IMG/VR virus record: IMGVR_UViG_3300009181_003202
Location: 1-38,145 of that record
Strand: one strand, 5' to 3'
Source of the DNA: a virus
Length of the DNA stretch: 38,145 nucleotides
Shown here piece by piece: positions 1 through 38,145 of this stretch. Under the pieces are notes generated by a model, which saw nothing but the letters and a program-made list of their open reading frames with translations, did not search any database and was not told where the DNA came from. Position 1 is the stretch's first letter; the number at the start of each line of letters is the position of its first letter. A program made the translations under genes and the position numbers.

Positions 1-2
1 GC

Positions 3-2747
3 CTAAGTGAAGCACTAGAATTATACTTTGGAAAAAACTCGAAGCCTATATCAGAAGGCAATCGCAATAACCAACTTAGGTTAATGGAAGAAACAACCTT
101 TAGAAATGGTTATGCATTTGCCCGTTTATTGGTTGAAAAAAATCTAACCAAAGATCAAGTTCTACAACTATTCAAAGATGTAGAACAAGGTGCCACTGCC
201 GCAGGCGGCAACCGCACAGGTCTAGGCAAAGCCAAAGATGCCACAACTCAAGCAATTGGCAGTGTACAAAACATGTTGGCCGGTGCAAGAAAATGGGTCA
301 AAGAACGTCCCACATATCAGGCGGTTGACGCAGAATACAACAGAGCCATGACAGCACTGGGCAAAGTGGGTGGCGATTCAGGTGAAGCAAATGCCATTAC
401 CCGAGCCATTTACAAATATCGTGATGCGGCTAAAAAATATCCAAGAGCCACTGGACTTGCCAAATGGGCAATAATCTCCGCCGCAGGCTTCTTAACTGGC
501 GGCCTAGGCGGAGCAGGCGTGGCCGCTGGCCTGGCTGCAATAGACTCTGCACTCAAAGATAAAGAAATTGTTGATATTGTAGGCGATGCCGCGACAGCTG
601 CCTTGGTCAGTGGTGGAATACAAGGTGCTGGCCAATTGGCCAACATGGCGTCAGACGCATATTACGGAATGCCAAGTGCCAGTGAGATTGCTGCCAACAA
701 TGCAGCCTTGGGCGATTGGAACGATACAGATCTCCCCGGTGGTCCGGCCAACAACATCAACGGATTGGATCTGCCGCCGGACCAAGTTAGCGGTCTTACA
801 GCCGATGGTGACCCTAATATTGTGGGACCTGGTGTCGAAGCACTAAGTCCAGAAGAAGCTGCAAAAGCGGCCGCTCAGGCCAAAGCATATGGATTTGATG
901 GTGATGTCACATTGGATCAACTCAACCAGGCCATCATGCAAACAGCCGAGCCAGGTACTGTGCCAGCTGATTACAGTCAACTGGCTGCAGGCGCAGACAC
1001 AGGCGGTAGCACATATACTGTGACTGCTGATGACGTCAAAGGACTTGGAAAAATTGCACAGGATAATGGACTCACTGCAAAACAATTATGGAATGCCAAT
1101 CCTCAGATCACAGATCCAGACAAAATTTTTGTTGGTCAAGAAATTAACATGCCTGCAGCCAGCGGTGAACCAGTGAAGAATGTGTGGCAAGATTGGGACG
1201 GCCCCACTAAACCCACTGCACCAGCAGTTGAACCAGGTCCTGGTGACACTGTGCCAACATTGACAACTCCAGATGGTGCACCAATTGATTACAGCCTAAC
1301 AGGTCCGATGAGCACCGACAGTCAGGGGCAAAAACTAGAATTCGGTATTCCTGTCACTGATACTGGAAATTTTGTGCCGCCGAATCCTAATTTACCTGCC
1401 GACGAACTTGCCAAACAAACAGCCGCATATAATAGTTGGAAAGCAGACTTCATGAAGCGTAATCCCAATATCTATATAGATGCCGACGGCAACCAACTGC
1501 AAATCATGGCCAAGCCAACGTTGCCTGCAGTTCAAGAATCCATCAAGTTCAAAATTATTCCGGCTGAACAATTGATTGACCAGAAACTAACAGTATTAAA
1601 CTGGGCATTGAATGAAAGTGTTAATCGCAAGGGTCACCAAAGCGTACATTTAACAACCAAGGGTGTGCGTACTGTATTTGAAAACATTGGTCGTTGTCGC
1701 CGTGCATACTTGAAAGAATATATTGGCGCACCCACTACCGACTACGGTCATCCCACAGCAGCCGGCGCACCAGCCAGTGCCACTGCCGGGCAAGGCAAAC
1801 CACAAGGTTGGTTTGGAAAAACTTTAGATACCATTGGCAGAGGTGTTGACAAAGTTGGCGGCTATGTCAGCAATGTTGGACATAATGTTATTACCAAAGT
1901 CACAGCTGACAAACTCAACAACATGTGGAATCGTGCCGGTGAGCCATACGACAGTGACCGATTGTATCAGTTGTTGACCACCGAATGGGGTGTTCCAAAA
2001 CAAGTTGTTGATAGTGTATTCAGTAAGATGAGTATTCCTTACACAGCACCTGCCGCGGTACCTGCCGCACAAACAGCCACTCCTGCTAAAACAGGCGGCG
2101 CACAAAAGTCTATGCCGTTCTACGGTACCAATCCTGCTACAGGTCAAGCCCGGACTTATGATGAGTTGTTGGCCAAGTCACAGGCTGGCACCGCGCCAGG
2201 CGCGGCGACTGGCACCGCAACTAATCCCGACGTGGCAGCGGCGTATAATGCATCTCTCAAGGCAGGCAAACCTGCATCAATTCCAAAACCAGCAGCCGGA
2301 CCAAAGACCATGGGCGCACGTCGTACCAATGTGAAGAAACCAACAGTACCAATCGCACCAACTGCTACTAATATTAATAATGTCACTAGCACATACGGAC
2401 CAGGATTTAAAAATTCTAACCAACCAGAGCCACAAGGTACAGTATTAGATTTAGATAAGTTCAAGAAAGATCGAGCCGCCAAACAAGATTTTGCTAAGTC
2501 GGGATATATGGCACCTGCGTCAGAATCTCGTATTGCCGCCGCACTGAAACGACCAGTAGCCGAAATGTTACAAATGGTCGAGACCAAAGAAGACGTATAC
2601 CGTATCAAACAGTTTGTTGATCAAACGTTTACCCGATACGGTGCTGTGAATGAATCAGCATTTGCTTTGCGTAACCGGATACTTGAACACGTGACACAAG
2701 CGGGTGCTCAACGTCGTAGAGAATATAGCCAGCGAGTGGCCCACTAA
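3..2747 (+). CDS. LysM-containing large phage structural protein (5' partial)
   Basis: The frame is open to the window edge. The first ATG is at 84, but 27 plausible residues precede it without a stop, so the gene is probably cut by the window start. From the ATG it encodes 887 residues. A Gly/Ala-rich hydrophobic stretch lies near residues 125-160, and a LysM-like module (YTV...NGLTAKQLWNANPQI...VGQEINMP) near 309-357, a fold that binds peptidoglycan. Long Pro/Ala/Thr-rich linkers follow, with a basic C-terminal region (RRREYSQR). This composition fits a virion or tail-associated protein that contacts the cell wall, but I do not recognise a specific T4 orthologue. A lytic activity cannot be shown from sequence: no catalytic domain is evident. 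Confidence 0.6.
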   Translation, partial: LSEALELYFGKNSKPISEGNRNNQLRLMEETTFRNGYAFARLLVEKNLTKDQVLQLFKDVEQGATAAGGNRTGLGKAKDATTQAIGSVQNMLAGARKWVKERPTYQAVDAEYNRAMTALGKVGGDSGEANAITRAIYKYRDAAKKYPRATGLAKWAIISAAGFLTGGLGGAGVAAGLAAIDSALKDKEIVDIVGDAATAALVSGGIQGAGQLANMASDAYYGMPSASEIAANNAALGDWNDTDLPGGPANNINGLDLPPDQVSGLTADGDPNIVGPGVEALSPEEAAKAAAQAKAYGFDGDVTLDQLNQAIMQTAEPGTVPADYSQLAAGADTGGSTYTVTADDVKGLGKIAQDNGLTAKQLWNANPQITDPDKIFVGQEINMPAASGEPVKNVWQDWDGPTKPTAPAVEPGPGDTVPTLTTPDGAPIDYSLTGPMSTDSQGQKLEFGIPVTDTGNFVPPNPNLPADELAKQTAAYNSWKADFMKRNPNIYIDADGNQLQIMAKPTLPAVQESIKFKIIPAEQLIDQKLTVLNWALNESVNRKGHQSVHLTTKGVRTVFENIGRCRRAYLKEYIGAPTTDYGHPTAAGAPASATAGQGKPQGWFGKTLDTIGRGVDKVGGYVSNVGHNVITKVTADKLNNMWNRAGEPYDSDRLYQLLTTEWGVPKQVVDSVFSKMSIPYTAPAAVPAAQTATPAKTGGAQKSMPFYGTNPATGQARTYDELLAKSQAGTAPGAATGTATNPDVAAAYNASLKAGKPASIPKPAAGPKTMGARRTNVKKPTVPIAPTATNINNVTSTYGPGFKNSNQPEPQGTVLDLDKFKKDRAAKQDFAKSGYMAPASESRIAAALKRPVAEMLQMVETKEDVYRIKQFVDQTFTRYGAVNESAFALRNRILEHVTQAGAQRRREYSQRVAH

Positions 2748-2828
2748 CTCAGCCTTAGGACCGAGTGGGCGGCTTCTGCCTGGGCCAATAGATTCGCTAC
2801 CTGGCGGCCCAAAACGAGCATATACACA

Positions 2829-2856
2829 TTGACATCTCCTAAATATCTGTTATAAT
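2829..2856 (+). promoter_or_regulatory. Sigma-70 promoter of dsbA
   Basis: TTGACA (2829-2834), a 16-bp spacer and TATAAT (2851-2856) match both consensus hexamers fully. The expected start is near 2863, just before the AGGAGA ribosome-binding site (2865-2870). A TAAATA run (2840-2845) resembling a degraded late promoter lies between the hexamers. Confidence 0.85.
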
Positions 2857-2871
2857 AGTATTTTAGGAGAT
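2834..2871 (+). promoter_or_regulatory. Hairpin sequestering the dsbA RBS, promoter in loop
   Basis: ATCTCCTAAA (2834-2843) is the exact reverse complement of TTTAGGAGAT (2862-2871). The 3' arm contains the AGGAGA Shine-Dalgarno of dsbA. The -10 TATAAT sits in the 18-nt loop and the -35 touches the 5' arm. Read-through RNA from the upstream structural gene would fold and hide the RBS. RNA started at the internal promoter would begin near the 3' arm and stay open. Confidence 0.7.
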
Positions 2872-2875
2872 TTCT

Positions 2876-3136
2876 ATGTCAGCAAAAACATTCAACGGCG
2901 ATCAAAAGATCAAACTCACCCAAATCATCAATGAAGGCATGCAGGTTATGCATGAAATTGATACGCTACAAGGTGGCTTGACTGACACTATCAAAGCAGT
3001 GGCAGAAGAACTGGAAGTCAAACCTGCTATCCTGAAAAAGGCTATCAAATTGGCACACAAGGCCAGTTTTGGTCAAGAAAAACAAGATCATGAAACTCTT
3101 GAAACTATTTTAGAAACCGTTGGTAAAACCCTATAA
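2876..3136 (+). CDS. dsbA: DsbA-like late-transcription dsDNA-binding protein
   Basis: An 86-residue, almost wholly helical charged protein that matches the size and pattern of T4 DsbA and its homologues in T4-like marine phages (an EIDTLQGGL...TIKAVAEEL...KAIKLAHKA core). T4 DsbA binds DNA near late promoters and assists late transcription with gp33, gp45 and gp55. It lies just upstream of gene 43 and near gene 45, and the window contains NATAAATA late promoters, which agrees. The start has a strong RBS (AGGAGA, 5 nt upstream) enclosed in a hairpin with the promoter. The stop codon overlaps the next late promoter. Assignment rests on remembered family similarity. Confidence 0.65.
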   Translation: MSAKTFNGDQKIKLTQIINEGMQVMHEIDTLQGGLTDTIKAVAEELEVKPAILKKAIKLAHKASFGQEKQDHETLETILETVGKTL

Positions 3137-3139
3137 ATA
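3132..3139 (+). promoter_or_regulatory. T4-type late promoter TATAAATA
   Basis: An exact TATAAATA spans the dsbA stop codon and lies 70 nt upstream of gene 43. The 11-mer AAATATCTGTT beginning in it (3135-3145) also occurs at 2841-2851 upstream of dsbA, so the two regulatory regions look related. A late promoter before a polymerase gene is unexpected, so its activity needs proof. Confidence 0.5.
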
Positions 3140-3208
3140 TCTGTTCAGCAGACGAGTCGCTCACGTTACGAGCATGTATCACGGCTAACCGGCCACAAAC
3201 GGAGAACA

Positions 3209-5869
3209 ATGAGTTATATTGATGCACTATTTGATCGTGAGCACGATCGTATTCATACTGTAGAACGCCGCAATGGCGCAAGAGTCTACCGGGAATATCC
3301 AGCAAATTACATTTTCTATTATGATGATGCCCGAGGTAAATTCCAAAGCATATACGGCACACCCGTATCAAGATTTAGTACAAGAAACAACAAAGAGTTC
3401 CGCAAGGAAGTCCGCGCTCACAGCCATAAGCCGATTTATGAAAGCGACATCAATCCAATCTTTAGATGCCTTGAAGAAAACTACAAAGACCAAGATGCGC
3501 CTGAACTTCACACAGCGTTTTTTGACATTGAGGTGGCCTTTGATAAAGACCGCGGCTTCTCACCTGTATCAGACCCTTTTAATCCCATTACTGCGATTTC
3601 AGTCTACCTAGACTGGCTGGATCAATTGGTCACACTTGCTGTGCCTCCCAAACATCTCAGTTGGGACACTGCCCACGAACTGGTCCGAGACTTTGAGAAC
3701 ACCATCTTGTTTGCTGACGAAGCAGACATGATCAAAACATTTCTTGACTTGATTGATGATGCAGATGTGCTGAGTGGTTGGAACTCAGAAGGCTATGACA
3801 TTCCCTATACCGTGAACCGCTGTATTCGTGTGTTGAGCAAGGATGACACACGCAAATTCTGTTTGTGGGGGCAACTGCCCAAGAAGCGTATGTTTGAACG
3901 CTTTGGTGCTGAAAACGAAACCTATGACTTGATTGGGCGTGTGCATATGGACTATATGCAACTGTATCGCAAGTACACATACGAAGAACGTCACAGTTAT
4001 AGCCTGGATGCCATTTGTGAGTATGAACTGGGTGAGCGCAAGACACAGTTTGAAGGAACCCTGGATAGTTTATACAACCAACACTTCCGGACATTTATTG
4101 AGTACAACCGCCAAGATACATTGTTGATTGGTAAACTAGACAAGAAACTGCGCTTCTTGGATCTTGCCAATGAACTGGCACATGCCAATACTGTACTATT
4201 GCAGACCACCATGGGCGCTGTGGCTGTGACTGAGCAGGCCATCATCAACGAAGCACATGAACGTGGCATGGTTGTGCCCAATCGCAAGCAACGCCTTACA
4301 GATGAAGACACACAGGCCGCAGGTGCGTATGTTGCGTATCCCAAGAAAGGTGTGCATGAGTGGATCGGATCAGTTGACATCAACTCACTTTATCCATCGG
4401 CAATTCGTGCCATGAACATGGGTCCAGAGACTGTGGTTGGTCAACTGCGTCAGACCATGACTGATAGACTGATCAAAGCCAACATGGCCAAGGGACAGAG
4501 TTTTGCGGCGGCCTGGGAAGGTATCTTTGCCAGTTTAGAATACACAGCCGTGATGAATCAAGAGCGTGGCACTGAGATCACAATTGACTGGGAGTCGGGT
4601 GAAGAGTCTGTACACTCGGCCGCTGAGATCTGGACCATTATCTTTGATTCAAATCAACCTTGGATCCTCACTGCCAATGGCACTATTCTTACATTTGAGA
4701 AGAAGGGTATTATCCCTGGTTTACTGGAGCGTTGGTACCGTGAACGACAAGAACTACAGGCTCGGAAGAAAGAAACAAAAGATGCCAAAGAAATTGCATT
4801 CTGGGACAAACGACAACTGGTTAAAAAGATTAACCTCAACAGTCTCTACGGGGCTATTCTTAACCCGGGTTGTAGGTTCTTTGACAAACGTATTGGACAG
4901 TCAACAACACTTACTGGTCGTTCAATTGCCCGGCACATGGACGCTCATCTTAATGAGCTCATCACAGGCGAATACGACCATGTGGGAAAAGCAGTTATAT
5001 ATGGTGACACAGACTCGTGTTATTTCTCCGCATGGCCGGTCCTCAAGAAAGAAGTTGAAGAAGGCCGGATGGCATGGTCGAAAGAAACTTGTATTCAACT
5101 GTATGACAGCCTTGCTGAACAGGTCAACCAAAGTTTCCCTGGCTTCATGGAACAGGCTTTCCATTGTCCACGGGACATGGGTGAACTGATCAAGTGTGGT
5201 CGTGAAACTGTGGCAGATCGTGGCTTGTTTATTACCAAGAAGCGTTATGCTGTCAACGCCATTGATATCGAAGGCAAACGACTGGATGTCAACGGCGCAG
5301 TTGGCAAGACCAAGGCCACAGGACTTGATCTAAAACGATCAGACACCCCCAAAGTAATTCAAGACTTCTTGTTAGAAATTCTAAATAAACTACTTGCTGG
5401 TGCAGGTCGAGATGAGATTGTGGAACGTATTCGTGAATTCAAGTATGAGTTCAAAGAACGTTCGGGCTGGGAAAAAGGATCGCCCAAGCGTGTGAACAAC
5501 TTGACCAAGTACCAAGCAGAAGAAACTCGATTGGGCAAAGCAAACATGCCAGGTCATGTGCGGGCCGCAATTAACTGGAACAACATGCGCAAGATGAACA
5601 GCGACAACTACTCAATGGCCATTGTTGATGGTATGAAAACCATTGTGTGTAAACTCAAGTCAAATGCTCTGGGGTGGACCAGCATTGGCTATCCTACAGA
5701 TGAACAACGACTGCCCACATGGTTTACTGAGTTGCCGTTTGATGATTCGGAGATGGAAGCCACTGTGGTGGACGGCAAGGTTGATAACTTGTTGGGTGTG
5801 CTGGACTGGGATCTAGCATCAGCAACCAACACAGAAAATACATTTACTAGTTTATTTGATTTCGAATGA
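3209..5869 (+). CDS. 43: DNA polymerase, family B (T4 gp43 type)
   Basis: Replicative phage DNA polymerase with 3'-5' proofreading; its 886 residues are close to T4 gp43 (898). Exonuclease motifs are visible: Exo I FFDIEVAFD (about 104-112), Exo II with GWNSEGYDIPY, and Exo III with YNRQDTLL. Polymerase motif A is DINSLYPSAI (about 390), motif B KINLNSLYGA (about 538) and motif C YGDTDS (about 597). The C-terminus ends in a short acidic/aromatic tail (TSLFDFE), as expected for a clamp-binding peptide. The ATG follows CGGAGA with good spacing. The next gene starts inside the stop (ATGA), and the clamp gene is two genes away. No intein or intron is seen. Confidence 0.97.
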   Translation: MSYIDALFDREHDRIHTVERRNGARVYREYPANYIFYYDDARGKFQSIYGTPVSRFSTRNNKEFRKEVRAHSHKPIYESDINPIFRCLEENYKDQDAPELHTAFFDIEVAFDKDRGFSPVSDPFNPITAISVYLDWLDQLVTLAVPPKHLSWDTAHELVRDFENTILFADEADMIKTFLDLIDDADVLSGWNSEGYDIPYTVNRCIRVLSKDDTRKFCLWGQLPKKRMFERFGAENETYDLIGRVHMDYMQLYRKYTYEERHSYSLDAICEYELGERKTQFEGTLDSLYNQHFRTFIEYNRQDTLLIGKLDKKLRFLDLANELAHANTVLLQTTMGAVAVTEQAIINEAHERGMVVPNRKQRLTDEDTQAAGAYVAYPKKGVHEWIGSVDINSLYPSAIRAMNMGPETVVGQLRQTMTDRLIKANMAKGQSFAAAWEGIFASLEYTAVMNQERGTEITIDWESGEESVHSAAEIWTIIFDSNQPWILTANGTILTFEKKGIIPGLLERWYRERQELQARKKETKDAKEIAFWDKRQLVKKINLNSLYGAILNPGCRFFDKRIGQSTTLTGRSIARHMDAHLNELITGEYDHVGKAVIYGDTDSCYFSAWPVLKKEVEEGRMAWSKETCIQLYDSLAEQVNQSFPGFMEQAFHCPRDMGELIKCGRETVADRGLFITKKRYAVNAIDIEGKRLDVNGAVGKTKATGLDLKRSDTPKVIQDFLLEILNKLLAGAGRDEIVERIREFKYEFKERSGWEKGSPKRVNNLTKYQAEETRLGKANMPGHVRAAINWNNMRKMNSDNYSMAIVDGMKTIVCKLKSNALGWTSIGYPTDEQRLPTWFTELPFDDSEMEATVVDGKVDNLLGVLDWDLASATNTENTFTSLFDFE

Positions 5870-6810
5870 AACTCAGCGATATTGTTGCACGTTTAAATTT
5901 ACTTGATTCGCTTGATGTTGCGACTGAATGTGATATTGCCACGGGTACGTTAAGCCACATTGCACACGTGGTGACTGAACATGCTGATCCATATCAAACT
6001 GCCAAAGATAACATAGTAAAAACACACAATGAATTGATCAACAACATTGCAAAATTTTCTGCACAAGTTGAATCTCTAAAAAAAGAATTAAGATCAGAAA
6101 TCAAACAGCATGAACAAGAATATTTGGTTAATAGTTTACGTGTGTACCAAGAAGAAATGATTTACGATACCGTAGATGTTATTCTAAATAGACGTATGAG
6201 AATTGACAACGAGGATGATATTGTATTAAGAACACGTCTTAAAAATTTAACTGATTGGCGAATACCTGGTATGATCATAAGACCAGGAGTGGAAACATAT
6301 ATTGAAGATATGGTGCCGTTGGATCCGCTGTATGTAGTTGATCACGATCCGGAACTGATGAGACCAGCAATCAGCAAGTTCACACCAGAATATCAACGCA
6401 GATTGCGTGAGTATGTGATTGACGACTGGGCAGATGGACCTATTTTAAATAAATTCCCTGATAATCAGTTTGGTGCAATATTTGCCTATCACTATTTCAA
6501 TCACAAACCGATTCCAATCATACACAAATTTTTAGAAGAATTCTATAAAAAATTACGTCCCGGCGGTGGAGTTATTATGACCTACAACAATTGTGATCTT
6601 GCCAATGGCGTAGAACGTTCTGAACGAGTCTGGATGTTGTACACTCCACGTAAACTGATTGAACAACACGCTATCAATATTGGATTTGAGTTGATCGATG
6701 CTTATGACGGCAAAGGCGAGGTCAGTTGGTTAGAATTTAAAAAGCCCGGCGATTTGACCAGCCTACGAGGCGGGCAGACTCTAGCCAAAATAGTTGCAAA
6801 TTCGCAATAA
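5866..6810 (+). CDS. Methyltransferase-like protein with coiled-coil N-terminus
   Basis: The 314-residue protein overlaps gene 43 by ATGA, so it is probably translationally coupled. The first 120 residues are helical and charged (VESLKKELRSEIKQHEQEY), likely a coiled coil. The C-terminal half resembles the end of a class I SAM-dependent methyltransferase: VVDHDPEL, then FGAIFAYHYFNH, then FLEEFYKKLRPGGGVIMTYNN, the usual post-motif and motif III 'LRPGG' segment. A clear glycine-rich SAM motif I (GxGxG) is not obvious, so the SAM site may be degenerate. The substrate is unknown. Position between polymerase and clamp suggests a replication or DNA-modification role, which is inference. Confidence 0.5.
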   Translation: MKLSDIVARLNLLDSLDVATECDIATGTLSHIAHVVTEHADPYQTAKDNIVKTHNELINNIAKFSAQVESLKKELRSEIKQHEQEYLVNSLRVYQEEMIYDTVDVILNRRMRIDNEDDIVLRTRLKNLTDWRIPGMIIRPGVETYIEDMVPLDPLYVVDHDPELMRPAISKFTPEYQRRLREYVIDDWADGPILNKFPDNQFGAIFAYHYFNHKPIPIIHKFLEEFYKKLRPGGGVIMTYNNCDLANGVERSERVWMLYTPRKLIEQHAINIGFELIDAYDGKGEVSWLEFKKPGDLTSLRGGQTLAKIVANSQ

Positions 6811-6822
6811 ACCCTGTATACT
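6794..6822 (+). promoter_or_regulatory. Sigma-70 promoter of gene 45
   Basis: TTGCAA (6794-6799), a 17-bp spacer and TATACT (6817-6822), followed by the RBS TTAGGAGA and the ATG at 6842. No RBS-masking hairpin is seen here, unlike dsbA. Confidence 0.75.
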
Positions 6823-6841
6823 TTAAACTTAGGAGAAACTT

Positions 6842-7564
6842 ATGAGAGATTACTTGTTAGACTTGGTAGAACACACTTACGACCTTGGTTGTATTGATTT
6901 GGTTAAAATTGTTGGTGACACCAGCAAGACTGAAATTGTTGGCTTGGCAGAAGATCTGAGTGTGGTCATTCGCGGCAACTTTCACAACCCCACAGCAGAC
7001 TTTGTGGGCACATTTGGCATGCCTAACCTGGGCAAACTAAAGACTTTGTTGAACTTGCAAGAGTACAAGGAAGATGCCAAACTTGCCATTACCAAAGGCT
7101 CAACAGGTGAGCCAGATGGCATTAATTTTGAAAACAAAATTGGCGACTTTAAAAACAACTATCGTTTTATGACATCGGGTGTAGTAAGTGAGAAGTTAAA
7201 GACTGCCAAGATTCGCCCTGTGACATGGCACATTGAGTTTGAACCAACCAATGCGGCTATTCAACGAATGAAGTGGCAAATGAGCGCCAATGCCGAGGAG
7301 GCAAACTTCCAGGCCAAAACTGAAAACGGTGATCTTAAGTTTTTCTTTGGCGATCACTCAACACACTCAGGTAACTTTGTGTTCCATCCAGGTGTTAGTG
7401 GTCAATTGAAACGTGCATGGTCATGGCCTGCCAAACAGTTTGTGAGCATCATGGACTTGACTGGTGACAAGAAAGTACGCATCAGCGATGATGGTGCCGC
7501 AGAAATCACAGTTGATTCCGGCCTAGCAGTTTATCAATATCTATTACCAGCACAAAGCAAATAA
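6842..7564 (+). CDS. 45: Sliding clamp / DNA polymerase processivity factor (T4 gp45 type)
   Basis: The 240 residues compare with 228 in T4 gp45. Family features are visible: an N-terminal LDLVEHTYDLGCIDLVKI segment, the FGMPNLGKLKTLL region, and a C-terminal MDLTGDKKVRISDDGA...ITVDSGLAVYQYLLPA strand series typical of phage clamps. In T4 the trimeric ring tethers gp43 and also activates late transcription with gp33 and gp55, so this gene links replication to the late promoters seen here. It has its own sigma-70 promoter and a TTAGGAGA RBS. It ends one base into the ATG of the next gene. Confidence 0.85.
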   Translation: MRDYLLDLVEHTYDLGCIDLVKIVGDTSKTEIVGLAEDLSVVIRGNFHNPTADFVGTFGMPNLGKLKTLLNLQEYKEDAKLAITKGSTGEPDGINFENKIGDFKNNYRFMTSGVVSEKLKTAKIRPVTWHIEFEPTNAAIQRMKWQMSANAEEANFQAKTENGDLKFFFGDHSTHSGNFVFHPGVSGQLKRAWSWPAKQFVSIMDLTGDKKVRISDDGAAEITVDSGLAVYQYLLPAQSK

Positions 7565-9129
7565 TGACTGACCCTGTTGTTCAAGACAACTTAACTGCCA
7601 AGCAAAATGACTACGCTGTGTTCCTTCCGGCCATCAGCGGATTCTATGCTACATTCGTAGGCAAACAAAGGAATGAACCATATGTGGATCCAGCACGACT
7701 GCCTCAGGGCATTACGGATATGGAGCAACTTAACTGGCTCAACTCTAATAAGGCCTTGTTTCCTTATCGGTGGTCACTGTACTCAGGAGGCCATGCTAAC
7801 CTCGATCTTGCAAAACAAGACTGGTCTGAAGACATGGTCCGTAATCGTGAGGCCGGATCTTTCATACTTGGTGACTCAGGAGGTTTCCAGATTGCCAAGG
7901 GTCTTTGGGAAGGTGATTGGAAAGCCAACTCAGGTTGTCCTAAAGCCCAAAAGAAACGAAGTCTAATCTTGAACTGGCTGGACAATGTGGCCGACTATGG
8001 CATGATCTTGGATATCCCAACTTGGGTTATTCACGACAAGAAAGCATCCGCGGCATGCCAGATCACCACACTACAAGAAGCAGTGGACGCCACCAAGTTC
8101 AACAATGACTACTTCATGAAACACCGCAAAGGTGTGGCAAATGGTGGTGCCAAGTTCTTGAACGTGCTACAAGGTGACAATCATACTTCAGCGGATCAAT
8201 GGTATGAGACTATGAAGGAATACTGCGATCCTGCCAAGTATCCAGACACACACTTTGACGGTTGGTCCATGGGTGGACAGAACATGTGTGATGTACACCT
8301 GGTGCTTCGCAGACTGGTAGCACTACGCTATGACAATTTACTTCAAGAGGGCAAACACGATTGGATGCACTTCTTGGGAACCTCCAAACTGGAGTGGGCT
8401 GTTTTATTAACTGTAATCCAAAGGGCCGTAAGAAAATATGTCAATCCGCAATTCACCATCTCGTTTGACTGCGCCAGTCCGTTCCTTGCAACAGCAAACG
8501 GACAGGTCTACTTTGAAAATGTCTTTGAACACGATAGCAAATGGTCGTATCGCATGGCTCCTTCAGCCGACGACAAAAAGTATTCCACAGACACACGCAA
8601 GTGGGGAACAGGCGTAGTAGCAGATGGCATCTATCCACGCTGGGAAGATAGCCCACTAAGTGACTTGTTGAAGATGAAAGATATTTGTATCTACAAGCCC
8701 GGCGATCTAAATAAGATTGGCAAAGAAGGCAAGACATCCTGGGACAGTTTCTCATATGCTTTGCTCATGGGGCATAATGTTTGGATGCACTTGACCGCAG
8801 TACAAGAAGCCAACAGACGTTTTGATGCAGGAGAGTATCCTGCTATGATGCGTCGTAGCACCGGAGACTATGCCCGGTTTGAAGACATTGTGGAAGCAAT
8901 CTTTGCGGCACCAGATCGAGAGACTGCCGACGCTATCGTCGAAGAGTATGACACATATTGGATGGAGATTGTGGGCACACGAGGGTTCAAAGGCAAGAAG
9001 ACCAAGAATGCCCGCACTCAATTTAATGCATTGTTTGAATTCGAAGAAACTGAGACTATACAACCAACCGATGATAGTGTACAATTAGACACATCAGCAT
9101 TAGATCAATTAGAACATGAACAGACCTGA
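7564..9129 (+). CDS. dpdA: DpdA-type DNA guanine transglycosylase (TGT superfamily)
   Basis: Predicted to exchange guanine in phage DNA for a 7-deazaguanine base. The 521-residue protein has the TGT-barrel signatures: GDSGGFQ (about 103-109, compare DSGGFQ of bacterial TGT), GWSMGGQN (about 233), a FLGTS strand corresponding to the TGT MGVG segment, and DCASPF (about 302), the position of the catalytic aspartate. The CxCxxC zinc site of tRNA-TGT is not seen, as in phage DpdA proteins. folE, queD and queE in the same window supply the base, which strongly supports DNA rather than tRNA as target. It overlaps the clamp stop by one base and the next gene by 14. Which DpdA subfamily it belongs to I cannot tell. 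Confidence 0.85.
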   Translation: MTDPVVQDNLTAKQNDYAVFLPAISGFYATFVGKQRNEPYVDPARLPQGITDMEQLNWLNSNKALFPYRWSLYSGGHANLDLAKQDWSEDMVRNREAGSFILGDSGGFQIAKGLWEGDWKANSGCPKAQKKRSLILNWLDNVADYGMILDIPTWVIHDKKASAACQITTLQEAVDATKFNNDYFMKHRKGVANGGAKFLNVLQGDNHTSADQWYETMKEYCDPAKYPDTHFDGWSMGGQNMCDVHLVLRRLVALRYDNLLQEGKHDWMHFLGTSKLEWAVLLTVIQRAVRKYVNPQFTISFDCASPFLATANGQVYFENVFEHDSKWSYRMAPSADDKKYSTDTRKWGTGVVADGIYPRWEDSPLSDLLKMKDICIYKPGDLNKIGKEGKTSWDSFSYALLMGHNVWMHLTAVQEANRRFDAGEYPAMMRRSTGDYARFEDIVEAIFAAPDRETADAIVEEYDTYWMEIVGTRGFKGKKTKNARTQFNALFEFEETETIQPTDDSVQLDTSALDQLEHEQT

Positions 9130-9619
9130 ACATGAAAACGTCGACTTCTTTGTAGGTACAGAAGTAGAACGCACTCCAGCCTTTGGCCGACGCACTTTGT
9201 TTGTGGTTGGCGTCCAACCAACAGTGGAAATACTCAGCAGATTCCTTGGCAACGAATGCGAGCATATCTTTTTTGGTGCCAATCACAGTTTCCATCCTGA
9301 CAACAGGCTAGCGTGGCAACGCTGGGAAAGTATGATTGAACCATTCCTTCAAGACGGATACTTGTGTAGCCTGGACATTCCAATCACTCATGTGGATGAG
9401 TTCCATGATGGTCCGTTATGTGACTATAGAAACTTTGTGCCGCAAATTCGAGTAAGCCTACCCTATACAAAGTTGTGGAATTATAATACAATGTTAAAAA
9501 TAGATGACAAGGACTTTGCCGCTACCAACCCTGGTGTTTGGTGTCACAGTCTGCATGGCCTAATGAGCCGCGAAACATTTACTTCGTGGGATGACTACAA
9601 GCAGGATCAAAAATTATGA
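9116..9619 (+). CDS. Conserved phage protein next to dpdA, function unknown
   Basis: A 167-residue protein starting 14 bases inside the end of dpdA and overlapping the next gene by ATGA, so it belongs to the dpdA transcription unit. Visible features are VGTEVERTPAFGRRTLFVVGV near the N-terminus, FFGANHSFHP, and a C-terminal block ending NPGVWCHSLHGLMSRETFTSW. I have the impression of a family recurring in T4-like phages beside deazaguanine genes, but I cannot name it. No transmembrane segment or known catalytic motif is seen. A role in base modification or tailoring is inferred from position only. Confidence 0.6.
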   Translation: MNRPEHENVDFFVGTEVERTPAFGRRTLFVVGVQPTVEILSRFLGNECEHIFFGANHSFHPDNRLAWQRWESMIEPFLQDGYLCSLDIPITHVDEFHDGPLCDYRNFVPQIRVSLPYTKLWNYNTMLKIDDKDFAATNPGVWCHSLHGLMSRETFTSWDDYKQDQKL

Positions 9620-10068
9620 ACCAACGAGATCAAGCACTAACGGAACAACGTTCTAGAATCATGGGCCAAGCAGAACGTAAAATCTGGGTCACATTCCGCA
9701 AAGAAGGAATACATTGCTATCCTGCGGCTGCCACTGATCCTGCTCTGGCCACCGGTGACGAGTATGATGTGAGTTTCCTTGGCTCACCACATCGTCACAT
9801 ATTCCACTTTAGAGTATGGATTGATGTGTTACACAACGATAGAGACATTGAGTTTATCCAGTTCAAACGCTGGTTAGAAAATTTGTACAAGGACGGCATC
9901 CTACAACTTGATCACAAGAGTTGTGAAATGATGGCCGATGACTTGTACGCAGAAATTGCTGGTCGATATCCTGACCGTGCAGTGTGGATTGAGGTAGCCG
10001 AAGACGGTGAGAACGGTGCCTTGATCAAGTATGAACTTTCTCGCCCTAGTCTGTCAATTAAAATTTAA
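9616..10068 (+). CDS. Possible T-fold (QueD-like) protein in the dpdA unit
   Basis: The 150-residue protein overlaps the previous gene by ATGA. The order of elements recalls QueD/6-pyruvoyl-tetrahydropterin synthase: a His cluster followed by a beta strand (SPHRHIFHFRVWIDV), an acidic EFIQFKRWLENLY helix, LDHKSCEMMADDLYAEI where QueD has LDHxxLN...PTxExLA, and a final strand with glutamates (VWIEVAEDGENGALIKYE). It lacks the CxxxHGH zinc/cysteine motif of the true QueD at 14257, so it would not do the same reaction. It may be a catalytically altered paralogue acting on the deazaguanine base, or unrelated. The assignment is by eye and tentative. Confidence 0.4.
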   Translation: MNQRDQALTEQRSRIMGQAERKIWVTFRKEGIHCYPAAATDPALATGDEYDVSFLGSPHRHIFHFRVWIDVLHNDRDIEFIQFKRWLENLYKDGILQLDHKSCEMMADDLYAEIAGRYPDRAVWIEVAEDGENGALIKYELSRPSLSIKI

Positions 10069-10077
10069 GGAAATCAA

Positions 10078-10302
10078 ATGGCCAAGCCATCACTCAAATC
10101 CAACCCACGTGTCGCTGAGATCTTTAATGATCTAGAAGTGTTCCTGGAGTTCTGTCAGGACTATGGGTATCGTTACAACGAGTCGGACCTGTATAACTTC
10201 AAGAGTTATGCATGGCAACAGTTCAACAAGTGGCATGCGGGCAAAAACGCCAAGAACATGTGGAACGAAGACTCACGTCGCTTTGCAGGATTTCGCCTAT
10301 GA
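10078..10302 (+). CDS. Small conserved phage protein, unknown function
   Basis: The 74-residue basic/aromatic protein (DLEVFLEFCQDYGYRYNESDLYNFKSYAWQQFNKW) follows a clear RBS (TAAGGAAATCAA) 9 bases after the preceding stop. It appears to be one helical domain with no membrane segment or catalytic motif. Its TGA overlaps the ATG of the glycosyltransferase, so translation is likely coupled. I do not assign a function. Confidence 0.6.
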   Translation: MAKPSLKSNPRVAEIFNDLEVFLEFCQDYGYRYNESDLYNFKSYAWQQFNKWHAGKNAKNMWNEDSRRFAGFRL

Positions 10303-11501
10303 GGAAACTGTACTACATGGGCTTGGAAAGCTACGAAGCCCGTTACACACTACAATTAACAGAGTGGAACCGGCGTGTGTTTGACCGCCGAGGTCTTGAC
10401 GTCGTGTATGTTCCCGGCACTACAATCGACAACACACAAGCAATCTCAGTAGGACAAGTACTAGACGCACACGGTCGCAGTTATTTTGCCATGAGCCAGA
10501 TGATGAACTTGGTTCAGTTGATGAAGAACGGTGATGTAACTGCGGCAGATGTAATCTACTTTGAAGACATGTTCCAACCTGGCATTGAGTCGTTGCCTTA
10601 TATCATGGATCAGATTCCTGCAGAACAACGCCCGCAGGTATGGGTACGCTGTTTGGCACAGGCCATTGATCCTGATGACTTTGTGCATGTCTGGGGCATG
10701 GCAGGATGGATGAGCACATATGAAAAAATGGTCAATCACTTTGTTACAGGGGTTCTTGCTACCAATGAAGAGATGGTCGCACACATGCGCATTGCTGGGT
10801 GGACTGCTCCGATCTACAACATTTCCGGCCTTGCATTTGGAAAAGCAGAAGTTCTTGAACGCATTGGCGGCACAGAGAACATCAAATCGTTTGATAGCCG
10901 TCCCCGGAGGGTGGGTTTTGCAGCTCGATTCGATCAAGAGAAGCAACCTGGCTTCTTTATGGATCTTATTGAAATGTATGGCGAACTCACCAGCGAGCCA
11001 TGTGAGTTTGCAATATACAGTGGCGGACCTTTGCGATCCAACAATCCTGAGTTTGTGGAAAGAGCACGTCGTATGGAGGCAGAAGGCAAGCTCAAAATCT
11101 ACGATAACATAAGCAAGAATGAATACTACGCCCATCTTAATGATACTCGTGTTCTCTTTAATTGTGCTTTGCAAGATTGGGTCAGCAACACTGTCAGTGA
11201 GGCTGATACTCTGGGTTGTAATGTGCTTTACCCTGCTTATCGCAGTTTCCCCGAAACCTTTGCTAATGACCCTAACCGGCTTTATGTACCCTGGAGCATA
11301 GACGATGCCTATCACAAAATGCGTAATCTTTTGCAGACTCCTCATCACAACATGGGCCTTATTAGTGATTGGAATAATGGGACTGTTGATCGGGTTATTG
11401 ATATTATTACCGGTCAGGGTACTCAGTGGGATCGTTCGGGCACTCGCTACCGGGATCATGTACCGCATGAAAAATACCAAGTTGTAAAGATTGAAAAATG
11501 A
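10299..11501 (+). CDS. Glycosyltransferase, GT-B / GT4-like
   Basis: A 400-residue protein. I chose the ATG at 10299, which overlaps the preceding stop as ATGA; a longer upstream frame exists but lies entirely inside the previous gene. The C-terminal half has GT-B features: RVGFAARFDQEKQPGFFMDLIE (a typical start of the nucleotide-sugar domain), CEFAIYSGG, then KNEYYAHLNDTRVLFNCALQDWVSNTVSEADTLGCNVLYP, matching the GT4 E-x7-E-like donor region with 'SEADTLG'. It probably transfers a sugar from an NDP-sugar made by the cluster that follows. The acceptor (DNA base, virion protein or cell glycan) is unknown. It heads a series of overlapping sugar genes. Confidence 0.7.
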   Translation: MRKLYYMGLESYEARYTLQLTEWNRRVFDRRGLDVVYVPGTTIDNTQAISVGQVLDAHGRSYFAMSQMMNLVQLMKNGDVTAADVIYFEDMFQPGIESLPYIMDQIPAEQRPQVWVRCLAQAIDPDDFVHVWGMAGWMSTYEKMVNHFVTGVLATNEEMVAHMRIAGWTAPIYNISGLAFGKAEVLERIGGTENIKSFDSRPRRVGFAARFDQEKQPGFFMDLIEMYGELTSEPCEFAIYSGGPLRSNNPEFVERARRMEAEGKLKIYDNISKNEYYAHLNDTRVLFNCALQDWVSNTVSEADTLGCNVLYPAYRSFPETFANDPNRLYVPWSIDDAYHKMRNLLQTPHHNMGLISDWNNGTVDRVIDIITGQGTQWDRSGTRYRDHVPHEKYQVVKIEK

Positions 11502-12445
11502 TTGTAGTAACCGGTGCCGCAGGATACATTGGCGGACAAATCGCATTGAAACTAGCCGATGCAGGTCAACAGGTACTTGGCATTGATCTTAGACTTCCGC
11601 ATAGTGGACTAACTTCGGCATTCGCAGACTTTGTGCAAGGCGACTTTGCCGACGAAACAGCATTGAGCAAGATAATCGAAGCACAACCTGGCGCTATCAT
11701 TCATTGTGCTGGCACAAGTTTAGTGGGCCCTAGCGTAATGCATCCATCTGATTACTACAAAAATAATGTGGCCAAGACCATGGCCTTGTTGGATATTGTG
11801 CGTCATGCTTTACCTCGAACTAGATTTATATTCAGTTCTTCGGCGGCTGTGTACGGTGAACCTATTATGAATCCGTGTCACGAAGTAGATCCATGTGAGC
11901 CAATCTCTCCGTATGGGGAAAGTAAACGCATGGTGGAACAAATCCTAGAGAGTTATCACAAGGCTTACGGATTAGACTATGTGGCATTCCGTTACTTCAA
12001 TGCCTGTGGTGCTGATCCAAAAGGTAGACATGGACAAGAGGCAGGTGCCACACACCTGATTGCTCGATATTTAGAAGCCACACGAGATGACGGCAACTTT
12101 AACGTATACGGCGACAATTATCCCACAGACGATGGTACATGTGTGCGTGACTATGTACACGTGGATGACATTGCTAATGCACATATTTTGGCGTTGAACC
12201 CCACAATCAAATCTGGTGTGTATAATCTTGCGGGCGGCGAAGGAACCAGTGTCAAACAAATAATGGAACAAGCCAGAACTATTGTTGGCAAGATGCCTTA
12301 TGTTAGTGTAGGTCCTAACCGTGCTGGAGACCCTGCCATGCTCACTGCCAGTTCGGAAAAGTTTGACCGTGCAATTGGTATGCCATGGCGCAGTTACAAT
12401 CTAACCGATGTGCTTCGTCACACATGGTCTTGGTATGTTCGATAA
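11498..12445 (+). CDS. NAD-dependent UDP-glucose 4-epimerase-like enzyme (GalE family)
   Basis: An extended SDR of 315 residues, close to the usual 310-340. It has the Rossmann motif TGAAGYIG at the N-terminus, SSSAAVYG with the catalytic Ser/Thr region, YGESKRMVEQ supplying the YxxxK pair, and FRYFNACGADPKGRHGQ, which is characteristic of GalE. DYVHVDDIANAHILAL and YNLAGGEGTSVKQIM complete the pattern. It probably interconverts UDP-Glc/UDP-Gal or related NDP-sugars in the host cytoplasm. It overlaps the glycosyltransferase by ATGA. All key residues are present, so it should be active. Confidence 0.85.
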   Translation: MIVVTGAAGYIGGQIALKLADAGQQVLGIDLRLPHSGLTSAFADFVQGDFADETALSKIIEAQPGAIIHCAGTSLVGPSVMHPSDYYKNNVAKTMALLDIVRHALPRTRFIFSSSAAVYGEPIMNPCHEVDPCEPISPYGESKRMVEQILESYHKAYGLDYVAFRYFNACGADPKGRHGQEAGATHLIARYLEATRDDGNFNVYGDNYPTDDGTCVRDYVHVDDIANAHILALNPTIKSGVYNLAGGEGTSVKQIMEQARTIVGKMPYVSVGPNRAGDPAMLTASSEKFDRAIGMPWRSYNLTDVLRHTWSWYVR

Positions 12446-13031
12446 GATTTTAAAGTTCGAACAAGAACTAGCAGAGTTTACAGGAGCACCATATGCTGTC
12501 ATGACCGATTGTTGTACACACGCAATCGAATTGTGCTTGCGGTACGATCAGGTTCAGGAATGTGAGTTTACTCCTTACACTTACCTAAGTATTCCCATGC
12601 TCATGCACAAGTTAGGCATCCAATATCAGTATTCGGATCATGCTTGGCAACGTTGGGTGGGTGAGTATCCTTTTGTAAACACAAGAATTTGGGACAGTGC
12701 AAGACGGTTAGAACGTAACATGTATCGTGCTGGAATCATGCAATGTTTGAGTTTTGGGCATGACAAGCCTTTACATGTAGGTCGTGGTGGTGCTATAATA
12801 CTAGATGACAAGACAGCATATGATGCAATAATTCGCATGAGGTATGATGGTCGCGATCTAAATATCTCACCCTGGATCGCACAACAAGAATTTCGAGTCG
12901 GATATCACTATAAACCCACACCAGAAGAAGCCATGCGTGGTTTGGTGTTGCTGGAAGGTATTAAAGAACATTGTCCTGAACCTCGACATGTTGATTATGC
13001 AGATTTAAGAACTATCACTATCAAGGAATAA
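12435..13031 (+). CDS. Half-length DegT/DnrJ/EryC1-type aminotransferase-like protein
   Basis: The start at 12435 overlaps galE by 11 bases and gives 198 residues; DegT-family sugar aminotransferases usually have about 370. Family marks are ELAEFTGAPYAVMTDCCTHAIELCL (PLP phosphate-binding start), TPYTYLSIPMLMHKLG, and SFGHDKPLHVGRGGAIILDD, where the Lys of HDKPL lies at the PLP Schiff-base position. The central segment between the aspartate region and this lysine is compressed and the small C-terminal domain is missing. It may be an active minimal enzyme, a dimer partner, or a binding protein. No frameshift is evident: the frame is intact and followed immediately by folE. Confidence 0.65.
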   Translation: MFDKILKFEQELAEFTGAPYAVMTDCCTHAIELCLRYDQVQECEFTPYTYLSIPMLMHKLGIQYQYSDHAWQRWVGEYPFVNTRIWDSARRLERNMYRAGIMQCLSFGHDKPLHVGRGGAIILDDKTAYDAIIRMRYDGRDLNISPWIAQQEFRVGYHYKPTPEEAMRGLVLLEGIKEHCPEPRHVDYADLRTITIKE

Positions 13032-13032
13032 C

Positions 13033-13770
13033 ATGACAGAACCAGTATCAGTAAATAACATTGATGACAAAGGCTACCAAGAAGCATATCTAGCAGATGC
13101 TATTCGTTTCAAGATGAAACGTGACAACAAACGTTTCTGGGCCGGGGACAACATCAGTGACTACGTGGATGAACAAACCAAAGTGCAACTGATCAACGAA
13201 GCCACTGTGGCATTTGAACGAGTGTTAGACACATTATTGATTGATAGAGAAAATGACCCAAACTCACAAGGTACGGCTCGCCGGTTGGCAAAGATGTACT
13301 TCAACGAAATTATGGCTGGTAGGTATGAGGAATCGCCTAATGCAACGGCTTTCCCAAATGACACAGCAGGAGCATACGAAGGTATGTTGGTGGTGCGTAG
13401 CGAGCTTAAGAGCATGTGTAGCCACCATCATCAACCTGTTACGGGTGTTGCTTATATTGGAATCATTGCTGGCGCCAAACTCATTGGTCTTTCGAAGTAC
13501 ACCAGGATCGCACAATGGTGTGCCCGACGCGGAACTCTTCAAGAAGAGCTCTGCATGGACATCGCTCGTGAGATCGAGTTCGCAACTGGATCCCGAGATG
13601 TTGCCGTTTATATTCAGGCTACCCACGGATGTTGCGAGAATCGTGGTATTATGGCTCACAGTAGTCTTACCCAAACTACCGTACTCCATGGAGCATTTAA
13701 AACAGACCAAAGTGTGAAGAAGGAATTCTTTGACAATATCAAACTACAACAGGACTTTGCACCACGATGA
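13033..13770 (+). CDS. folE: GTP cyclohydrolase I (FolE)
   Basis: Converts GTP to 7,8-dihydroneopterin triphosphate, the first step toward 7-deazaguanines. The 245-residue protein has an 80-residue N-terminal extension before the conserved core. The core shows CSHHHQPVTGVAYIG (about 129; zinc Cys and His as in CEHHLLP), GLSKYTRIAQWCARRGTLQEEL (compare GLSKIARIVDxFARRxQxQExL), and HGCCENRGI carrying the second zinc Cys. It starts one base after the aminotransferase stop with RBS AAGGA and ends in an ATGA overlap with the HIT gene. Phages with DpdA often encode it. Confidence 0.93.
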   Translation: MTEPVSVNNIDDKGYQEAYLADAIRFKMKRDNKRFWAGDNISDYVDEQTKVQLINEATVAFERVLDTLLIDRENDPNSQGTARRLAKMYFNEIMAGRYEESPNATAFPNDTAGAYEGMLVVRSELKSMCSHHHQPVTGVAYIGIIAGAKLIGLSKYTRIAQWCARRGTLQEELCMDIAREIEFATGSRDVAVYIQATHGCCENRGIMAHSSLTQTTVLHGAFKTDQSVKKEFFDNIKLQQDFAPR

Positions 13771-14171
13771 TTAGTTATGCAACCTTAAAAGCCGCCCAGG
13801 ATGGCAAAGTAGCACCTTGGACTAATACGGTACCTGAAATGAGCAACACTCATATCGCTGTGTTTCGTGATGCTTATCCTGTGGCAGAAGGTCACCTGTT
13901 GTTTGTGCCACGTGCCAACACTGACGAATCTATTGTGGTGGCCATGGGCATGGCTTTGCTGACTGGTCGTCAAATGGTGCAGAACAATCAATGCGATGCG
14001 TTCAACATTGGTTTGAATGCAGGAGTAGCCGCAGGACAGACAGTGATGTACCCACACGTACACTTGATACCAAGAATGCACGGAGACACTGCTGATCCTG
14101 TTGGTGGTGTACGAGGTGTCATACCCGGACAGGCCAACTACAAAACTGACACCTATCAACAACCTGAATAG
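13767..14171 (+). CDS. HIT-family hydrolase-like protein
   Basis: The 134-residue protein, coupled to folE by ATGA, shows the HIT pattern: HIAVFRDAYPVAEGHLLFVPR near the start, FNIGLNAGVAAGQTV in the middle, and the histidine triad region as YPHVHLIPR. Compared with Fhit-type HVHVHVLPR the first His is Tyr, while the middle (nucleophile) and last His remain. HIT enzymes hydrolyse or transfer nucleotidyl groups. Here it could clean up a nucleotide by-product of the folE pathway or of sugar-nucleotide synthesis, both only inference. The stop codon lies in the 5' arm of the next hairpin. Confidence 0.8.
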   Translation: MISYATLKAAQDGKVAPWTNTVPEMSNTHIAVFRDAYPVAEGHLLFVPRANTDESIVVAMGMALLTGRQMVQNNQCDAFNIGLNAGVAAGQTVMYPHVHLIPRMHGDTADPVGGVRGVIPGQANYKTDTYQQPE

Positions 14172-14186
14172 ATAATAAATATTCAG
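14164..14186 (+). promoter_or_regulatory. Hairpin with late promoter AATAAATA after the HIT gene
   Basis: CTGAATA (14164-14170) and TATTCAG (14180-14186) form a perfect 7-bp inverted repeat around a 9-nt loop. AATAAATA (14174-14181) fits the NATAAATA late-promoter pattern and lies across the loop and 3' arm. It precedes queD by about 75 nt and does not itself cover an RBS. Confidence 0.5.
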
Positions 14187-14208
14187 CGGTCTTGGACATC
14201 ATTCCCGC

Positions 14209-14257
14209 TTTACAAACTCTGCTGTCTATGCTATAATTTAACATAGGAGAAACAGCA
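14209..14257 (+). promoter_or_regulatory. queD sigma-70 promoter inside an RBS/start-masking hairpin
   Basis: TTTACA (14209-14214), a 17-bp spacer and TATAAT (14232-14237). TGCTGT+CTATG (14220-14230) is complementary to CATAG (14242-14246) and ACAGCA (14252-14257), with GAGAA bulged. The -10 box is in the loop and the 3' arm includes part of the AGGAGA RBS and the A of the queD ATG. RNA starting near 14244 would lack the 5' arm. Confidence 0.65.
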
Positions 14258-14763
14258 TGACAACATCAAATCCCGTAGTTTACAAGTACACCAGTACCAA
14301 AGAGTACCACGACGCATTTCCATGTGCGTACAGACAGTGGAGGAGCGATAGCCATTGTAATTTGATACATGGATATTCATTTAGCATGAAGTTCTATTTC
14401 GGAACTAACGAACTGGATGTGCGTAACTGGGCCGCCGACTACGGTGGACTCAAAGAACTAAAGAAGACCTTAGAAGACCAATTTGACCATACACTTATTG
14501 TGGCACAGGATGATCCAGAGATGGAAACATTCAAGTTACTACAAGAGCGGAATATGGCCAAGGTTGTAGTACTACCCCGTCTAGGTTGCGAAGGACTCAG
14601 CGACATGCTATACAAGTATGTTAATGGTGTTTACATTCCAGAGATGTGGGGGCCAGGCGAAGCGGCTCGTTTATGGTGTTATCGTGTGGAAGTACGTGAG
14701 ACACAGGCCAACATGGCGTTCCGTGAAGGACATCGTGAATGGAATGAGGACTTGTTTGTTTGA
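14257..14763 (+). CDS. queD: 6-carboxy-5,6,7,8-tetrahydropterin synthase (QueD)
   Basis: Converts dihydroneopterin triphosphate to 6-carboxytetrahydropterin, the second step of 7-deazaguanine synthesis. The 168-residue T-fold protein has SHCNLIHGYSFSMKFYF (about 32-48; the CxxxHGH-type motif with catalytic Cys and zinc His, here with Tyr for the last His), an acidic linker, DQFDHTLIV (compare LDHxxLN) and VEVRETQANMA with the substrate-binding Glu. It is a little longer than the usual 120-140 residues. It has its own promoter within a hairpin and lies downstream of folE. Confidence 0.85.
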   Translation: MTTSNPVVYKYTSTKEYHDAFPCAYRQWRSDSHCNLIHGYSFSMKFYFGTNELDVRNWAADYGGLKELKKTLEDQFDHTLIVAQDDPEMETFKLLQERNMAKVVVLPRLGCEGLSDMLYKYVNGVYIPEMWGPGEAARLWCYRVEVRETQANMAFREGHREWNEDLFV

Positions 14764-14774
14764 TTAAATATTGA

Positions 14775-16700
14775 GTGATTAAACAAACCATAAGTTTCGT
14801 ACAACCCAACTTTCAACAAGGTCCCAAAGAATTTAATGCTTACTATCTGCCTTACTCGGCAGGAGTAGTTTTAGGCTATGCTTTGGGTTTTGAACACATA
14901 AATTCAAAGTGGGAAATTGATCAGTTGATCTGGCGGAGAGATCCTATTGAGGATCTGGCCACAAAACTGGCCAAAAATAATATTGTGGCATTTAGTACCT
15001 ATGTATGGAATCATAGGTACAATTATGCATTGGCTCGTCGCATAAAAGAAATCAATCCTCGGGTAACAATAATAGTCGGCGGGCCTGAGCCAGCCATTGA
15101 AGATCCAGGCTTGTTTGAAAAGGAACCTTTCATAGATCTAGTGATCAAGATGGAAGGTGAGATTACTTTTAAACGCATACTCGAAGACTTTGACACAGAC
15201 TACACACACATACCGGGACTGTTGATCAACACGCCCACCGGATTGATCAACACCGGTGACTGTGCCAGAATTGATAATCTGGACCAAATACCTAGTCCAT
15301 ATCTTTCAGGCATGTTTGATCAAATCATCAAGGACAACCCCGAAGTGATTTGGAATGCTACACTAGAAACCAATCGTGGTTGTCCTTATCAGTGTACCTT
15401 TTGCGACTGGGGCAGTCTTACCTACAGTAAAGTGAAAAAATTTGATCTTACTAGAGTATATCACGAACTAGAATGGATTGGTGCCAACTGTGGGTTTGTT
15501 ACCATCACTGACGCTAACTTTGGCATGTTTATAGAACGCGACAATATGATTGTGGACAAGTTGATTGAAGTACAAAAGAAATATGAAAAACTAACATCGT
15601 TCTCAATGACCTGGGCCAAGAATCAAAAGAACGAAGTAGTGGACATTGTCAAGAAACTCATACACGAAAGTCCAAACTTTGGTCAAGGGCTCACGGTGAG
15701 TGTACAGAGCATGGATCATGATGTGTTGGAAAATGTCAAACGTAGAAATCTTGACCAACACAAAATTGATGAAATTTTTGATCTGTGCGATCGCAACAAC
15801 ATTCCTGTGTATACAGAACTGATACTGGGACTGCCTGGCGAAACTGTTGAATCATGGAAGGGAGCATTTTGGAAAATTTTCCGCGCTGGCAATCACACTG
15901 GCATCAATATCTTGCAGGCACAGTTGTTGGAAAATGCCGAAATGAATCTATTACAAAAACGCTTGTGGCAGTTAGAGGCTGTGCCAGTACACGATTACAT
16001 GAGCGGCAGTTACAATGATGCGGAGTTGAGCGAGTGTGTGGATGTGGTTATCAGTACCAAGGACATTTCTAAACAACAGATGCTAGACACACTGGTTTGG
16101 AACAGTTTTATCCAGACATTTCACATCAATGGTCTGACCACGTACATTGCCAGATATTTGGAAAAAGCACATCAAATTGATTATAGCGAATTCTATGATA
16201 ATTTATATGTCTGGGTTCAGCACGATCCTTGGTTTCAAACACAGTTCAATGACACACGAAATTACTTTGCAAACTGGGCAAGCCACGGCTCTATTAGTCA
16301 TCCGCCAATTGGCAACGTCCAGGTATTTGGATGGAATTTAGTGCATCGCACTACTCTATACATACAACAACAAGATCGCCTAAATTATGTGTTTGATTTG
16401 GTTGACACCTTTGTAAAAAATCATTATAATATCAACAAAGACATATTAGATCAACTCATGCAGTTTCAAAGAAATTACGTGGTTGACTATCGCAATCTTA
16501 AATACCTGCCTATACAGCAAAATTTTGATTATGATTTTCTTGGCTATATTCAAGACAACACTCAACTTGAAAAACCATGTATGTGTGTTTTTGAAAGCAC
16601 AGAGGATCATAATATGAGCCTAGAACATTTTCTTGAAAATATGTATTTTGCCAGGAAAAGAAATTTTGGAAAAACAAACATCACTCGAAGTTATGAATAA
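14775..16700 (+). CDS. B12-binding-type radical SAM protein
   Basis: The 641-residue protein starts with GTG at 14775, the first possible start after an in-frame stop, and has no good RBS. The N-terminal 150 residues resemble a cobalamin-binding domain (VGGPEPAIEDPGLFEKEPFIDLVIKMEGE). The radical SAM site is NRGCPYQCTFCDWG (about residues 202-209), a canonical CxxxCxxC with the aromatic before the last Cys. Downstream are VSVQSMDHDVLENVKRRN and ELILGLPGETVESW, both typical of the B12-radical SAM barrel. Such enzymes do methylations or C-C chemistry, and the position among sugar genes suggests NDP-sugar or glycan tailoring. Substrate unknown. A second relative lies at 28549. Confidence 0.8.
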   Translation: MIKQTISFVQPNFQQGPKEFNAYYLPYSAGVVLGYALGFEHINSKWEIDQLIWRRDPIEDLATKLAKNNIVAFSTYVWNHRYNYALARRIKEINPRVTIIVGGPEPAIEDPGLFEKEPFIDLVIKMEGEITFKRILEDFDTDYTHIPGLLINTPTGLINTGDCARIDNLDQIPSPYLSGMFDQIIKDNPEVIWNATLETNRGCPYQCTFCDWGSLTYSKVKKFDLTRVYHELEWIGANCGFVTITDANFGMFIERDNMIVDKLIEVQKKYEKLTSFSMTWAKNQKNEVVDIVKKLIHESPNFGQGLTVSVQSMDHDVLENVKRRNLDQHKIDEIFDLCDRNNIPVYTELILGLPGETVESWKGAFWKIFRAGNHTGINILQAQLLENAEMNLLQKRLWQLEAVPVHDYMSGSYNDAELSECVDVVISTKDISKQQMLDTLVWNSFIQTFHINGLTTYIARYLEKAHQIDYSEFYDNLYVWVQHDPWFQTQFNDTRNYFANWASHGSISHPPIGNVQVFGWNLVHRTTLYIQQQDRLNYVFDLVDTFVKNHYNINKDILDQLMQFQRNYVVDYRNLKYLPIQQNFDYDFLGYIQDNTQLEKPCMCVFESTEDHNMSLEHFLENMYFARKRNFGKTNITRSYE

Positions 16701-17586
16701 CACACACGAATACAGCATAGCAGTTTTACTGCCCACTCGTAGCCGGACCGATGCACTCACTGCCAGTGTGACCAGCATTGTAGATCTAGCCAATGACATT
16801 TCCCGTATACAATTGGTGTTTGGATTTGACGATGATGACAAAATAGGACTAGCACATTTTACCAAGGTGATACAACCCATGTTAGACAAGCATGGAGTAT
16901 CTTACGAAGCACAGTCTTTTAAAAGTATGGGCTATGCTGGACTCAATCGATACTACAATCATTTGGCAAAATCAACGTCGGCAGACTGGCTGTTTGTATG
17001 GAATGATGATGCTGTGATGGAAACTCAGGGATGGGACTCGGTAATTGAACAATACACAGGCGAATTCAAACTGTTAAAAGTTCACACGCACAATGACCAT
17101 CCCTACAGCATTTTTCCTATAATGCCACGAGCATGGTATGACCTAATGAATCATCTCAGCCGTCATCAAATGATCGATGCTGAACTAAGTCAACTGGCTT
17201 TCTTGCTGGATATTATGCAAGTGATTGAGATTGATGTCACACACAATCAAGTTGAGTTAACCAAAGATGCAACTGACCCTCTCAAACCCAAGGTACGTTT
17301 TGAAGGTAACCCTGCCAATCCGCATGATTTCCATAATCCTCAAACTAGTGCGCAACGCTATCAAGATTGTGATACCATTGCTGAATACATGCGTACAATT
17401 GGGTTAGATGCCACTTGGTGGGAAAGTGTCAAGAGTGGTAAAAATTACCCCTGGGAAAAATTAATTGCTCTAGATGTCAACAAACAGATGAGTCAATTTG
17501 TAATGCAACTCGACGAGCATGGGCAAGTATTGTCCTATGACAAAGACCAAAAAAGCGAAGATTTCAGGATATCCCTTGCAAAATAA
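16693..17586 (+). CDS. Glycosyltransferase family A-like protein
   Basis: The ATG at 16693 overlaps the radical SAM gene by 8 bases and gives 297 residues. The N-terminus, YSIAVLLPTRSRTDALTASVTSI, is the classic first strand of GT-A (GT2-like) enzymes. VFGFDDDDKIG and LFVWNDDAVM give the acidic nucleotide/metal-binding motifs. The C-terminal half is atypical and contains HTHNDHPYSIFPIMPRAWYD, which could form the acceptor region. Likely part of the same glycan pathway. The next gene appears to start inside its 3' end. Confidence 0.6.
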   Translation: MNNTHEYSIAVLLPTRSRTDALTASVTSIVDLANDISRIQLVFGFDDDDKIGLAHFTKVIQPMLDKHGVSYEAQSFKSMGYAGLNRYYNHLAKSTSADWLFVWNDDAVMETQGWDSVIEQYTGEFKLLKVHTHNDHPYSIFPIMPRAWYDLMNHLSRHQMIDAELSQLAFLLDIMQVIEIDVTHNQVELTKDATDPLKPKVRFEGNPANPHDFHNPQTSAQRYQDCDTIAEYMRTIGLDATWWESVKSGKNYPWEKLIALDVNKQMSQFVMQLDEHGQVLSYDKDQKSEDFRISLAK

Positions 17587-18793
17587 TATAACCGTCAGCA
17601 AACTGGTCACTGAGTGTGTGATTTCAAAAAATCCAGTTACAAAAATACTTGACTTTGGACAGCATGCTTACGCTGATACATTTATCCGACCAGATCAATT
17701 GAATCTCAGTGAGCCTGTTTTTCCTTTGCAGGTATATCTCAATGCCAACTCAGGTAGTATACAACTGGGCTATGTGAGTTCGGCCACGGATCGTTACAAT
17801 CTCTACAGTTACAGTTACACTTCCAGCAATAGTCAAACAGCCAGAAATCACTGGGACAGGTATGCTCAAACAATCAAAAGCCGTAGACACACCGGACTGG
17901 TAGTAGAAATTGGCAGCAATGATGGTTATCTTGTGAGTCAATTTGATCATGCAGTAGGTGTAGACTCCAGTGCAGAAATGTGTGCATTGTCCCAAGCAAA
18001 GGGTGTTGAAACAATAAACACTTTGTTCGACGATGCCACTGCTGATGCAATAAAACACAAACACGGCACAGCAAGTGTGATCATTGCCAACAATGTGTTT
18101 AACCATGCCAACGATCCTGTGACATTTGCACAAAGCGTGGCCCGACTACTGTCCAACACAGGAGAATTTGTGTTTGAAGTACCGTATTGGCTCAGCATGA
18201 TTGAATCAGGAAGATTCACAGACATGGTATATCACGAGCATCCTACATACTTCACTGTGAAGATGGCATGGAACTTGTTGAAAGCCGCGGGACTAGAGAT
18301 CACTGACTTTGATGTGGTTGATTATCATGGCGGAAGCCTACGAATGTTTGCTCGTCTTGACACTGGTGCTGATATGCCTGTTAAAATTCAAGACGCCATA
18401 GTCAAAGAAACCCAAACAGGTTTGTTTGATCCTGCATTTTATCAAAACTTACAACTGAAATTTGAGCAAGTCAAGGTTGATTGGTTAGCCTCTTTTTATC
18501 AATTACTCAGCGAAGATTCCGAAGCAGTAGTCATAGGAGTGGGTGCGGCAGCCAAGGCCAACACATGGTTAAAATGGCACGGGCTTGACAGTACCGTTAT
18601 TCATTGTATCACTGATGCCAGCGAACACAAGCAAGGCAAGTACACACCATTCACTAGAATTCCAATTCAGGCAGACGAAGAATTTGCTCGCCATAAGCGG
18701 CCATATGCATTGATATTGAGTTGGAACATTGGCGAAGGTCTTCGCAGAGCCATATCGAATATCAATCCTAACACAAGGTTTATTTCACAATGA
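17519..18793 (+). CDS. NDP-sugar C-methyltransferase-like protein
   Basis: Looks like the TylC3/NovU type of sugar C-methyltransferases, which methylate a ketosugar from SAM. The order is: an N-terminal domain (ILDFGQHAYADTFI), where the usual zinc cysteines are largely missing; SAM motif VVEIGSNDGYLV; YHEHPTYFTVKMAWNLLKAAG with the catalytic Tyr-His region; and DYHGGSLRMFA, followed by a C-terminal Rossmann-like domain (VIGVGAAAKANTWL). The start is uncertain: ATG 17519 would overlap the previous gene by 68 bases, ATG 17537 or TTG 17576 (after AGGATA) by less. It is coupled by ATGA to the cupin gene. Confidence 0.75.
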   Translation: MGKYCPMTKTKKAKISGYPLQNNITVSKLVTECVISKNPVTKILDFGQHAYADTFIRPDQLNLSEPVFPLQVYLNANSGSIQLGYVSSATDRYNLYSYSYTSSNSQTARNHWDRYAQTIKSRRHTGLVVEIGSNDGYLVSQFDHAVGVDSSAEMCALSQAKGVETINTLFDDATADAIKHKHGTASVIIANNVFNHANDPVTFAQSVARLLSNTGEFVFEVPYWLSMIESGRFTDMVYHEHPTYFTVKMAWNLLKAAGLEITDFDVVDYHGGSLRMFARLDTGADMPVKIQDAIVKETQTGLFDPAFYQNLQLKFEQVKVDWLASFYQLLSEDSEAVVIGVGAAAKANTWLKWHGLDSTVIHCITDASEHKQGKYTPFTRIPIQADEEFARHKRPYALILSWNIGEGLRRAISNINPNTRFISQ

Positions 18794-19197
18794 AAACATA
18801 CAACATCTATGCTGACCACGGAGTAAAAGGTCTTGAATCTTTTACTGATGATCGAGGCAGTATCACGGACATATTTTATATGTCCAACATGAATCACGGT
18901 TGCATTATTACCAATCAACCAGGTGCTGTGCGTGGCAATCATTATCACAAGTTTACCACACAATACACTTACATATTGTCCGGCACGTTGACCTACTACA
19001 GTCGAAGTATAGGCGGCGATGAACCCGCAGATGTTTTCAATGCTGTGGCCGGTGACATGATCATCAGTGCGCCACTTGAGATCCATGCCATGCGATCCGG
19101 TAGTGATGGGTGTGTCTTTATTGCATTTGCAGAAGGTCCAAGGGGCGGAGCAGACTATGAGTCTGATACCTATCGAGTAGATGATATTACTCAATGA
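18790..19197 (+). CDS. Cupin sugar isomerase/epimerase (RmlC- or FdtA-like)
   Basis: A 135-residue single-cupin protein. DDRGSITDIFYM and RGNHYHKFTTQYTYILSG are the recognisable strands of dTDP-ketosugar 3,5-epimerases and 3,4-ketoisomerases, with the histidines of NHYHK in the sugar-binding site. VAGDMIISAPLEIHAMRSGSDG closes the cupin. It probably isomerises an NDP-4-ketosugar, in line with the aminotransferase and C-methyltransferase nearby. It overlaps both neighbours by ATGA. Exact reaction cannot be told. Confidence 0.7.
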   Translation: MKTYNIYADHGVKGLESFTDDRGSITDIFYMSNMNHGCIITNQPGAVRGNHYHKFTTQYTYILSGTLTYYSRSIGGDEPADVFNAVAGDMIISAPLEIHAMRSGSDGCVFIAFAEGPRGGADYESDTYRVDDITQ

Positions 19198-19808
19198 CGA
19201 AAACTGTGGTGATCTTTGGAGCGTACGGTGGCATCGGTAGTGCCACTGCAAAATTGTTTGCAGATCAAGGGTACCGTGTTATTCCAGTGGGCAGTGATCA
19301 ATTGGATTTTGAAAGCGCCAACAGTCATTATGATGTTGCTAAATTACTGAATCAAGCACAAGCCGATGTTGTGGTTAATAGTGCTGGAGTGTTTGTCAAT
19401 GGATATGTCAATACCCATCATGCCACTATGAACGTGAACTTTGGTAGCAACTGGTCAATCATAAGTTATTTCATGGCACTCAAAGGCCTAAGTAAGACCA
19501 CAAGAATCATCATGGTTGGCAGTAGCAGTTATACTAGTGGTCGACAGTTGTATCCGTTGTACAGCGCCAGCAAGGCGGCCTTGTACAACTTGTGGGAATC
19601 AGCAAGAGATTACTTTGGTGGTTCAGAGATTGTGGTTGATTTGATCAATCCAGTACGAACACGTACCAAGATGGCCAGCGTAGGCAAATCATTTGATCCC
19701 ACGTTGGATTACCTGGAACCAGATCAAGTGGCTGATGAAATTTTTAAACTGGTTGAATCTGATTTGCCCAGTACATGTGTAGATATGACTTTTAAGGATG
19801 AGATATGA
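19194..19808 (+). CDS. Short-chain dehydrogenase/reductase
   Basis: A classical SDR of 204 residues, shorter than the usual 250. GAYGGIGSATAKLFADQGY is the cofactor-binding glycine motif, VVNSAGVFVNG the NAG-type strand, IMVGSSSYTSG the Ser region and YSASKAALYNLWES the catalytic YxxxK. LINPVRTRT follows the pattern of the active-site loop. It probably reduces or oxidises a sugar or nucleotide-sugar carbonyl. It is coupled to the cupin and the dehydrogenase by 4-base overlaps. Confidence 0.8.
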   Translation: MTKTVVIFGAYGGIGSATAKLFADQGYRVIPVGSDQLDFESANSHYDVAKLLNQAQADVVVNSAGVFVNGYVNTHHATMNVNFGSNWSIISYFMALKGLSKTTRIIMVGSSSYTSGRQLYPLYSASKAALYNLWESARDYFGGSEIVVDLINPVRTRTKMASVGKSFDPTLDYLEPDQVADEIFKLVESDLPSTCVDMTFKDEI

Positions 19809-20578
19809 AAATAGGAATTATTGGAAAAGGTACAGTAGGCAAAGCCGTGTATGAAGGCTTGGAATATCTTGGACACAACATGTGTTTCTTTGATCCGGCT
19901 TACGAAGGTAGCCAGTTGGCAGATGTACTAGATGCCGAGTGTGTATTTCTCAGTGTACCAACCAACCAAGCAGCCAACGGTGATTGTGATACCAGCATTG
20001 TTGAACGAGTAATCGAAGAGTTGAACCAACATCAATATTCAGGACTAGTAGCAATCAAAAGCACAGTGGTACCCGGTACTAGCCGACGTCTAAGTGACTC
20101 TTACCCTAATTTAAAAATCTGTAGTGTGCCTGAATTTTTACGGGCTAAGACTGCTCTAGCAGACTTTGTGTACAATCATGACTTGTTGATTATCGGTAGT
20201 GATCGTGAACAAGACTTTGAATTGATCAAGAAAATCCATGGACACTTCCCAAAGACAGTGGCTTGTGTGAGTCCTACTGAAGCAGAAGTAGTCAAGTACT
20301 TTAACAATGTACATCATGCCATGAGCGTGACCTTTGCCAATATCACATATGATGTGTGTAAAAAATTAGGTGCCGATTATAAGAATGTGTATGATGCAAT
20401 CACTCGTAGAGAATGTATCAATCCAAACTATCTAATGGCCAATGATAACATGCGTGGATATGGCGGACACTGTTTGCCCAAAGATACCAGTGCATGGAAC
20501 AACTTGATCAAGAATCTTGATCTACCTTACACTTTGATTCAAAGTGTAATTGACGACAATCAGAAAGTAAGCAAATGA
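19805..20578 (+). CDS. Short UDP-glucose/GDP-mannose dehydrogenase-like protein
   Basis: The N-terminal Rossmann domain (IGIIGKGTVGKAV; FLSVPTNQ; IKSTVVPGTSRRL) and central domain (SPTEAEVVKYFNNVHHAMSVTFAN; MRGYGGHCLPKDTSA) of the UDP-sugar dehydrogenase family are present, with the catalytic Cys of GGHCLPKD and the Lys of EVVKYFNN. At 257 residues it lacks the C-terminal UDP-binding domain of the usual 390-450-residue enzymes. The frame ends cleanly in an ATGA overlap, so it looks like a natural minimal form rather than a fragment. It may make a uronic acid for the downstream decarboxylase/epimerase-like gene. Confidence 0.75.
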   Translation: MKIGIIGKGTVGKAVYEGLEYLGHNMCFFDPAYEGSQLADVLDAECVFLSVPTNQAANGDCDTSIVERVIEELNQHQYSGLVAIKSTVVPGTSRRLSDSYPNLKICSVPEFLRAKTALADFVYNHDLLIIGSDREQDFELIKKIHGHFPKTVACVSPTEAEVVKYFNNVHHAMSVTFANITYDVCKKLGADYKNVYDAITRRECINPNYLMANDNMRGYGGHCLPKDTSAWNNLIKNLDLPYTLIQSVIDDNQKVSK

Positions 20579-21465
20579 AAATATTAGTAACAGGTGCCAG
20601 TGGGCTATTGGGTACAGAAATCTGCAGACAACTAAAAACAGTTGCGGGCAATGAAGTTTGGGCAATTGACAATCACAGCCGCAGTTCAACTATCCCACCT
20701 TGTGATCAGTTTTTAACAATTGATCTAAATGACCAAACCGCGATTGCTCAACTGCCCCGAGACTTTGATTACATCTATCACTATGGTGCTATCAATGGTA
20801 CCAAGAATTTTTACGAACGACCCAATCAGGTGTTAACAAACAATTTTGTTTGTGACCTAAATATGTTTGAGTATGCTAGCGAAATTGCAAATCTTAAAAA
20901 AATTGTATATGCCAGCAGTAGCGAGATTGTTAGTGATGATCCTGTGAGTCCAGTGCCTGAACACTTAGACATTGCTATCCGAGACATTCACAACGCTCGT
21001 TGGAGTTATAGACTGGCCAAAGTGTGCAGTGAAAACTATTTGGCCAACAGCAAACTGCCGTATGTTATGTTGCGTTACTTCAACGTGTACGGTGAGAACA
21101 GCAAGGCCGGACACTTCTTGGCTGATCAAATAGCCAAGATCAAAGAAGGCCGTTTTGAGTGTTTTGGTGCCAATGAGACCAGAAGTTTCTGTCATGTGGA
21201 AGATGCTATTAGGGCAAGTATCTACTGCGCTGAAACACAGACTCGTGAACTGATCAACATTGGTAACGATAGAGAAATCACCATCATGGATGCGGCTCAA
21301 ATTATTGCATCGGCTATGGGACATGATAATCCCTCTTGGACCACCACACCAGGCAAGCCCGGAAGCACTGCCAGTCGCAGACCCGATATCAGCAAACTAC
21401 GAAGCATCATGCCAGATTATGTGCCCATGAGTTTTGAGTCGGGTGTGCAAAAATCAATTGGATAA
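20575..21465 (+). CDS. NAD-dependent sugar epimerase/dehydratase (extended SDR)
   Basis: The 296-residue protein has TGASGLLGTEI (cofactor motif), IVYASSSEIVSD (catalytic Ser), SYRLAKVCSENYL (YxxxK) and LRYFNVYGENSKAGHFLADQI, resembling UDP-glucuronate decarboxylase or 4-epimerase enzymes. FCHVEDAIRASIYC and INIGNDREITIMDAAQII complete the fold. Directly downstream of the UDP-sugar dehydrogenase-like gene (ATGA), so a uronate-to-pentose step is a reasonable guess. It is the last gene of the main sugar operon, and a promoter follows. Confidence 0.75.
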   Translation: MKILVTGASGLLGTEICRQLKTVAGNEVWAIDNHSRSSTIPPCDQFLTIDLNDQTAIAQLPRDFDYIYHYGAINGTKNFYERPNQVLTNNFVCDLNMFEYASEIANLKKIVYASSSEIVSDDPVSPVPEHLDIAIRDIHNARWSYRLAKVCSENYLANSKLPYVMLRYFNVYGENSKAGHFLADQIAKIKEGRFECFGANETRSFCHVEDAIRASIYCAETQTRELINIGNDREITIMDAAQIIASAMGHDNPSWTTTPGKPGSTASRRPDISKLRSIMPDYVPMSFESGVQKSIG

Positions 21466-21482
21466 ACTGGCAAATTCACCAC

Positions 21483-21512
21483 TTGCAAAACACCCGCAGT
21501 TTCATGTATAAT
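21483..21512 (+). promoter_or_regulatory. Sigma-70 promoter of queE
   Basis: TTGCAA (21483-21488), an 18-bp spacer and TATAAT (21507-21512), with the queE ATG at 21538 and an AAAGGA RBS between. Confidence 0.7.
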
Positions 21513-21537
21513 GTACAATGAGTAACAAAGGATGTAG

Positions 21538-22386
21538 ATGTCTAGAATTAAAATAGCAGAATTATTTTATTCGATCCAAGGTGAAGGTCGATACATGGGT
21601 GTACCAAGTGTGTTCTTGAGAACATTTGGTTGCAATTTTAAATGTGCAGGATTTGGTATGCCACGTGGTGAAGTAAGCCACGAAGCAACTGATCTTGCGG
21701 CTACACATACAATGGTCAAGGCTTTTGAGAAGTATCAAGAACTTCCGCTTGTGAGTACCGGTTGCGATAGTTATGCGTCATGGCATCCAGACTTTAAAGA
21801 TCTAAGTCCCATGATGGATAGTAATGGAATTGTGGATCACATCATGGAGATACTGCCACATCGGCGTTGGGAAGATGAGCATCTTGTGATCACAGGTGGT
21901 GAACCATTGCTGGGTTGGCAACGTGCTTATCCAGACTTGTTGGATCATGACAGTATGCATGGTCTTAAAGAAATTACGTTCGAAACAAATGGTACTCAAA
22001 AACTTACGCCAGAGTTCAAAGAATATCTACAGCGTTGGCGGGCACAACGTGAAATCACATTCAGTGTCAGTGCCAAACTTCCCGGTTCAGGCGAGCGGTG
22101 GGAAGAGGCCATTGTTCCAGAAGTGGTATGCGAATACGAGCAAGTTGGGTATACTTACTTGAAACTGGTGGTAGCGACAGAACAGGATCTAGCAGATGCA
22201 GAACAAGCAGTGTTGGAATATCGCACAGCAGGGTTTACTGGTCCTGTGTATGTCATGCCTGTTGGTGGTGTTGAGCGGGTGTATACTCTTAACAATCGTG
22301 CAGTGGCAGAAATGGCCATGCGAAAAGGCTGGCGCTACAGTGATAGACTACAAGTGCCACTCTTCAAGAACGAATGGGGAACCTGA
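21538..22386 (+). CDS. queE: 7-carboxy-7-deazaguanine synthase (QueE), split-cysteine form
   Basis: Radical SAM enzyme making 7-carboxy-7-deazaguanine from carboxytetrahydropterin. The N-terminus AELFYSIQGEGRYMGVPSVFLRTFGCNF is the classic QueE start, and LVITGGEPLLGWQ the SAM-binding GGEP motif. VSAKLPGSGERW resembles the QueE S-x-K segment. The cluster cysteines are unusual: C32 and C36 fit CxxxC, but position 39 is Phe. A cysteine in GCDSYASW, resembling the usual WCDTxxTW, lies at 76 after an insertion of about 40 residues. So the third ligand seems displaced. The 282 residues exceed the usual 210-225. It belongs with folE, queD and dpdA. Confidence 0.85.
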   Translation: MSRIKIAELFYSIQGEGRYMGVPSVFLRTFGCNFKCAGFGMPRGEVSHEATDLAATHTMVKAFEKYQELPLVSTGCDSYASWHPDFKDLSPMMDSNGIVDHIMEILPHRRWEDEHLVITGGEPLLGWQRAYPDLLDHDSMHGLKEITFETNGTQKLTPEFKEYLQRWRAQREITFSVSAKLPGSGERWEEAIVPEVVCEYEQVGYTYLKLVVATEQDLADAEQAVLEYRTAGFTGPVYVMPVGGVERVYTLNNRAVAEMAMRKGWRYSDRLQVPLFKNEWGT

Positions 22387-22781
22387 TGGGAATATTTGAT
22401 CGCTTTCGCAAAAAGCCTGAGCCGGTTCCAAAAGTCCGAGCTGAACCCAAACCTCGTGCGCCAGAGAAGACTGAAAAAGAACTAGCCACAGAAAAAAACG
22501 AACCTTATGTGAGTATTGTTCGCATGGATATTGATCCCAACAACTTGCATCAAGGTGCATTTGAACTAGACTGGAACGAAATCTTTGTGGCACGACTGGT
22601 CAAGGCCGGTTACATGATGAAACCCGATGATGCGGATGCAGATATAGTGGATCGTTGGTTCCAAAATATTTGCCGACACGTGGTCATGGAAACCTGGGAA
22701 CAAGAGCAGGCCATGAACAAGTACAGCAGTCAATATGTAAACTCTAGAGACATAGGTGGCGGAAGAACAGAGGTATCATGA
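22386..22781 (+). CDS. Conserved phage protein with charged N-terminal tail
   Basis: The ATG at 22386 overlaps the queE stop as TGATG, giving 131 residues. The N-terminus (MGIFDRFRKKPEPVPKVRAE) is basic and proline-rich and probably disordered. The rest (ELDWNEIFVARLVKAGYMMK, then DIVDRWFQNICRHVVMETW) is helical. It is reminiscent of a protein widespread in T4-like aquatic phages, but I cannot name a function. Its end overlaps the cytidylyltransferase gene by ATGA. Confidence 0.6.
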   Translation: MGIFDRFRKKPEPVPKVRAEPKPRAPEKTEKELATEKNEPYVSIVRMDIDPNNLHQGAFELDWNEIFVARLVKAGYMMKPDDADADIVDRWFQNICRHVVMETWEQEQAMNKYSSQYVNSRDIGGGRTEVS

Positions 22782-23254
22782 TATTCAATCACATTAAAGA
22801 ACTCAAAGCCGAGGGCAAAAAAATCGGTATCACATTCAGTCAATTTGACATGCTACACGCAGGGCATATCGCTATGTTAGCCGAAGCCAAAAATCATTGC
22901 GACTACTTGATTGCAGGATTACAAACTGATGCAAGTATTGATCGCCCGGGCATTAAAAATCCTCCTGTTCAAAGTATTGTAGAACGTCAAATACAATTAG
23001 GTGCTTGCCGTTTTGTAGACGAGATTGTTGTATACACCACAGAACAAGATCTAGTAGATTTAATTCTTACATTACCAATTGACGTGCGTATACTAGGAAG
23101 CGAATACGAAGACACCAACTTCACCGGACGCAGTGAAGGGCAGGCCATGCAAATTGAACATGTATTCAACAGCAGAGATCATTCGTTCTCCAGTTCAAGT
23201 CTACGCAAACGTGTGGTTGCCGCCGAAACTGAAAAAGTCCTGCTACGAAAATGA
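22778..23254 (+). CDS. TagD/HldE-type cytidylyltransferase-like protein
   Basis: A 158-residue nucleotidyltransferase of the HxGH superfamily: ITFSQFDMLHAGHIAMLAEAK carries the HAGH nucleotide-binding motif, DYLIAGLQTD follows the usual VGxxSD position, and HSFSSSSLRKR is the ISSTxxR-type C-terminal motif. The size fits glycerol-3-phosphate cytidylyltransferase-like or sugar-phosphate nucleotidyltransferases. It may activate a polyol- or sugar-phosphate for the glycan cluster. It overlaps both neighbours by ATGA. Confidence 0.75.
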   Translation: MIFNHIKELKAEGKKIGITFSQFDMLHAGHIAMLAEAKNHCDYLIAGLQTDASIDRPGIKNPPVQSIVERQIQLGACRFVDEIVVYTTEQDLVDLILTLPIDVRILGSEYEDTNFTGRSEGQAMQIEHVFNSRDHSFSSSSLRKRVVAAETEKVLLRK

Positions 23255-23979
23255 TCTTGTATGTAAACGGCTGTAGTCATACCGCGGCCGCCGAGGCCGC
23301 TGTGCCACATGCATGGGCTGTGGATGATAGGCAATACTGGGACAAAGGCACAGAAGCACACCCTGCAAATTTGGCAGTTAGTTATGGTAAACACATTGCT
23401 GATGCATTGGATGCAACACTAATCTGTCAAGCAAGTTCTGGCGGCAGTAACGATCGTACTATTCGCACCACAATGGAGTGGATTGAAAACAATCGTGACA
23501 TGTTAGCCAATACGTTTATGATTCTACAGTGGACTACTTGGGAGAGAGAAGAGTGGCTTCATAAAGGTACTTGGTATCAAGTTAATGCCAGTGGAATAGA
23601 CAGCGTTCCAGATGATTTACAAGACCGCTATAAAAATTATGTTGTAAACATAAATTGGTCGGTTAAAACTCCCGAAGCACATGACAAAATTTGGACCATG
23701 CACCAGTACCTCAAAGGCTTGGGTGTACGTCATTTGTTCTTTAGCGGACACAGCACCTTTAGTGATATCTACAATCACCACGATTGGGGCAAAAATTATA
23801 TGCACCCGTATATTCGGGAAGAATCCTATCATAATTGGCTAAAAAACAACGGTGGAACCTATGCAAATGCGGCAAGTTACCATTTTGATGCCAAAAGTCA
23901 TAGACTTTGGGCCGAACATGTGTTACAATACATCAACGATAACAACTTAATTGAACACAATGAAATACGTACTGATTGA
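23251..23979 (+). CDS. SGNH/GDSL-like hydrolase
   Basis: The 242-residue protein starts with ILYVNGCSHTAAAEA, where GCSHT occupies the GDSL block I serine position. ICQASSGGSNDRTIRT supplies block II/III Gly and Asn, and SYHFDAKSHRLWAEHVL matches the C-terminal D-x-x-H pair of SGNH esterases. No signal peptide is seen. Such enzymes deacylate sugars or lipids, which suits the adjacent sugar genes. The RNase H gene begins 20 bases before its stop. Confidence 0.65.
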   Translation: MILYVNGCSHTAAAEAAVPHAWAVDDRQYWDKGTEAHPANLAVSYGKHIADALDATLICQASSGGSNDRTIRTTMEWIENNRDMLANTFMILQWTTWEREEWLHKGTWYQVNASGIDSVPDDLQDRYKNYVVNINWSVKTPEAHDKIWTMHQYLKGLGVRHLFFSGHSTFSDIYNHHDWGKNYMHPYIREESYHNWLKNNGGTYANAASYHFDAKSHRLWAEHVLQYINDNNLIEHNEIRTD

Positions 23980-25009
23980 CACTGCCAACATGTTTTTTCG
24001 TGCCAGGCACGGAGCATTTAGGGCCGCAGACTCTTGGACCAAATTGGGCTTTGCCCTGCACGTGACCTTGATGGCAGTGAACAAAATGGTCAAGAGATTT
24101 GAAGCAGATCATGTGGTATTCGCACTGGAAGGGCGCTCGTGGCGCAAGGATTATTACAAACCCTACAAAGCAAATCGTGCTGTGGCCCGGGGCAAAATGA
24201 CCGAAGCAGAAGCAGAAGAAGATAAACTTTTCTGGGAGACGTATGACGAACTGACTAAATACTTGGCTACGAAAACTAATTGTAGCGTTATCCGATGTGC
24301 CACTGCTGAAGCAGATGATATCATAGCACGTTGGATCTCTTTACACCCCCAAGACCAACACGTTGTTATCAGTTCAGATTCTGACTTTGTGCAATTACTC
24401 GCACCCAATGTCACGCAATACAATGGCATTGCTGATGAACTGTTAACACTGGAGGGCATATTTGATGCTAAAGGTAAGCACGTCAATGATAAGAAAACTA
24501 AACAGCCAAAAACCATCCCGGATCCAGCCTGGTTGTTATTTGAGAAGTGCATGCGTGGTGACTCCTCAGACAACGTATTCAGTGCGTATCCTGGAGTACG
24601 TGAGAAAGGCACAAAGAATAAAGTTGGTCTCCGTGAGGCCTTTGGAGACCGAGACAAGCGCGGATACAATTGGAACAACATGATGTTGCAACGTTGGACC
24701 GACCCGGATGGGGTCGAACATCGTGTGCTAGATGACTATGAACGCAATCGCACACTCATTGATCTCACAGCACAACCAGACAACATCAAGAACACTATAG
24801 ACACAGCCATCCGTGAGCAGATAAGTCACCGAGACGTGGGGCAAGTGGGTGTGAGATTTATGCAATTCTGCGGCAAGTACGAATTGAACAAATGTAGCGA
24901 TGCGGCCGAACAATTTGGTCGCTGGCTCAACGAAACATATAAAGGAGTGCTAGATGATATTAGCCAAACCAGTGGTGGACAATCAGTATTACATACTCAA
25001 GAAGGATGA
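23960..25009 (+). CDS. rnh: Ribonuclease H / 5'-3' exonuclease (T4 Rnh type)
   Basis: FEN/XPG-family nuclease that in T4 removes RNA primers. I chose the ATG at 23960 (349 residues; T4 Rnh has 305). The metal-binding acidic residues are visible: YVLIDTANMFFRARHG at the N-terminus, CATAEADDIIARW, ISSDSDFVQLLAP and MRGDSSDNVFSAYPGV, the last being the helix-hairpin-helix lead-in. It fits the replication genes at 3-7.5 kb although separated from them by the sugar cluster. The following gene overlaps by 56 bases. Confidence 0.88.
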   Translation: MKYVLIDTANMFFRARHGAFRAADSWTKLGFALHVTLMAVNKMVKRFEADHVVFALEGRSWRKDYYKPYKANRAVARGKMTEAEAEEDKLFWETYDELTKYLATKTNCSVIRCATAEADDIIARWISLHPQDQHVVISSDSDFVQLLAPNVTQYNGIADELLTLEGIFDAKGKHVNDKKTKQPKTIPDPAWLLFEKCMRGDSSDNVFSAYPGVREKGTKNKVGLREAFGDRDKRGYNWNNMMLQRWTDPDGVEHRVLDDYERNRTLIDLTAQPDNIKNTIDTAIREQISHRDVGQVGVRFMQFCGKYELNKCSDAAEQFGRWLNETYKGVLDDISQTSGGQSVLHTQEG

Positions 25010-25406
25010 TCGCAAGATTGGCCAACTTGAAGTAAAAGAGAACGGTAACTGTACAATAAAAATTCTTGACAGTGTAATCAGTTACAAAACAATCAAGATG
25101 GCTCGAGAGGCGGTTAACATCCAATTTGAGCCGGCAGAAACAGCAACCCCATTGCCACCAAACATGGTTTATGGACATGAAGTCGCGGGAGATGTGTTTA
25201 ATCCGTTGTGGGACGTGAAACACCGATTGCCACTGTTCACTAGAGAAGACAAATCTAAGTCGTGGTTTGCCGCTGGTTGGTACCGGGTCAAACAACATCG
25301 CAAGTGGAAAGCAGTACAGCACCCTAAACTTATTACCTTGGAGCGTTATGCATATCAAGGTCCCTTTCAAACCAAGGAACAAGCAAGTGACAAATCCGTT
25401 TCGTGA
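24954..25406 (+). CDS. Conserved T4-like phage protein, unknown function
   Basis: The 150-residue basic protein has a start supported by a GGAG RBS (about 10 bases upstream, AAAGGAGTGCTAG). It overlaps rnh by 56 bases in another frame. Features: strand-rich N-terminus (YYILKKDDRKIGQLEVKENG), GDVFNPLWDVKHRLPLFTR, and SWFAAGWYRVKQHRKWKAV, an aromatic-basic region that might bind nucleic acid. I have the impression it is common in aquatic T4-like phages but no function is known to me. Confidence 0.65.
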   Translation: MILAKPVVDNQYYILKKDDRKIGQLEVKENGNCTIKILDSVISYKTIKMAREAVNIQFEPAETATPLPPNMVYGHEVAGDVFNPLWDVKHRLPLFTREDKSKSWFAAGWYRVKQHRKWKAVQHPKLITLERYAYQGPFQTKEQASDKSVS

Positions 25407-25743
25407 TCAAGAAAAATTCATGCGAGCCTGCGAACAAACCGTGGGCGACTTTAACGAACAACAATATCAACTGTATTGTAATCTCATCAGTGAAGAATTC
25501 AATGAACTAATAGCCAGTACGACCAAAGTAGACGATCTCGACGCATTGATTGACATCCTGGTTGTGACCGTTGGTGCCATACACAGTCTTGGTGTAGATG
25601 CCGAAGGTGCCTGGAAAGAAGTCATGAGCACTAACTTTGCCAAAATTGATAAACAAACAGGTCGAGTACGCAAACGTGAAGATGGCAAGGTACTCAAGCC
25701 CGCTGGTTGGACTCCACCCAACCTAGAACCTTTTGTGTCATGA
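25387..25743 (+). CDS. MazG-like nucleotide pyrophosphohydrolase
   Basis: A GTG start at 25387 after AAGGA gives 118 residues and a 20-base overlap with the previous gene. The all-alpha NTP-PPase pattern is clear: CNLISEEFNELIAS (EExxE metal site), DDLDALIDILVVTVGAIHSLG (the DxxxD part), then VMSTNFAKIDKQTGRV...REDGKVLKPAGW, a typical phage MazG-like ending. It probably hydrolyses (d)NTPs or an alarmone-like nucleotide in the host cytoplasm. Exact substrate unknown. Confidence 0.75.
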   Translation: MTNPFRDQEKFMRACEQTVGDFNEQQYQLYCNLISEEFNELIASTTKVDDLDALIDILVVTVGAIHSLGVDAEGAWKEVMSTNFAKIDKQTGRVRKREDGKVLKPAGWTPPNLEPFVS

Positions 25744-25955
25744 GTATACACATCAATAGATTTGTAGACAGCATCAAAGCACATGAATCACGCGGTCAGC
25801 GTGATTTTGCTATGACCATGCGAGAAGCCAAAGATTTACATAGTGATATTACAAAACTATTACTGACACTGGAGTCCTTGCATACCCGAAATACACAGCC
25901 AAAAGAAGAAACTGTTACGGTAGAATTGAGCGGTGGCAGTTTCAAAACCACGTAG
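25740..25955 (+). CDS. Small helical conserved phage protein
   Basis: The ATG at 25740 overlaps the MazG-like stop (ATGA) and gives 71 residues. Charged helical sequence (RDFAMTMREAKDLHSDITKLLLTLESLH) ends in a short strand-like tail. No function recognised. The stop lies at the 5' arm of the next hairpin (25951-25957). Confidence 0.6.
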   Translation: MSIHINRFVDSIKAHESRGQRDFAMTMREAKDLHSDITKLLLTLESLHTRNTQPKEETVTVELSGGSFKTT

Positions 25956-25981
25956 TTATTGGGATAAATAAACTACGGAGA
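25951..25981 (+). promoter_or_regulatory. Hairpin with late promoter GATAAATA in the loop, masking an RBS
   Basis: CGTAGTT (25951-25957) pairs perfectly with AACTACG (25971-25977). The 13-nt loop contains GATAAATA (25963-25970). The 3' arm ends in the first bases of the CGGAGA RBS (25976-25981) of the gene at 25987. Late RNA starting near 25977 would lack the 5' arm. Confidence 0.6.
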
Positions 25982-25986
25982 TAATC

Positions 25987-26283
25987 ATGTCGAGACCCAA
26001 ACCAAATGTGTTGATTGAACACACTGACAAAGCAACTTACAAGACCGAACAAGTGTTGGCTTCCGAAGGAGTGTGGGCGGTGTTTTTTGATACCAAACCA
26101 ATCAACTTGAAGACCTCCAACATGCTCACACAGTACCCCGGCCCCAAGTACAAGAAGGTTTCATTCTCCAATCCCGGTCATGCCAAGAACCTAGCACGTA
26201 AACTCAACACACAATTCAAGACCGACAAGTTCACAGTCGTGCTCTTGACGCAGGGGGCGCAAGTATACCCCGATGTCAAATAA
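25987..26283 (+). CDS. Conserved phage protein, late-promoter controlled, unknown function
   Basis: The 98-residue basic protein comprises VLASEGVWAVFFDTKPINLK, YPGPKYKKVSFSNPGHAKNLARKLN and a final strand KFTVVLLTQGAQVY. It looks like a compact alpha/beta domain, possibly nucleic-acid binding. RBS CGGAGA precedes the ATG and is partly enclosed in the promoter-bearing hairpin. It overlaps the next gene by 11 bases. No function recognised. Confidence 0.65.
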   Translation: MSRPKPNVLIEHTDKATYKTEQVLASEGVWAVFFDTKPINLKTSNMLTQYPGPKYKKVSFSNPGHAKNLARKLNTQFKTDKFTVVLLTQGAQVYPDVK

Positions 26284-26632
26284 AAAACAACTCACTCAAC
26301 AACTGCTAAATCAACTGCCAGTAGATGACCGGCTTGGCGTTGAACTAGCACTCAAAGCATGGTGGCAAGATCCACGTGACGATGGTGGATTGAGATTGAG
26401 CATCTCTGGCTATGATGCTTTTAGATTTTTGTCCATCGAACAATATGAATTTGATTTTACAAAAGTGTTGAGTCCTAGTTTGCTTATGACCTTGAATCGA
26501 AAACTGGATTGTCCCTACTATCTCAAGGCGGGTAAAACTCCCAAACTAATCATATTCGGCAGTCAGCAGGCCATCATGTACGCCATGTATGGCGACTTGG
26601 AAAAGTTTTTACGCTATCTTGATCGTACATAA
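26273..26632 (+). CDS. Hypothetical phage protein
   Basis: A 119-residue soluble protein (LPVDDRLGVELALKAWWQDPRDDGGLRLSISGYDAF, then LLMTLNRKLDCPYYLKAG, LIIFGSQQAIMYAMYGDLEKFLRYL) with alternating helix and strand. It overlaps the previous gene by 11 bases. A strong inverted repeat follows the stop. No motif or family recognised. Confidence 0.6.
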   Translation: MSNKKQLTQQLLNQLPVDDRLGVELALKAWWQDPRDDGGLRLSISGYDAFRFLSIEQYEFDFTKVLSPSLLMTLNRKLDCPYYLKAGKTPKLIIFGSQQAIMYAMYGDLEKFLRYLDRT

Positions 26633-26644
26633 AATGTAACCCAA

Positions 26645-26680
26645 AGTATTACTTTTGTAACCCTGAAAAAGTAATACTTT
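26645..26680 (+). terminator. AT-rich inverted repeat, possible terminator or operator
   Basis: AGTATTACTTTT (26645-26656) and AAAAGTAATACT (26667-26678) form a perfect 12-bp stem with a 10-nt loop, followed by TT and G. The stem is AT-rich and the T-run is short, so termination may be weak. Because the arms also read as imperfect direct repeats (GTATTACTTTTGTAA / GTAATACTTTTGTAG), a protein-binding site is an alternative. Confidence 0.5.
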
Positions 26681-26696
26681 TGTAGTAGTTGATTTC

Positions 26697-26748
26697 GGTT
26701 GACCAAAAAAGCAATTTCGGTTATAATACATGTATGGAACTTAAAAAG
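26697..26748 (+). repeat. Upstream copy of a promoter repeat flanking the GIY-YIG gene
   Basis: This 52-bp stretch matches 27069-27120 at 38 of 52 positions by hand count without gaps. The -35 (GGTTGACCAA), -10 (GTTATAATAC) and start regions are nearly identical while the spacer differs. The GIY-YIG ATG lies in this copy and its stop codon in the other. Confidence 0.6.
26699..26727 (+). promoter_or_regulatory. Sigma-70 promoter of the GIY-YIG gene (leaderless start)
   Basis: TTGACC (26699-26704), a 17-bp spacer and TATAAT (26722-26727). The ATG at 26734 is 7 bases after the -10 box, so the RNA would start at or next to the start codon. No RBS is present. Confidence 0.75.
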
Positions 26749-27081
26749 CAATCACGCAAAAAACGAGTGGACCGTACACACATTGTTTACTTCATCCAAA
26801 TTGGTTTGGAGTACTACATTGGTGTTACAGCAAAAACTCAACGCACAATCACCATGAGCCTGCGCTCACGCATCAACAAGCACATTTATCGCTCACGCAC
26901 AGAAGACAAATCTTGGCGCCTGTACGAAGCAATTCGTGCCGCTGGTGAGTCGGCTGTGAACTTTGCGATTGTTGACATTGTACGTGGCAAGACCCAGGCA
27001 CACACACTAGAGCGTGAACTAATACGAAAGTATACACCTGCTCTCAACACAGATGTGCGTACAAAAGCGGTTGACCAATAA
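26734..27081 (+). CDS. GIY-YIG endonuclease-like protein
   Basis: A 115-residue protein, basic at the N-terminus. [19 protein letters not shown] is a GIY-YIG start with VYF for GIY and a full [16 protein letters not shown] places the conserved Arg/His helix, LYEAIRAAG the following helix, and [16 protein letters not shown] the catalytic Glu helix typical of the family. It is a stand-alone domain and could be a free-standing homing endonuclease (as T4 Seg proteins) or a repair-type nuclease. I chose the ATG at 26734; a longer frame with TTG would run through its own promoter. The gene is exactly framed by two copies of a promoter sequence. Confidence 0.75.
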
Positions 27082-27120
27082 TTACCGATTTGTTATAATA
27101 CTTGTATAGAAACTAAAAAG
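27069..27120 (+). repeat. Downstream copy of the promoter repeat
   Basis: Partner of 26697-26748 (38 of 52 positions identical by hand count). This copy contains the TAA stop of the GIY-YIG gene and drives the gene at 27130, which has a normal RBS, so it looks like the ancestral copy. Confidence 0.6.
27071..27099 (+). promoter_or_regulatory. Sigma-70 promoter of the gene at 27130
   Basis: TTGACC (27071-27076), a 17-bp spacer and TATAAT (27094-27099). The leader has an AAGGAG RBS before the ATG at 27130. Confidence 0.75.
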
Positions 27121-27129
27121 GAGCCCTCC

Positions 27130-27477
27130 ATGACAGTAACAGTAAACGGTGTCAAAGTAGACACAATTGTGGCCGAAGCCAAGTCAGCCGCTCGCGAAGC
27201 CGCTGAACGTTTCTTCCAAGAAAAACTTGGCGGACGAGATCAGTTTGCCTGTGGCTTTGCCTGGGTTGACATCTTTGGTGTTCGAGGCAATACCAAACTT
27301 GGTAAGGCACTGAAAGAAGCAGGCGTAAGCAAGAGTCACACCGGTGCCTTCCAAATTTGGAACCCAGCAGACATGTACGTGCAAAACGTAGACACCCTGG
27401 AGGCAGGTGCCCAAGCGGCGGCTGATGTGTTCAAGCGATACGGATTCACAGCCTACGCTGGTAGCCGTTTAGATTAA
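27130..27477 (+). CDS. Conserved phage protein, unknown function
   Basis: The 115-residue soluble protein: an N-terminal helix (IVAEAKSAAREAAERFFQEKLGG), then QFACGFAWVDIFGVRGNTKLGKALKEAGVSKSH, FQIWNPADMYVQNVD and a final helix plus YGFTAYAGSRLD. The composition suggests an alpha/beta domain. It resembles a family I associate with T4-like aquatic phages but cannot name. Strong promoter and AAGGAG RBS suggest high early or middle expression. Confidence 0.65.
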   Translation: MTVTVNGVKVDTIVAEAKSAAREAAERFFQEKLGGRDQFACGFAWVDIFGVRGNTKLGKALKEAGVSKSHTGAFQIWNPADMYVQNVDTLEAGAQAAADVFKRYGFTAYAGSRLD

Positions 27478-27486
27478 GGAAACGTC

Positions 27487-27558
27487 ATGATTGAAATGTT
27501 CTTATTCCTGGCCATTACCTTTGTGATCAAAGTTTGGTTCATCAACCGATACATGTAA
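27487..27558 (+). CDS. 23-residue single-span membrane peptide
   Basis: MIEMFLFLAITFVIKVWF then INRYM: one hydrophobic helix with a basic end, preceded by TAAGGAAACGTC (AAGGA RBS at 27476-27480) and starting 10 bases after the previous stop. The gene at 27569 follows at similar spacing. Tiny membrane proteins are common in early phage regions. Expression is unproven. Confidence 0.5.
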   Translation: MIEMFLFLAITFVIKVWFINRYM

Positions 27559-27568
27559 AGAGAAACAT

Positions 27569-27751
27569 ATGAGACTATCACCACTTGACGAGCGTATGAA
27601 CGCAGACATTGACGCATTGATTGCCAAATTAGAAGCGGCAAAGGCTTCACGCACCTATCTACAACGTGCCAGCCTTGTGGGCCGAGTAGCCGAGCAGTGC
27701 CAAAGTTATGAATTTTACTGGGAAGATAGACTTCACAGTTTGATGGACTAA
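27569..27751 (+). CDS. Small helical protein, unknown function
   Basis: 60 residues, almost certainly all-helical (DIDALIAKLEAAKASRTYLQRASLVGRVAEQCQSYEFYWEDRL). RBS AAGAGAAAC lies 3 bases before the ATG. No family recognised. It is separated by 2 bases from the next small gene. Confidence 0.55.
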   Translation: MRLSPLDERMNADIDALIAKLEAAKASRTYLQRASLVGRVAEQCQSYEFYWEDRLHSLMD

Positions 27752-27753
27752 CC

Positions 27754-27951
27754 ATGTACGAACTAATCTTTACATTTTTGGTTGTGGCCAAGTCCGGGCT
27801 TCCGGGCTTTCACATAGAGCGCATGAGTCAGTTTCGTGACGTAGCGGACTGCGAAAAGACCCGGACTTCCATGGTCACATACATGGATCAATTGGTACGT
27901 GAACAAAAAATGTTCCCAGGCGTGTTTGAATGCAGAAAGGTACAGCAATGA
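27754..27951 (+). CDS. Small protein with hydrophobic N-terminus and Cys pair
   Basis: 65 residues: a hydrophobic start (MYELIFTFLVVAKSG), then a charged helical part with two cysteines (DCEKTRTSM...VFECRKV) about 27 residues apart. The same layout occurs in the gene at 35467 (ECEQARVQ...VAACHV). A signal sequence or membrane anchor with a periplasmic disulfide-linked helical pair is plausible, but is inference. It overlaps the next gene by ATGA. Confidence 0.5.
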   Translation: MYELIFTFLVVAKSGLPGFHIERMSQFRDVADCEKTRTSMVTYMDQLVREQKMFPGVFECRKVQQ

Positions 27952-28217
27952 ACAAAGAAATTACACTAACACCTGCGGGTGGCCGATTCTATCGTGCCAT
28001 GGCGTTTCATTGGTTCACCGTGGCTGTGCTAATGCCACCCCTGGCCACAGCCATGATTGCGGCCATACTAAATCCGTTTTGGTTTCGTGACTCAATGTTT
28101 AATTTTGTAGAACGCCGGATCAACGAATTCACACGCTGGCGCAACAATGTAAAATACCGTATCTATCTTGGATGTGACCCTGTGGTATGGCATACCCTCC
28201 GAGGCGACTTGAAATGA
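27948..28217 (+). CDS. Small inner-membrane protein
   Basis: ATG at 27948 (ATGA overlap), 89 residues. One long or two short hydrophobic spans (AFHWFTVAVLMPPLATAMIAAILNPFWF) are followed by a basic cytoplasmic-type tail (VERRINEFTRWRNNVKYRIYLG). No known family. Its TGA overlaps the next ATG. Confidence 0.55.
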   Translation: MNKEITLTPAGGRFYRAMAFHWFTVAVLMPPLATAMIAAILNPFWFRDSMFNFVERRINEFTRWRNNVKYRIYLGCDPVVWHTLRGDLK

Positions 28218-28522
28218 ACAAACTAATCCGCGATGGTCGGGTGGCTGTACTAGTATCGCCAGGCTATGGTGCAGGCTGGAGTTCGTGGAATCCTGACACC
28301 GAAGAATTATTGTTTGACTCTGCTATAGTAGAATTGGTCGAACATAATAAATGGGAAGAACTAGACGTATATGTCAAACTCAAATACCCAGGTATCTATG
28401 ATGGTGGCATGAGAGATTTAGAAATAGAGTGGCTTCCTGTGGGCACGGAATTCATCATAAAAGAACACGACGGTGCAGAGACTATTGAAATAAAATCAGA
28501 CATAATTTGGTACCGGGCTTGA
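28214..28522 (+). CDS. Conserved phage protein with Gly-rich N-terminus
   Basis: 102 residues from the ATG at 28214 (ATGA overlap). It begins LIRDGRVAVLVSPGYGAGWSSWN and continues with acidic helices and strands (LLFDSAIVELVEHNKWEELDVYVKLKYPGIYDGG; WLPVGTEFIIKEHDGAETIEI). I have the impression of a family recurring in T4-like aquatic phages, function unknown. The stop is embedded in a TTGACA (28519-28524) for which I see no convincing -10. Confidence 0.6.
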   Translation: MNKLIRDGRVAVLVSPGYGAGWSSWNPDTEELLFDSAIVELVEHNKWEELDVYVKLKYPGIYDGGMRDLEIEWLPVGTEFIIKEHDGAETIEIKSDIIWYRA

Positions 28523-28548
28523 CATATACGTAAGCATAAGTAACTGGT

Positions 28549-30495
28549 ATGGAAAAAAGAATAATTCCAATCCAGACTGTTCAAGCGCCTGATCCCCGGC
28601 CACAAAATCTAGGACAAGACCCCCATGTGATTCTTACTGAAATGTACATGGCAGAAAATCGTCCTAGATTAGAAAGCCGCAAGCAAAAGAACTTGACTGA
28701 GGTTGTACAGCACACAGATGCCACACGCCAAAATCGTGTGGCTCTTGTTGTTGCGCCCGAGTGGACACAACTAGCACCACCTTACGGTATTGCTAGAATG
28801 AGCGCATTGTCCAAGCACGGGGGATGGCCCACACGAGTTTGGGATATCAACATCTTGACCAAACATGAGGCTGGAGTGCCAGAATTATGGACAGCATACG
28901 AAGATTGGAAGTGGATTGAGCCAAACTACAGTCAGAATGTACATCCTATTATTGAGCCAACCCTACGAAAATACATGGCACAGGTTATAGAATGGGCACC
29001 CACAGTAATTGGTTTTAGCACATGGTATACCAATGACACATGTACCATGTGGATGGCACAAGAATTTAAAAGACTTATCCCGGGTGTGATTATCATTATC
29101 GGTGGTGCCAATGCCACTCAATTAAAAATGACTCATTCAACCTCGATTGACTATGTGGTCAGCGGCGAGGGCGAATTGTGGTTTGTACGTATACTTGAAA
29201 ACTTAGAAAATCCCACAGAGGAAATTCCACAACTTTGTGTGCAAAGTAAAGATCAAAAAATAGATCTTGATTCAATGCCGCCTGCTGACTATTCTGACAT
29301 GGATATCAGTTTATACGATGGCCAAGGAATCAGTTGTGAATTCAGTCGTGGCTGCACTAGCAATTGTGTGTACTGCAATGAAACAGTGTTTTGGAAATAC
29401 CGTTCAAGACAGGCCAGTCGAGTGTTAGAGGAAATTGAAATTGTGTACCGACAGCAAAATGCAAAATCAGTATGGTTTATTGACAGTTTACTAAATGGCA
29501 ATTTGCGTGAATTGGAATCATTTGCACTAGGGTTAATTGATAGAGAAATTAAAATCAAATGGCAAGGATATGCTCGCATTGATGGTAGAATGGATCGAGA
29601 CTTTTGGGGACTGCTACAAAAAGCAGGTGCTAGTGGGTTTGCATTTGGTGTTGAATCTGGGTCACAACGAGTGTTGGATCTTATGAAAAAGAATTGCAAG
29701 GTTGAGTGGATTGAACAAAACTTTCAAGATCTAAATGACAACAAATTGAGAAATAATTTTGCCACATGGTTCACTGGTTTTCCTGGGGAAGAATTAACCG
29801 ATGTAGCACAAACCATGACCATGATATGGCGATTACGTATATCAGGCATGGGCGGACTGAGTTCCGGCACATGCGGCCTTGGGCACAACACACCTTTGGA
29901 ACTAGAACGCGAACGGTTTGGGGTCCGACCCGAAGGTCAAGACTGGTGTTATGGCTGGGCTACTACCGACGGCAAAAATACCGGATTCACTAGATTTATT
30001 CGTTGGAAAACGACCAATATCTTGATAGAACAATTTAGATTACACAACACACCACCGTGGTTAAAACCTGTCAAACAATATCCTACGTTAGAAAATCACT
30101 ATAGTATAGAATATGATCCTGCCAACTGGCTTGATCCTATACCCTGGGAAAAAGACTTTGATTATTACGTAATCAAGGACGACATCAATCCCATTGCCAA
30201 TCACCTGGTGAATGAGATATGGCCATTCTTGCGTGTGACTTGGCTGGCCATGGGTGCTTATCAATTTCATCTAGAATTTGATCCCGAACTAGACCTAGAA
30301 GAATTTGGTTATCTTCGTTATCCACGCGGCGGTGATCATAAATTATGGGCAAGGTATGATTTTGAAATCAATGCCTCTGGCGTATGGTCAGCAGATTTTG
30401 ATATAAGAATGCAAGGTGAACCATGGCAAGGGGTACCAACTGATTTTCACTTAGAATGGAAACAAAGTGGCCAATGGGACCGTCCCCGGGCTTGA
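28549..30495 (+). CDS. Second B12-binding-type radical SAM protein
   Basis: 648 residues. The N-terminus carries a cobalamin-domain pattern (YGIARMSALSKHGGWPTRVWDIN; VIGFSTWYTNDT; IIIIGGANATQLK; YVVSGEGELWFV). The radical SAM cluster is SRGCTSNCVYCNETVFWKYRSR (Cys about 269, 273, 276). SVWFIDSLLNGN and FGVESGSQRVLDLMKKN follow the usual barrel strands. The C-terminal 200 residues are rich in Trp and Asp and unique. Substrate unknown. No obvious RBS is present. It is not next to sugar genes, unlike the protein at 14775, so the two may differ in role. Confidence 0.8.
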   Translation: MEKRIIPIQTVQAPDPRPQNLGQDPHVILTEMYMAENRPRLESRKQKNLTEVVQHTDATRQNRVALVVAPEWTQLAPPYGIARMSALSKHGGWPTRVWDINILTKHEAGVPELWTAYEDWKWIEPNYSQNVHPIIEPTLRKYMAQVIEWAPTVIGFSTWYTNDTCTMWMAQEFKRLIPGVIIIIGGANATQLKMTHSTSIDYVVSGEGELWFVRILENLENPTEEIPQLCVQSKDQKIDLDSMPPADYSDMDISLYDGQGISCEFSRGCTSNCVYCNETVFWKYRSRQASRVLEEIEIVYRQQNAKSVWFIDSLLNGNLRELESFALGLIDREIKIKWQGYARIDGRMDRDFWGLLQKAGASGFAFGVESGSQRVLDLMKKNCKVEWIEQNFQDLNDNKLRNNFATWFTGFPGEELTDVAQTMTMIWRLRISGMGGLSSGTCGLGHNTPLELERERFGVRPEGQDWCYGWATTDGKNTGFTRFIRWKTTNILIEQFRLHNTPPWLKPVKQYPTLENHYSIEYDPANWLDPIPWEKDFDYYVIKDDINPIANHLVNEIWPFLRVTWLAMGAYQFHLEFDPELDLEEFGYLRYPRGGDHKLWARYDFEINASGVWSADFDIRMQGEPWQGVPTDFHLEWKQSGQWDRPRA

Positions 30496-30520
30496 CAAAA
30501 ACTTAGCAATATTATATAAT
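30492..30520 (+). promoter_or_regulatory. Sigma-70 promoter of the gene at 30550
   Basis: TTGACA (30492-30497, containing the TGA stop of the radical SAM gene), a 17-bp spacer and TATAAT (30515-30520). An 11-codon upstream frame begins at 30536 and overlaps the 30550 start. Whether it is translated is unknown. Confidence 0.8.
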
Positions 30521-30549
30521 AAGAATCCATAAAACATGAAAGGCCGTAT

Positions 30550-30930
30550 ATGGAATTCTTACCGGTATTAGAACTGATCGATCGACTCTGCATTGCCAGA
30601 GTAAAACATGCTCGTACTCAAGGTGCAAATCAAGTTGAACTTGATTGGTACGAGGACAAGTTCCGCCAACTCCCCCAAAGTGTAGAACTGGATGCAGATA
30701 TTCAAGCAATGACTGACATCCACCATGCCATCTGGGATCTGGAGTGGCAACTGAAATCTGGAGTGGAGCAGATGTTGAGCCTACAAGAGATTGGTCGTAG
30801 AGCAATTGCCATTCGCGATTTCAACAACAAGCGGATCGCTTACAAAAACTCCATTGCCACTATCTTGGGGCATCCTGTGCGGGAAATCAAACAGGACCAC
30901 TTGGCAGATGGCACTGTTGACACTAAATAG
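30550..30930 (+). CDS. Helical phage protein, unknown function
   Basis: The 126-residue, mostly helical protein (LELIDRLCIARVKHARTQGANQVELDWYEDKF; IQAMTDIHHAIWDLEWQLKSGVEQM; RRAIAIRDFNNKRIAYKNSI) lacks membrane segments and recognised motifs. The pattern of charged helices resembles DIP13/MazG-like helical bundles only superficially. It has a strong sigma-70 promoter and an AAAGG RBS. Confidence 0.6.
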   Translation: MEFLPVLELIDRLCIARVKHARTQGANQVELDWYEDKFRQLPQSVELDADIQAMTDIHHAIWDLEWQLKSGVEQMLSLQEIGRRAIAIRDFNNKRIAYKNSIATILGHPVREIKQDHLADGTVDTK

Positions 30931-30933
30931 GTA

Positions 30934-30979
30934 AAAGCACTGGACTTTGATAAATAAAAGCATTGGAGTCCAGTGCTTT
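30934..30979 (+). promoter_or_regulatory. 13-bp hairpin with late promoter in its loop before the nuclease gene
   Basis: AAAGCACTGGACT (30934-30946) and AGTCCAGTGCTTT (30967-30979) are perfect reverse complements. The 20-nt loop holds GATAAATA (30949-30956). The 3' arm ends at the base before the ATG at 30980 and overlaps the GGAG (30965-30968). Late RNA starting near 30963 keeps only the 3' arm. This matches the design described for T4 I-TevI and other T4 late genes. Confidence 0.75.
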
Positions 30980-31537
30980 ATGATATGCCTACATTGCTCG
31001 AAAGAGTTTACAAGTAAAATTGGTTATTCTAACCATGTCCGCAGATGCCCGAAAAATCCAGATAGGATACATGAAGGATTAACGGACGCAGGCAGAGAAC
31101 GTATTCGTCAGTCTACTATTGCTCAAAACAAAAAACAATGGAACGACCCTGAGTTTAGAATCAAGCATCAAGAATCAATGAAACGTGCTGTGCAGGAGAA
31201 CCCAGAATCGTATAGTTCATCAAATAGAGGCAGGACCAAACAAATAATAGTTGACGGAATAACACTACAAGGGCAGTGGGAAGTTGATTTTTATATGTGG
31301 GCAAAAGAAGCCGGACTGAATCCACAAAGACCGTCAAAGGCATTCAGATATGTTTGGAATGGTGATAGGTGGTATCATCCAGATTTTTACATTGAGTCTA
31401 AGGACTTATATGTTGAAGTCAAAGGATATGAAACGGATAGAGATCGATCAAAGTGGTCGCAATTTTCTGAAAAGTTGTGTATAATCAAAGAAAAAGAAAT
31501 AAAGCAAATCCGTGAAGGTTGTTTTGTGGGACTTTAG
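30980..31537 (+). CDS. Homing-type endonuclease, zinc finger plus PD-(D/E)XK
   Basis: 185 residues from ATG 30980. An N-terminal C2HC finger (CLHCSKEFTSKIGYSNHVRRC) is followed by a basic helical linker (RERIRQSTIAQNKKQWNDPEFRIKHQESMKRAV), typical of homing-nuclease DNA-binding tails. The C-terminal domain has FRYVWNGDRWYHPDFYIES and LYVEVKGYET, i.e. PD...ExK of the PD-(D/E)XK fold. It lies immediately before two tRNA genes and its stop falls within the first tRNA, consistent with a mobile gene lodged at a tRNA locus. Translation appears restricted to late transcripts by the hairpin. Confidence 0.75.
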   Translation: MICLHCSKEFTSKIGYSNHVRRCPKNPDRIHEGLTDAGRERIRQSTIAQNKKQWNDPEFRIKHQESMKRAVQENPESYSSSNRGRTKQIIVDGITLQGQWEVDFYMWAKEAGLNPQRPSKAFRYVWNGDRWYHPDFYIESKDLYVEVKGYETDRDRSKWSQFSEKLCIIKEKEIKQIREGCFVGL

Positions 31538-31599
31538 CATAGAGGTAGTGCCGAGAACTCATAATTCTTAAGGGACTGGTTCGAATCCAGTAGGTCCCA
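31528..31599 (+). tRNA. tRNA with anticodon CAT (Met or Ile2)
   Basis: A cloverleaf can be drawn: acceptor GGGACTT/AGGTCCC (one G-U), a D-stem GCA/TGC with AGAGGTA loop, anticodon stem GAGAA/TTCTT with loop CTCATAA (anticodon 31560-31562), and a T-arm ACTGG-TTCGAAT-CCAGT. G1-C72 pairs, so it is not an initiator. Whether it is elongator Met or a lysidine-modified Ile tRNA cannot be told. CCA is not encoded. The nuclease stop codon (31535-31537) lies inside it. Confidence 0.85.
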
Positions 31600-31620
31600 C
31601 AAAGCAACTTGCACCATTCG

Positions 31621-31695
31621 CTGGCGTTCGTTCAACGGATAGGACATCTTTCTTCTAAAGAGATAATAGTGGTTCGATTCCACTACGCCGGACCA
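31621..31695 (+). tRNA. tRNA-Arg (anticodon TCT)
   Basis: Acceptor CTGGCGT/ACGCCGG with one wobble, an anticodon stem TCTTT/AGAGA with loop CTTCTAA, T-arm with GTGG-TTCGATT-CCAC, discriminator A and an encoded CCA (31693-31695). It reads AGA, a codon frequent in these phage genes. It lies 21 bases after the CAT tRNA. Confidence 0.9.
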
Positions 31696-31701
31696 AATAC
31701 T

Positions 31702-32223
31702 ATGACCAAAATAAATTCCAGTCCCGAACGTCATACCTTTCAAGAACAAAGTTACATCGACCGATGCCGGGAAGAAGGTAACAATCCCAGCGAGGATTAC
31801 TTGAATATGTTCAAGTCTCGGCGTGAGCAGGATCAAGAACGCATGGCCGATCCTGCCTGGCAAAAAAACAACATGGAATACGACTTGCGCAGTACCCCGT
31901 GGATCTGTGACAAAGTCAAGAGCAATAAAACTTACGCTCAGAACTTGTATGCGGCCATGTGTAACATGGAGTTTGTGAAAAACGAGGTCTGGCCTTTGCT
32001 CAAGGATCAACGCTGGAGTGCCAGTTGGCGCTATGCAGGCGGCATTGTGGCTGACATGCGCGAATCGGGCGACTACATTGAGTGGTACTGCTCGGGCATA
32101 CAGGGTGAGCCTGATGAGGACTGGGTAGATCTAGGGCATGTGCCCGAAGGCACTGTAACGGATCAAATACGCGAGGATTTGTTCCGATTGGGATGGATTC
32201 CAAAAGATTCGAATGATGTTTGA
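31702..32223 (+). CDS. Conserved phage protein, unknown function
   Basis: The ATG at 31702, just after the Arg tRNA, gives 173 residues; a longer frame runs through the tRNA and is not credible. Features: SYIDRCREEGNNPSEDYLNMFKSRREQDQERMADPAWQKNN, NKTYAQNLYAAMCNMEFVKNEVWPLLKDQRWSASWR, GGIVADMRESGDYIEWYCSGI and a C-terminal LGWIPKD. It has the look of a T4-like family of unknown role. A GATAAATA motif overlaps its stop codon. Confidence 0.65.
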   Translation: MTKINSSPERHTFQEQSYIDRCREEGNNPSEDYLNMFKSRREQDQERMADPAWQKNNMEYDLRSTPWICDKVKSNKTYAQNLYAAMCNMEFVKNEVWPLLKDQRWSASWRYAGGIVADMRESGDYIEWYCSGIQGEPDEDWVDLGHVPEGTVTDQIREDLFRLGWIPKDSNDV

Positions 32224-32229
32224 TAAATA
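32222..32229 (+). promoter_or_regulatory. Late promoter GATAAATA before the DctP-like gene
   Basis: GATAAATA overlaps the preceding stop codon. The ATG at 32258 follows with a CTAGGAGA RBS. No strong hairpin encloses this promoter. Confidence 0.55.
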
Positions 32230-32257
32230 ATTGTACAAAACCCCCTAGGAGATATAC

Positions 32258-33232
32258 ATGTCAAAACCCCGTAAAATCAGATGGCTTATTGCACATCAGC
32301 CACAAGAGTTATTTGTGCGTACCGCTCGAGCATTCAGCGAAGAACTCAATAAAACTTGTGCCGGTGAACTAGAAGTTGAAATTTTAACCTATCCAGAATA
32401 TCGCGAAAAATATCGTTCTATTCCCAACCTAGAAATCCTTGATCAAGCCGATGTTGACATTGACGCCGCTATCAAGAGTTTTTGGCAAGCACTGTTCGAT
32501 AGTGAAATAGAAATGAGCCAAATCCAAGTTGGACAAGTTGGAGAATTATACTCTGATTTCCATGCTCTGGACATGCCATTTATATTTGACAATCACGATC
32601 ATGTGAGCGAAACATTAGAAGGCCCAATAGGTCAAGAACTGTGCTACAACCTGGGACAGAAGTCAGGTGTGACTGGATTGGCATTTACCTATTCCGGCGG
32701 CTATCGTGTGATTGGCAGTGACGAACCTATCCTAACTTTGGATGAGTTGAAAAACAAACGCATTGTTGTTCAAAACCCAATCACACTAGGCACCACTATT
32801 GAAAGCATGGGCGGAAAAGCAATTCCGATAAAACCATGCCTTTGGAACAAATACGACTTGATAGGCAAAGGTGAAGCCGATGCTGTGGAAACGACCTATC
32901 TACGATTCAACGGCAAACATGTGCTCAAAACCAATCATTCCATGTTCATGACCACTATTGTGGTCAGCAACAAGTTTTGGGATTCATTGACTGACCAACA
33001 ACAGCAAGCATTTAGTCAGGCTGCACTGGTGGCATCACGCAAAGAGCGTGAATGGAGCATTCAAGATGGTGAAACATTCGAAGCCAATGCCGTTAAGAAT
33101 GGTATTACCATTACTGAAATCTCTAAGCAAGACACTGAGGCATTAAAGCACAAGTCTCAAATGACTTATGTCAAAACCAAATATTTCTTCACACCTGATT
33201 TAGTAAAACGCATTAGACAAACTCGACACTAA
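32258..33232 (+). CDS. TRAP-type solute-binding protein (DctP family) without signal peptide
   Basis: 324 residues, the size of a mature DctP-type periplasmic binding protein. Family landmarks: an initial strand (IRWLIAHQPQELFVRTARAFSEEL), a helix before QVGELYSDFHALDMPFIFDNHDHV, GVTGLAFTYSGGYRVIGSDEPI, LDELKNKRIVVQNPITLGTTIESMGGKAIPI (the carboxylate-binding Arg region) and KTNHSMFMTTIVVSNKFWDSL. Normal DctP proteins have an N-terminal signal; here the frame starts directly at strand one with MSKPRKIRW, so it should stay in the cytoplasm or enter virions. No TRAP membrane subunits are nearby. A late promoter and strong RBS (TAGGAGA) precede it and a terminator follows. Confidence 0.8.
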   Translation: MSKPRKIRWLIAHQPQELFVRTARAFSEELNKTCAGELEVEILTYPEYREKYRSIPNLEILDQADVDIDAAIKSFWQALFDSEIEMSQIQVGQVGELYSDFHALDMPFIFDNHDHVSETLEGPIGQELCYNLGQKSGVTGLAFTYSGGYRVIGSDEPILTLDELKNKRIVVQNPITLGTTIESMGGKAIPIKPCLWNKYDLIGKGEADAVETTYLRFNGKHVLKTNHSMFMTTIVVSNKFWDSLTDQQQQAFSQAALVASRKEREWSIQDGETFEANAVKNGITITEISKQDTEALKHKSQMTYVKTKYFFTPDLVKRIRQTRH

Positions 33233-33234
33233 AA

Positions 33235-33254
33235 AAAGCGGCTTCGGCCGCTTT
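33235..33254 (+). terminator. Intrinsic terminator after the DctP-like gene
   Basis: AAAGCGGC-TTCG-GCCGCTTT: an 8-bp perfect stem with a UUCG tetraloop, followed by CTTAT. The T-run is short but stem and loop are very stable. A late promoter follows 2 bases later. Confidence 0.85.
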
Positions 33255-33256
33255 CT

Positions 33257-33264
33257 TATAAATA
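33257..33264 (+). promoter_or_regulatory. Late promoter TATAAATA upstream of the first Bug gene
   Basis: An exact TATAAATA right after the terminator. It would give a 5' leader of about 140 nt before the Bug-type gene at 33414. The leader (33265-33413) holds no gene that I can support. Confidence 0.65.
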
Positions 33265-33366
33265 TTTCTGTAACGCCAGCAACAGGCTGACGTCGGTATT
33301 TCCAGTGACGCCTGGGGTAGTAACCCTTTTACTGACATAACTATGCTCAGAACGCCGCACCGTATG

Positions 33367-33408
33367 TAGACCTCCTACTAGCAATTGTGTATAATAGACT
33401 TTTAGGAG
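33367..33408 (+). promoter_or_regulatory. Sigma-70 promoter and weak RBS-masking repeat of the first Bug gene
   Basis: TAGACC (33367-33372), a 17-bp spacer and TATAAT (33390-33395). CTCCTA (33372-33377) complements TAGGAG (33403-33408), the RBS, with the -10 in a 25-nt loop. Only 6 bp, so the hairpin is less certain than the others. Confidence 0.5.
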
Positions 33409-33413
33409 AAACC

Positions 33414-34298
33414 ATGATCAAAAAATTCACACAATTCATTTTTGCTTTGGCATTTTCGGCCACAGTATTTGCCGGAGACCCAATCACTATTGTTGTTCCA
33501 ACACCGCCAGGTGGTGCAATTGATATCACTGCACGTAGTTTATCAAAGGCATTGATGAACAAGGGACATGACAACGTGGTGGTATATCACCCCGGTGCCA
33601 ACGGAGACATTGCTCTGAACATTGCTGTGGAAAAACGAGACAATATTATATTTGTTGCAAGTTCTGCAAACTTTGTATTTTCCAATGTGTTGCTCAATAG
33701 AGAAAACATCTATGCCACAAAAACACAACTGCTAGGACCATCTGTTACCAACCCAATGGTTTTTATCACTCCCGAATCTGGTGAAGTCAAAACGTTCCGA
33801 GAACTGATTGAATCAGCAAAGAAAAAAGAAACTGTGTGTGGTGTCAGCAACAGCCACGGTGAAATCGAACTCAAACAAATCAACTCCACCTACGGCACTA
33901 AATTTGTACCAGTGCCCTACAAAGGAACAGGCCAGATGATTCCGGACATTGTGGGTGGTCATACTCCCTGTGGCTACGATCAGATTGCGGCGTACACTGG
34001 ATTAGAAGGCAAAGTAAAATTCCTTGCATCCAGCAAGGCTGTGCGTAGTGACATTCCTGCCATGAGTACTGTGTTGCCAAAATATCAATTTGAGACTTGG
34101 TATGCCACAGCAATTCCCAACAACAGCAATTTGTTGAAGAATGCAGAATTGATCAGCATTATCAAAACATGGAACCAGGATGCAGAACTGACCAAACCTC
34201 TTACAGAAAGAAGTTTTGTAGTGGTCAAAGCAGATGCTGACTTGAATGCCAGGGCCGTCAAAGAAACTGAATACTACAGAGATCAACTTAAAAAATAA
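33414..34298 (+). CDS. Exported Bug/TctC-family solute-binding protein (first copy)
   Basis: 294 residues from ATG 33414 after AGGAGAAACC. The N-terminus is a clear Sec signal (MIKKFTQFIFALAFSATVFA, cleavage before GDP). The mature protein starts ITIVVPTPPGGAIDITARSLSKAL, the Bug-family PPGGxxD-AR element, followed by YHPGANGDIALNIA (the NxPGAxG loop) and VPYKGTGQMIPDIVGGH, matching the YxGxxxxxxDLxxG motif of the binding site. Such proteins bind carboxylates for tripartite tricarboxylate transporters and are abundant in Burkholderiales. No TctA/TctB is here, so it would have to work with host permeases or serve another purpose. Confidence 0.85.
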   Translation: MIKKFTQFIFALAFSATVFAGDPITIVVPTPPGGAIDITARSLSKALMNKGHDNVVVYHPGANGDIALNIAVEKRDNIIFVASSANFVFSNVLLNRENIYATKTQLLGPSVTNPMVFITPESGEVKTFRELIESAKKKETVCGVSNSHGEIELKQINSTYGTKFVPVPYKGTGQMIPDIVGGHTPCGYDQIAAYTGLEGKVKFLASSKAVRSDIPAMSTVLPKYQFETWYATAIPNNSNLLKNAELISIIKTWNQDAELTKPLTERSFVVVKADADLNARAVKETEYYRDQLKK

Positions 34299-34299
34299 C

Positions 34300-35415
34300 A
34301 TGGTATCATATCAAGTAAACGGGCAACATTACAACAATGTGTTTCTAGCCCTGCGAGATTGCTGGAAAAACAATCACGAACTTAAATTTTACTGTTATGA
34401 CTATGAGTTTGATCAATTTGATTGGACTCTGGAACCCGAAGCATCGCTAGACTTCTTGATGACGCAACATGCTCTTGCCTTGCGTGAGAAATATGAGCGA
34501 CTGATTCTGTTATGGAGTGGCGGCACTGACAGTCATACTATCTACAACATTTTTAAACGTAACAATATTCACATTGACGAACTGATCATCAAGGCCGGAG
34601 AAGATTCAGAAATGTTTCCCGAGCGCAATGTATACTGGATCCAAAATAATCACTGGGATCCAACCACAATCATCACACGCTACGATGATCACGACACTGA
34701 CCTGCGACTGATTGATTTGCCCGACGAAGACTGGGTATGGAAGAACAAAGGCGACCTACTCAAATACGGCAACACAAGTTCTGCAGATGCTGTGAAATTT
34801 CTGTGCGAAAAAAATCACGCCGGGCACACATGGAAAGCCATAGGTGGCTACGAAAAACCCAGACTGATCTATCGTGACGGTGCTTGGTATCATAGACAAC
34901 TCAGCATGGTGCTACAACCTACAATGGGCCATGATTATATTGAACATTTTTTCTTTGAGCCATTGATTGCAATCAAACAAGCACACATGGTCAAACGTGC
35001 GGTTAAAAACATCATTAAACAAACTGCACAACCGTTGTACAGTAATGACTGGGCTGAGTCCAAATGGGACAAAGATCCTGCAGGATACCGTGCCTGGGCC
35101 ACTGCTTGCGGAAGACACGACGAAGTTTATATCGGAGTCAGCCACACACAAAAAATTGGCAACGAATCTTTTGATCAACTGCAACTACAGGTACACGGTG
35201 ACTGGCGCAATGTACACAGTTCTGATCGACATCTGCTTCATGACTTGTCCGACAACAATCCGGCAGCGGTAAACTATCTCAAAGGATTTCATAATTTGAC
35301 CAGTGAGTTTGGATTTACCAATTGGTTACGGGACAACGGCTGGTTTAGATCTGGCGACATGCGTTTTAGCAGTTTGAAATTTACATGGTCAAAGGAGTAC
35401 TGTATCGGTCCATGA
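34300..35415 (+). CDS. PP-loop ATP pyrophosphatase-type protein
   Basis: 371 residues from ATG 34300, 1 base after the Bug stop. RLILLWSGGTDSHTIYNIFKRN (SGGTDS about 73-78) is the PP-loop motif of enzymes that adenylate a carboxylate or carbonyl (asparagine synthetase, GuaA, QueC, TilS). The rest is not typical for any of them: no QueC-type C-terminal zinc cysteines, and a long C-terminal half with MGHDYIEHFFFEPL and FDQLQLQVHGDW. It may be an amide- or thio-forming enzyme. As it is not QueC-like, it probably does not complete preQ0 synthesis, though this cannot be excluded. Confidence 0.65.
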   Translation: MVSYQVNGQHYNNVFLALRDCWKNNHELKFYCYDYEFDQFDWTLEPEASLDFLMTQHALALREKYERLILLWSGGTDSHTIYNIFKRNNIHIDELIIKAGEDSEMFPERNVYWIQNNHWDPTTIITRYDDHDTDLRLIDLPDEDWVWKNKGDLLKYGNTSSADAVKFLCEKNHAGHTWKAIGGYEKPRLIYRDGAWYHRQLSMVLQPTMGHDYIEHFFFEPLIAIKQAHMVKRAVKNIIKQTAQPLYSNDWAESKWDKDPAGYRAWATACGRHDEVYIGVSHTQKIGNESFDQLQLQVHGDWRNVHSSDRHLLHDLSDNNPAAVNYLKGFHNLTSEFGFTNWLRDNGWFRSGDMRFSSLKFTWSKEYCIGP

Positions 35416-35424
35416 CCAGTGGAT

Positions 35425-35459
35425 TTTTAACTACTGGGCTATAAATACAGTAGTTAGGA
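35425..35459 (+). promoter_or_regulatory. Hairpin masking an RBS with late promoter TATAAATA in its loop
   Basis: TAACTACTG (35428-35436) pairs perfectly with CAGTAGTTA (35448-35456), extendable by two T-G wobbles and a T-A pair to 35425/35459. The 11-nt loop contains TATAAATA (35440-35447). AGGA (35456-35459), the RBS of the small gene at 35467, is in the extended 3' arm. Confidence 0.75.
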
Positions 35460-35466
35460 TTTTGCC

Positions 35467-35646
35467 ATGAGCCGGACTCTGATCTGGGTGTTGAGTTTTA
35501 GTGTCTTAGGACCGGTGCCTGAGTATGGCGAACAGGCCAAGTTCAAAACTCAGGCAGAATGCGAGCAAGCCCGAGTTCAAAAACGTGAAGAATTCCGGGC
35601 ACAAAACAAACAGATTGTGGCCGCATGTCATGTGAGTACCAAATAG
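35467..35646 (+). CDS. Small secreted-type protein with Cys pair (59 residues)
   Basis: ATG at 35467 after TTAGGATTTTGCC. The protein begins with a hydrophobic segment (MSRTLIWVLSFSVLGPVP), possibly a signal or anchor, and continues as a charged helix with two cysteines (AECEQARVQKREEFRAQNKQ, then VAACHV). The layout matches the small protein at 27754, suggesting a family. The enclosing hairpin with an internal late promoter indicates late-only translation. The function is unknown; a periplasmic role in late infection is a guess. Confidence 0.6.
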   Translation: MSRTLIWVLSFSVLGPVPEYGEQAKFKTQAECEQARVQKREEFRAQNKQIVAACHVSTK

Positions 35647-35647
35647 G

Positions 35648-35676
35648 TTGACAAACAACCTGTATAAATATATACT
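35648..35676 (+). promoter_or_regulatory. Dual sigma-70 and late promoter of the tmRNA
   Basis: TTGACA (35648-35653), a 17-bp spacer and TATACT (35671-35676). TATAAATA (35663-35670) lies immediately before the -10. So both host-type and phage late polymerase could transcribe it, starting near 35683 or slightly upstream. A short repeat AGGTTG/CAACCT (35645-35661) surrounds the -35. Confidence 0.75.
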
Positions 35677-35682
35677 GTAAGT

Positions 35683-35945
35683 TATTGCTGTATGAAGCCG
35701 ATAAAAATGGATTCAAGACCCGGGGGCAGTGCCCGGCATCTCCACCTAAGTGTATGAGGTATATTTAGGTGGGGATGACACAGGATCGATTGGGTCAGGA
35801 GTATTGAAGTGGACAGCACGACAGCGATAGTCGTAAAAACTAAACAAAAGTAACCGCTAACGACTCACAGTTCGCATTGGCCGCTTGATTGTAGCCTAGG
35901 GTTTTGATAGGTTTTCCTCGTAACAGAATAAACCTATCTCCTATT
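35683..35945 (+). ncRNA. ssrA: Two-piece (permuted) tmRNA, tag ANDSQFALAA
   Basis: The acceptor piece comes first: T-arm CCGGG-GGCAGTG-CCCGG (35720-35736) then CATCTCC-A-CC (35737-35746). An intervening loop follows, then the coding piece starting GGGGATG (35771-35777), which closes the acceptor stem. The precursor stem is 13 bp (35737-35749/35765-35777, one G-U). GGGGATGACACAGGATCGAT resembles the tmRNA 5' consensus. The tag frame, GCT (35856-35858) to TGA (35886-35888), reads ANDSQFALAA, close to beta-proteobacterial tags. GACCC (35717-35721) can pair with GGGTC (35792-35796) as part of helix P2. A 9-bp hairpin (35906-35938) follows. Ends are approximate. CCA is only partly encoded. Confidence 0.85.
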
Positions 35946-35956
35946 TTCAACTTCTC

Positions 35957-36655
35957 ATGGCAACGCATTACAAATACCTAGGTAATATCCGCAATATTCC
36001 TCCACATTCGGAGTGGAACGAATTTTTAAGTCACGGTCAAACTATTGCACAAAGTATTCCCAGTTTACAGGAAGCAAAACACATCAGCCGTCTGGCAGTG
36101 GCAGATCAGTTGACTCGAGAACTAGGGTACAAAGACACTGATATTGGTACTATTGTGGGTGAGTCAGCAGATCCCAAAGACTTTGATAGATGGTTGGTCA
36201 CCGATACTGCCGTGATAGAACGTATCGGTGATTTGATCGGCTATCGCAAGCCCAGTGGTCGAGTACAAACACTTGTACCAGGTGCGTTGCAACCATTGCA
36301 TATAGATGAACTGGGATACGGTTACATTGCTCCTGAAGAATCTAGTATACACAAGATTCAATTCAGTGAGGAGGAACTTGCGGCTTTTCAAAATGATAGA
36401 CGCACTGCCAGTCGTGTGTTAATATTGCTCACTGACTGGCGCTGGGGACAAGGTATTATTTTTGGAGACGAAATTTACACTCACTGGCGGACCGGAGATG
36501 TTGTGCATTGGGATTGGCCCACAGGTGCTCACAGCACTTTCAACGCTGGATACTGGCACAGGGCTCTGTTGCGATTGAGTGGTTTAGTCACAGATCGGTT
36601 CAAAGAACTGGCTGAATCCAGCGTACCTTTTGAATTGGATTACAATCAATTATGA
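35957..36655 (+). CDS. 2-oxoglutarate/Fe(II)-dependent oxygenase-like protein
   Basis: 232 residues with a double-stranded beta-helix pattern: LVPGALQPLHIDELGYGY gives the HxD pair (about 115/117); SRVLILLTDWRWGQGIIFGDEIYTHWRTGDVVHWDWPTGAHSTFNAGYWHRALLRLSG gives the strands, distal His (in WHRALLRLSG) and nearby Arg for 2-oxoglutarate. Phages often carry such hydroxylases. The substrate could be a protein, nucleic acid or small molecule; nothing here decides. No RBS is evident. It follows the tmRNA hairpin and overlaps the second Bug gene by ATGA. Confidence 0.75.
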   Translation: MATHYKYLGNIRNIPPHSEWNEFLSHGQTIAQSIPSLQEAKHISRLAVADQLTRELGYKDTDIGTIVGESADPKDFDRWLVTDTAVIERIGDLIGYRKPSGRVQTLVPGALQPLHIDELGYGYIAPEESSIHKIQFSEEELAAFQNDRRTASRVLILLTDWRWGQGIIFGDEIYTHWRTGDVVHWDWPTGAHSTFNAGYWHRALLRLSGLVTDRFKELAESSVPFELDYNQL

Positions 36656-37545
36656 AAAAACTTTTACTCTCATTATTACTTGTGGCTTCTGCTCATGCGG
36701 CAGAACCATTGAAAATTATTGTTACCTATGCGGCCGGGGGCAACACTGACCTTGCGGCACGTGTGTATGCCAAGGAATTGGCACGCCAGGGCGTTGAGGC
36801 TATAGTAGTCAACAAACCTGGCGCCGAAGGCCTAGTTGGCATGCAGGAGTTGATGGCTGCCAAGCCCGACGGCAACACTGTGATGTATACCGGTAGCAGT
36901 GCAGTGGTTTACAATTCTGCCAGTAACCCCGCGGCCCACGAAATCATGACAAAGATTGTGCCACTCATGCGTGGTGCCACAAACGGCCAGATGCTAGTCA
37001 GTCGCAAAGACTCCGACATCCGCACAGTCGAGCAACTGAAGTCTGCATTGAAAACACGCACTGTGGCTGTGGGCAACAATGGCGCTATTACCAGAATTGC
37101 ACTTGAAGAATTGCTGGGCAACAATCCCAATCTCATCATGGTGAACTACAACGGTGACAATGCGGCCATGTTGGCATTGATGAACAAGAGTATCGAAGTT
37201 ACCACTGTTACTTTCTTGTTGGAGGATCGAGTTGCCACTGGAGAACTAAACGGCCTGGCAGTGCTAACCCCAAAGGGACGTAATGGTATAAAAAGTCTTG
37301 TGGAACTTGGGTACAATATCAGCCAAGAAGGCTGGACTGGGTTCTGGGCGCCACCGGGAACCCCCAAAGACACACGTGATCGCTTGTACAACATGCTAGA
37401 AAGTGCTAGAGCCAACGAAGAAGTGCAAAAACAAATTCTCACTGTGGTACATGCTGGAGTTCCCCGAAAACAAACACCCGATGAGTTTGCACGTGATATT
37501 GAGCGTGAGTATCAACAGGTAGTAAAACTATTGACTAAGAAATGA
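36652..37545 (+). CDS. Exported Bug/TctC-family solute-binding protein (second copy)
   Basis: 297 residues with a textbook signal peptide (MKKLLLSLLLVASAHA, cleavage before AEP). The mature part, IIVTYAAGGNTDLAARVYAKELARQG, is the family GGxxDxxAR start; VVNKPGAEGLVGMQELMAAKPDGNTVMY is the NKPGAxGxxGxxxxxxAxPDGxT hallmark; and LGYNISQEGWTGFWAPPGTPKDTRDRL the conserved PxGTP region near the C-terminus. It is closer to the family consensus than the 33414 copy, so the two are divergent rather than a recent duplication. Coupled to the 2OG oxygenase by ATGA, which hints at a linked small-molecule role. Confidence 0.88.
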   Translation: MKKLLLSLLLVASAHAAEPLKIIVTYAAGGNTDLAARVYAKELARQGVEAIVVNKPGAEGLVGMQELMAAKPDGNTVMYTGSSAVVYNSASNPAAHEIMTKIVPLMRGATNGQMLVSRKDSDIRTVEQLKSALKTRTVAVGNNGAITRIALEELLGNNPNLIMVNYNGDNAAMLALMNKSIEVTTVTFLLEDRVATGELNGLAVLTPKGRNGIKSLVELGYNISQEGWTGFWAPPGTPKDTRDRLYNMLESARANEEVQKQILTVVHAGVPRKQTPDEFARDIEREYQQVVKLLTKK

Positions 37546-37571
37546 GCAAAGTAACACAGTTTGTGTAAACC

Positions 37572-37608
37572 CTTTGACGGGCTACGGCGTTGTATATGTA
37601 TGTCAAGG
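37572..37608 (+). promoter_or_regulatory. Possible hairpin with -35 element masking the RBS at 37616
   Basis: CTTTGAC (37572-37578) can pair with GTCAAGG (37602-37608) including one T-G pair. The 5' arm contains TTGAC of a TTGACG -35-like element (37574-37579) and the 3' arm overlaps the AAGGAG RBS. The -10 is not clear (TATATG or TATGTA), so the promoter is uncertain. Confidence 0.35.
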
Positions 37609-37615
37609 AGACATT

Positions 37616-37780
37616 ATGCAACATGCTATCAAATGTGACAGTTGGGATAAACCAGGCAAAAATGAGGTTGTAAGATTCATGCCCACCATGTGGATCAGAA
37701 TCAAAGACTGCCCAGACTGTGATCGCAAACGAATTACGGCTTGTCGAGATCCTGCTTGCAACCGAGCCAAAAAGCCTTGA
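37616..37780 (+). CDS. Small Cys-rich (zinc-ribbon-like) protein
   Basis: 54 residues from ATG 37616 after CAAGGAGACATT. Five cysteines: one at KCDSW and four in DCPDCDRKRITACRDPAC, the latter a CxxC-x8-CxxxxC pattern suited to zinc binding. It is basic at the C-terminus and may bind nucleic acid or protein. No family recognised. Its TGA lies inside the -35 of the next promoter. Confidence 0.6.
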   Translation: MQHAIKCDSWDKPGKNEVVRFMPTMWIRIKDCPDCDRKRITACRDPACNRAKKP

Positions 37781-37805
37781 CTTTTATTCACTTGTCATAT
37801 ATAAT
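37777..37805 (+). promoter_or_regulatory. Sigma-70 promoter of a short transcript
   Basis: TTGACT (37777-37782), a 17-bp spacer and TATAAT (37800-37805), a near-consensus promoter. Expected start near 37812, which is the A of an ATG. Confidence 0.8.
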
Positions 37806-37811
37806 ACACTT

Positions 37812-37889
37812 ATGAAACAAACAACTGCAATCATCACAACCCTTCGCTCAGAACATGAGTGGGATTGCCATTGGGGGCTTTGTCTGTAA
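37812..37889 (+). CDS. Possible leaderless 25-residue peptide in a short terminated transcript
   Basis: The ATG is 6 bases after the -10 box, so an RNA would begin at the start codon without an RBS. The peptide (MKQTTAIITTLRSEHEWDCHWGLCL) has two Trp and two Cys near its end. The RNA would run about 125 nt to the terminator at 37912. It could equally be a small non-coding RNA in which the frame is accidental. Confidence 0.35.
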   Translation: MKQTTAIITTLRSEHEWDCHWGLCL

Positions 37890-37911
37890 TACAAAAGTAC
37901 TACTAACAAAG

Positions 37912-37940
37912 ACCCTCCGCTTCGGAGGGTTTTCTTTTTT
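37912..37940 (+). terminator. Strong intrinsic terminator
   Basis: ACCCTCCG (37912-37919) and CGGAGGGT (37923-37930) form an 8-bp stem with a 3-nt loop, followed by TTTCTTTTTT. This is the strongest terminator in the window. Confidence 0.93.
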
Positions 37941-37944
37941 GTGC

Positions 37945-37973
37945 TAGACCATAAATTGAAACTCTGCTACAAT
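37945..37973 (+). promoter_or_regulatory. Weak sigma-70-like promoter near the window end
   Basis: TAGACC (37945-37950, the same -35 as at 33367), a 17-bp spacer and TACAAT (37968-37973). Downstream (37980-38145) I find no gene I can support: only a 43-codon frame without ATG and short hairpins such as GACACC-GGCG-GGTGTC. It may lead to a gene beyond the window. Confidence 0.45.
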
Positions 37974-38145
37974 AGAACTTAACAAAGCAACAAAGTCGAT
38001 CGAGACTACTTGCAACAGATCATTAAAATATACAAAGAGGTTACCAGACCCGTTAGAGGCATTGGTAGAAGTGAATTGACACCGGCGGGTGTCCACTTGC
38101 TATCAGTCATGAAGTCGGCTCTCTACTGTAAAAAGTAGATCCAGA

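Follow-up and report, generated by a model that had tools for sequence, protein, structure and literature searches.

Promoters inside ribosome-binding-site hairpins in a giant-phage fragment: a probable RNA fold-back switch at dsbA

Inverted repeats at gene starts

The stretch of DNA analysed here (the window, 38,145 nucleotides) is a fragment of a freshwater giant phage, and a megablast search of positions 1-25000 against phage records returned no match. A sequence-only reading had proposed that a promoter enclosed in a hairpin masking the ribosome-binding site recurs at many of its genes. All of the inverted repeats it named are present (Table 1), but they do not form one single device. At dsbA, the spacer between the -35 and -10 boxes is complementary to the Shine-Dalgarno (SD) region, with TATAAT between the arms; the gene product matches phrog_639 ("transcriptional regulator", E=2.3e-9) and phrog_12534. 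At the nuclease, 59-aa, and 98-aa genes, the late motif NATAAATA lies between the arms, so that, judging by its position, RNA from this promoter would lack the 5' arm, and at dsbA and tctC the motif in this place is TATAAT. The 13-bp repeat of the nuclease reaches 18 paired positions when G-U and loop pairs are counted, and the 5' arm at the 98-aa gene contains the TAG stop codon of the upstream gene. Neither the 59-aa ORF nor the 98-aa protein had a family match in Pfam or PHROG. As claimed, the repeat at 14164 surrounds a late promoter and carries no ribosome-binding site; the site at 37572 is a match of 5-6 bp.

Table 1. Positions of the leaders and genes discussed in the text (all on the + strand).
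Feature	Position	Strand	Details or basis
dsbA sigma-70-type promoter	TTGACA 2829-2834; TATAAT 2851-2856	+	spacer 16 nt; sequence
dsbA 5' arm (anti-SD)	2834-2843	+	ATCTCCTAAA, within promoter spacer; sequence
dsbA 3' arm	2862-2871	+	TTTAGGAGAT, SD AGGAG 2865-2869 inside arm; sequence, fold prediction
dsbA-like dsDNA-binding / late-transcription regulator	2876-3136	+	86 aa; PHROG matches
Late promoter upstream of queD leader	14174-14181	+	AATAAATA, within CTGAATA 14164-14170 / TATTCAG 14180-14186
queD leader putative pseudoknot	14185-14226	+	P1 AGCGG 14185-14189 / CCGCT 14205-14209; P2 GACA 14195-14198 / TGTC 14223-14226
queD repeat adjoining SD	14226-14246	+	CTATG 14226-14230 / CATAG 14242-14246
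98-aa gene leader	25951-25977	+	CGTAGTT 25951-25957 / AACTACG 25971-25977 around late promoter GATAAATA 25963-25970
Conserved 98-aa protein	25987-26283	+	at least 598 relatives among the 600 pattern matches listed
Nuclease leader	30934-30979	+	13-bp repeat 30934-30946 / 30967-30979 around GATAAATA 30949-30956; SD TGGAG 30964-30968
Endonuclease (homing-endonuclease-like)	30980-31537	+	185 aa; phrog_15137 endonuclease, E=5.8e-20
tctC leader	33372-33408	+	CTCCTA 33372-33377, TATAAT 33390-33395, TAGGAG 33403-33408 (3' arm holds SD)
TctC-like solute-binding protein	33414-34298	+	Pfam PF03401, E=6.5e-8
59-aa gene leader	35425-35459	+	TTTTAACTACTG 35425-35436 / CAGTAGTTAGGA 35448-35459 around TATAAATA 35440-35447
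59-aa ORF	35467-35646	+	11 relatives

We compared the predicted probability that the SD is unpaired in read-through RNA and in the gene's own RNA, assuming that the latter starts 7 nt after the -10 box. At dsbA, it rises from 0.00 to 0.63, at tctC from 0.02 to 0.68, at the 59-aa gene from 0.02 to 0.89, and at the nuclease from 0.02 to 0.31; the proposed silencing logic is plausible at the last three. The SD of the 98-aa gene is already unpaired with a probability of 0.54 in read-through RNA (0.87 in its own), so this gene fits in part.

Evidence from shuffling and from relatives

Among the named sites, dsbA is the strongest case. A promoter match is found in 105 of 113 relatives, and we folded native leaders alongside leaders carrying the 5' flank of another relative. 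Native leaders reached -9.73 kcal/mol, compared with -6.10 +/- 0.40 kcal/mol after swapping (36 leaders at 90% clustering; z=-9.2), and tighter thinning left z at -7.1 (80% clustering, n=23) and -3.9 (70%, n=9). This permutation score handles shared descent by clustering alone; kinship is addressed in part by 19 coding windows from the same sequences, which gave z between -2.8 and +2.7 and set the dsbA value apart as a sign of selection on complementarity. The region upstream of the polymerase gave z=+2.4. Shuffling the 16-17 nt spacer by itself gave weak single-site values (0.045 for the window type of dsbA) and was dropped as too constrained to inform.

The dsbA arms are nearly invariant inside the window's own clade. 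Relatives carry other letters in the same place, including TCTCCTAAA/TTTAGGAGA, ACTTCTTAG/CTAAGGAGT, TTTCTTG/CAAGGAG, CCTTGTGATATAGT/ACTGTGTCACAAGG, and CTTCTTGTTGAGG/CTTCAACAAGGAG. In the cultured Pseudomonas phage PA5oct (about 41% protein identity), the dsbA layout is that of the window in unrelated letters, TAACTCCGTT/AACGGAGTTA, a hairpin whose loop contains TATAAT and whose 3' arm contains the SD; this homologue is a distant match to the dsbA of Acinetobacter phage Ac42. Sinorhizobium phage Phosso has a nested GTTCCT/AGGAAC pair with a -10 box of the TATAAA type. Covariation and the PA5oct layout support the silencing logic suggested for dsbA, and, on this comparative evidence, its hairpin is probably a working switch. 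It is not essential, since it is missing from many relatives that keep the promoter (L041, L043, L048, L052, L053, and the L025-L033 groups), as well as from Atu_ph07, Salicola phage SCTP-2, and Vibrio phage 2.275.O. At two single loci, in L038 and Vibrio phage 2.275.O, an upstream terminator is present and the dsbA hairpin absent, which is suggestive of a link between the two within a pattern that is untidy overall.

The remaining leaders vary in how well they hold up. By dinucleotide shuffling, the nuclease (P<0.02) and 59-aa (P about 0.02) hairpins go beyond chance, and those at the 98-aa gene (0.22) and 14174 (0.17) fall within it; the site at 32222 is likewise unremarkable taken singly. 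Relatives of the nuclease and 59-aa genes are too few for covariation: the nuclease arms are mostly preserved in close relatives, with CTCCGTTG/CAACGGAG in L262, and the 59-aa hairpin is preserved in L251 and lost in L247. Their sequences plausibly represent the T4-type late-promoter form, silencing logic included. At the 98-aa gene, covariation is visible, the N-TAG and CTA-N' positions forming 16 G-C, four C-G, and three A-T pairs, with four unpaired, and the re-pairing z is -4.5 (worst control -4.4). For tctC there are three relatives, two of them identical in protein and too few for covariation, and the leader is preserved in L552, the sole independent one; by analogy, tctC is plausibly a dsbA-like switch. 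The checks by covariation and shuffling that the sequence-only reading had called for are passed clearly by dsbA, weakly by the 98-aa gene, and not by queD.

We rejected queD as the sigma-70 case it had been taken for. Its SD is not masked (unpaired probability 0.47 in read-through RNA, 0.57 in its own), its leader is a probable pseudoknot, and in relatives the promoter sits just 5' of the conserved P1, a -10 box in the loop not being universal. All 43 distinct leaders pair in P1, where two-sided changes number 13 (AGCGG/CCGCT, AGAGG/CCTCT, AGTGG/CCACT, TGCGG/CCGCA), and the P2 loop-tail pairing, aligned by eye and ambiguous in several rows, varies as GGCA/TGCC, GACA/TGTC, GGCT/AGCC, GGCTT/AAGCC, and GGCG/CGCC. 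For this gene, we lean towards a metabolite-sensing leader that would govern the ribosome-binding site rather than promoter choice. As in preQ1-I riboswitches, there is a putative H-type pseudoknot with a P1 of about 5 bp, a conserved C ahead of the P1 3' strand, an A-rich tail, and a gene of the queuosine/preQ0 pathway. Unlike in those riboswitches, the loop is longer, P2 has 3-5 bp in other letters, and Rfam, including its preQ1 families, gave no match at E up to 10 (L108) or up to 5 (window stretch).

A related arrangement occurs at phage dnaJ genes in relatives, where, in 32 of 42 representatives, a stem of at least 8 bp begins either within the -10 box or on its 5' side. All four Watson-Crick pair types are found at two positions, the re-pairing z is -13.5, and 25 of the 32 stems have a U-run at the 3' foot; many lack an SD in or past the 3' arm. 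Stem and U-run resemble an intrinsic terminator, which in its plain form differs in not having the -10 box of the downstream gene in its loop and 5' arm. From these sequences, dnaJ appears to be a sister arrangement, in which a covarying hairpin resembling a terminator has the -10 box in its loop or arm; if so, terminator and promoter would be packed very compactly into one element.

Frequency across genomes and other explanations

In 11 related genomes, predicted on/off switches were found at 18 of 214 genes with sigma-70-like promoters (8.4%) and at 14 of 900 promoterless genes (1.6%; Fisher p=2.4e-6), a comparison in which the control genes differ in base composition, the ORF caller is crude, and homologues are counted per genome. 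A flank-swap test of sigma-70-like promoters in relatives gave 9 of 224 at p<=0.01, against 2.2 expected. The suggestion that sigma-70-like promoters use the device is supported by its enrichment in relatives; the phrase "at so many genes" was too strong, and a spread of the late form across the genome is unsupported, switches being predicted at 3 of 98 late-promoter genes in the 11 genomes. Genome-wide shuffling put 19 of 205 late-promoter sites at p<=0.05 (10 expected), but promoterless genes exceed chance too (41 of 600, 30 expected), so late-promoter sites show no clear excess. In PA5oct, none of 21 scored genes with sigma-70-like promoters was called a switch, its dsbA was not flagged, and one late-type hairpin was found, at a 477-aa gene. 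The device sits at a minority of genes.

Alternatively, the repeats may provide transcriptional insulation, each ending upstream RNA as an intrinsic terminator that has the promoter of the following gene packed inside, SD hiding being secondary or absent. The dnaJ leaders fit this in their stems, U-runs, frequent lack of an SD, and re-pairing score; the hairpins at dsbA, tctC, the nuclease, and the 59-aa and 98-aa genes have long loops and no U-run past the 3' arm, and we regard the explanation as unlikely. Chance is weaker still: AT-rich leaders, purine-rich SDs, and TATAAT or TAAATA boxes often form short repeats from which good ones may be picked, as could apply to 14174, 32222, 37572, tctC, and the 98-aa gene, whose z scarcely passes its worst control, and to late promoters at large. 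Set against the nuclease and 59-aa shuffles, the sigma-70 enrichment, and above all the covariation of dsbA and dnaJ, for which a chance origin is improbable, it makes a poor general account. A DNA-level operator bound by a dimeric repressor, for dsbA possibly the DNA-binding DsbA itself, is very improbable: palindromes over -10 boxes are typical of operators, I-TevI is a repressor of the late promoter that drives it (PMC2988022), and the window clade keeps its dsbA arms almost unchanged, but an operator should keep its letters, whereas those of relatives change freely with complementarity preserved, G-U pairs occur among them, and one of the arms tracks the SD.

Proposed fold-back silencing and its known counterparts

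We consider it likely that dsbA and, by analogy, tctC have a promoter inside an RNA fold-back switch, with the nuclease, 59-aa, and 98-aa genes having the classical late form and queD being no case. The repeats, their place on promoter-like sequences, the dsbA covariation, and the predicted masking of the SD are computed results; we infer that the promoters are used, where their RNA starts, that read-through RNA arises, folds, and is silenced in the cell, and the timing. RNA read in from the co-directional upstream gene would contain both arms and fold, hiding the SD, while RNA from the sigma-70-type promoter would start about 7 nt past TATAAT, without the 5' arm (the promoter spacer itself), and could be translated. 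Since the internal promoter is of the host (early) type and the gene upstream of dsbA looks late, by a weak lysozyme-type match only, DsbA would likely be made from early RNA only, with late read-through silent. Tentatively, and with somewhat less assurance, T4-like giant phages may have recurrent insulated host-type promoters, in which a -10 box in a hairpin silences read-through by hiding the ribosome-binding site (dsbA, tctC) or by termination (dnaJ).

If true, such a class would keep late RNA from making early proteins, and leader folding would hold early and late expression apart within one strand with no repressor, the -35/-10 spacer serving also as silencing arm. A textbook T4 device would then reach beyond late genes to host-type promoters, and genes of this kind could be found by a rule read from the sequence. 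PA5oct, Paride, and other cultured P. aeruginosa phages have the same DsbA, and the switch can be tested in them.

In the fold-back inhibition of IS10 and IS50 transposases, a sigma-70 promoter lies in an inverted repeat, and read-in RNA masks the ribosome-binding site while the transposase gene's own RNA does not. The dsbA leader, with TTGACA-16-TATAAT in a hairpin, would work alike but is not a member of this group: there, the repeat is a transposon end, and here it is the leader of a lytic-phage gene, not at an insertion-sequence end, with arms that change freely among relatives. A literature search found no promoters inside terminators and no sigma-70 fold-back in phages, which is weak evidence because few subscription journals were covered.

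The closest parallels are the T4 genes e, soc, 49, and I-TevI, correctly cited in the sequence-only reading, in which a late promoter lies within a hairpin masking the ribosome-binding site; the same type is found at segB, Aeh1 mobE, and I-TevII/III (PMC3014915, PMC2988022). There, RNA from upstream promoters hides the SD or start codon, and RNA from the internal promoter lacks the 5' arm (PMC3014915; PMC2988022). The T4 cases are all late genes carried on early or middle RNA (PMC2988022). The window's nuclease fits these hairpins directly, a homing endonuclease being the expected T4 type. Unlike them, dsbA and tctC have sigma-70-type promoters, so that it is RNA reading through late in infection that would be silenced, the mirror image of e, soc, and I-TevI. 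The known T4 principle is apparently extended here to sigma-70-type promoters, with its timing apparently reversed.

Predicted masking of ribosome-binding sites

The sequence-only reading had proposed that, at several gene starts, an inverted repeat hides the Shine-Dalgarno sequence (SD) in read-through RNA, while RNA from a promoter inside the repeat lacks the 5' arm and is translated. All of the repeats were confirmed at the stated positions. Compared one site at a time with dinucleotide-shuffled sequence, the hairpins of the nuclease gene (P<0.02) and the 59-aa gene (~0.02) are unusual; those of the 98-aa gene (0.22) and at 14174 (0.17) are unremarkable. With own-RNA start sites placed at assumed, not mapped, positions, folding predicts a clear switch at dsbA, at tctC and at the 59-aa gene: the SD is masked when RNA reads in from upstream and freed when it starts at the internal promoter. 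The switch is partial for the nuclease (predicted SD unpaired 0.02 in read-through and 0.31 in own RNA) and the 98-aa gene (0.54 and 0.87), and none is predicted for queD.

Across 11 related genomes, 214 genes had a sigma-70-like promoter close by, and for 18 of them a switch (SD unpaired at <=0.1 in read-through RNA and >=0.5 in own RNA) was predicted, compared with 14 of 900 genes lacking a promoter motif (p=2.4e-6). The true sigma-70-like figure is somewhat lower, since homologues recur between the genomes, the gene calls are those of a simple ORF finder, and the 18 include one queD-type leader. Late-promoter genes in these genomes (3/98) showed no significant excess. In a flank-swap test on 224 genes of the sigma-70-like kind, 9 reached p<=0.01, against 2.2 expected.

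Covariation in the dsbA and dnaJ leaders

At dsbA, the SD complement sits in the spacer behind TTGAC in close relatives; in more distant ones the arm letters differ and pairing persists. The leader of the cultured Pseudomonas phage PA5oct reads TTGACT-AACTCCGTTTACACTAG-TATAAT, with TAACTCCGTT pairing with AACGGAGTTA. When each leader was folded with its own 5' flank and then with flanks from other relatives, the native dsbA combinations proved much more stable than the swapped ones: z was -9.2 at 90% clustering (36 representatives), -7.1 at 80% (n=23) and -3.9 at 70% (n=9). For comparison, z was +2.4 for the region upstream of the polymerase and lay between -2.8 and +2.7 for 19 coding windows from the same sequences, which gauge the effect of shared descent alone; dsbA passes the covariation check suggested with the sequence-only reading. 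The pairing is absent from the L041-type and L025-type groups of related loci, though the promoter is kept, and the hairpin from Atu_ph07, SCTP-2 and Vibrio phage 2.275.O.

Upstream of dsbA lies a co-directional, probably late gene with a weak lysozyme/transglycosylase-type match, and no evident U-run terminator separates the two. Upstream of tctC, a strong terminator-like hairpin is followed by a late-type motif at 33257, RNA from which would include the tctC hairpin. Both contexts suggest that late RNA would be the one silenced at dsbA and tctC.

Phage dnaJ, to which the top hits led, was not found in the window. A stem of at least 8 bp beginning within or 5' of the -10 box occurs in 32 of 42 representatives; 25 of the 32 stems end in a U-run, and all four Watson-Crick pair types occur at two stem positions (re-pairing z=-13.5; controls -2.5 to +1.5). 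Because an SD close to the start codon is missing from many of these leaders, the natural reading is of a putative terminator enclosing the next promoter. In a few relatives (e.g., locus L426), the 3' arm holds the start codon itself.

Late-promoter hairpins and the queD leader

Among relatives, the 98-aa repeat varies as CGTAG/CTACG, CCTAG/CTAGG, CATAG/CTATG and CTATATTT/AAATATAG, and in one clade an arm contains the start codon. The base preceding the TAG stop pairs with its partner in 23 cases and fails to in 4, with three pair types. Covariation support is moderate, since the re-pairing z of -4.5 is nearly reached by one of 19 coding controls (-4.4) and drops to -2.7 with 8 representatives. 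In two related loci (L196, L201), the late promoter upstream of this gene lies a few nt from the ATG, and the RNA would therefore be nearly leaderless.

The nuclease hairpin, a known homing-endonuclease arrangement (PMC2988022), persists among close relatives; in the distant relative L262, the gene's SD is covered by an unrelated hairpin that encloses GATAAATA. Several nuclease relatives, L260, L261 and L262 included, adjoin apparent tRNA pieces, and a tRNA arm is a possible origin of the hairpin. The 59-aa hairpin is retained in L251 and lost in L247. In PA5oct, locus L567 carries a candidate further T4-type late hairpin in a cultured phage.

We rejected queD as a sigma-70 promoter-in-hairpin case: the SD is predicted unpaired at 0.47 in read-through and 0.57 in own RNA, late or sigma-70-like promoters sit immediately upstream of helix P1 in relatives, and the loop TATAAT is missing from some window-type leaders and from the other groups. 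P1 (5 bp) folds in 43 of 43 distinct relatives' leaders with 13 two-sided changes, and P2 (loop-tail) folds in most, with letters that co-vary as read by eye. Given this covariation and the promoter positions, we treat the leader as a riboswitch-like candidate. Its overall plan is like that of preQ1-I, but no Rfam model matched, and it was therefore not assigned to that class.

Locations of the features discussed
Feature	Location	Remark
queD leader, candidate pseudoknot	14185-14226; relatives L085-L164	covarying P1
dnaJ promoters within covarying terminator-like hairpins	L390-L469, upstream of match	
tRNA-Met overlapped by nuclease gene 3' end	31528-31600	
Two TctC-like solute-binding protein genes on phage fragment	33414-34298; 36652-37545	
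Permuted, betaproteobacteria-type tmRNA gene on phage fragment	35634-35949	RF04321, RF01850; absent from ARAGORN output
PA5oct hairpin (locus L567)	~135019	GTCTCCG/CGGAGAC around GATAAATA, ahead of 477-aa gene
Divergent late-promoter motifs, back-to-back	G001:C1:14121-14148; also related genomes G011, G017, G018	starts 20 bp apart; pair retained in several relatives

Source phage group and known systems

The window, a complete viral record of 38,145 bases, is a member of a T4-like giant-phage group. Among cultured phages, the closest DNA polymerases are those of Sinorhizobium phage Phosso, at 51%, and of Agrobacterium phage Atu_ph07, at 45%; relatives are present on many IMG/VR contigs, the largest 383 kb.

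The masking principle is known from IS10/IS50. It was also already known from T4 (PMC3014915). Three points appear to be new, judged from an incomplete library: the use of host-type promoters for this purpose in phages, the covarying arms of dsbA, and the terminator-like variant seen at dnaJ. An earlier description is possible.

Follow-up and report, generated by a model that had tools for sequence, protein, structure and literature searches.

Why would a giant phage carry three solute-binding proteins (SBPs) side by side, and what could they do for it in an infected cell? We examined a 38-kb IMG/VR virus record (hereafter the window, meaning the whole stretch of 38,145 nt), a fragment of a T4-type jumbo phage whose DNA polymerase has its nearest counterparts in jumbo myoviruses. 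Pfam searches confirm the original prediction that it encodes one DctP and two TctC/Bug proteins, all within 5.3 kb (Table 1). Phage nutrient genes are usually reported one by one, as host-derived helpers. The nearest precedent is cyanophage pstS, which encodes a phage-borne periplasmic phosphate-binding SBP thought to aid uptake during infection (PMC6359870). The present locus shares a phage-borne periplasmic SBP with that system but differs in its protein families, its late-type promoter, its leader RNA, a probably cytosolic SBP and a PP-loop partner. The leader RNA and the PP-loop protein had both been missed in the earlier reading. On balance, we consider the window to be probably part of a late, RNA-switched phage regulon for small-molecule uptake, which suggests that, late in infection, giant phages provide their hosts with an import system of the phages' own, under RNA control.

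Table 1. Features of the locus, with positions in the window.
Feature	Position	Strand	Remarks
GATAAATA, variant T4-late-type box	32222..32229	+	Begins 36 nt upstream of DctP-like start
DctP-like protein (TRAP SBP fold)	32258..33232	+	PF03480, E 3.7e-32; no signal peptide; Val170 for canonical Arg
GC-rich hairpin, probable intrinsic terminator	33235..33254	+	After DctP-like stop; sequence reading
TATAAATA late-promoter box	33257..33264	+	Ends 5 nt before RNA element
Structured leader RNA, ~113 nt, candidate riboswitch	33270..33382	+	31 nt before Bug1 ATG
Bug1 (Bug/TctC-like 1)	33414..34298	+	PF03401; Sec signal; alternative GTG start at 33387
PP-loop ATPase	34300..35415	+	SGGTDS motif; 1 nt past Bug1 stop
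tmRNA, permuted beta-type	35634..35949	+	Rfam RF01850, 112 bits; RF04321, 112.2 bits
232-aa protein, no family assigned	35957..36655	+	4-nt overlap with Bug2 start
Bug2 (Bug/TctC-like 2)	36652..37545	+	PF03401, E 2.3e-23; Sec signal

In the pathway that we propose, a T4-type late promoter would start a transcript whose 5' end is the structured RNA, and this RNA, most likely a riboswitch, would control the genes for Bug1 and the PP-loop ATPase. Both Bugs would be exported by Sec and capture ligand in the periplasm, and a TctA-type permease, which several relatives encode themselves and which the host probably supplies for the window phage, would import it. The DctP-like protein, which lacks a signal, may bind a related small molecule in the cytoplasm, serving as carrier, buffer or sensor; there, too, the PP-loop ATPase may activate the imported compound by adenylation. 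More tentatively, the RNA may represent a new riboswitch class, found here only in phages, through which one metabolite governs interchangeable importers (TTT, ABC, porins) that feed the PP-loop enzyme, with the TRAP-type proteins as cytosolic carriers or sensors.

The RNA lies between the DctP-like and Bug1 genes. A conserved block, AACGCC..GACGTCGG..GACGC..TTTAC..AACGCC..CCGTA, emerged from reading upstream sequences, and the consensus comprises a closing helix with internal hairpins inside it, plus a 3' hairpin. Our covariance model, R1, scores the window leader at 90.5 bits (E 8.8e-19), and the trimmed alignment has 33 invariant columns. Covariation in 39 sequences was 0.442, compared with 0.183 after shuffling, and none of 500 shuffles reached the observed value; in 54 distinct held-out sequences it was 0.579 versus 0.207, with 331 double-changed cells versus 112, in an alignment that was fitted to the model and is thus biased toward the structure. 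Covariation is silent on helices 1 and 3, which show almost no variation. The element has the conserved, covarying structure of a riboswitch and, like one, lies in cis, in the position of a 5' leader ahead of a coherent set of genes. It resembles Rfam 15 riboswitch and structured-RNA classes in leader position, covarying multi-helix fold and coherent downstream genes but differs from them in scoring below the gathering threshold of every family, with permissive matches at chance level; a known Rfam class was rejected on that ground. Our search of the open-access literature returned no description of it, which is no proof of novelty, and 143 genomes of one bacterial class contained no copy, where an empty result proves little.

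The genes that follow the RNA are what tie it to uptake. Loci fetched via their proteins hold 63 distinct RNA sites, at which the next gene is DctP-like (38), Bug (22) or other/none (3). To remove the bias of fetching by protein, IMG/VR was also scanned by two RNA patterns alone, the second of which yielded at least 48 newly fetched loci, all with a model match. Across at least 70 distinct sites found by pattern, the first gene was Bug/TctC in at least 20, DctP-like in at least 14, PP-loop in at least 8, DUF2061 in at least 5 and TctA in at least 2; at least 18 first genes were unlabelled, and the contig ended at 3 sites or more. TctA permeases and porins occur among the downstream or unlabelled genes of the matches listed. 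At one locus (L335) the RNA is followed by a PotD-like SBP together with a pair of ABC permeases and an ORF resembling an ATPase, and at another (L392) by an NMT1 SBP, a permease and a PP-loop protein. Uptake does not cover every first gene: a TauD-like oxygenase, a fatty acid desaturase, a radical SAM protein and a Trp halogenase also occur in that position. As read from gene order, the genes after the leader share an import theme, and the RNA is associated with uptake genes. Because the same leader precedes TctA permeases, porins and complete ABC importers in relatives, substrate capture, one of the models first put forward for the binding proteins, is strengthened.

These loci also bear on the claim that the phage binding proteins come without their transporters. 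TctA was not detected in the window phage or on two longer contigs (G000, G009, G018), all of which are fragments; for these the claim stands as regards TctA. It does not extend to several relatives in which TctA adjoins Bug; the permease is present in G006, G012 and G019-G021, and Pfam matches in relatives range from E 9e-31 to 7e-39. A tctA gene has been noted once before on a viral contig, as a domain hit with a role unknown there (PMC4164917). In Rhodoplanes, 434 TTT binding proteins have been counted, far above the need of one transporter (PMC5994714), and such an excess in some bacteria makes use of a host permease plausible for the window phage.

The placement of late-promoter boxes is consistent with late expression. 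At 66 of 76 sites, a TAAATA box stops 5-6 nt short of the RNA element, whereas chance would place one there at a rate of about 0.009. A T4-type late promoter would fit this position, from which we infer that the RNA would form the 5' end of the transcript. Exact TATAAATA occurs four times in the window (1.07 expected), including positions 33257, 35440 and 35663, and lies within 200 nt of 26 of 135 DctP-like genes versus 91 of 1593 other ORFs (Fisher p 3e-7). Late promoters next to the binding-protein genes had been predicted from the outset; the T4-type late box directly before the Bug1 leader supports late timing for Bug1, and the box at 35663 was rejected as a promoter, being inside the permuted beta-tmRNA match.

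That same box, directly before the RNA, would equally suit a ligand-independent structured leader, bound by protein or stabilizing late mRNA, with the downstream genes being a loose late auxiliary set. The diversity of those genes points the same way, as does the folding of the RNA: the window leader folds no better as a single sequence than its shuffles do (z -0.03), and SD sequestration by the 3' hairpin was rejected as a mechanism common to the family, with mean best pairing at 4.64 versus 4.38 after shuffling. The minimum free energy fold of the window leader pairs CUCCUA with UAGGAG. We nevertheless regard such a leader as unlikely. Among 12 long jumbo-phage records searched, nine carry one or two RNA copies, adjoining these genes, and three have all or some of the module protein genes with no RNA match; zero to two copies per long record argues against a generic late leader. 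The large invariant core, the four covarying hairpins and the uptake theme also fit a sensor better. If the RNA is a sensor at the head of an uptake regulon, an element outside Rfam would mark a recurrent regulon of this kind in many uncultivated jumbo phages. It would also offer a handle, as the search for its ligand could be run in vitro with no cultured phage or host needed, and that ligand would reveal what these phages import or monitor during infection.

The DctP-like protein departs from what its fold would lead one to expect. It scores 112.2 bits against DctP/PF03480 (cut-off 23.4) over most of its length, and its AF2 model (pLDDT 93) matches the TRAP SBP 4p47 in Foldseek (E 2.6e-24, TM 0.81). 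It thus has the fold and domain match of TRAP SBPs such as DctP, SiaP and IseP but, unlike them, no signal peptide: its N-terminus is MSKPRKIRWLIAHQP, and the mature domain begins at once. A hydrophobicity heuristic, used here rather than a dedicated signal predictor, flagged two of the 127 phage members as possibly carrying a signal, and an internal Met accounts for both, so that after start correction neither the window protein nor the 127 phage relatives show the export signal of a periplasmic TRAP SBP by this measure. The protein is probably cytosolic, judging by its sequence. As it carries no export signal, the Bugs alone of the three would enter the periplasm. The original prediction of a periplasm loaded with binding proteins holds for the two Bugs and not for the DctP-like protein, whose membership in a signal-less phage family leaves a single periplasmic set of three unsupported.

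The protein also lacks the carboxylate-binding Arg of TRAP SBPs (SiaP Arg-147), which 96.8% of the family keep (PMC4646407). In our alignments, the equivalent of this residue in the window protein is Val170, and Arg is found there in 33/33 canonical proteins, 17/24 bacterial relatives and 40/110 phage rows. The phage family has its own signature (TYSGG, R216 and T232); across 71 distinct phage rows there is no variation at W9, H13, P15, F19, F26, TYSGG144-148, R150, T213, R216, H227, T232 or E263-R264. The genes occur as multiple paralogues in phages and, unlike canonical TRAP SBPs, are in some phages broken up, with one ORF for the N-half and one or two for the C-half. The nearest bacterial relatives are mainly from Bdellovibrionota MAGs and mostly have signal peptides, with a few signal-less copies on contigs with ordinary chromosomal neighbors. 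A quick tree splits the phage and bacterial relatives from canonical DctP (SH-aLRT 99) and needs three changes for the signal state. Phages appear to hold a TRAP-type binding-protein family that has lost its export signal, for which we found no description in the open-access literature, again no proof of novelty.

Could such a protein instead soak up or sense a host signaling or defense metabolite in the cytosol, with the Bugs as accessories? The 127 phage members without a real signal, the confidently modeled SBP fold with its invariant TYSGG-R-R216-H227 set, and the paralogues and half-genes would all suit that role. We nonetheless find it improbable: the DctP-like protein, like the other module proteins, has no PADLOC match, bacterial copies exist on chromosome-like contigs, and importers and porins are also preceded by the RNA. 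It counts against the uptake regulon, however, that import does not require a cytosolic SBP.

The two Bugs are more conventional. Against TctC/PF03401 (cut-off 27 bits), the Bug1 ORF (33387-34298) scores 32.8 bits (E 7e-8) and Bug2 83.6 bits; the matches to solved proteins are Bug27 (2qpq, E 3.5e-15) for Bug1 and BugD (2f5x, E 1.2e-20) for Bug2. For Bug1, the ATG at 33414, which follows an SD, is the more likely start rather than the GTG at 33387. The heuristic finds Sec signals in 80 of 81 phage Bugs, as in TTT binding proteins, and both window proteins have them, as had been proposed along with their divergence from each other (24% identity). They resemble TTT Bug/TctC proteins in Sec signal, family score and an N-terminal GG..D..R segment, with BugD and Bug27 as solved relatives, but differ in being phage-borne, paired with a PP-loop ATPase and putatively controlled by a leader RNA, with no TctA within the sequenced part of the window phage. 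Exported Bugs, together with the porins among the genes after the RNA, could also serve to change the cell surface or block it at a late stage of infection, as in envelope remodeling or superinfection exclusion. This seems more improbable still, as the same genes include permeases, entire ABC importers and a cytosolic ATPase, which point to import.

That ATPase, the PP-loop protein, recurs beside the binding-protein genes. Among the 64 groups of DctP-anchored loci, it is the commonest neighbor (21 groups, 20 within 5 kb), and Bug-like neighbors occur in 14 (12 within 5 kb). Neither DctQ nor DctM, the membrane partners of TRAP SBPs, is seen among the neighbors that carry a name. In the reverse direction, 60 distinct PP-loop-anchored loci include DctP-like genes in 43 cases and Bug in 40, with the three families together in 31; the loci are of common ancestry, and neither these module counts nor the RNA counts are independent. 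Bug and PP-loop genes are often adjacent in phage relatives, and their pairing recurs at separate sites of one genome (e.g., G004). Gene order thus identifies the DctP-like, Bug and PP-loop genes as a recurrent phage module. The SGGxDS motif is near-invariant among the phage PP-loop proteins, none of 119 has a signal by the heuristic, and the model (AF2, pLDDT 83) gives weak Foldseek matches to PP-loop enzymes (best E 1.7e-3). The protein shares the motif and a weak fold likeness with PP-loop ATP pyrophosphatases such as LarE, carbapenam synthetase and QueC but falls outside any Pfam or NCBIfam family; the profile scan used a closer subset of members rather than an alignment of all.

All of this presupposes that the genes belong to a phage. 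The same block is found at 100% identity on a 149-kb IMG/VR contig that also carries a T4-type gp23 capsid gene, and the same genes lie on an 89-kb contig, with Bugs 92-99% identical. Although SBPs are typical bacterial genes, bacterial contamination or a chimeric assembly, raised at the outset as a possible refutation, is very unlikely and was rejected, since three contigs share the block, one with gp23, and the DctP-like and RNA families have many phage relatives. Among isolate phages, the DctP-like, Bug2, PP-loop and RNA queries returned no convincing match, only weak fragments of 20-25% identity in unannotated records. The permuted beta-tmRNA sits between the two Bug blocks, as a neighbor outside the module.

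The window carries a permuted beta-type tmRNA, for which ARAGORN made no call, and tmRNAs like it, along with tRNA arrays, lie near the module (the recurrent phage set of DctP-like, Bug/TctC-like and PP-loop ATPase genes) in the related loci L187, L190, L198, L203, L232 and L335. This suggests betaproteobacterial hosts.

In loci L027, L028, L049 and L054 the DctP-like gene is divided: an N-half ORF is accompanied by either a single C-half ORF or two of them, and these C-halves retain the canonical Arg motif (KVRTN/KIRTN). Signal-less DctP-like genes also occur among ordinary bacterial neighbours on contigs L090, L091, L093 and L107, adjoining an MFS-like multi-TM transporter in L090, L093 and L107.

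Radical SAM genes are often found near the DctP-like gene in relatives, and the window encodes a B12-binding member. In L355, the leader RNA, a candidate riboswitch, is followed directly by a tryptophan-halogenase-family gene and then by Bug and PP-loop genes.

Coordinates of features in the window and related loci
Feature	Locus	Position	Support
Split DctP-like gene	L027	10125-11666	
Split DctP-like gene	L028	9603-11141	
Split DctP-like gene	L049	5653-6610	
Split DctP-like gene	L054	8961-9945	
Signal-less DctP-like gene	L090	1170-2117	
Signal-less DctP-like gene	L107	9989-10936	
Permuted beta-type tmRNA	Window	35634-35949	RF04321, 112.2 bits; RF01850, 112 bits
B12-binding radical SAM protein	Window	28549-30495	
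Tryptophan-halogenase-family gene	L355	342-2021	PF04820, E 4.1e-53
Putative 7-deazaguanine DNA-modification genes	Window	7564-9129, 13033-13770, 14257-14763, 21538-22386	By eye

Elsewhere in the window, we noted 7-deazaguanine DNA-modification candidates (TGT-like, FolE, QueD and QueE), judged by eye, and a putative sugar-nucleotide gene cluster at ~10.2-21.5 kb.
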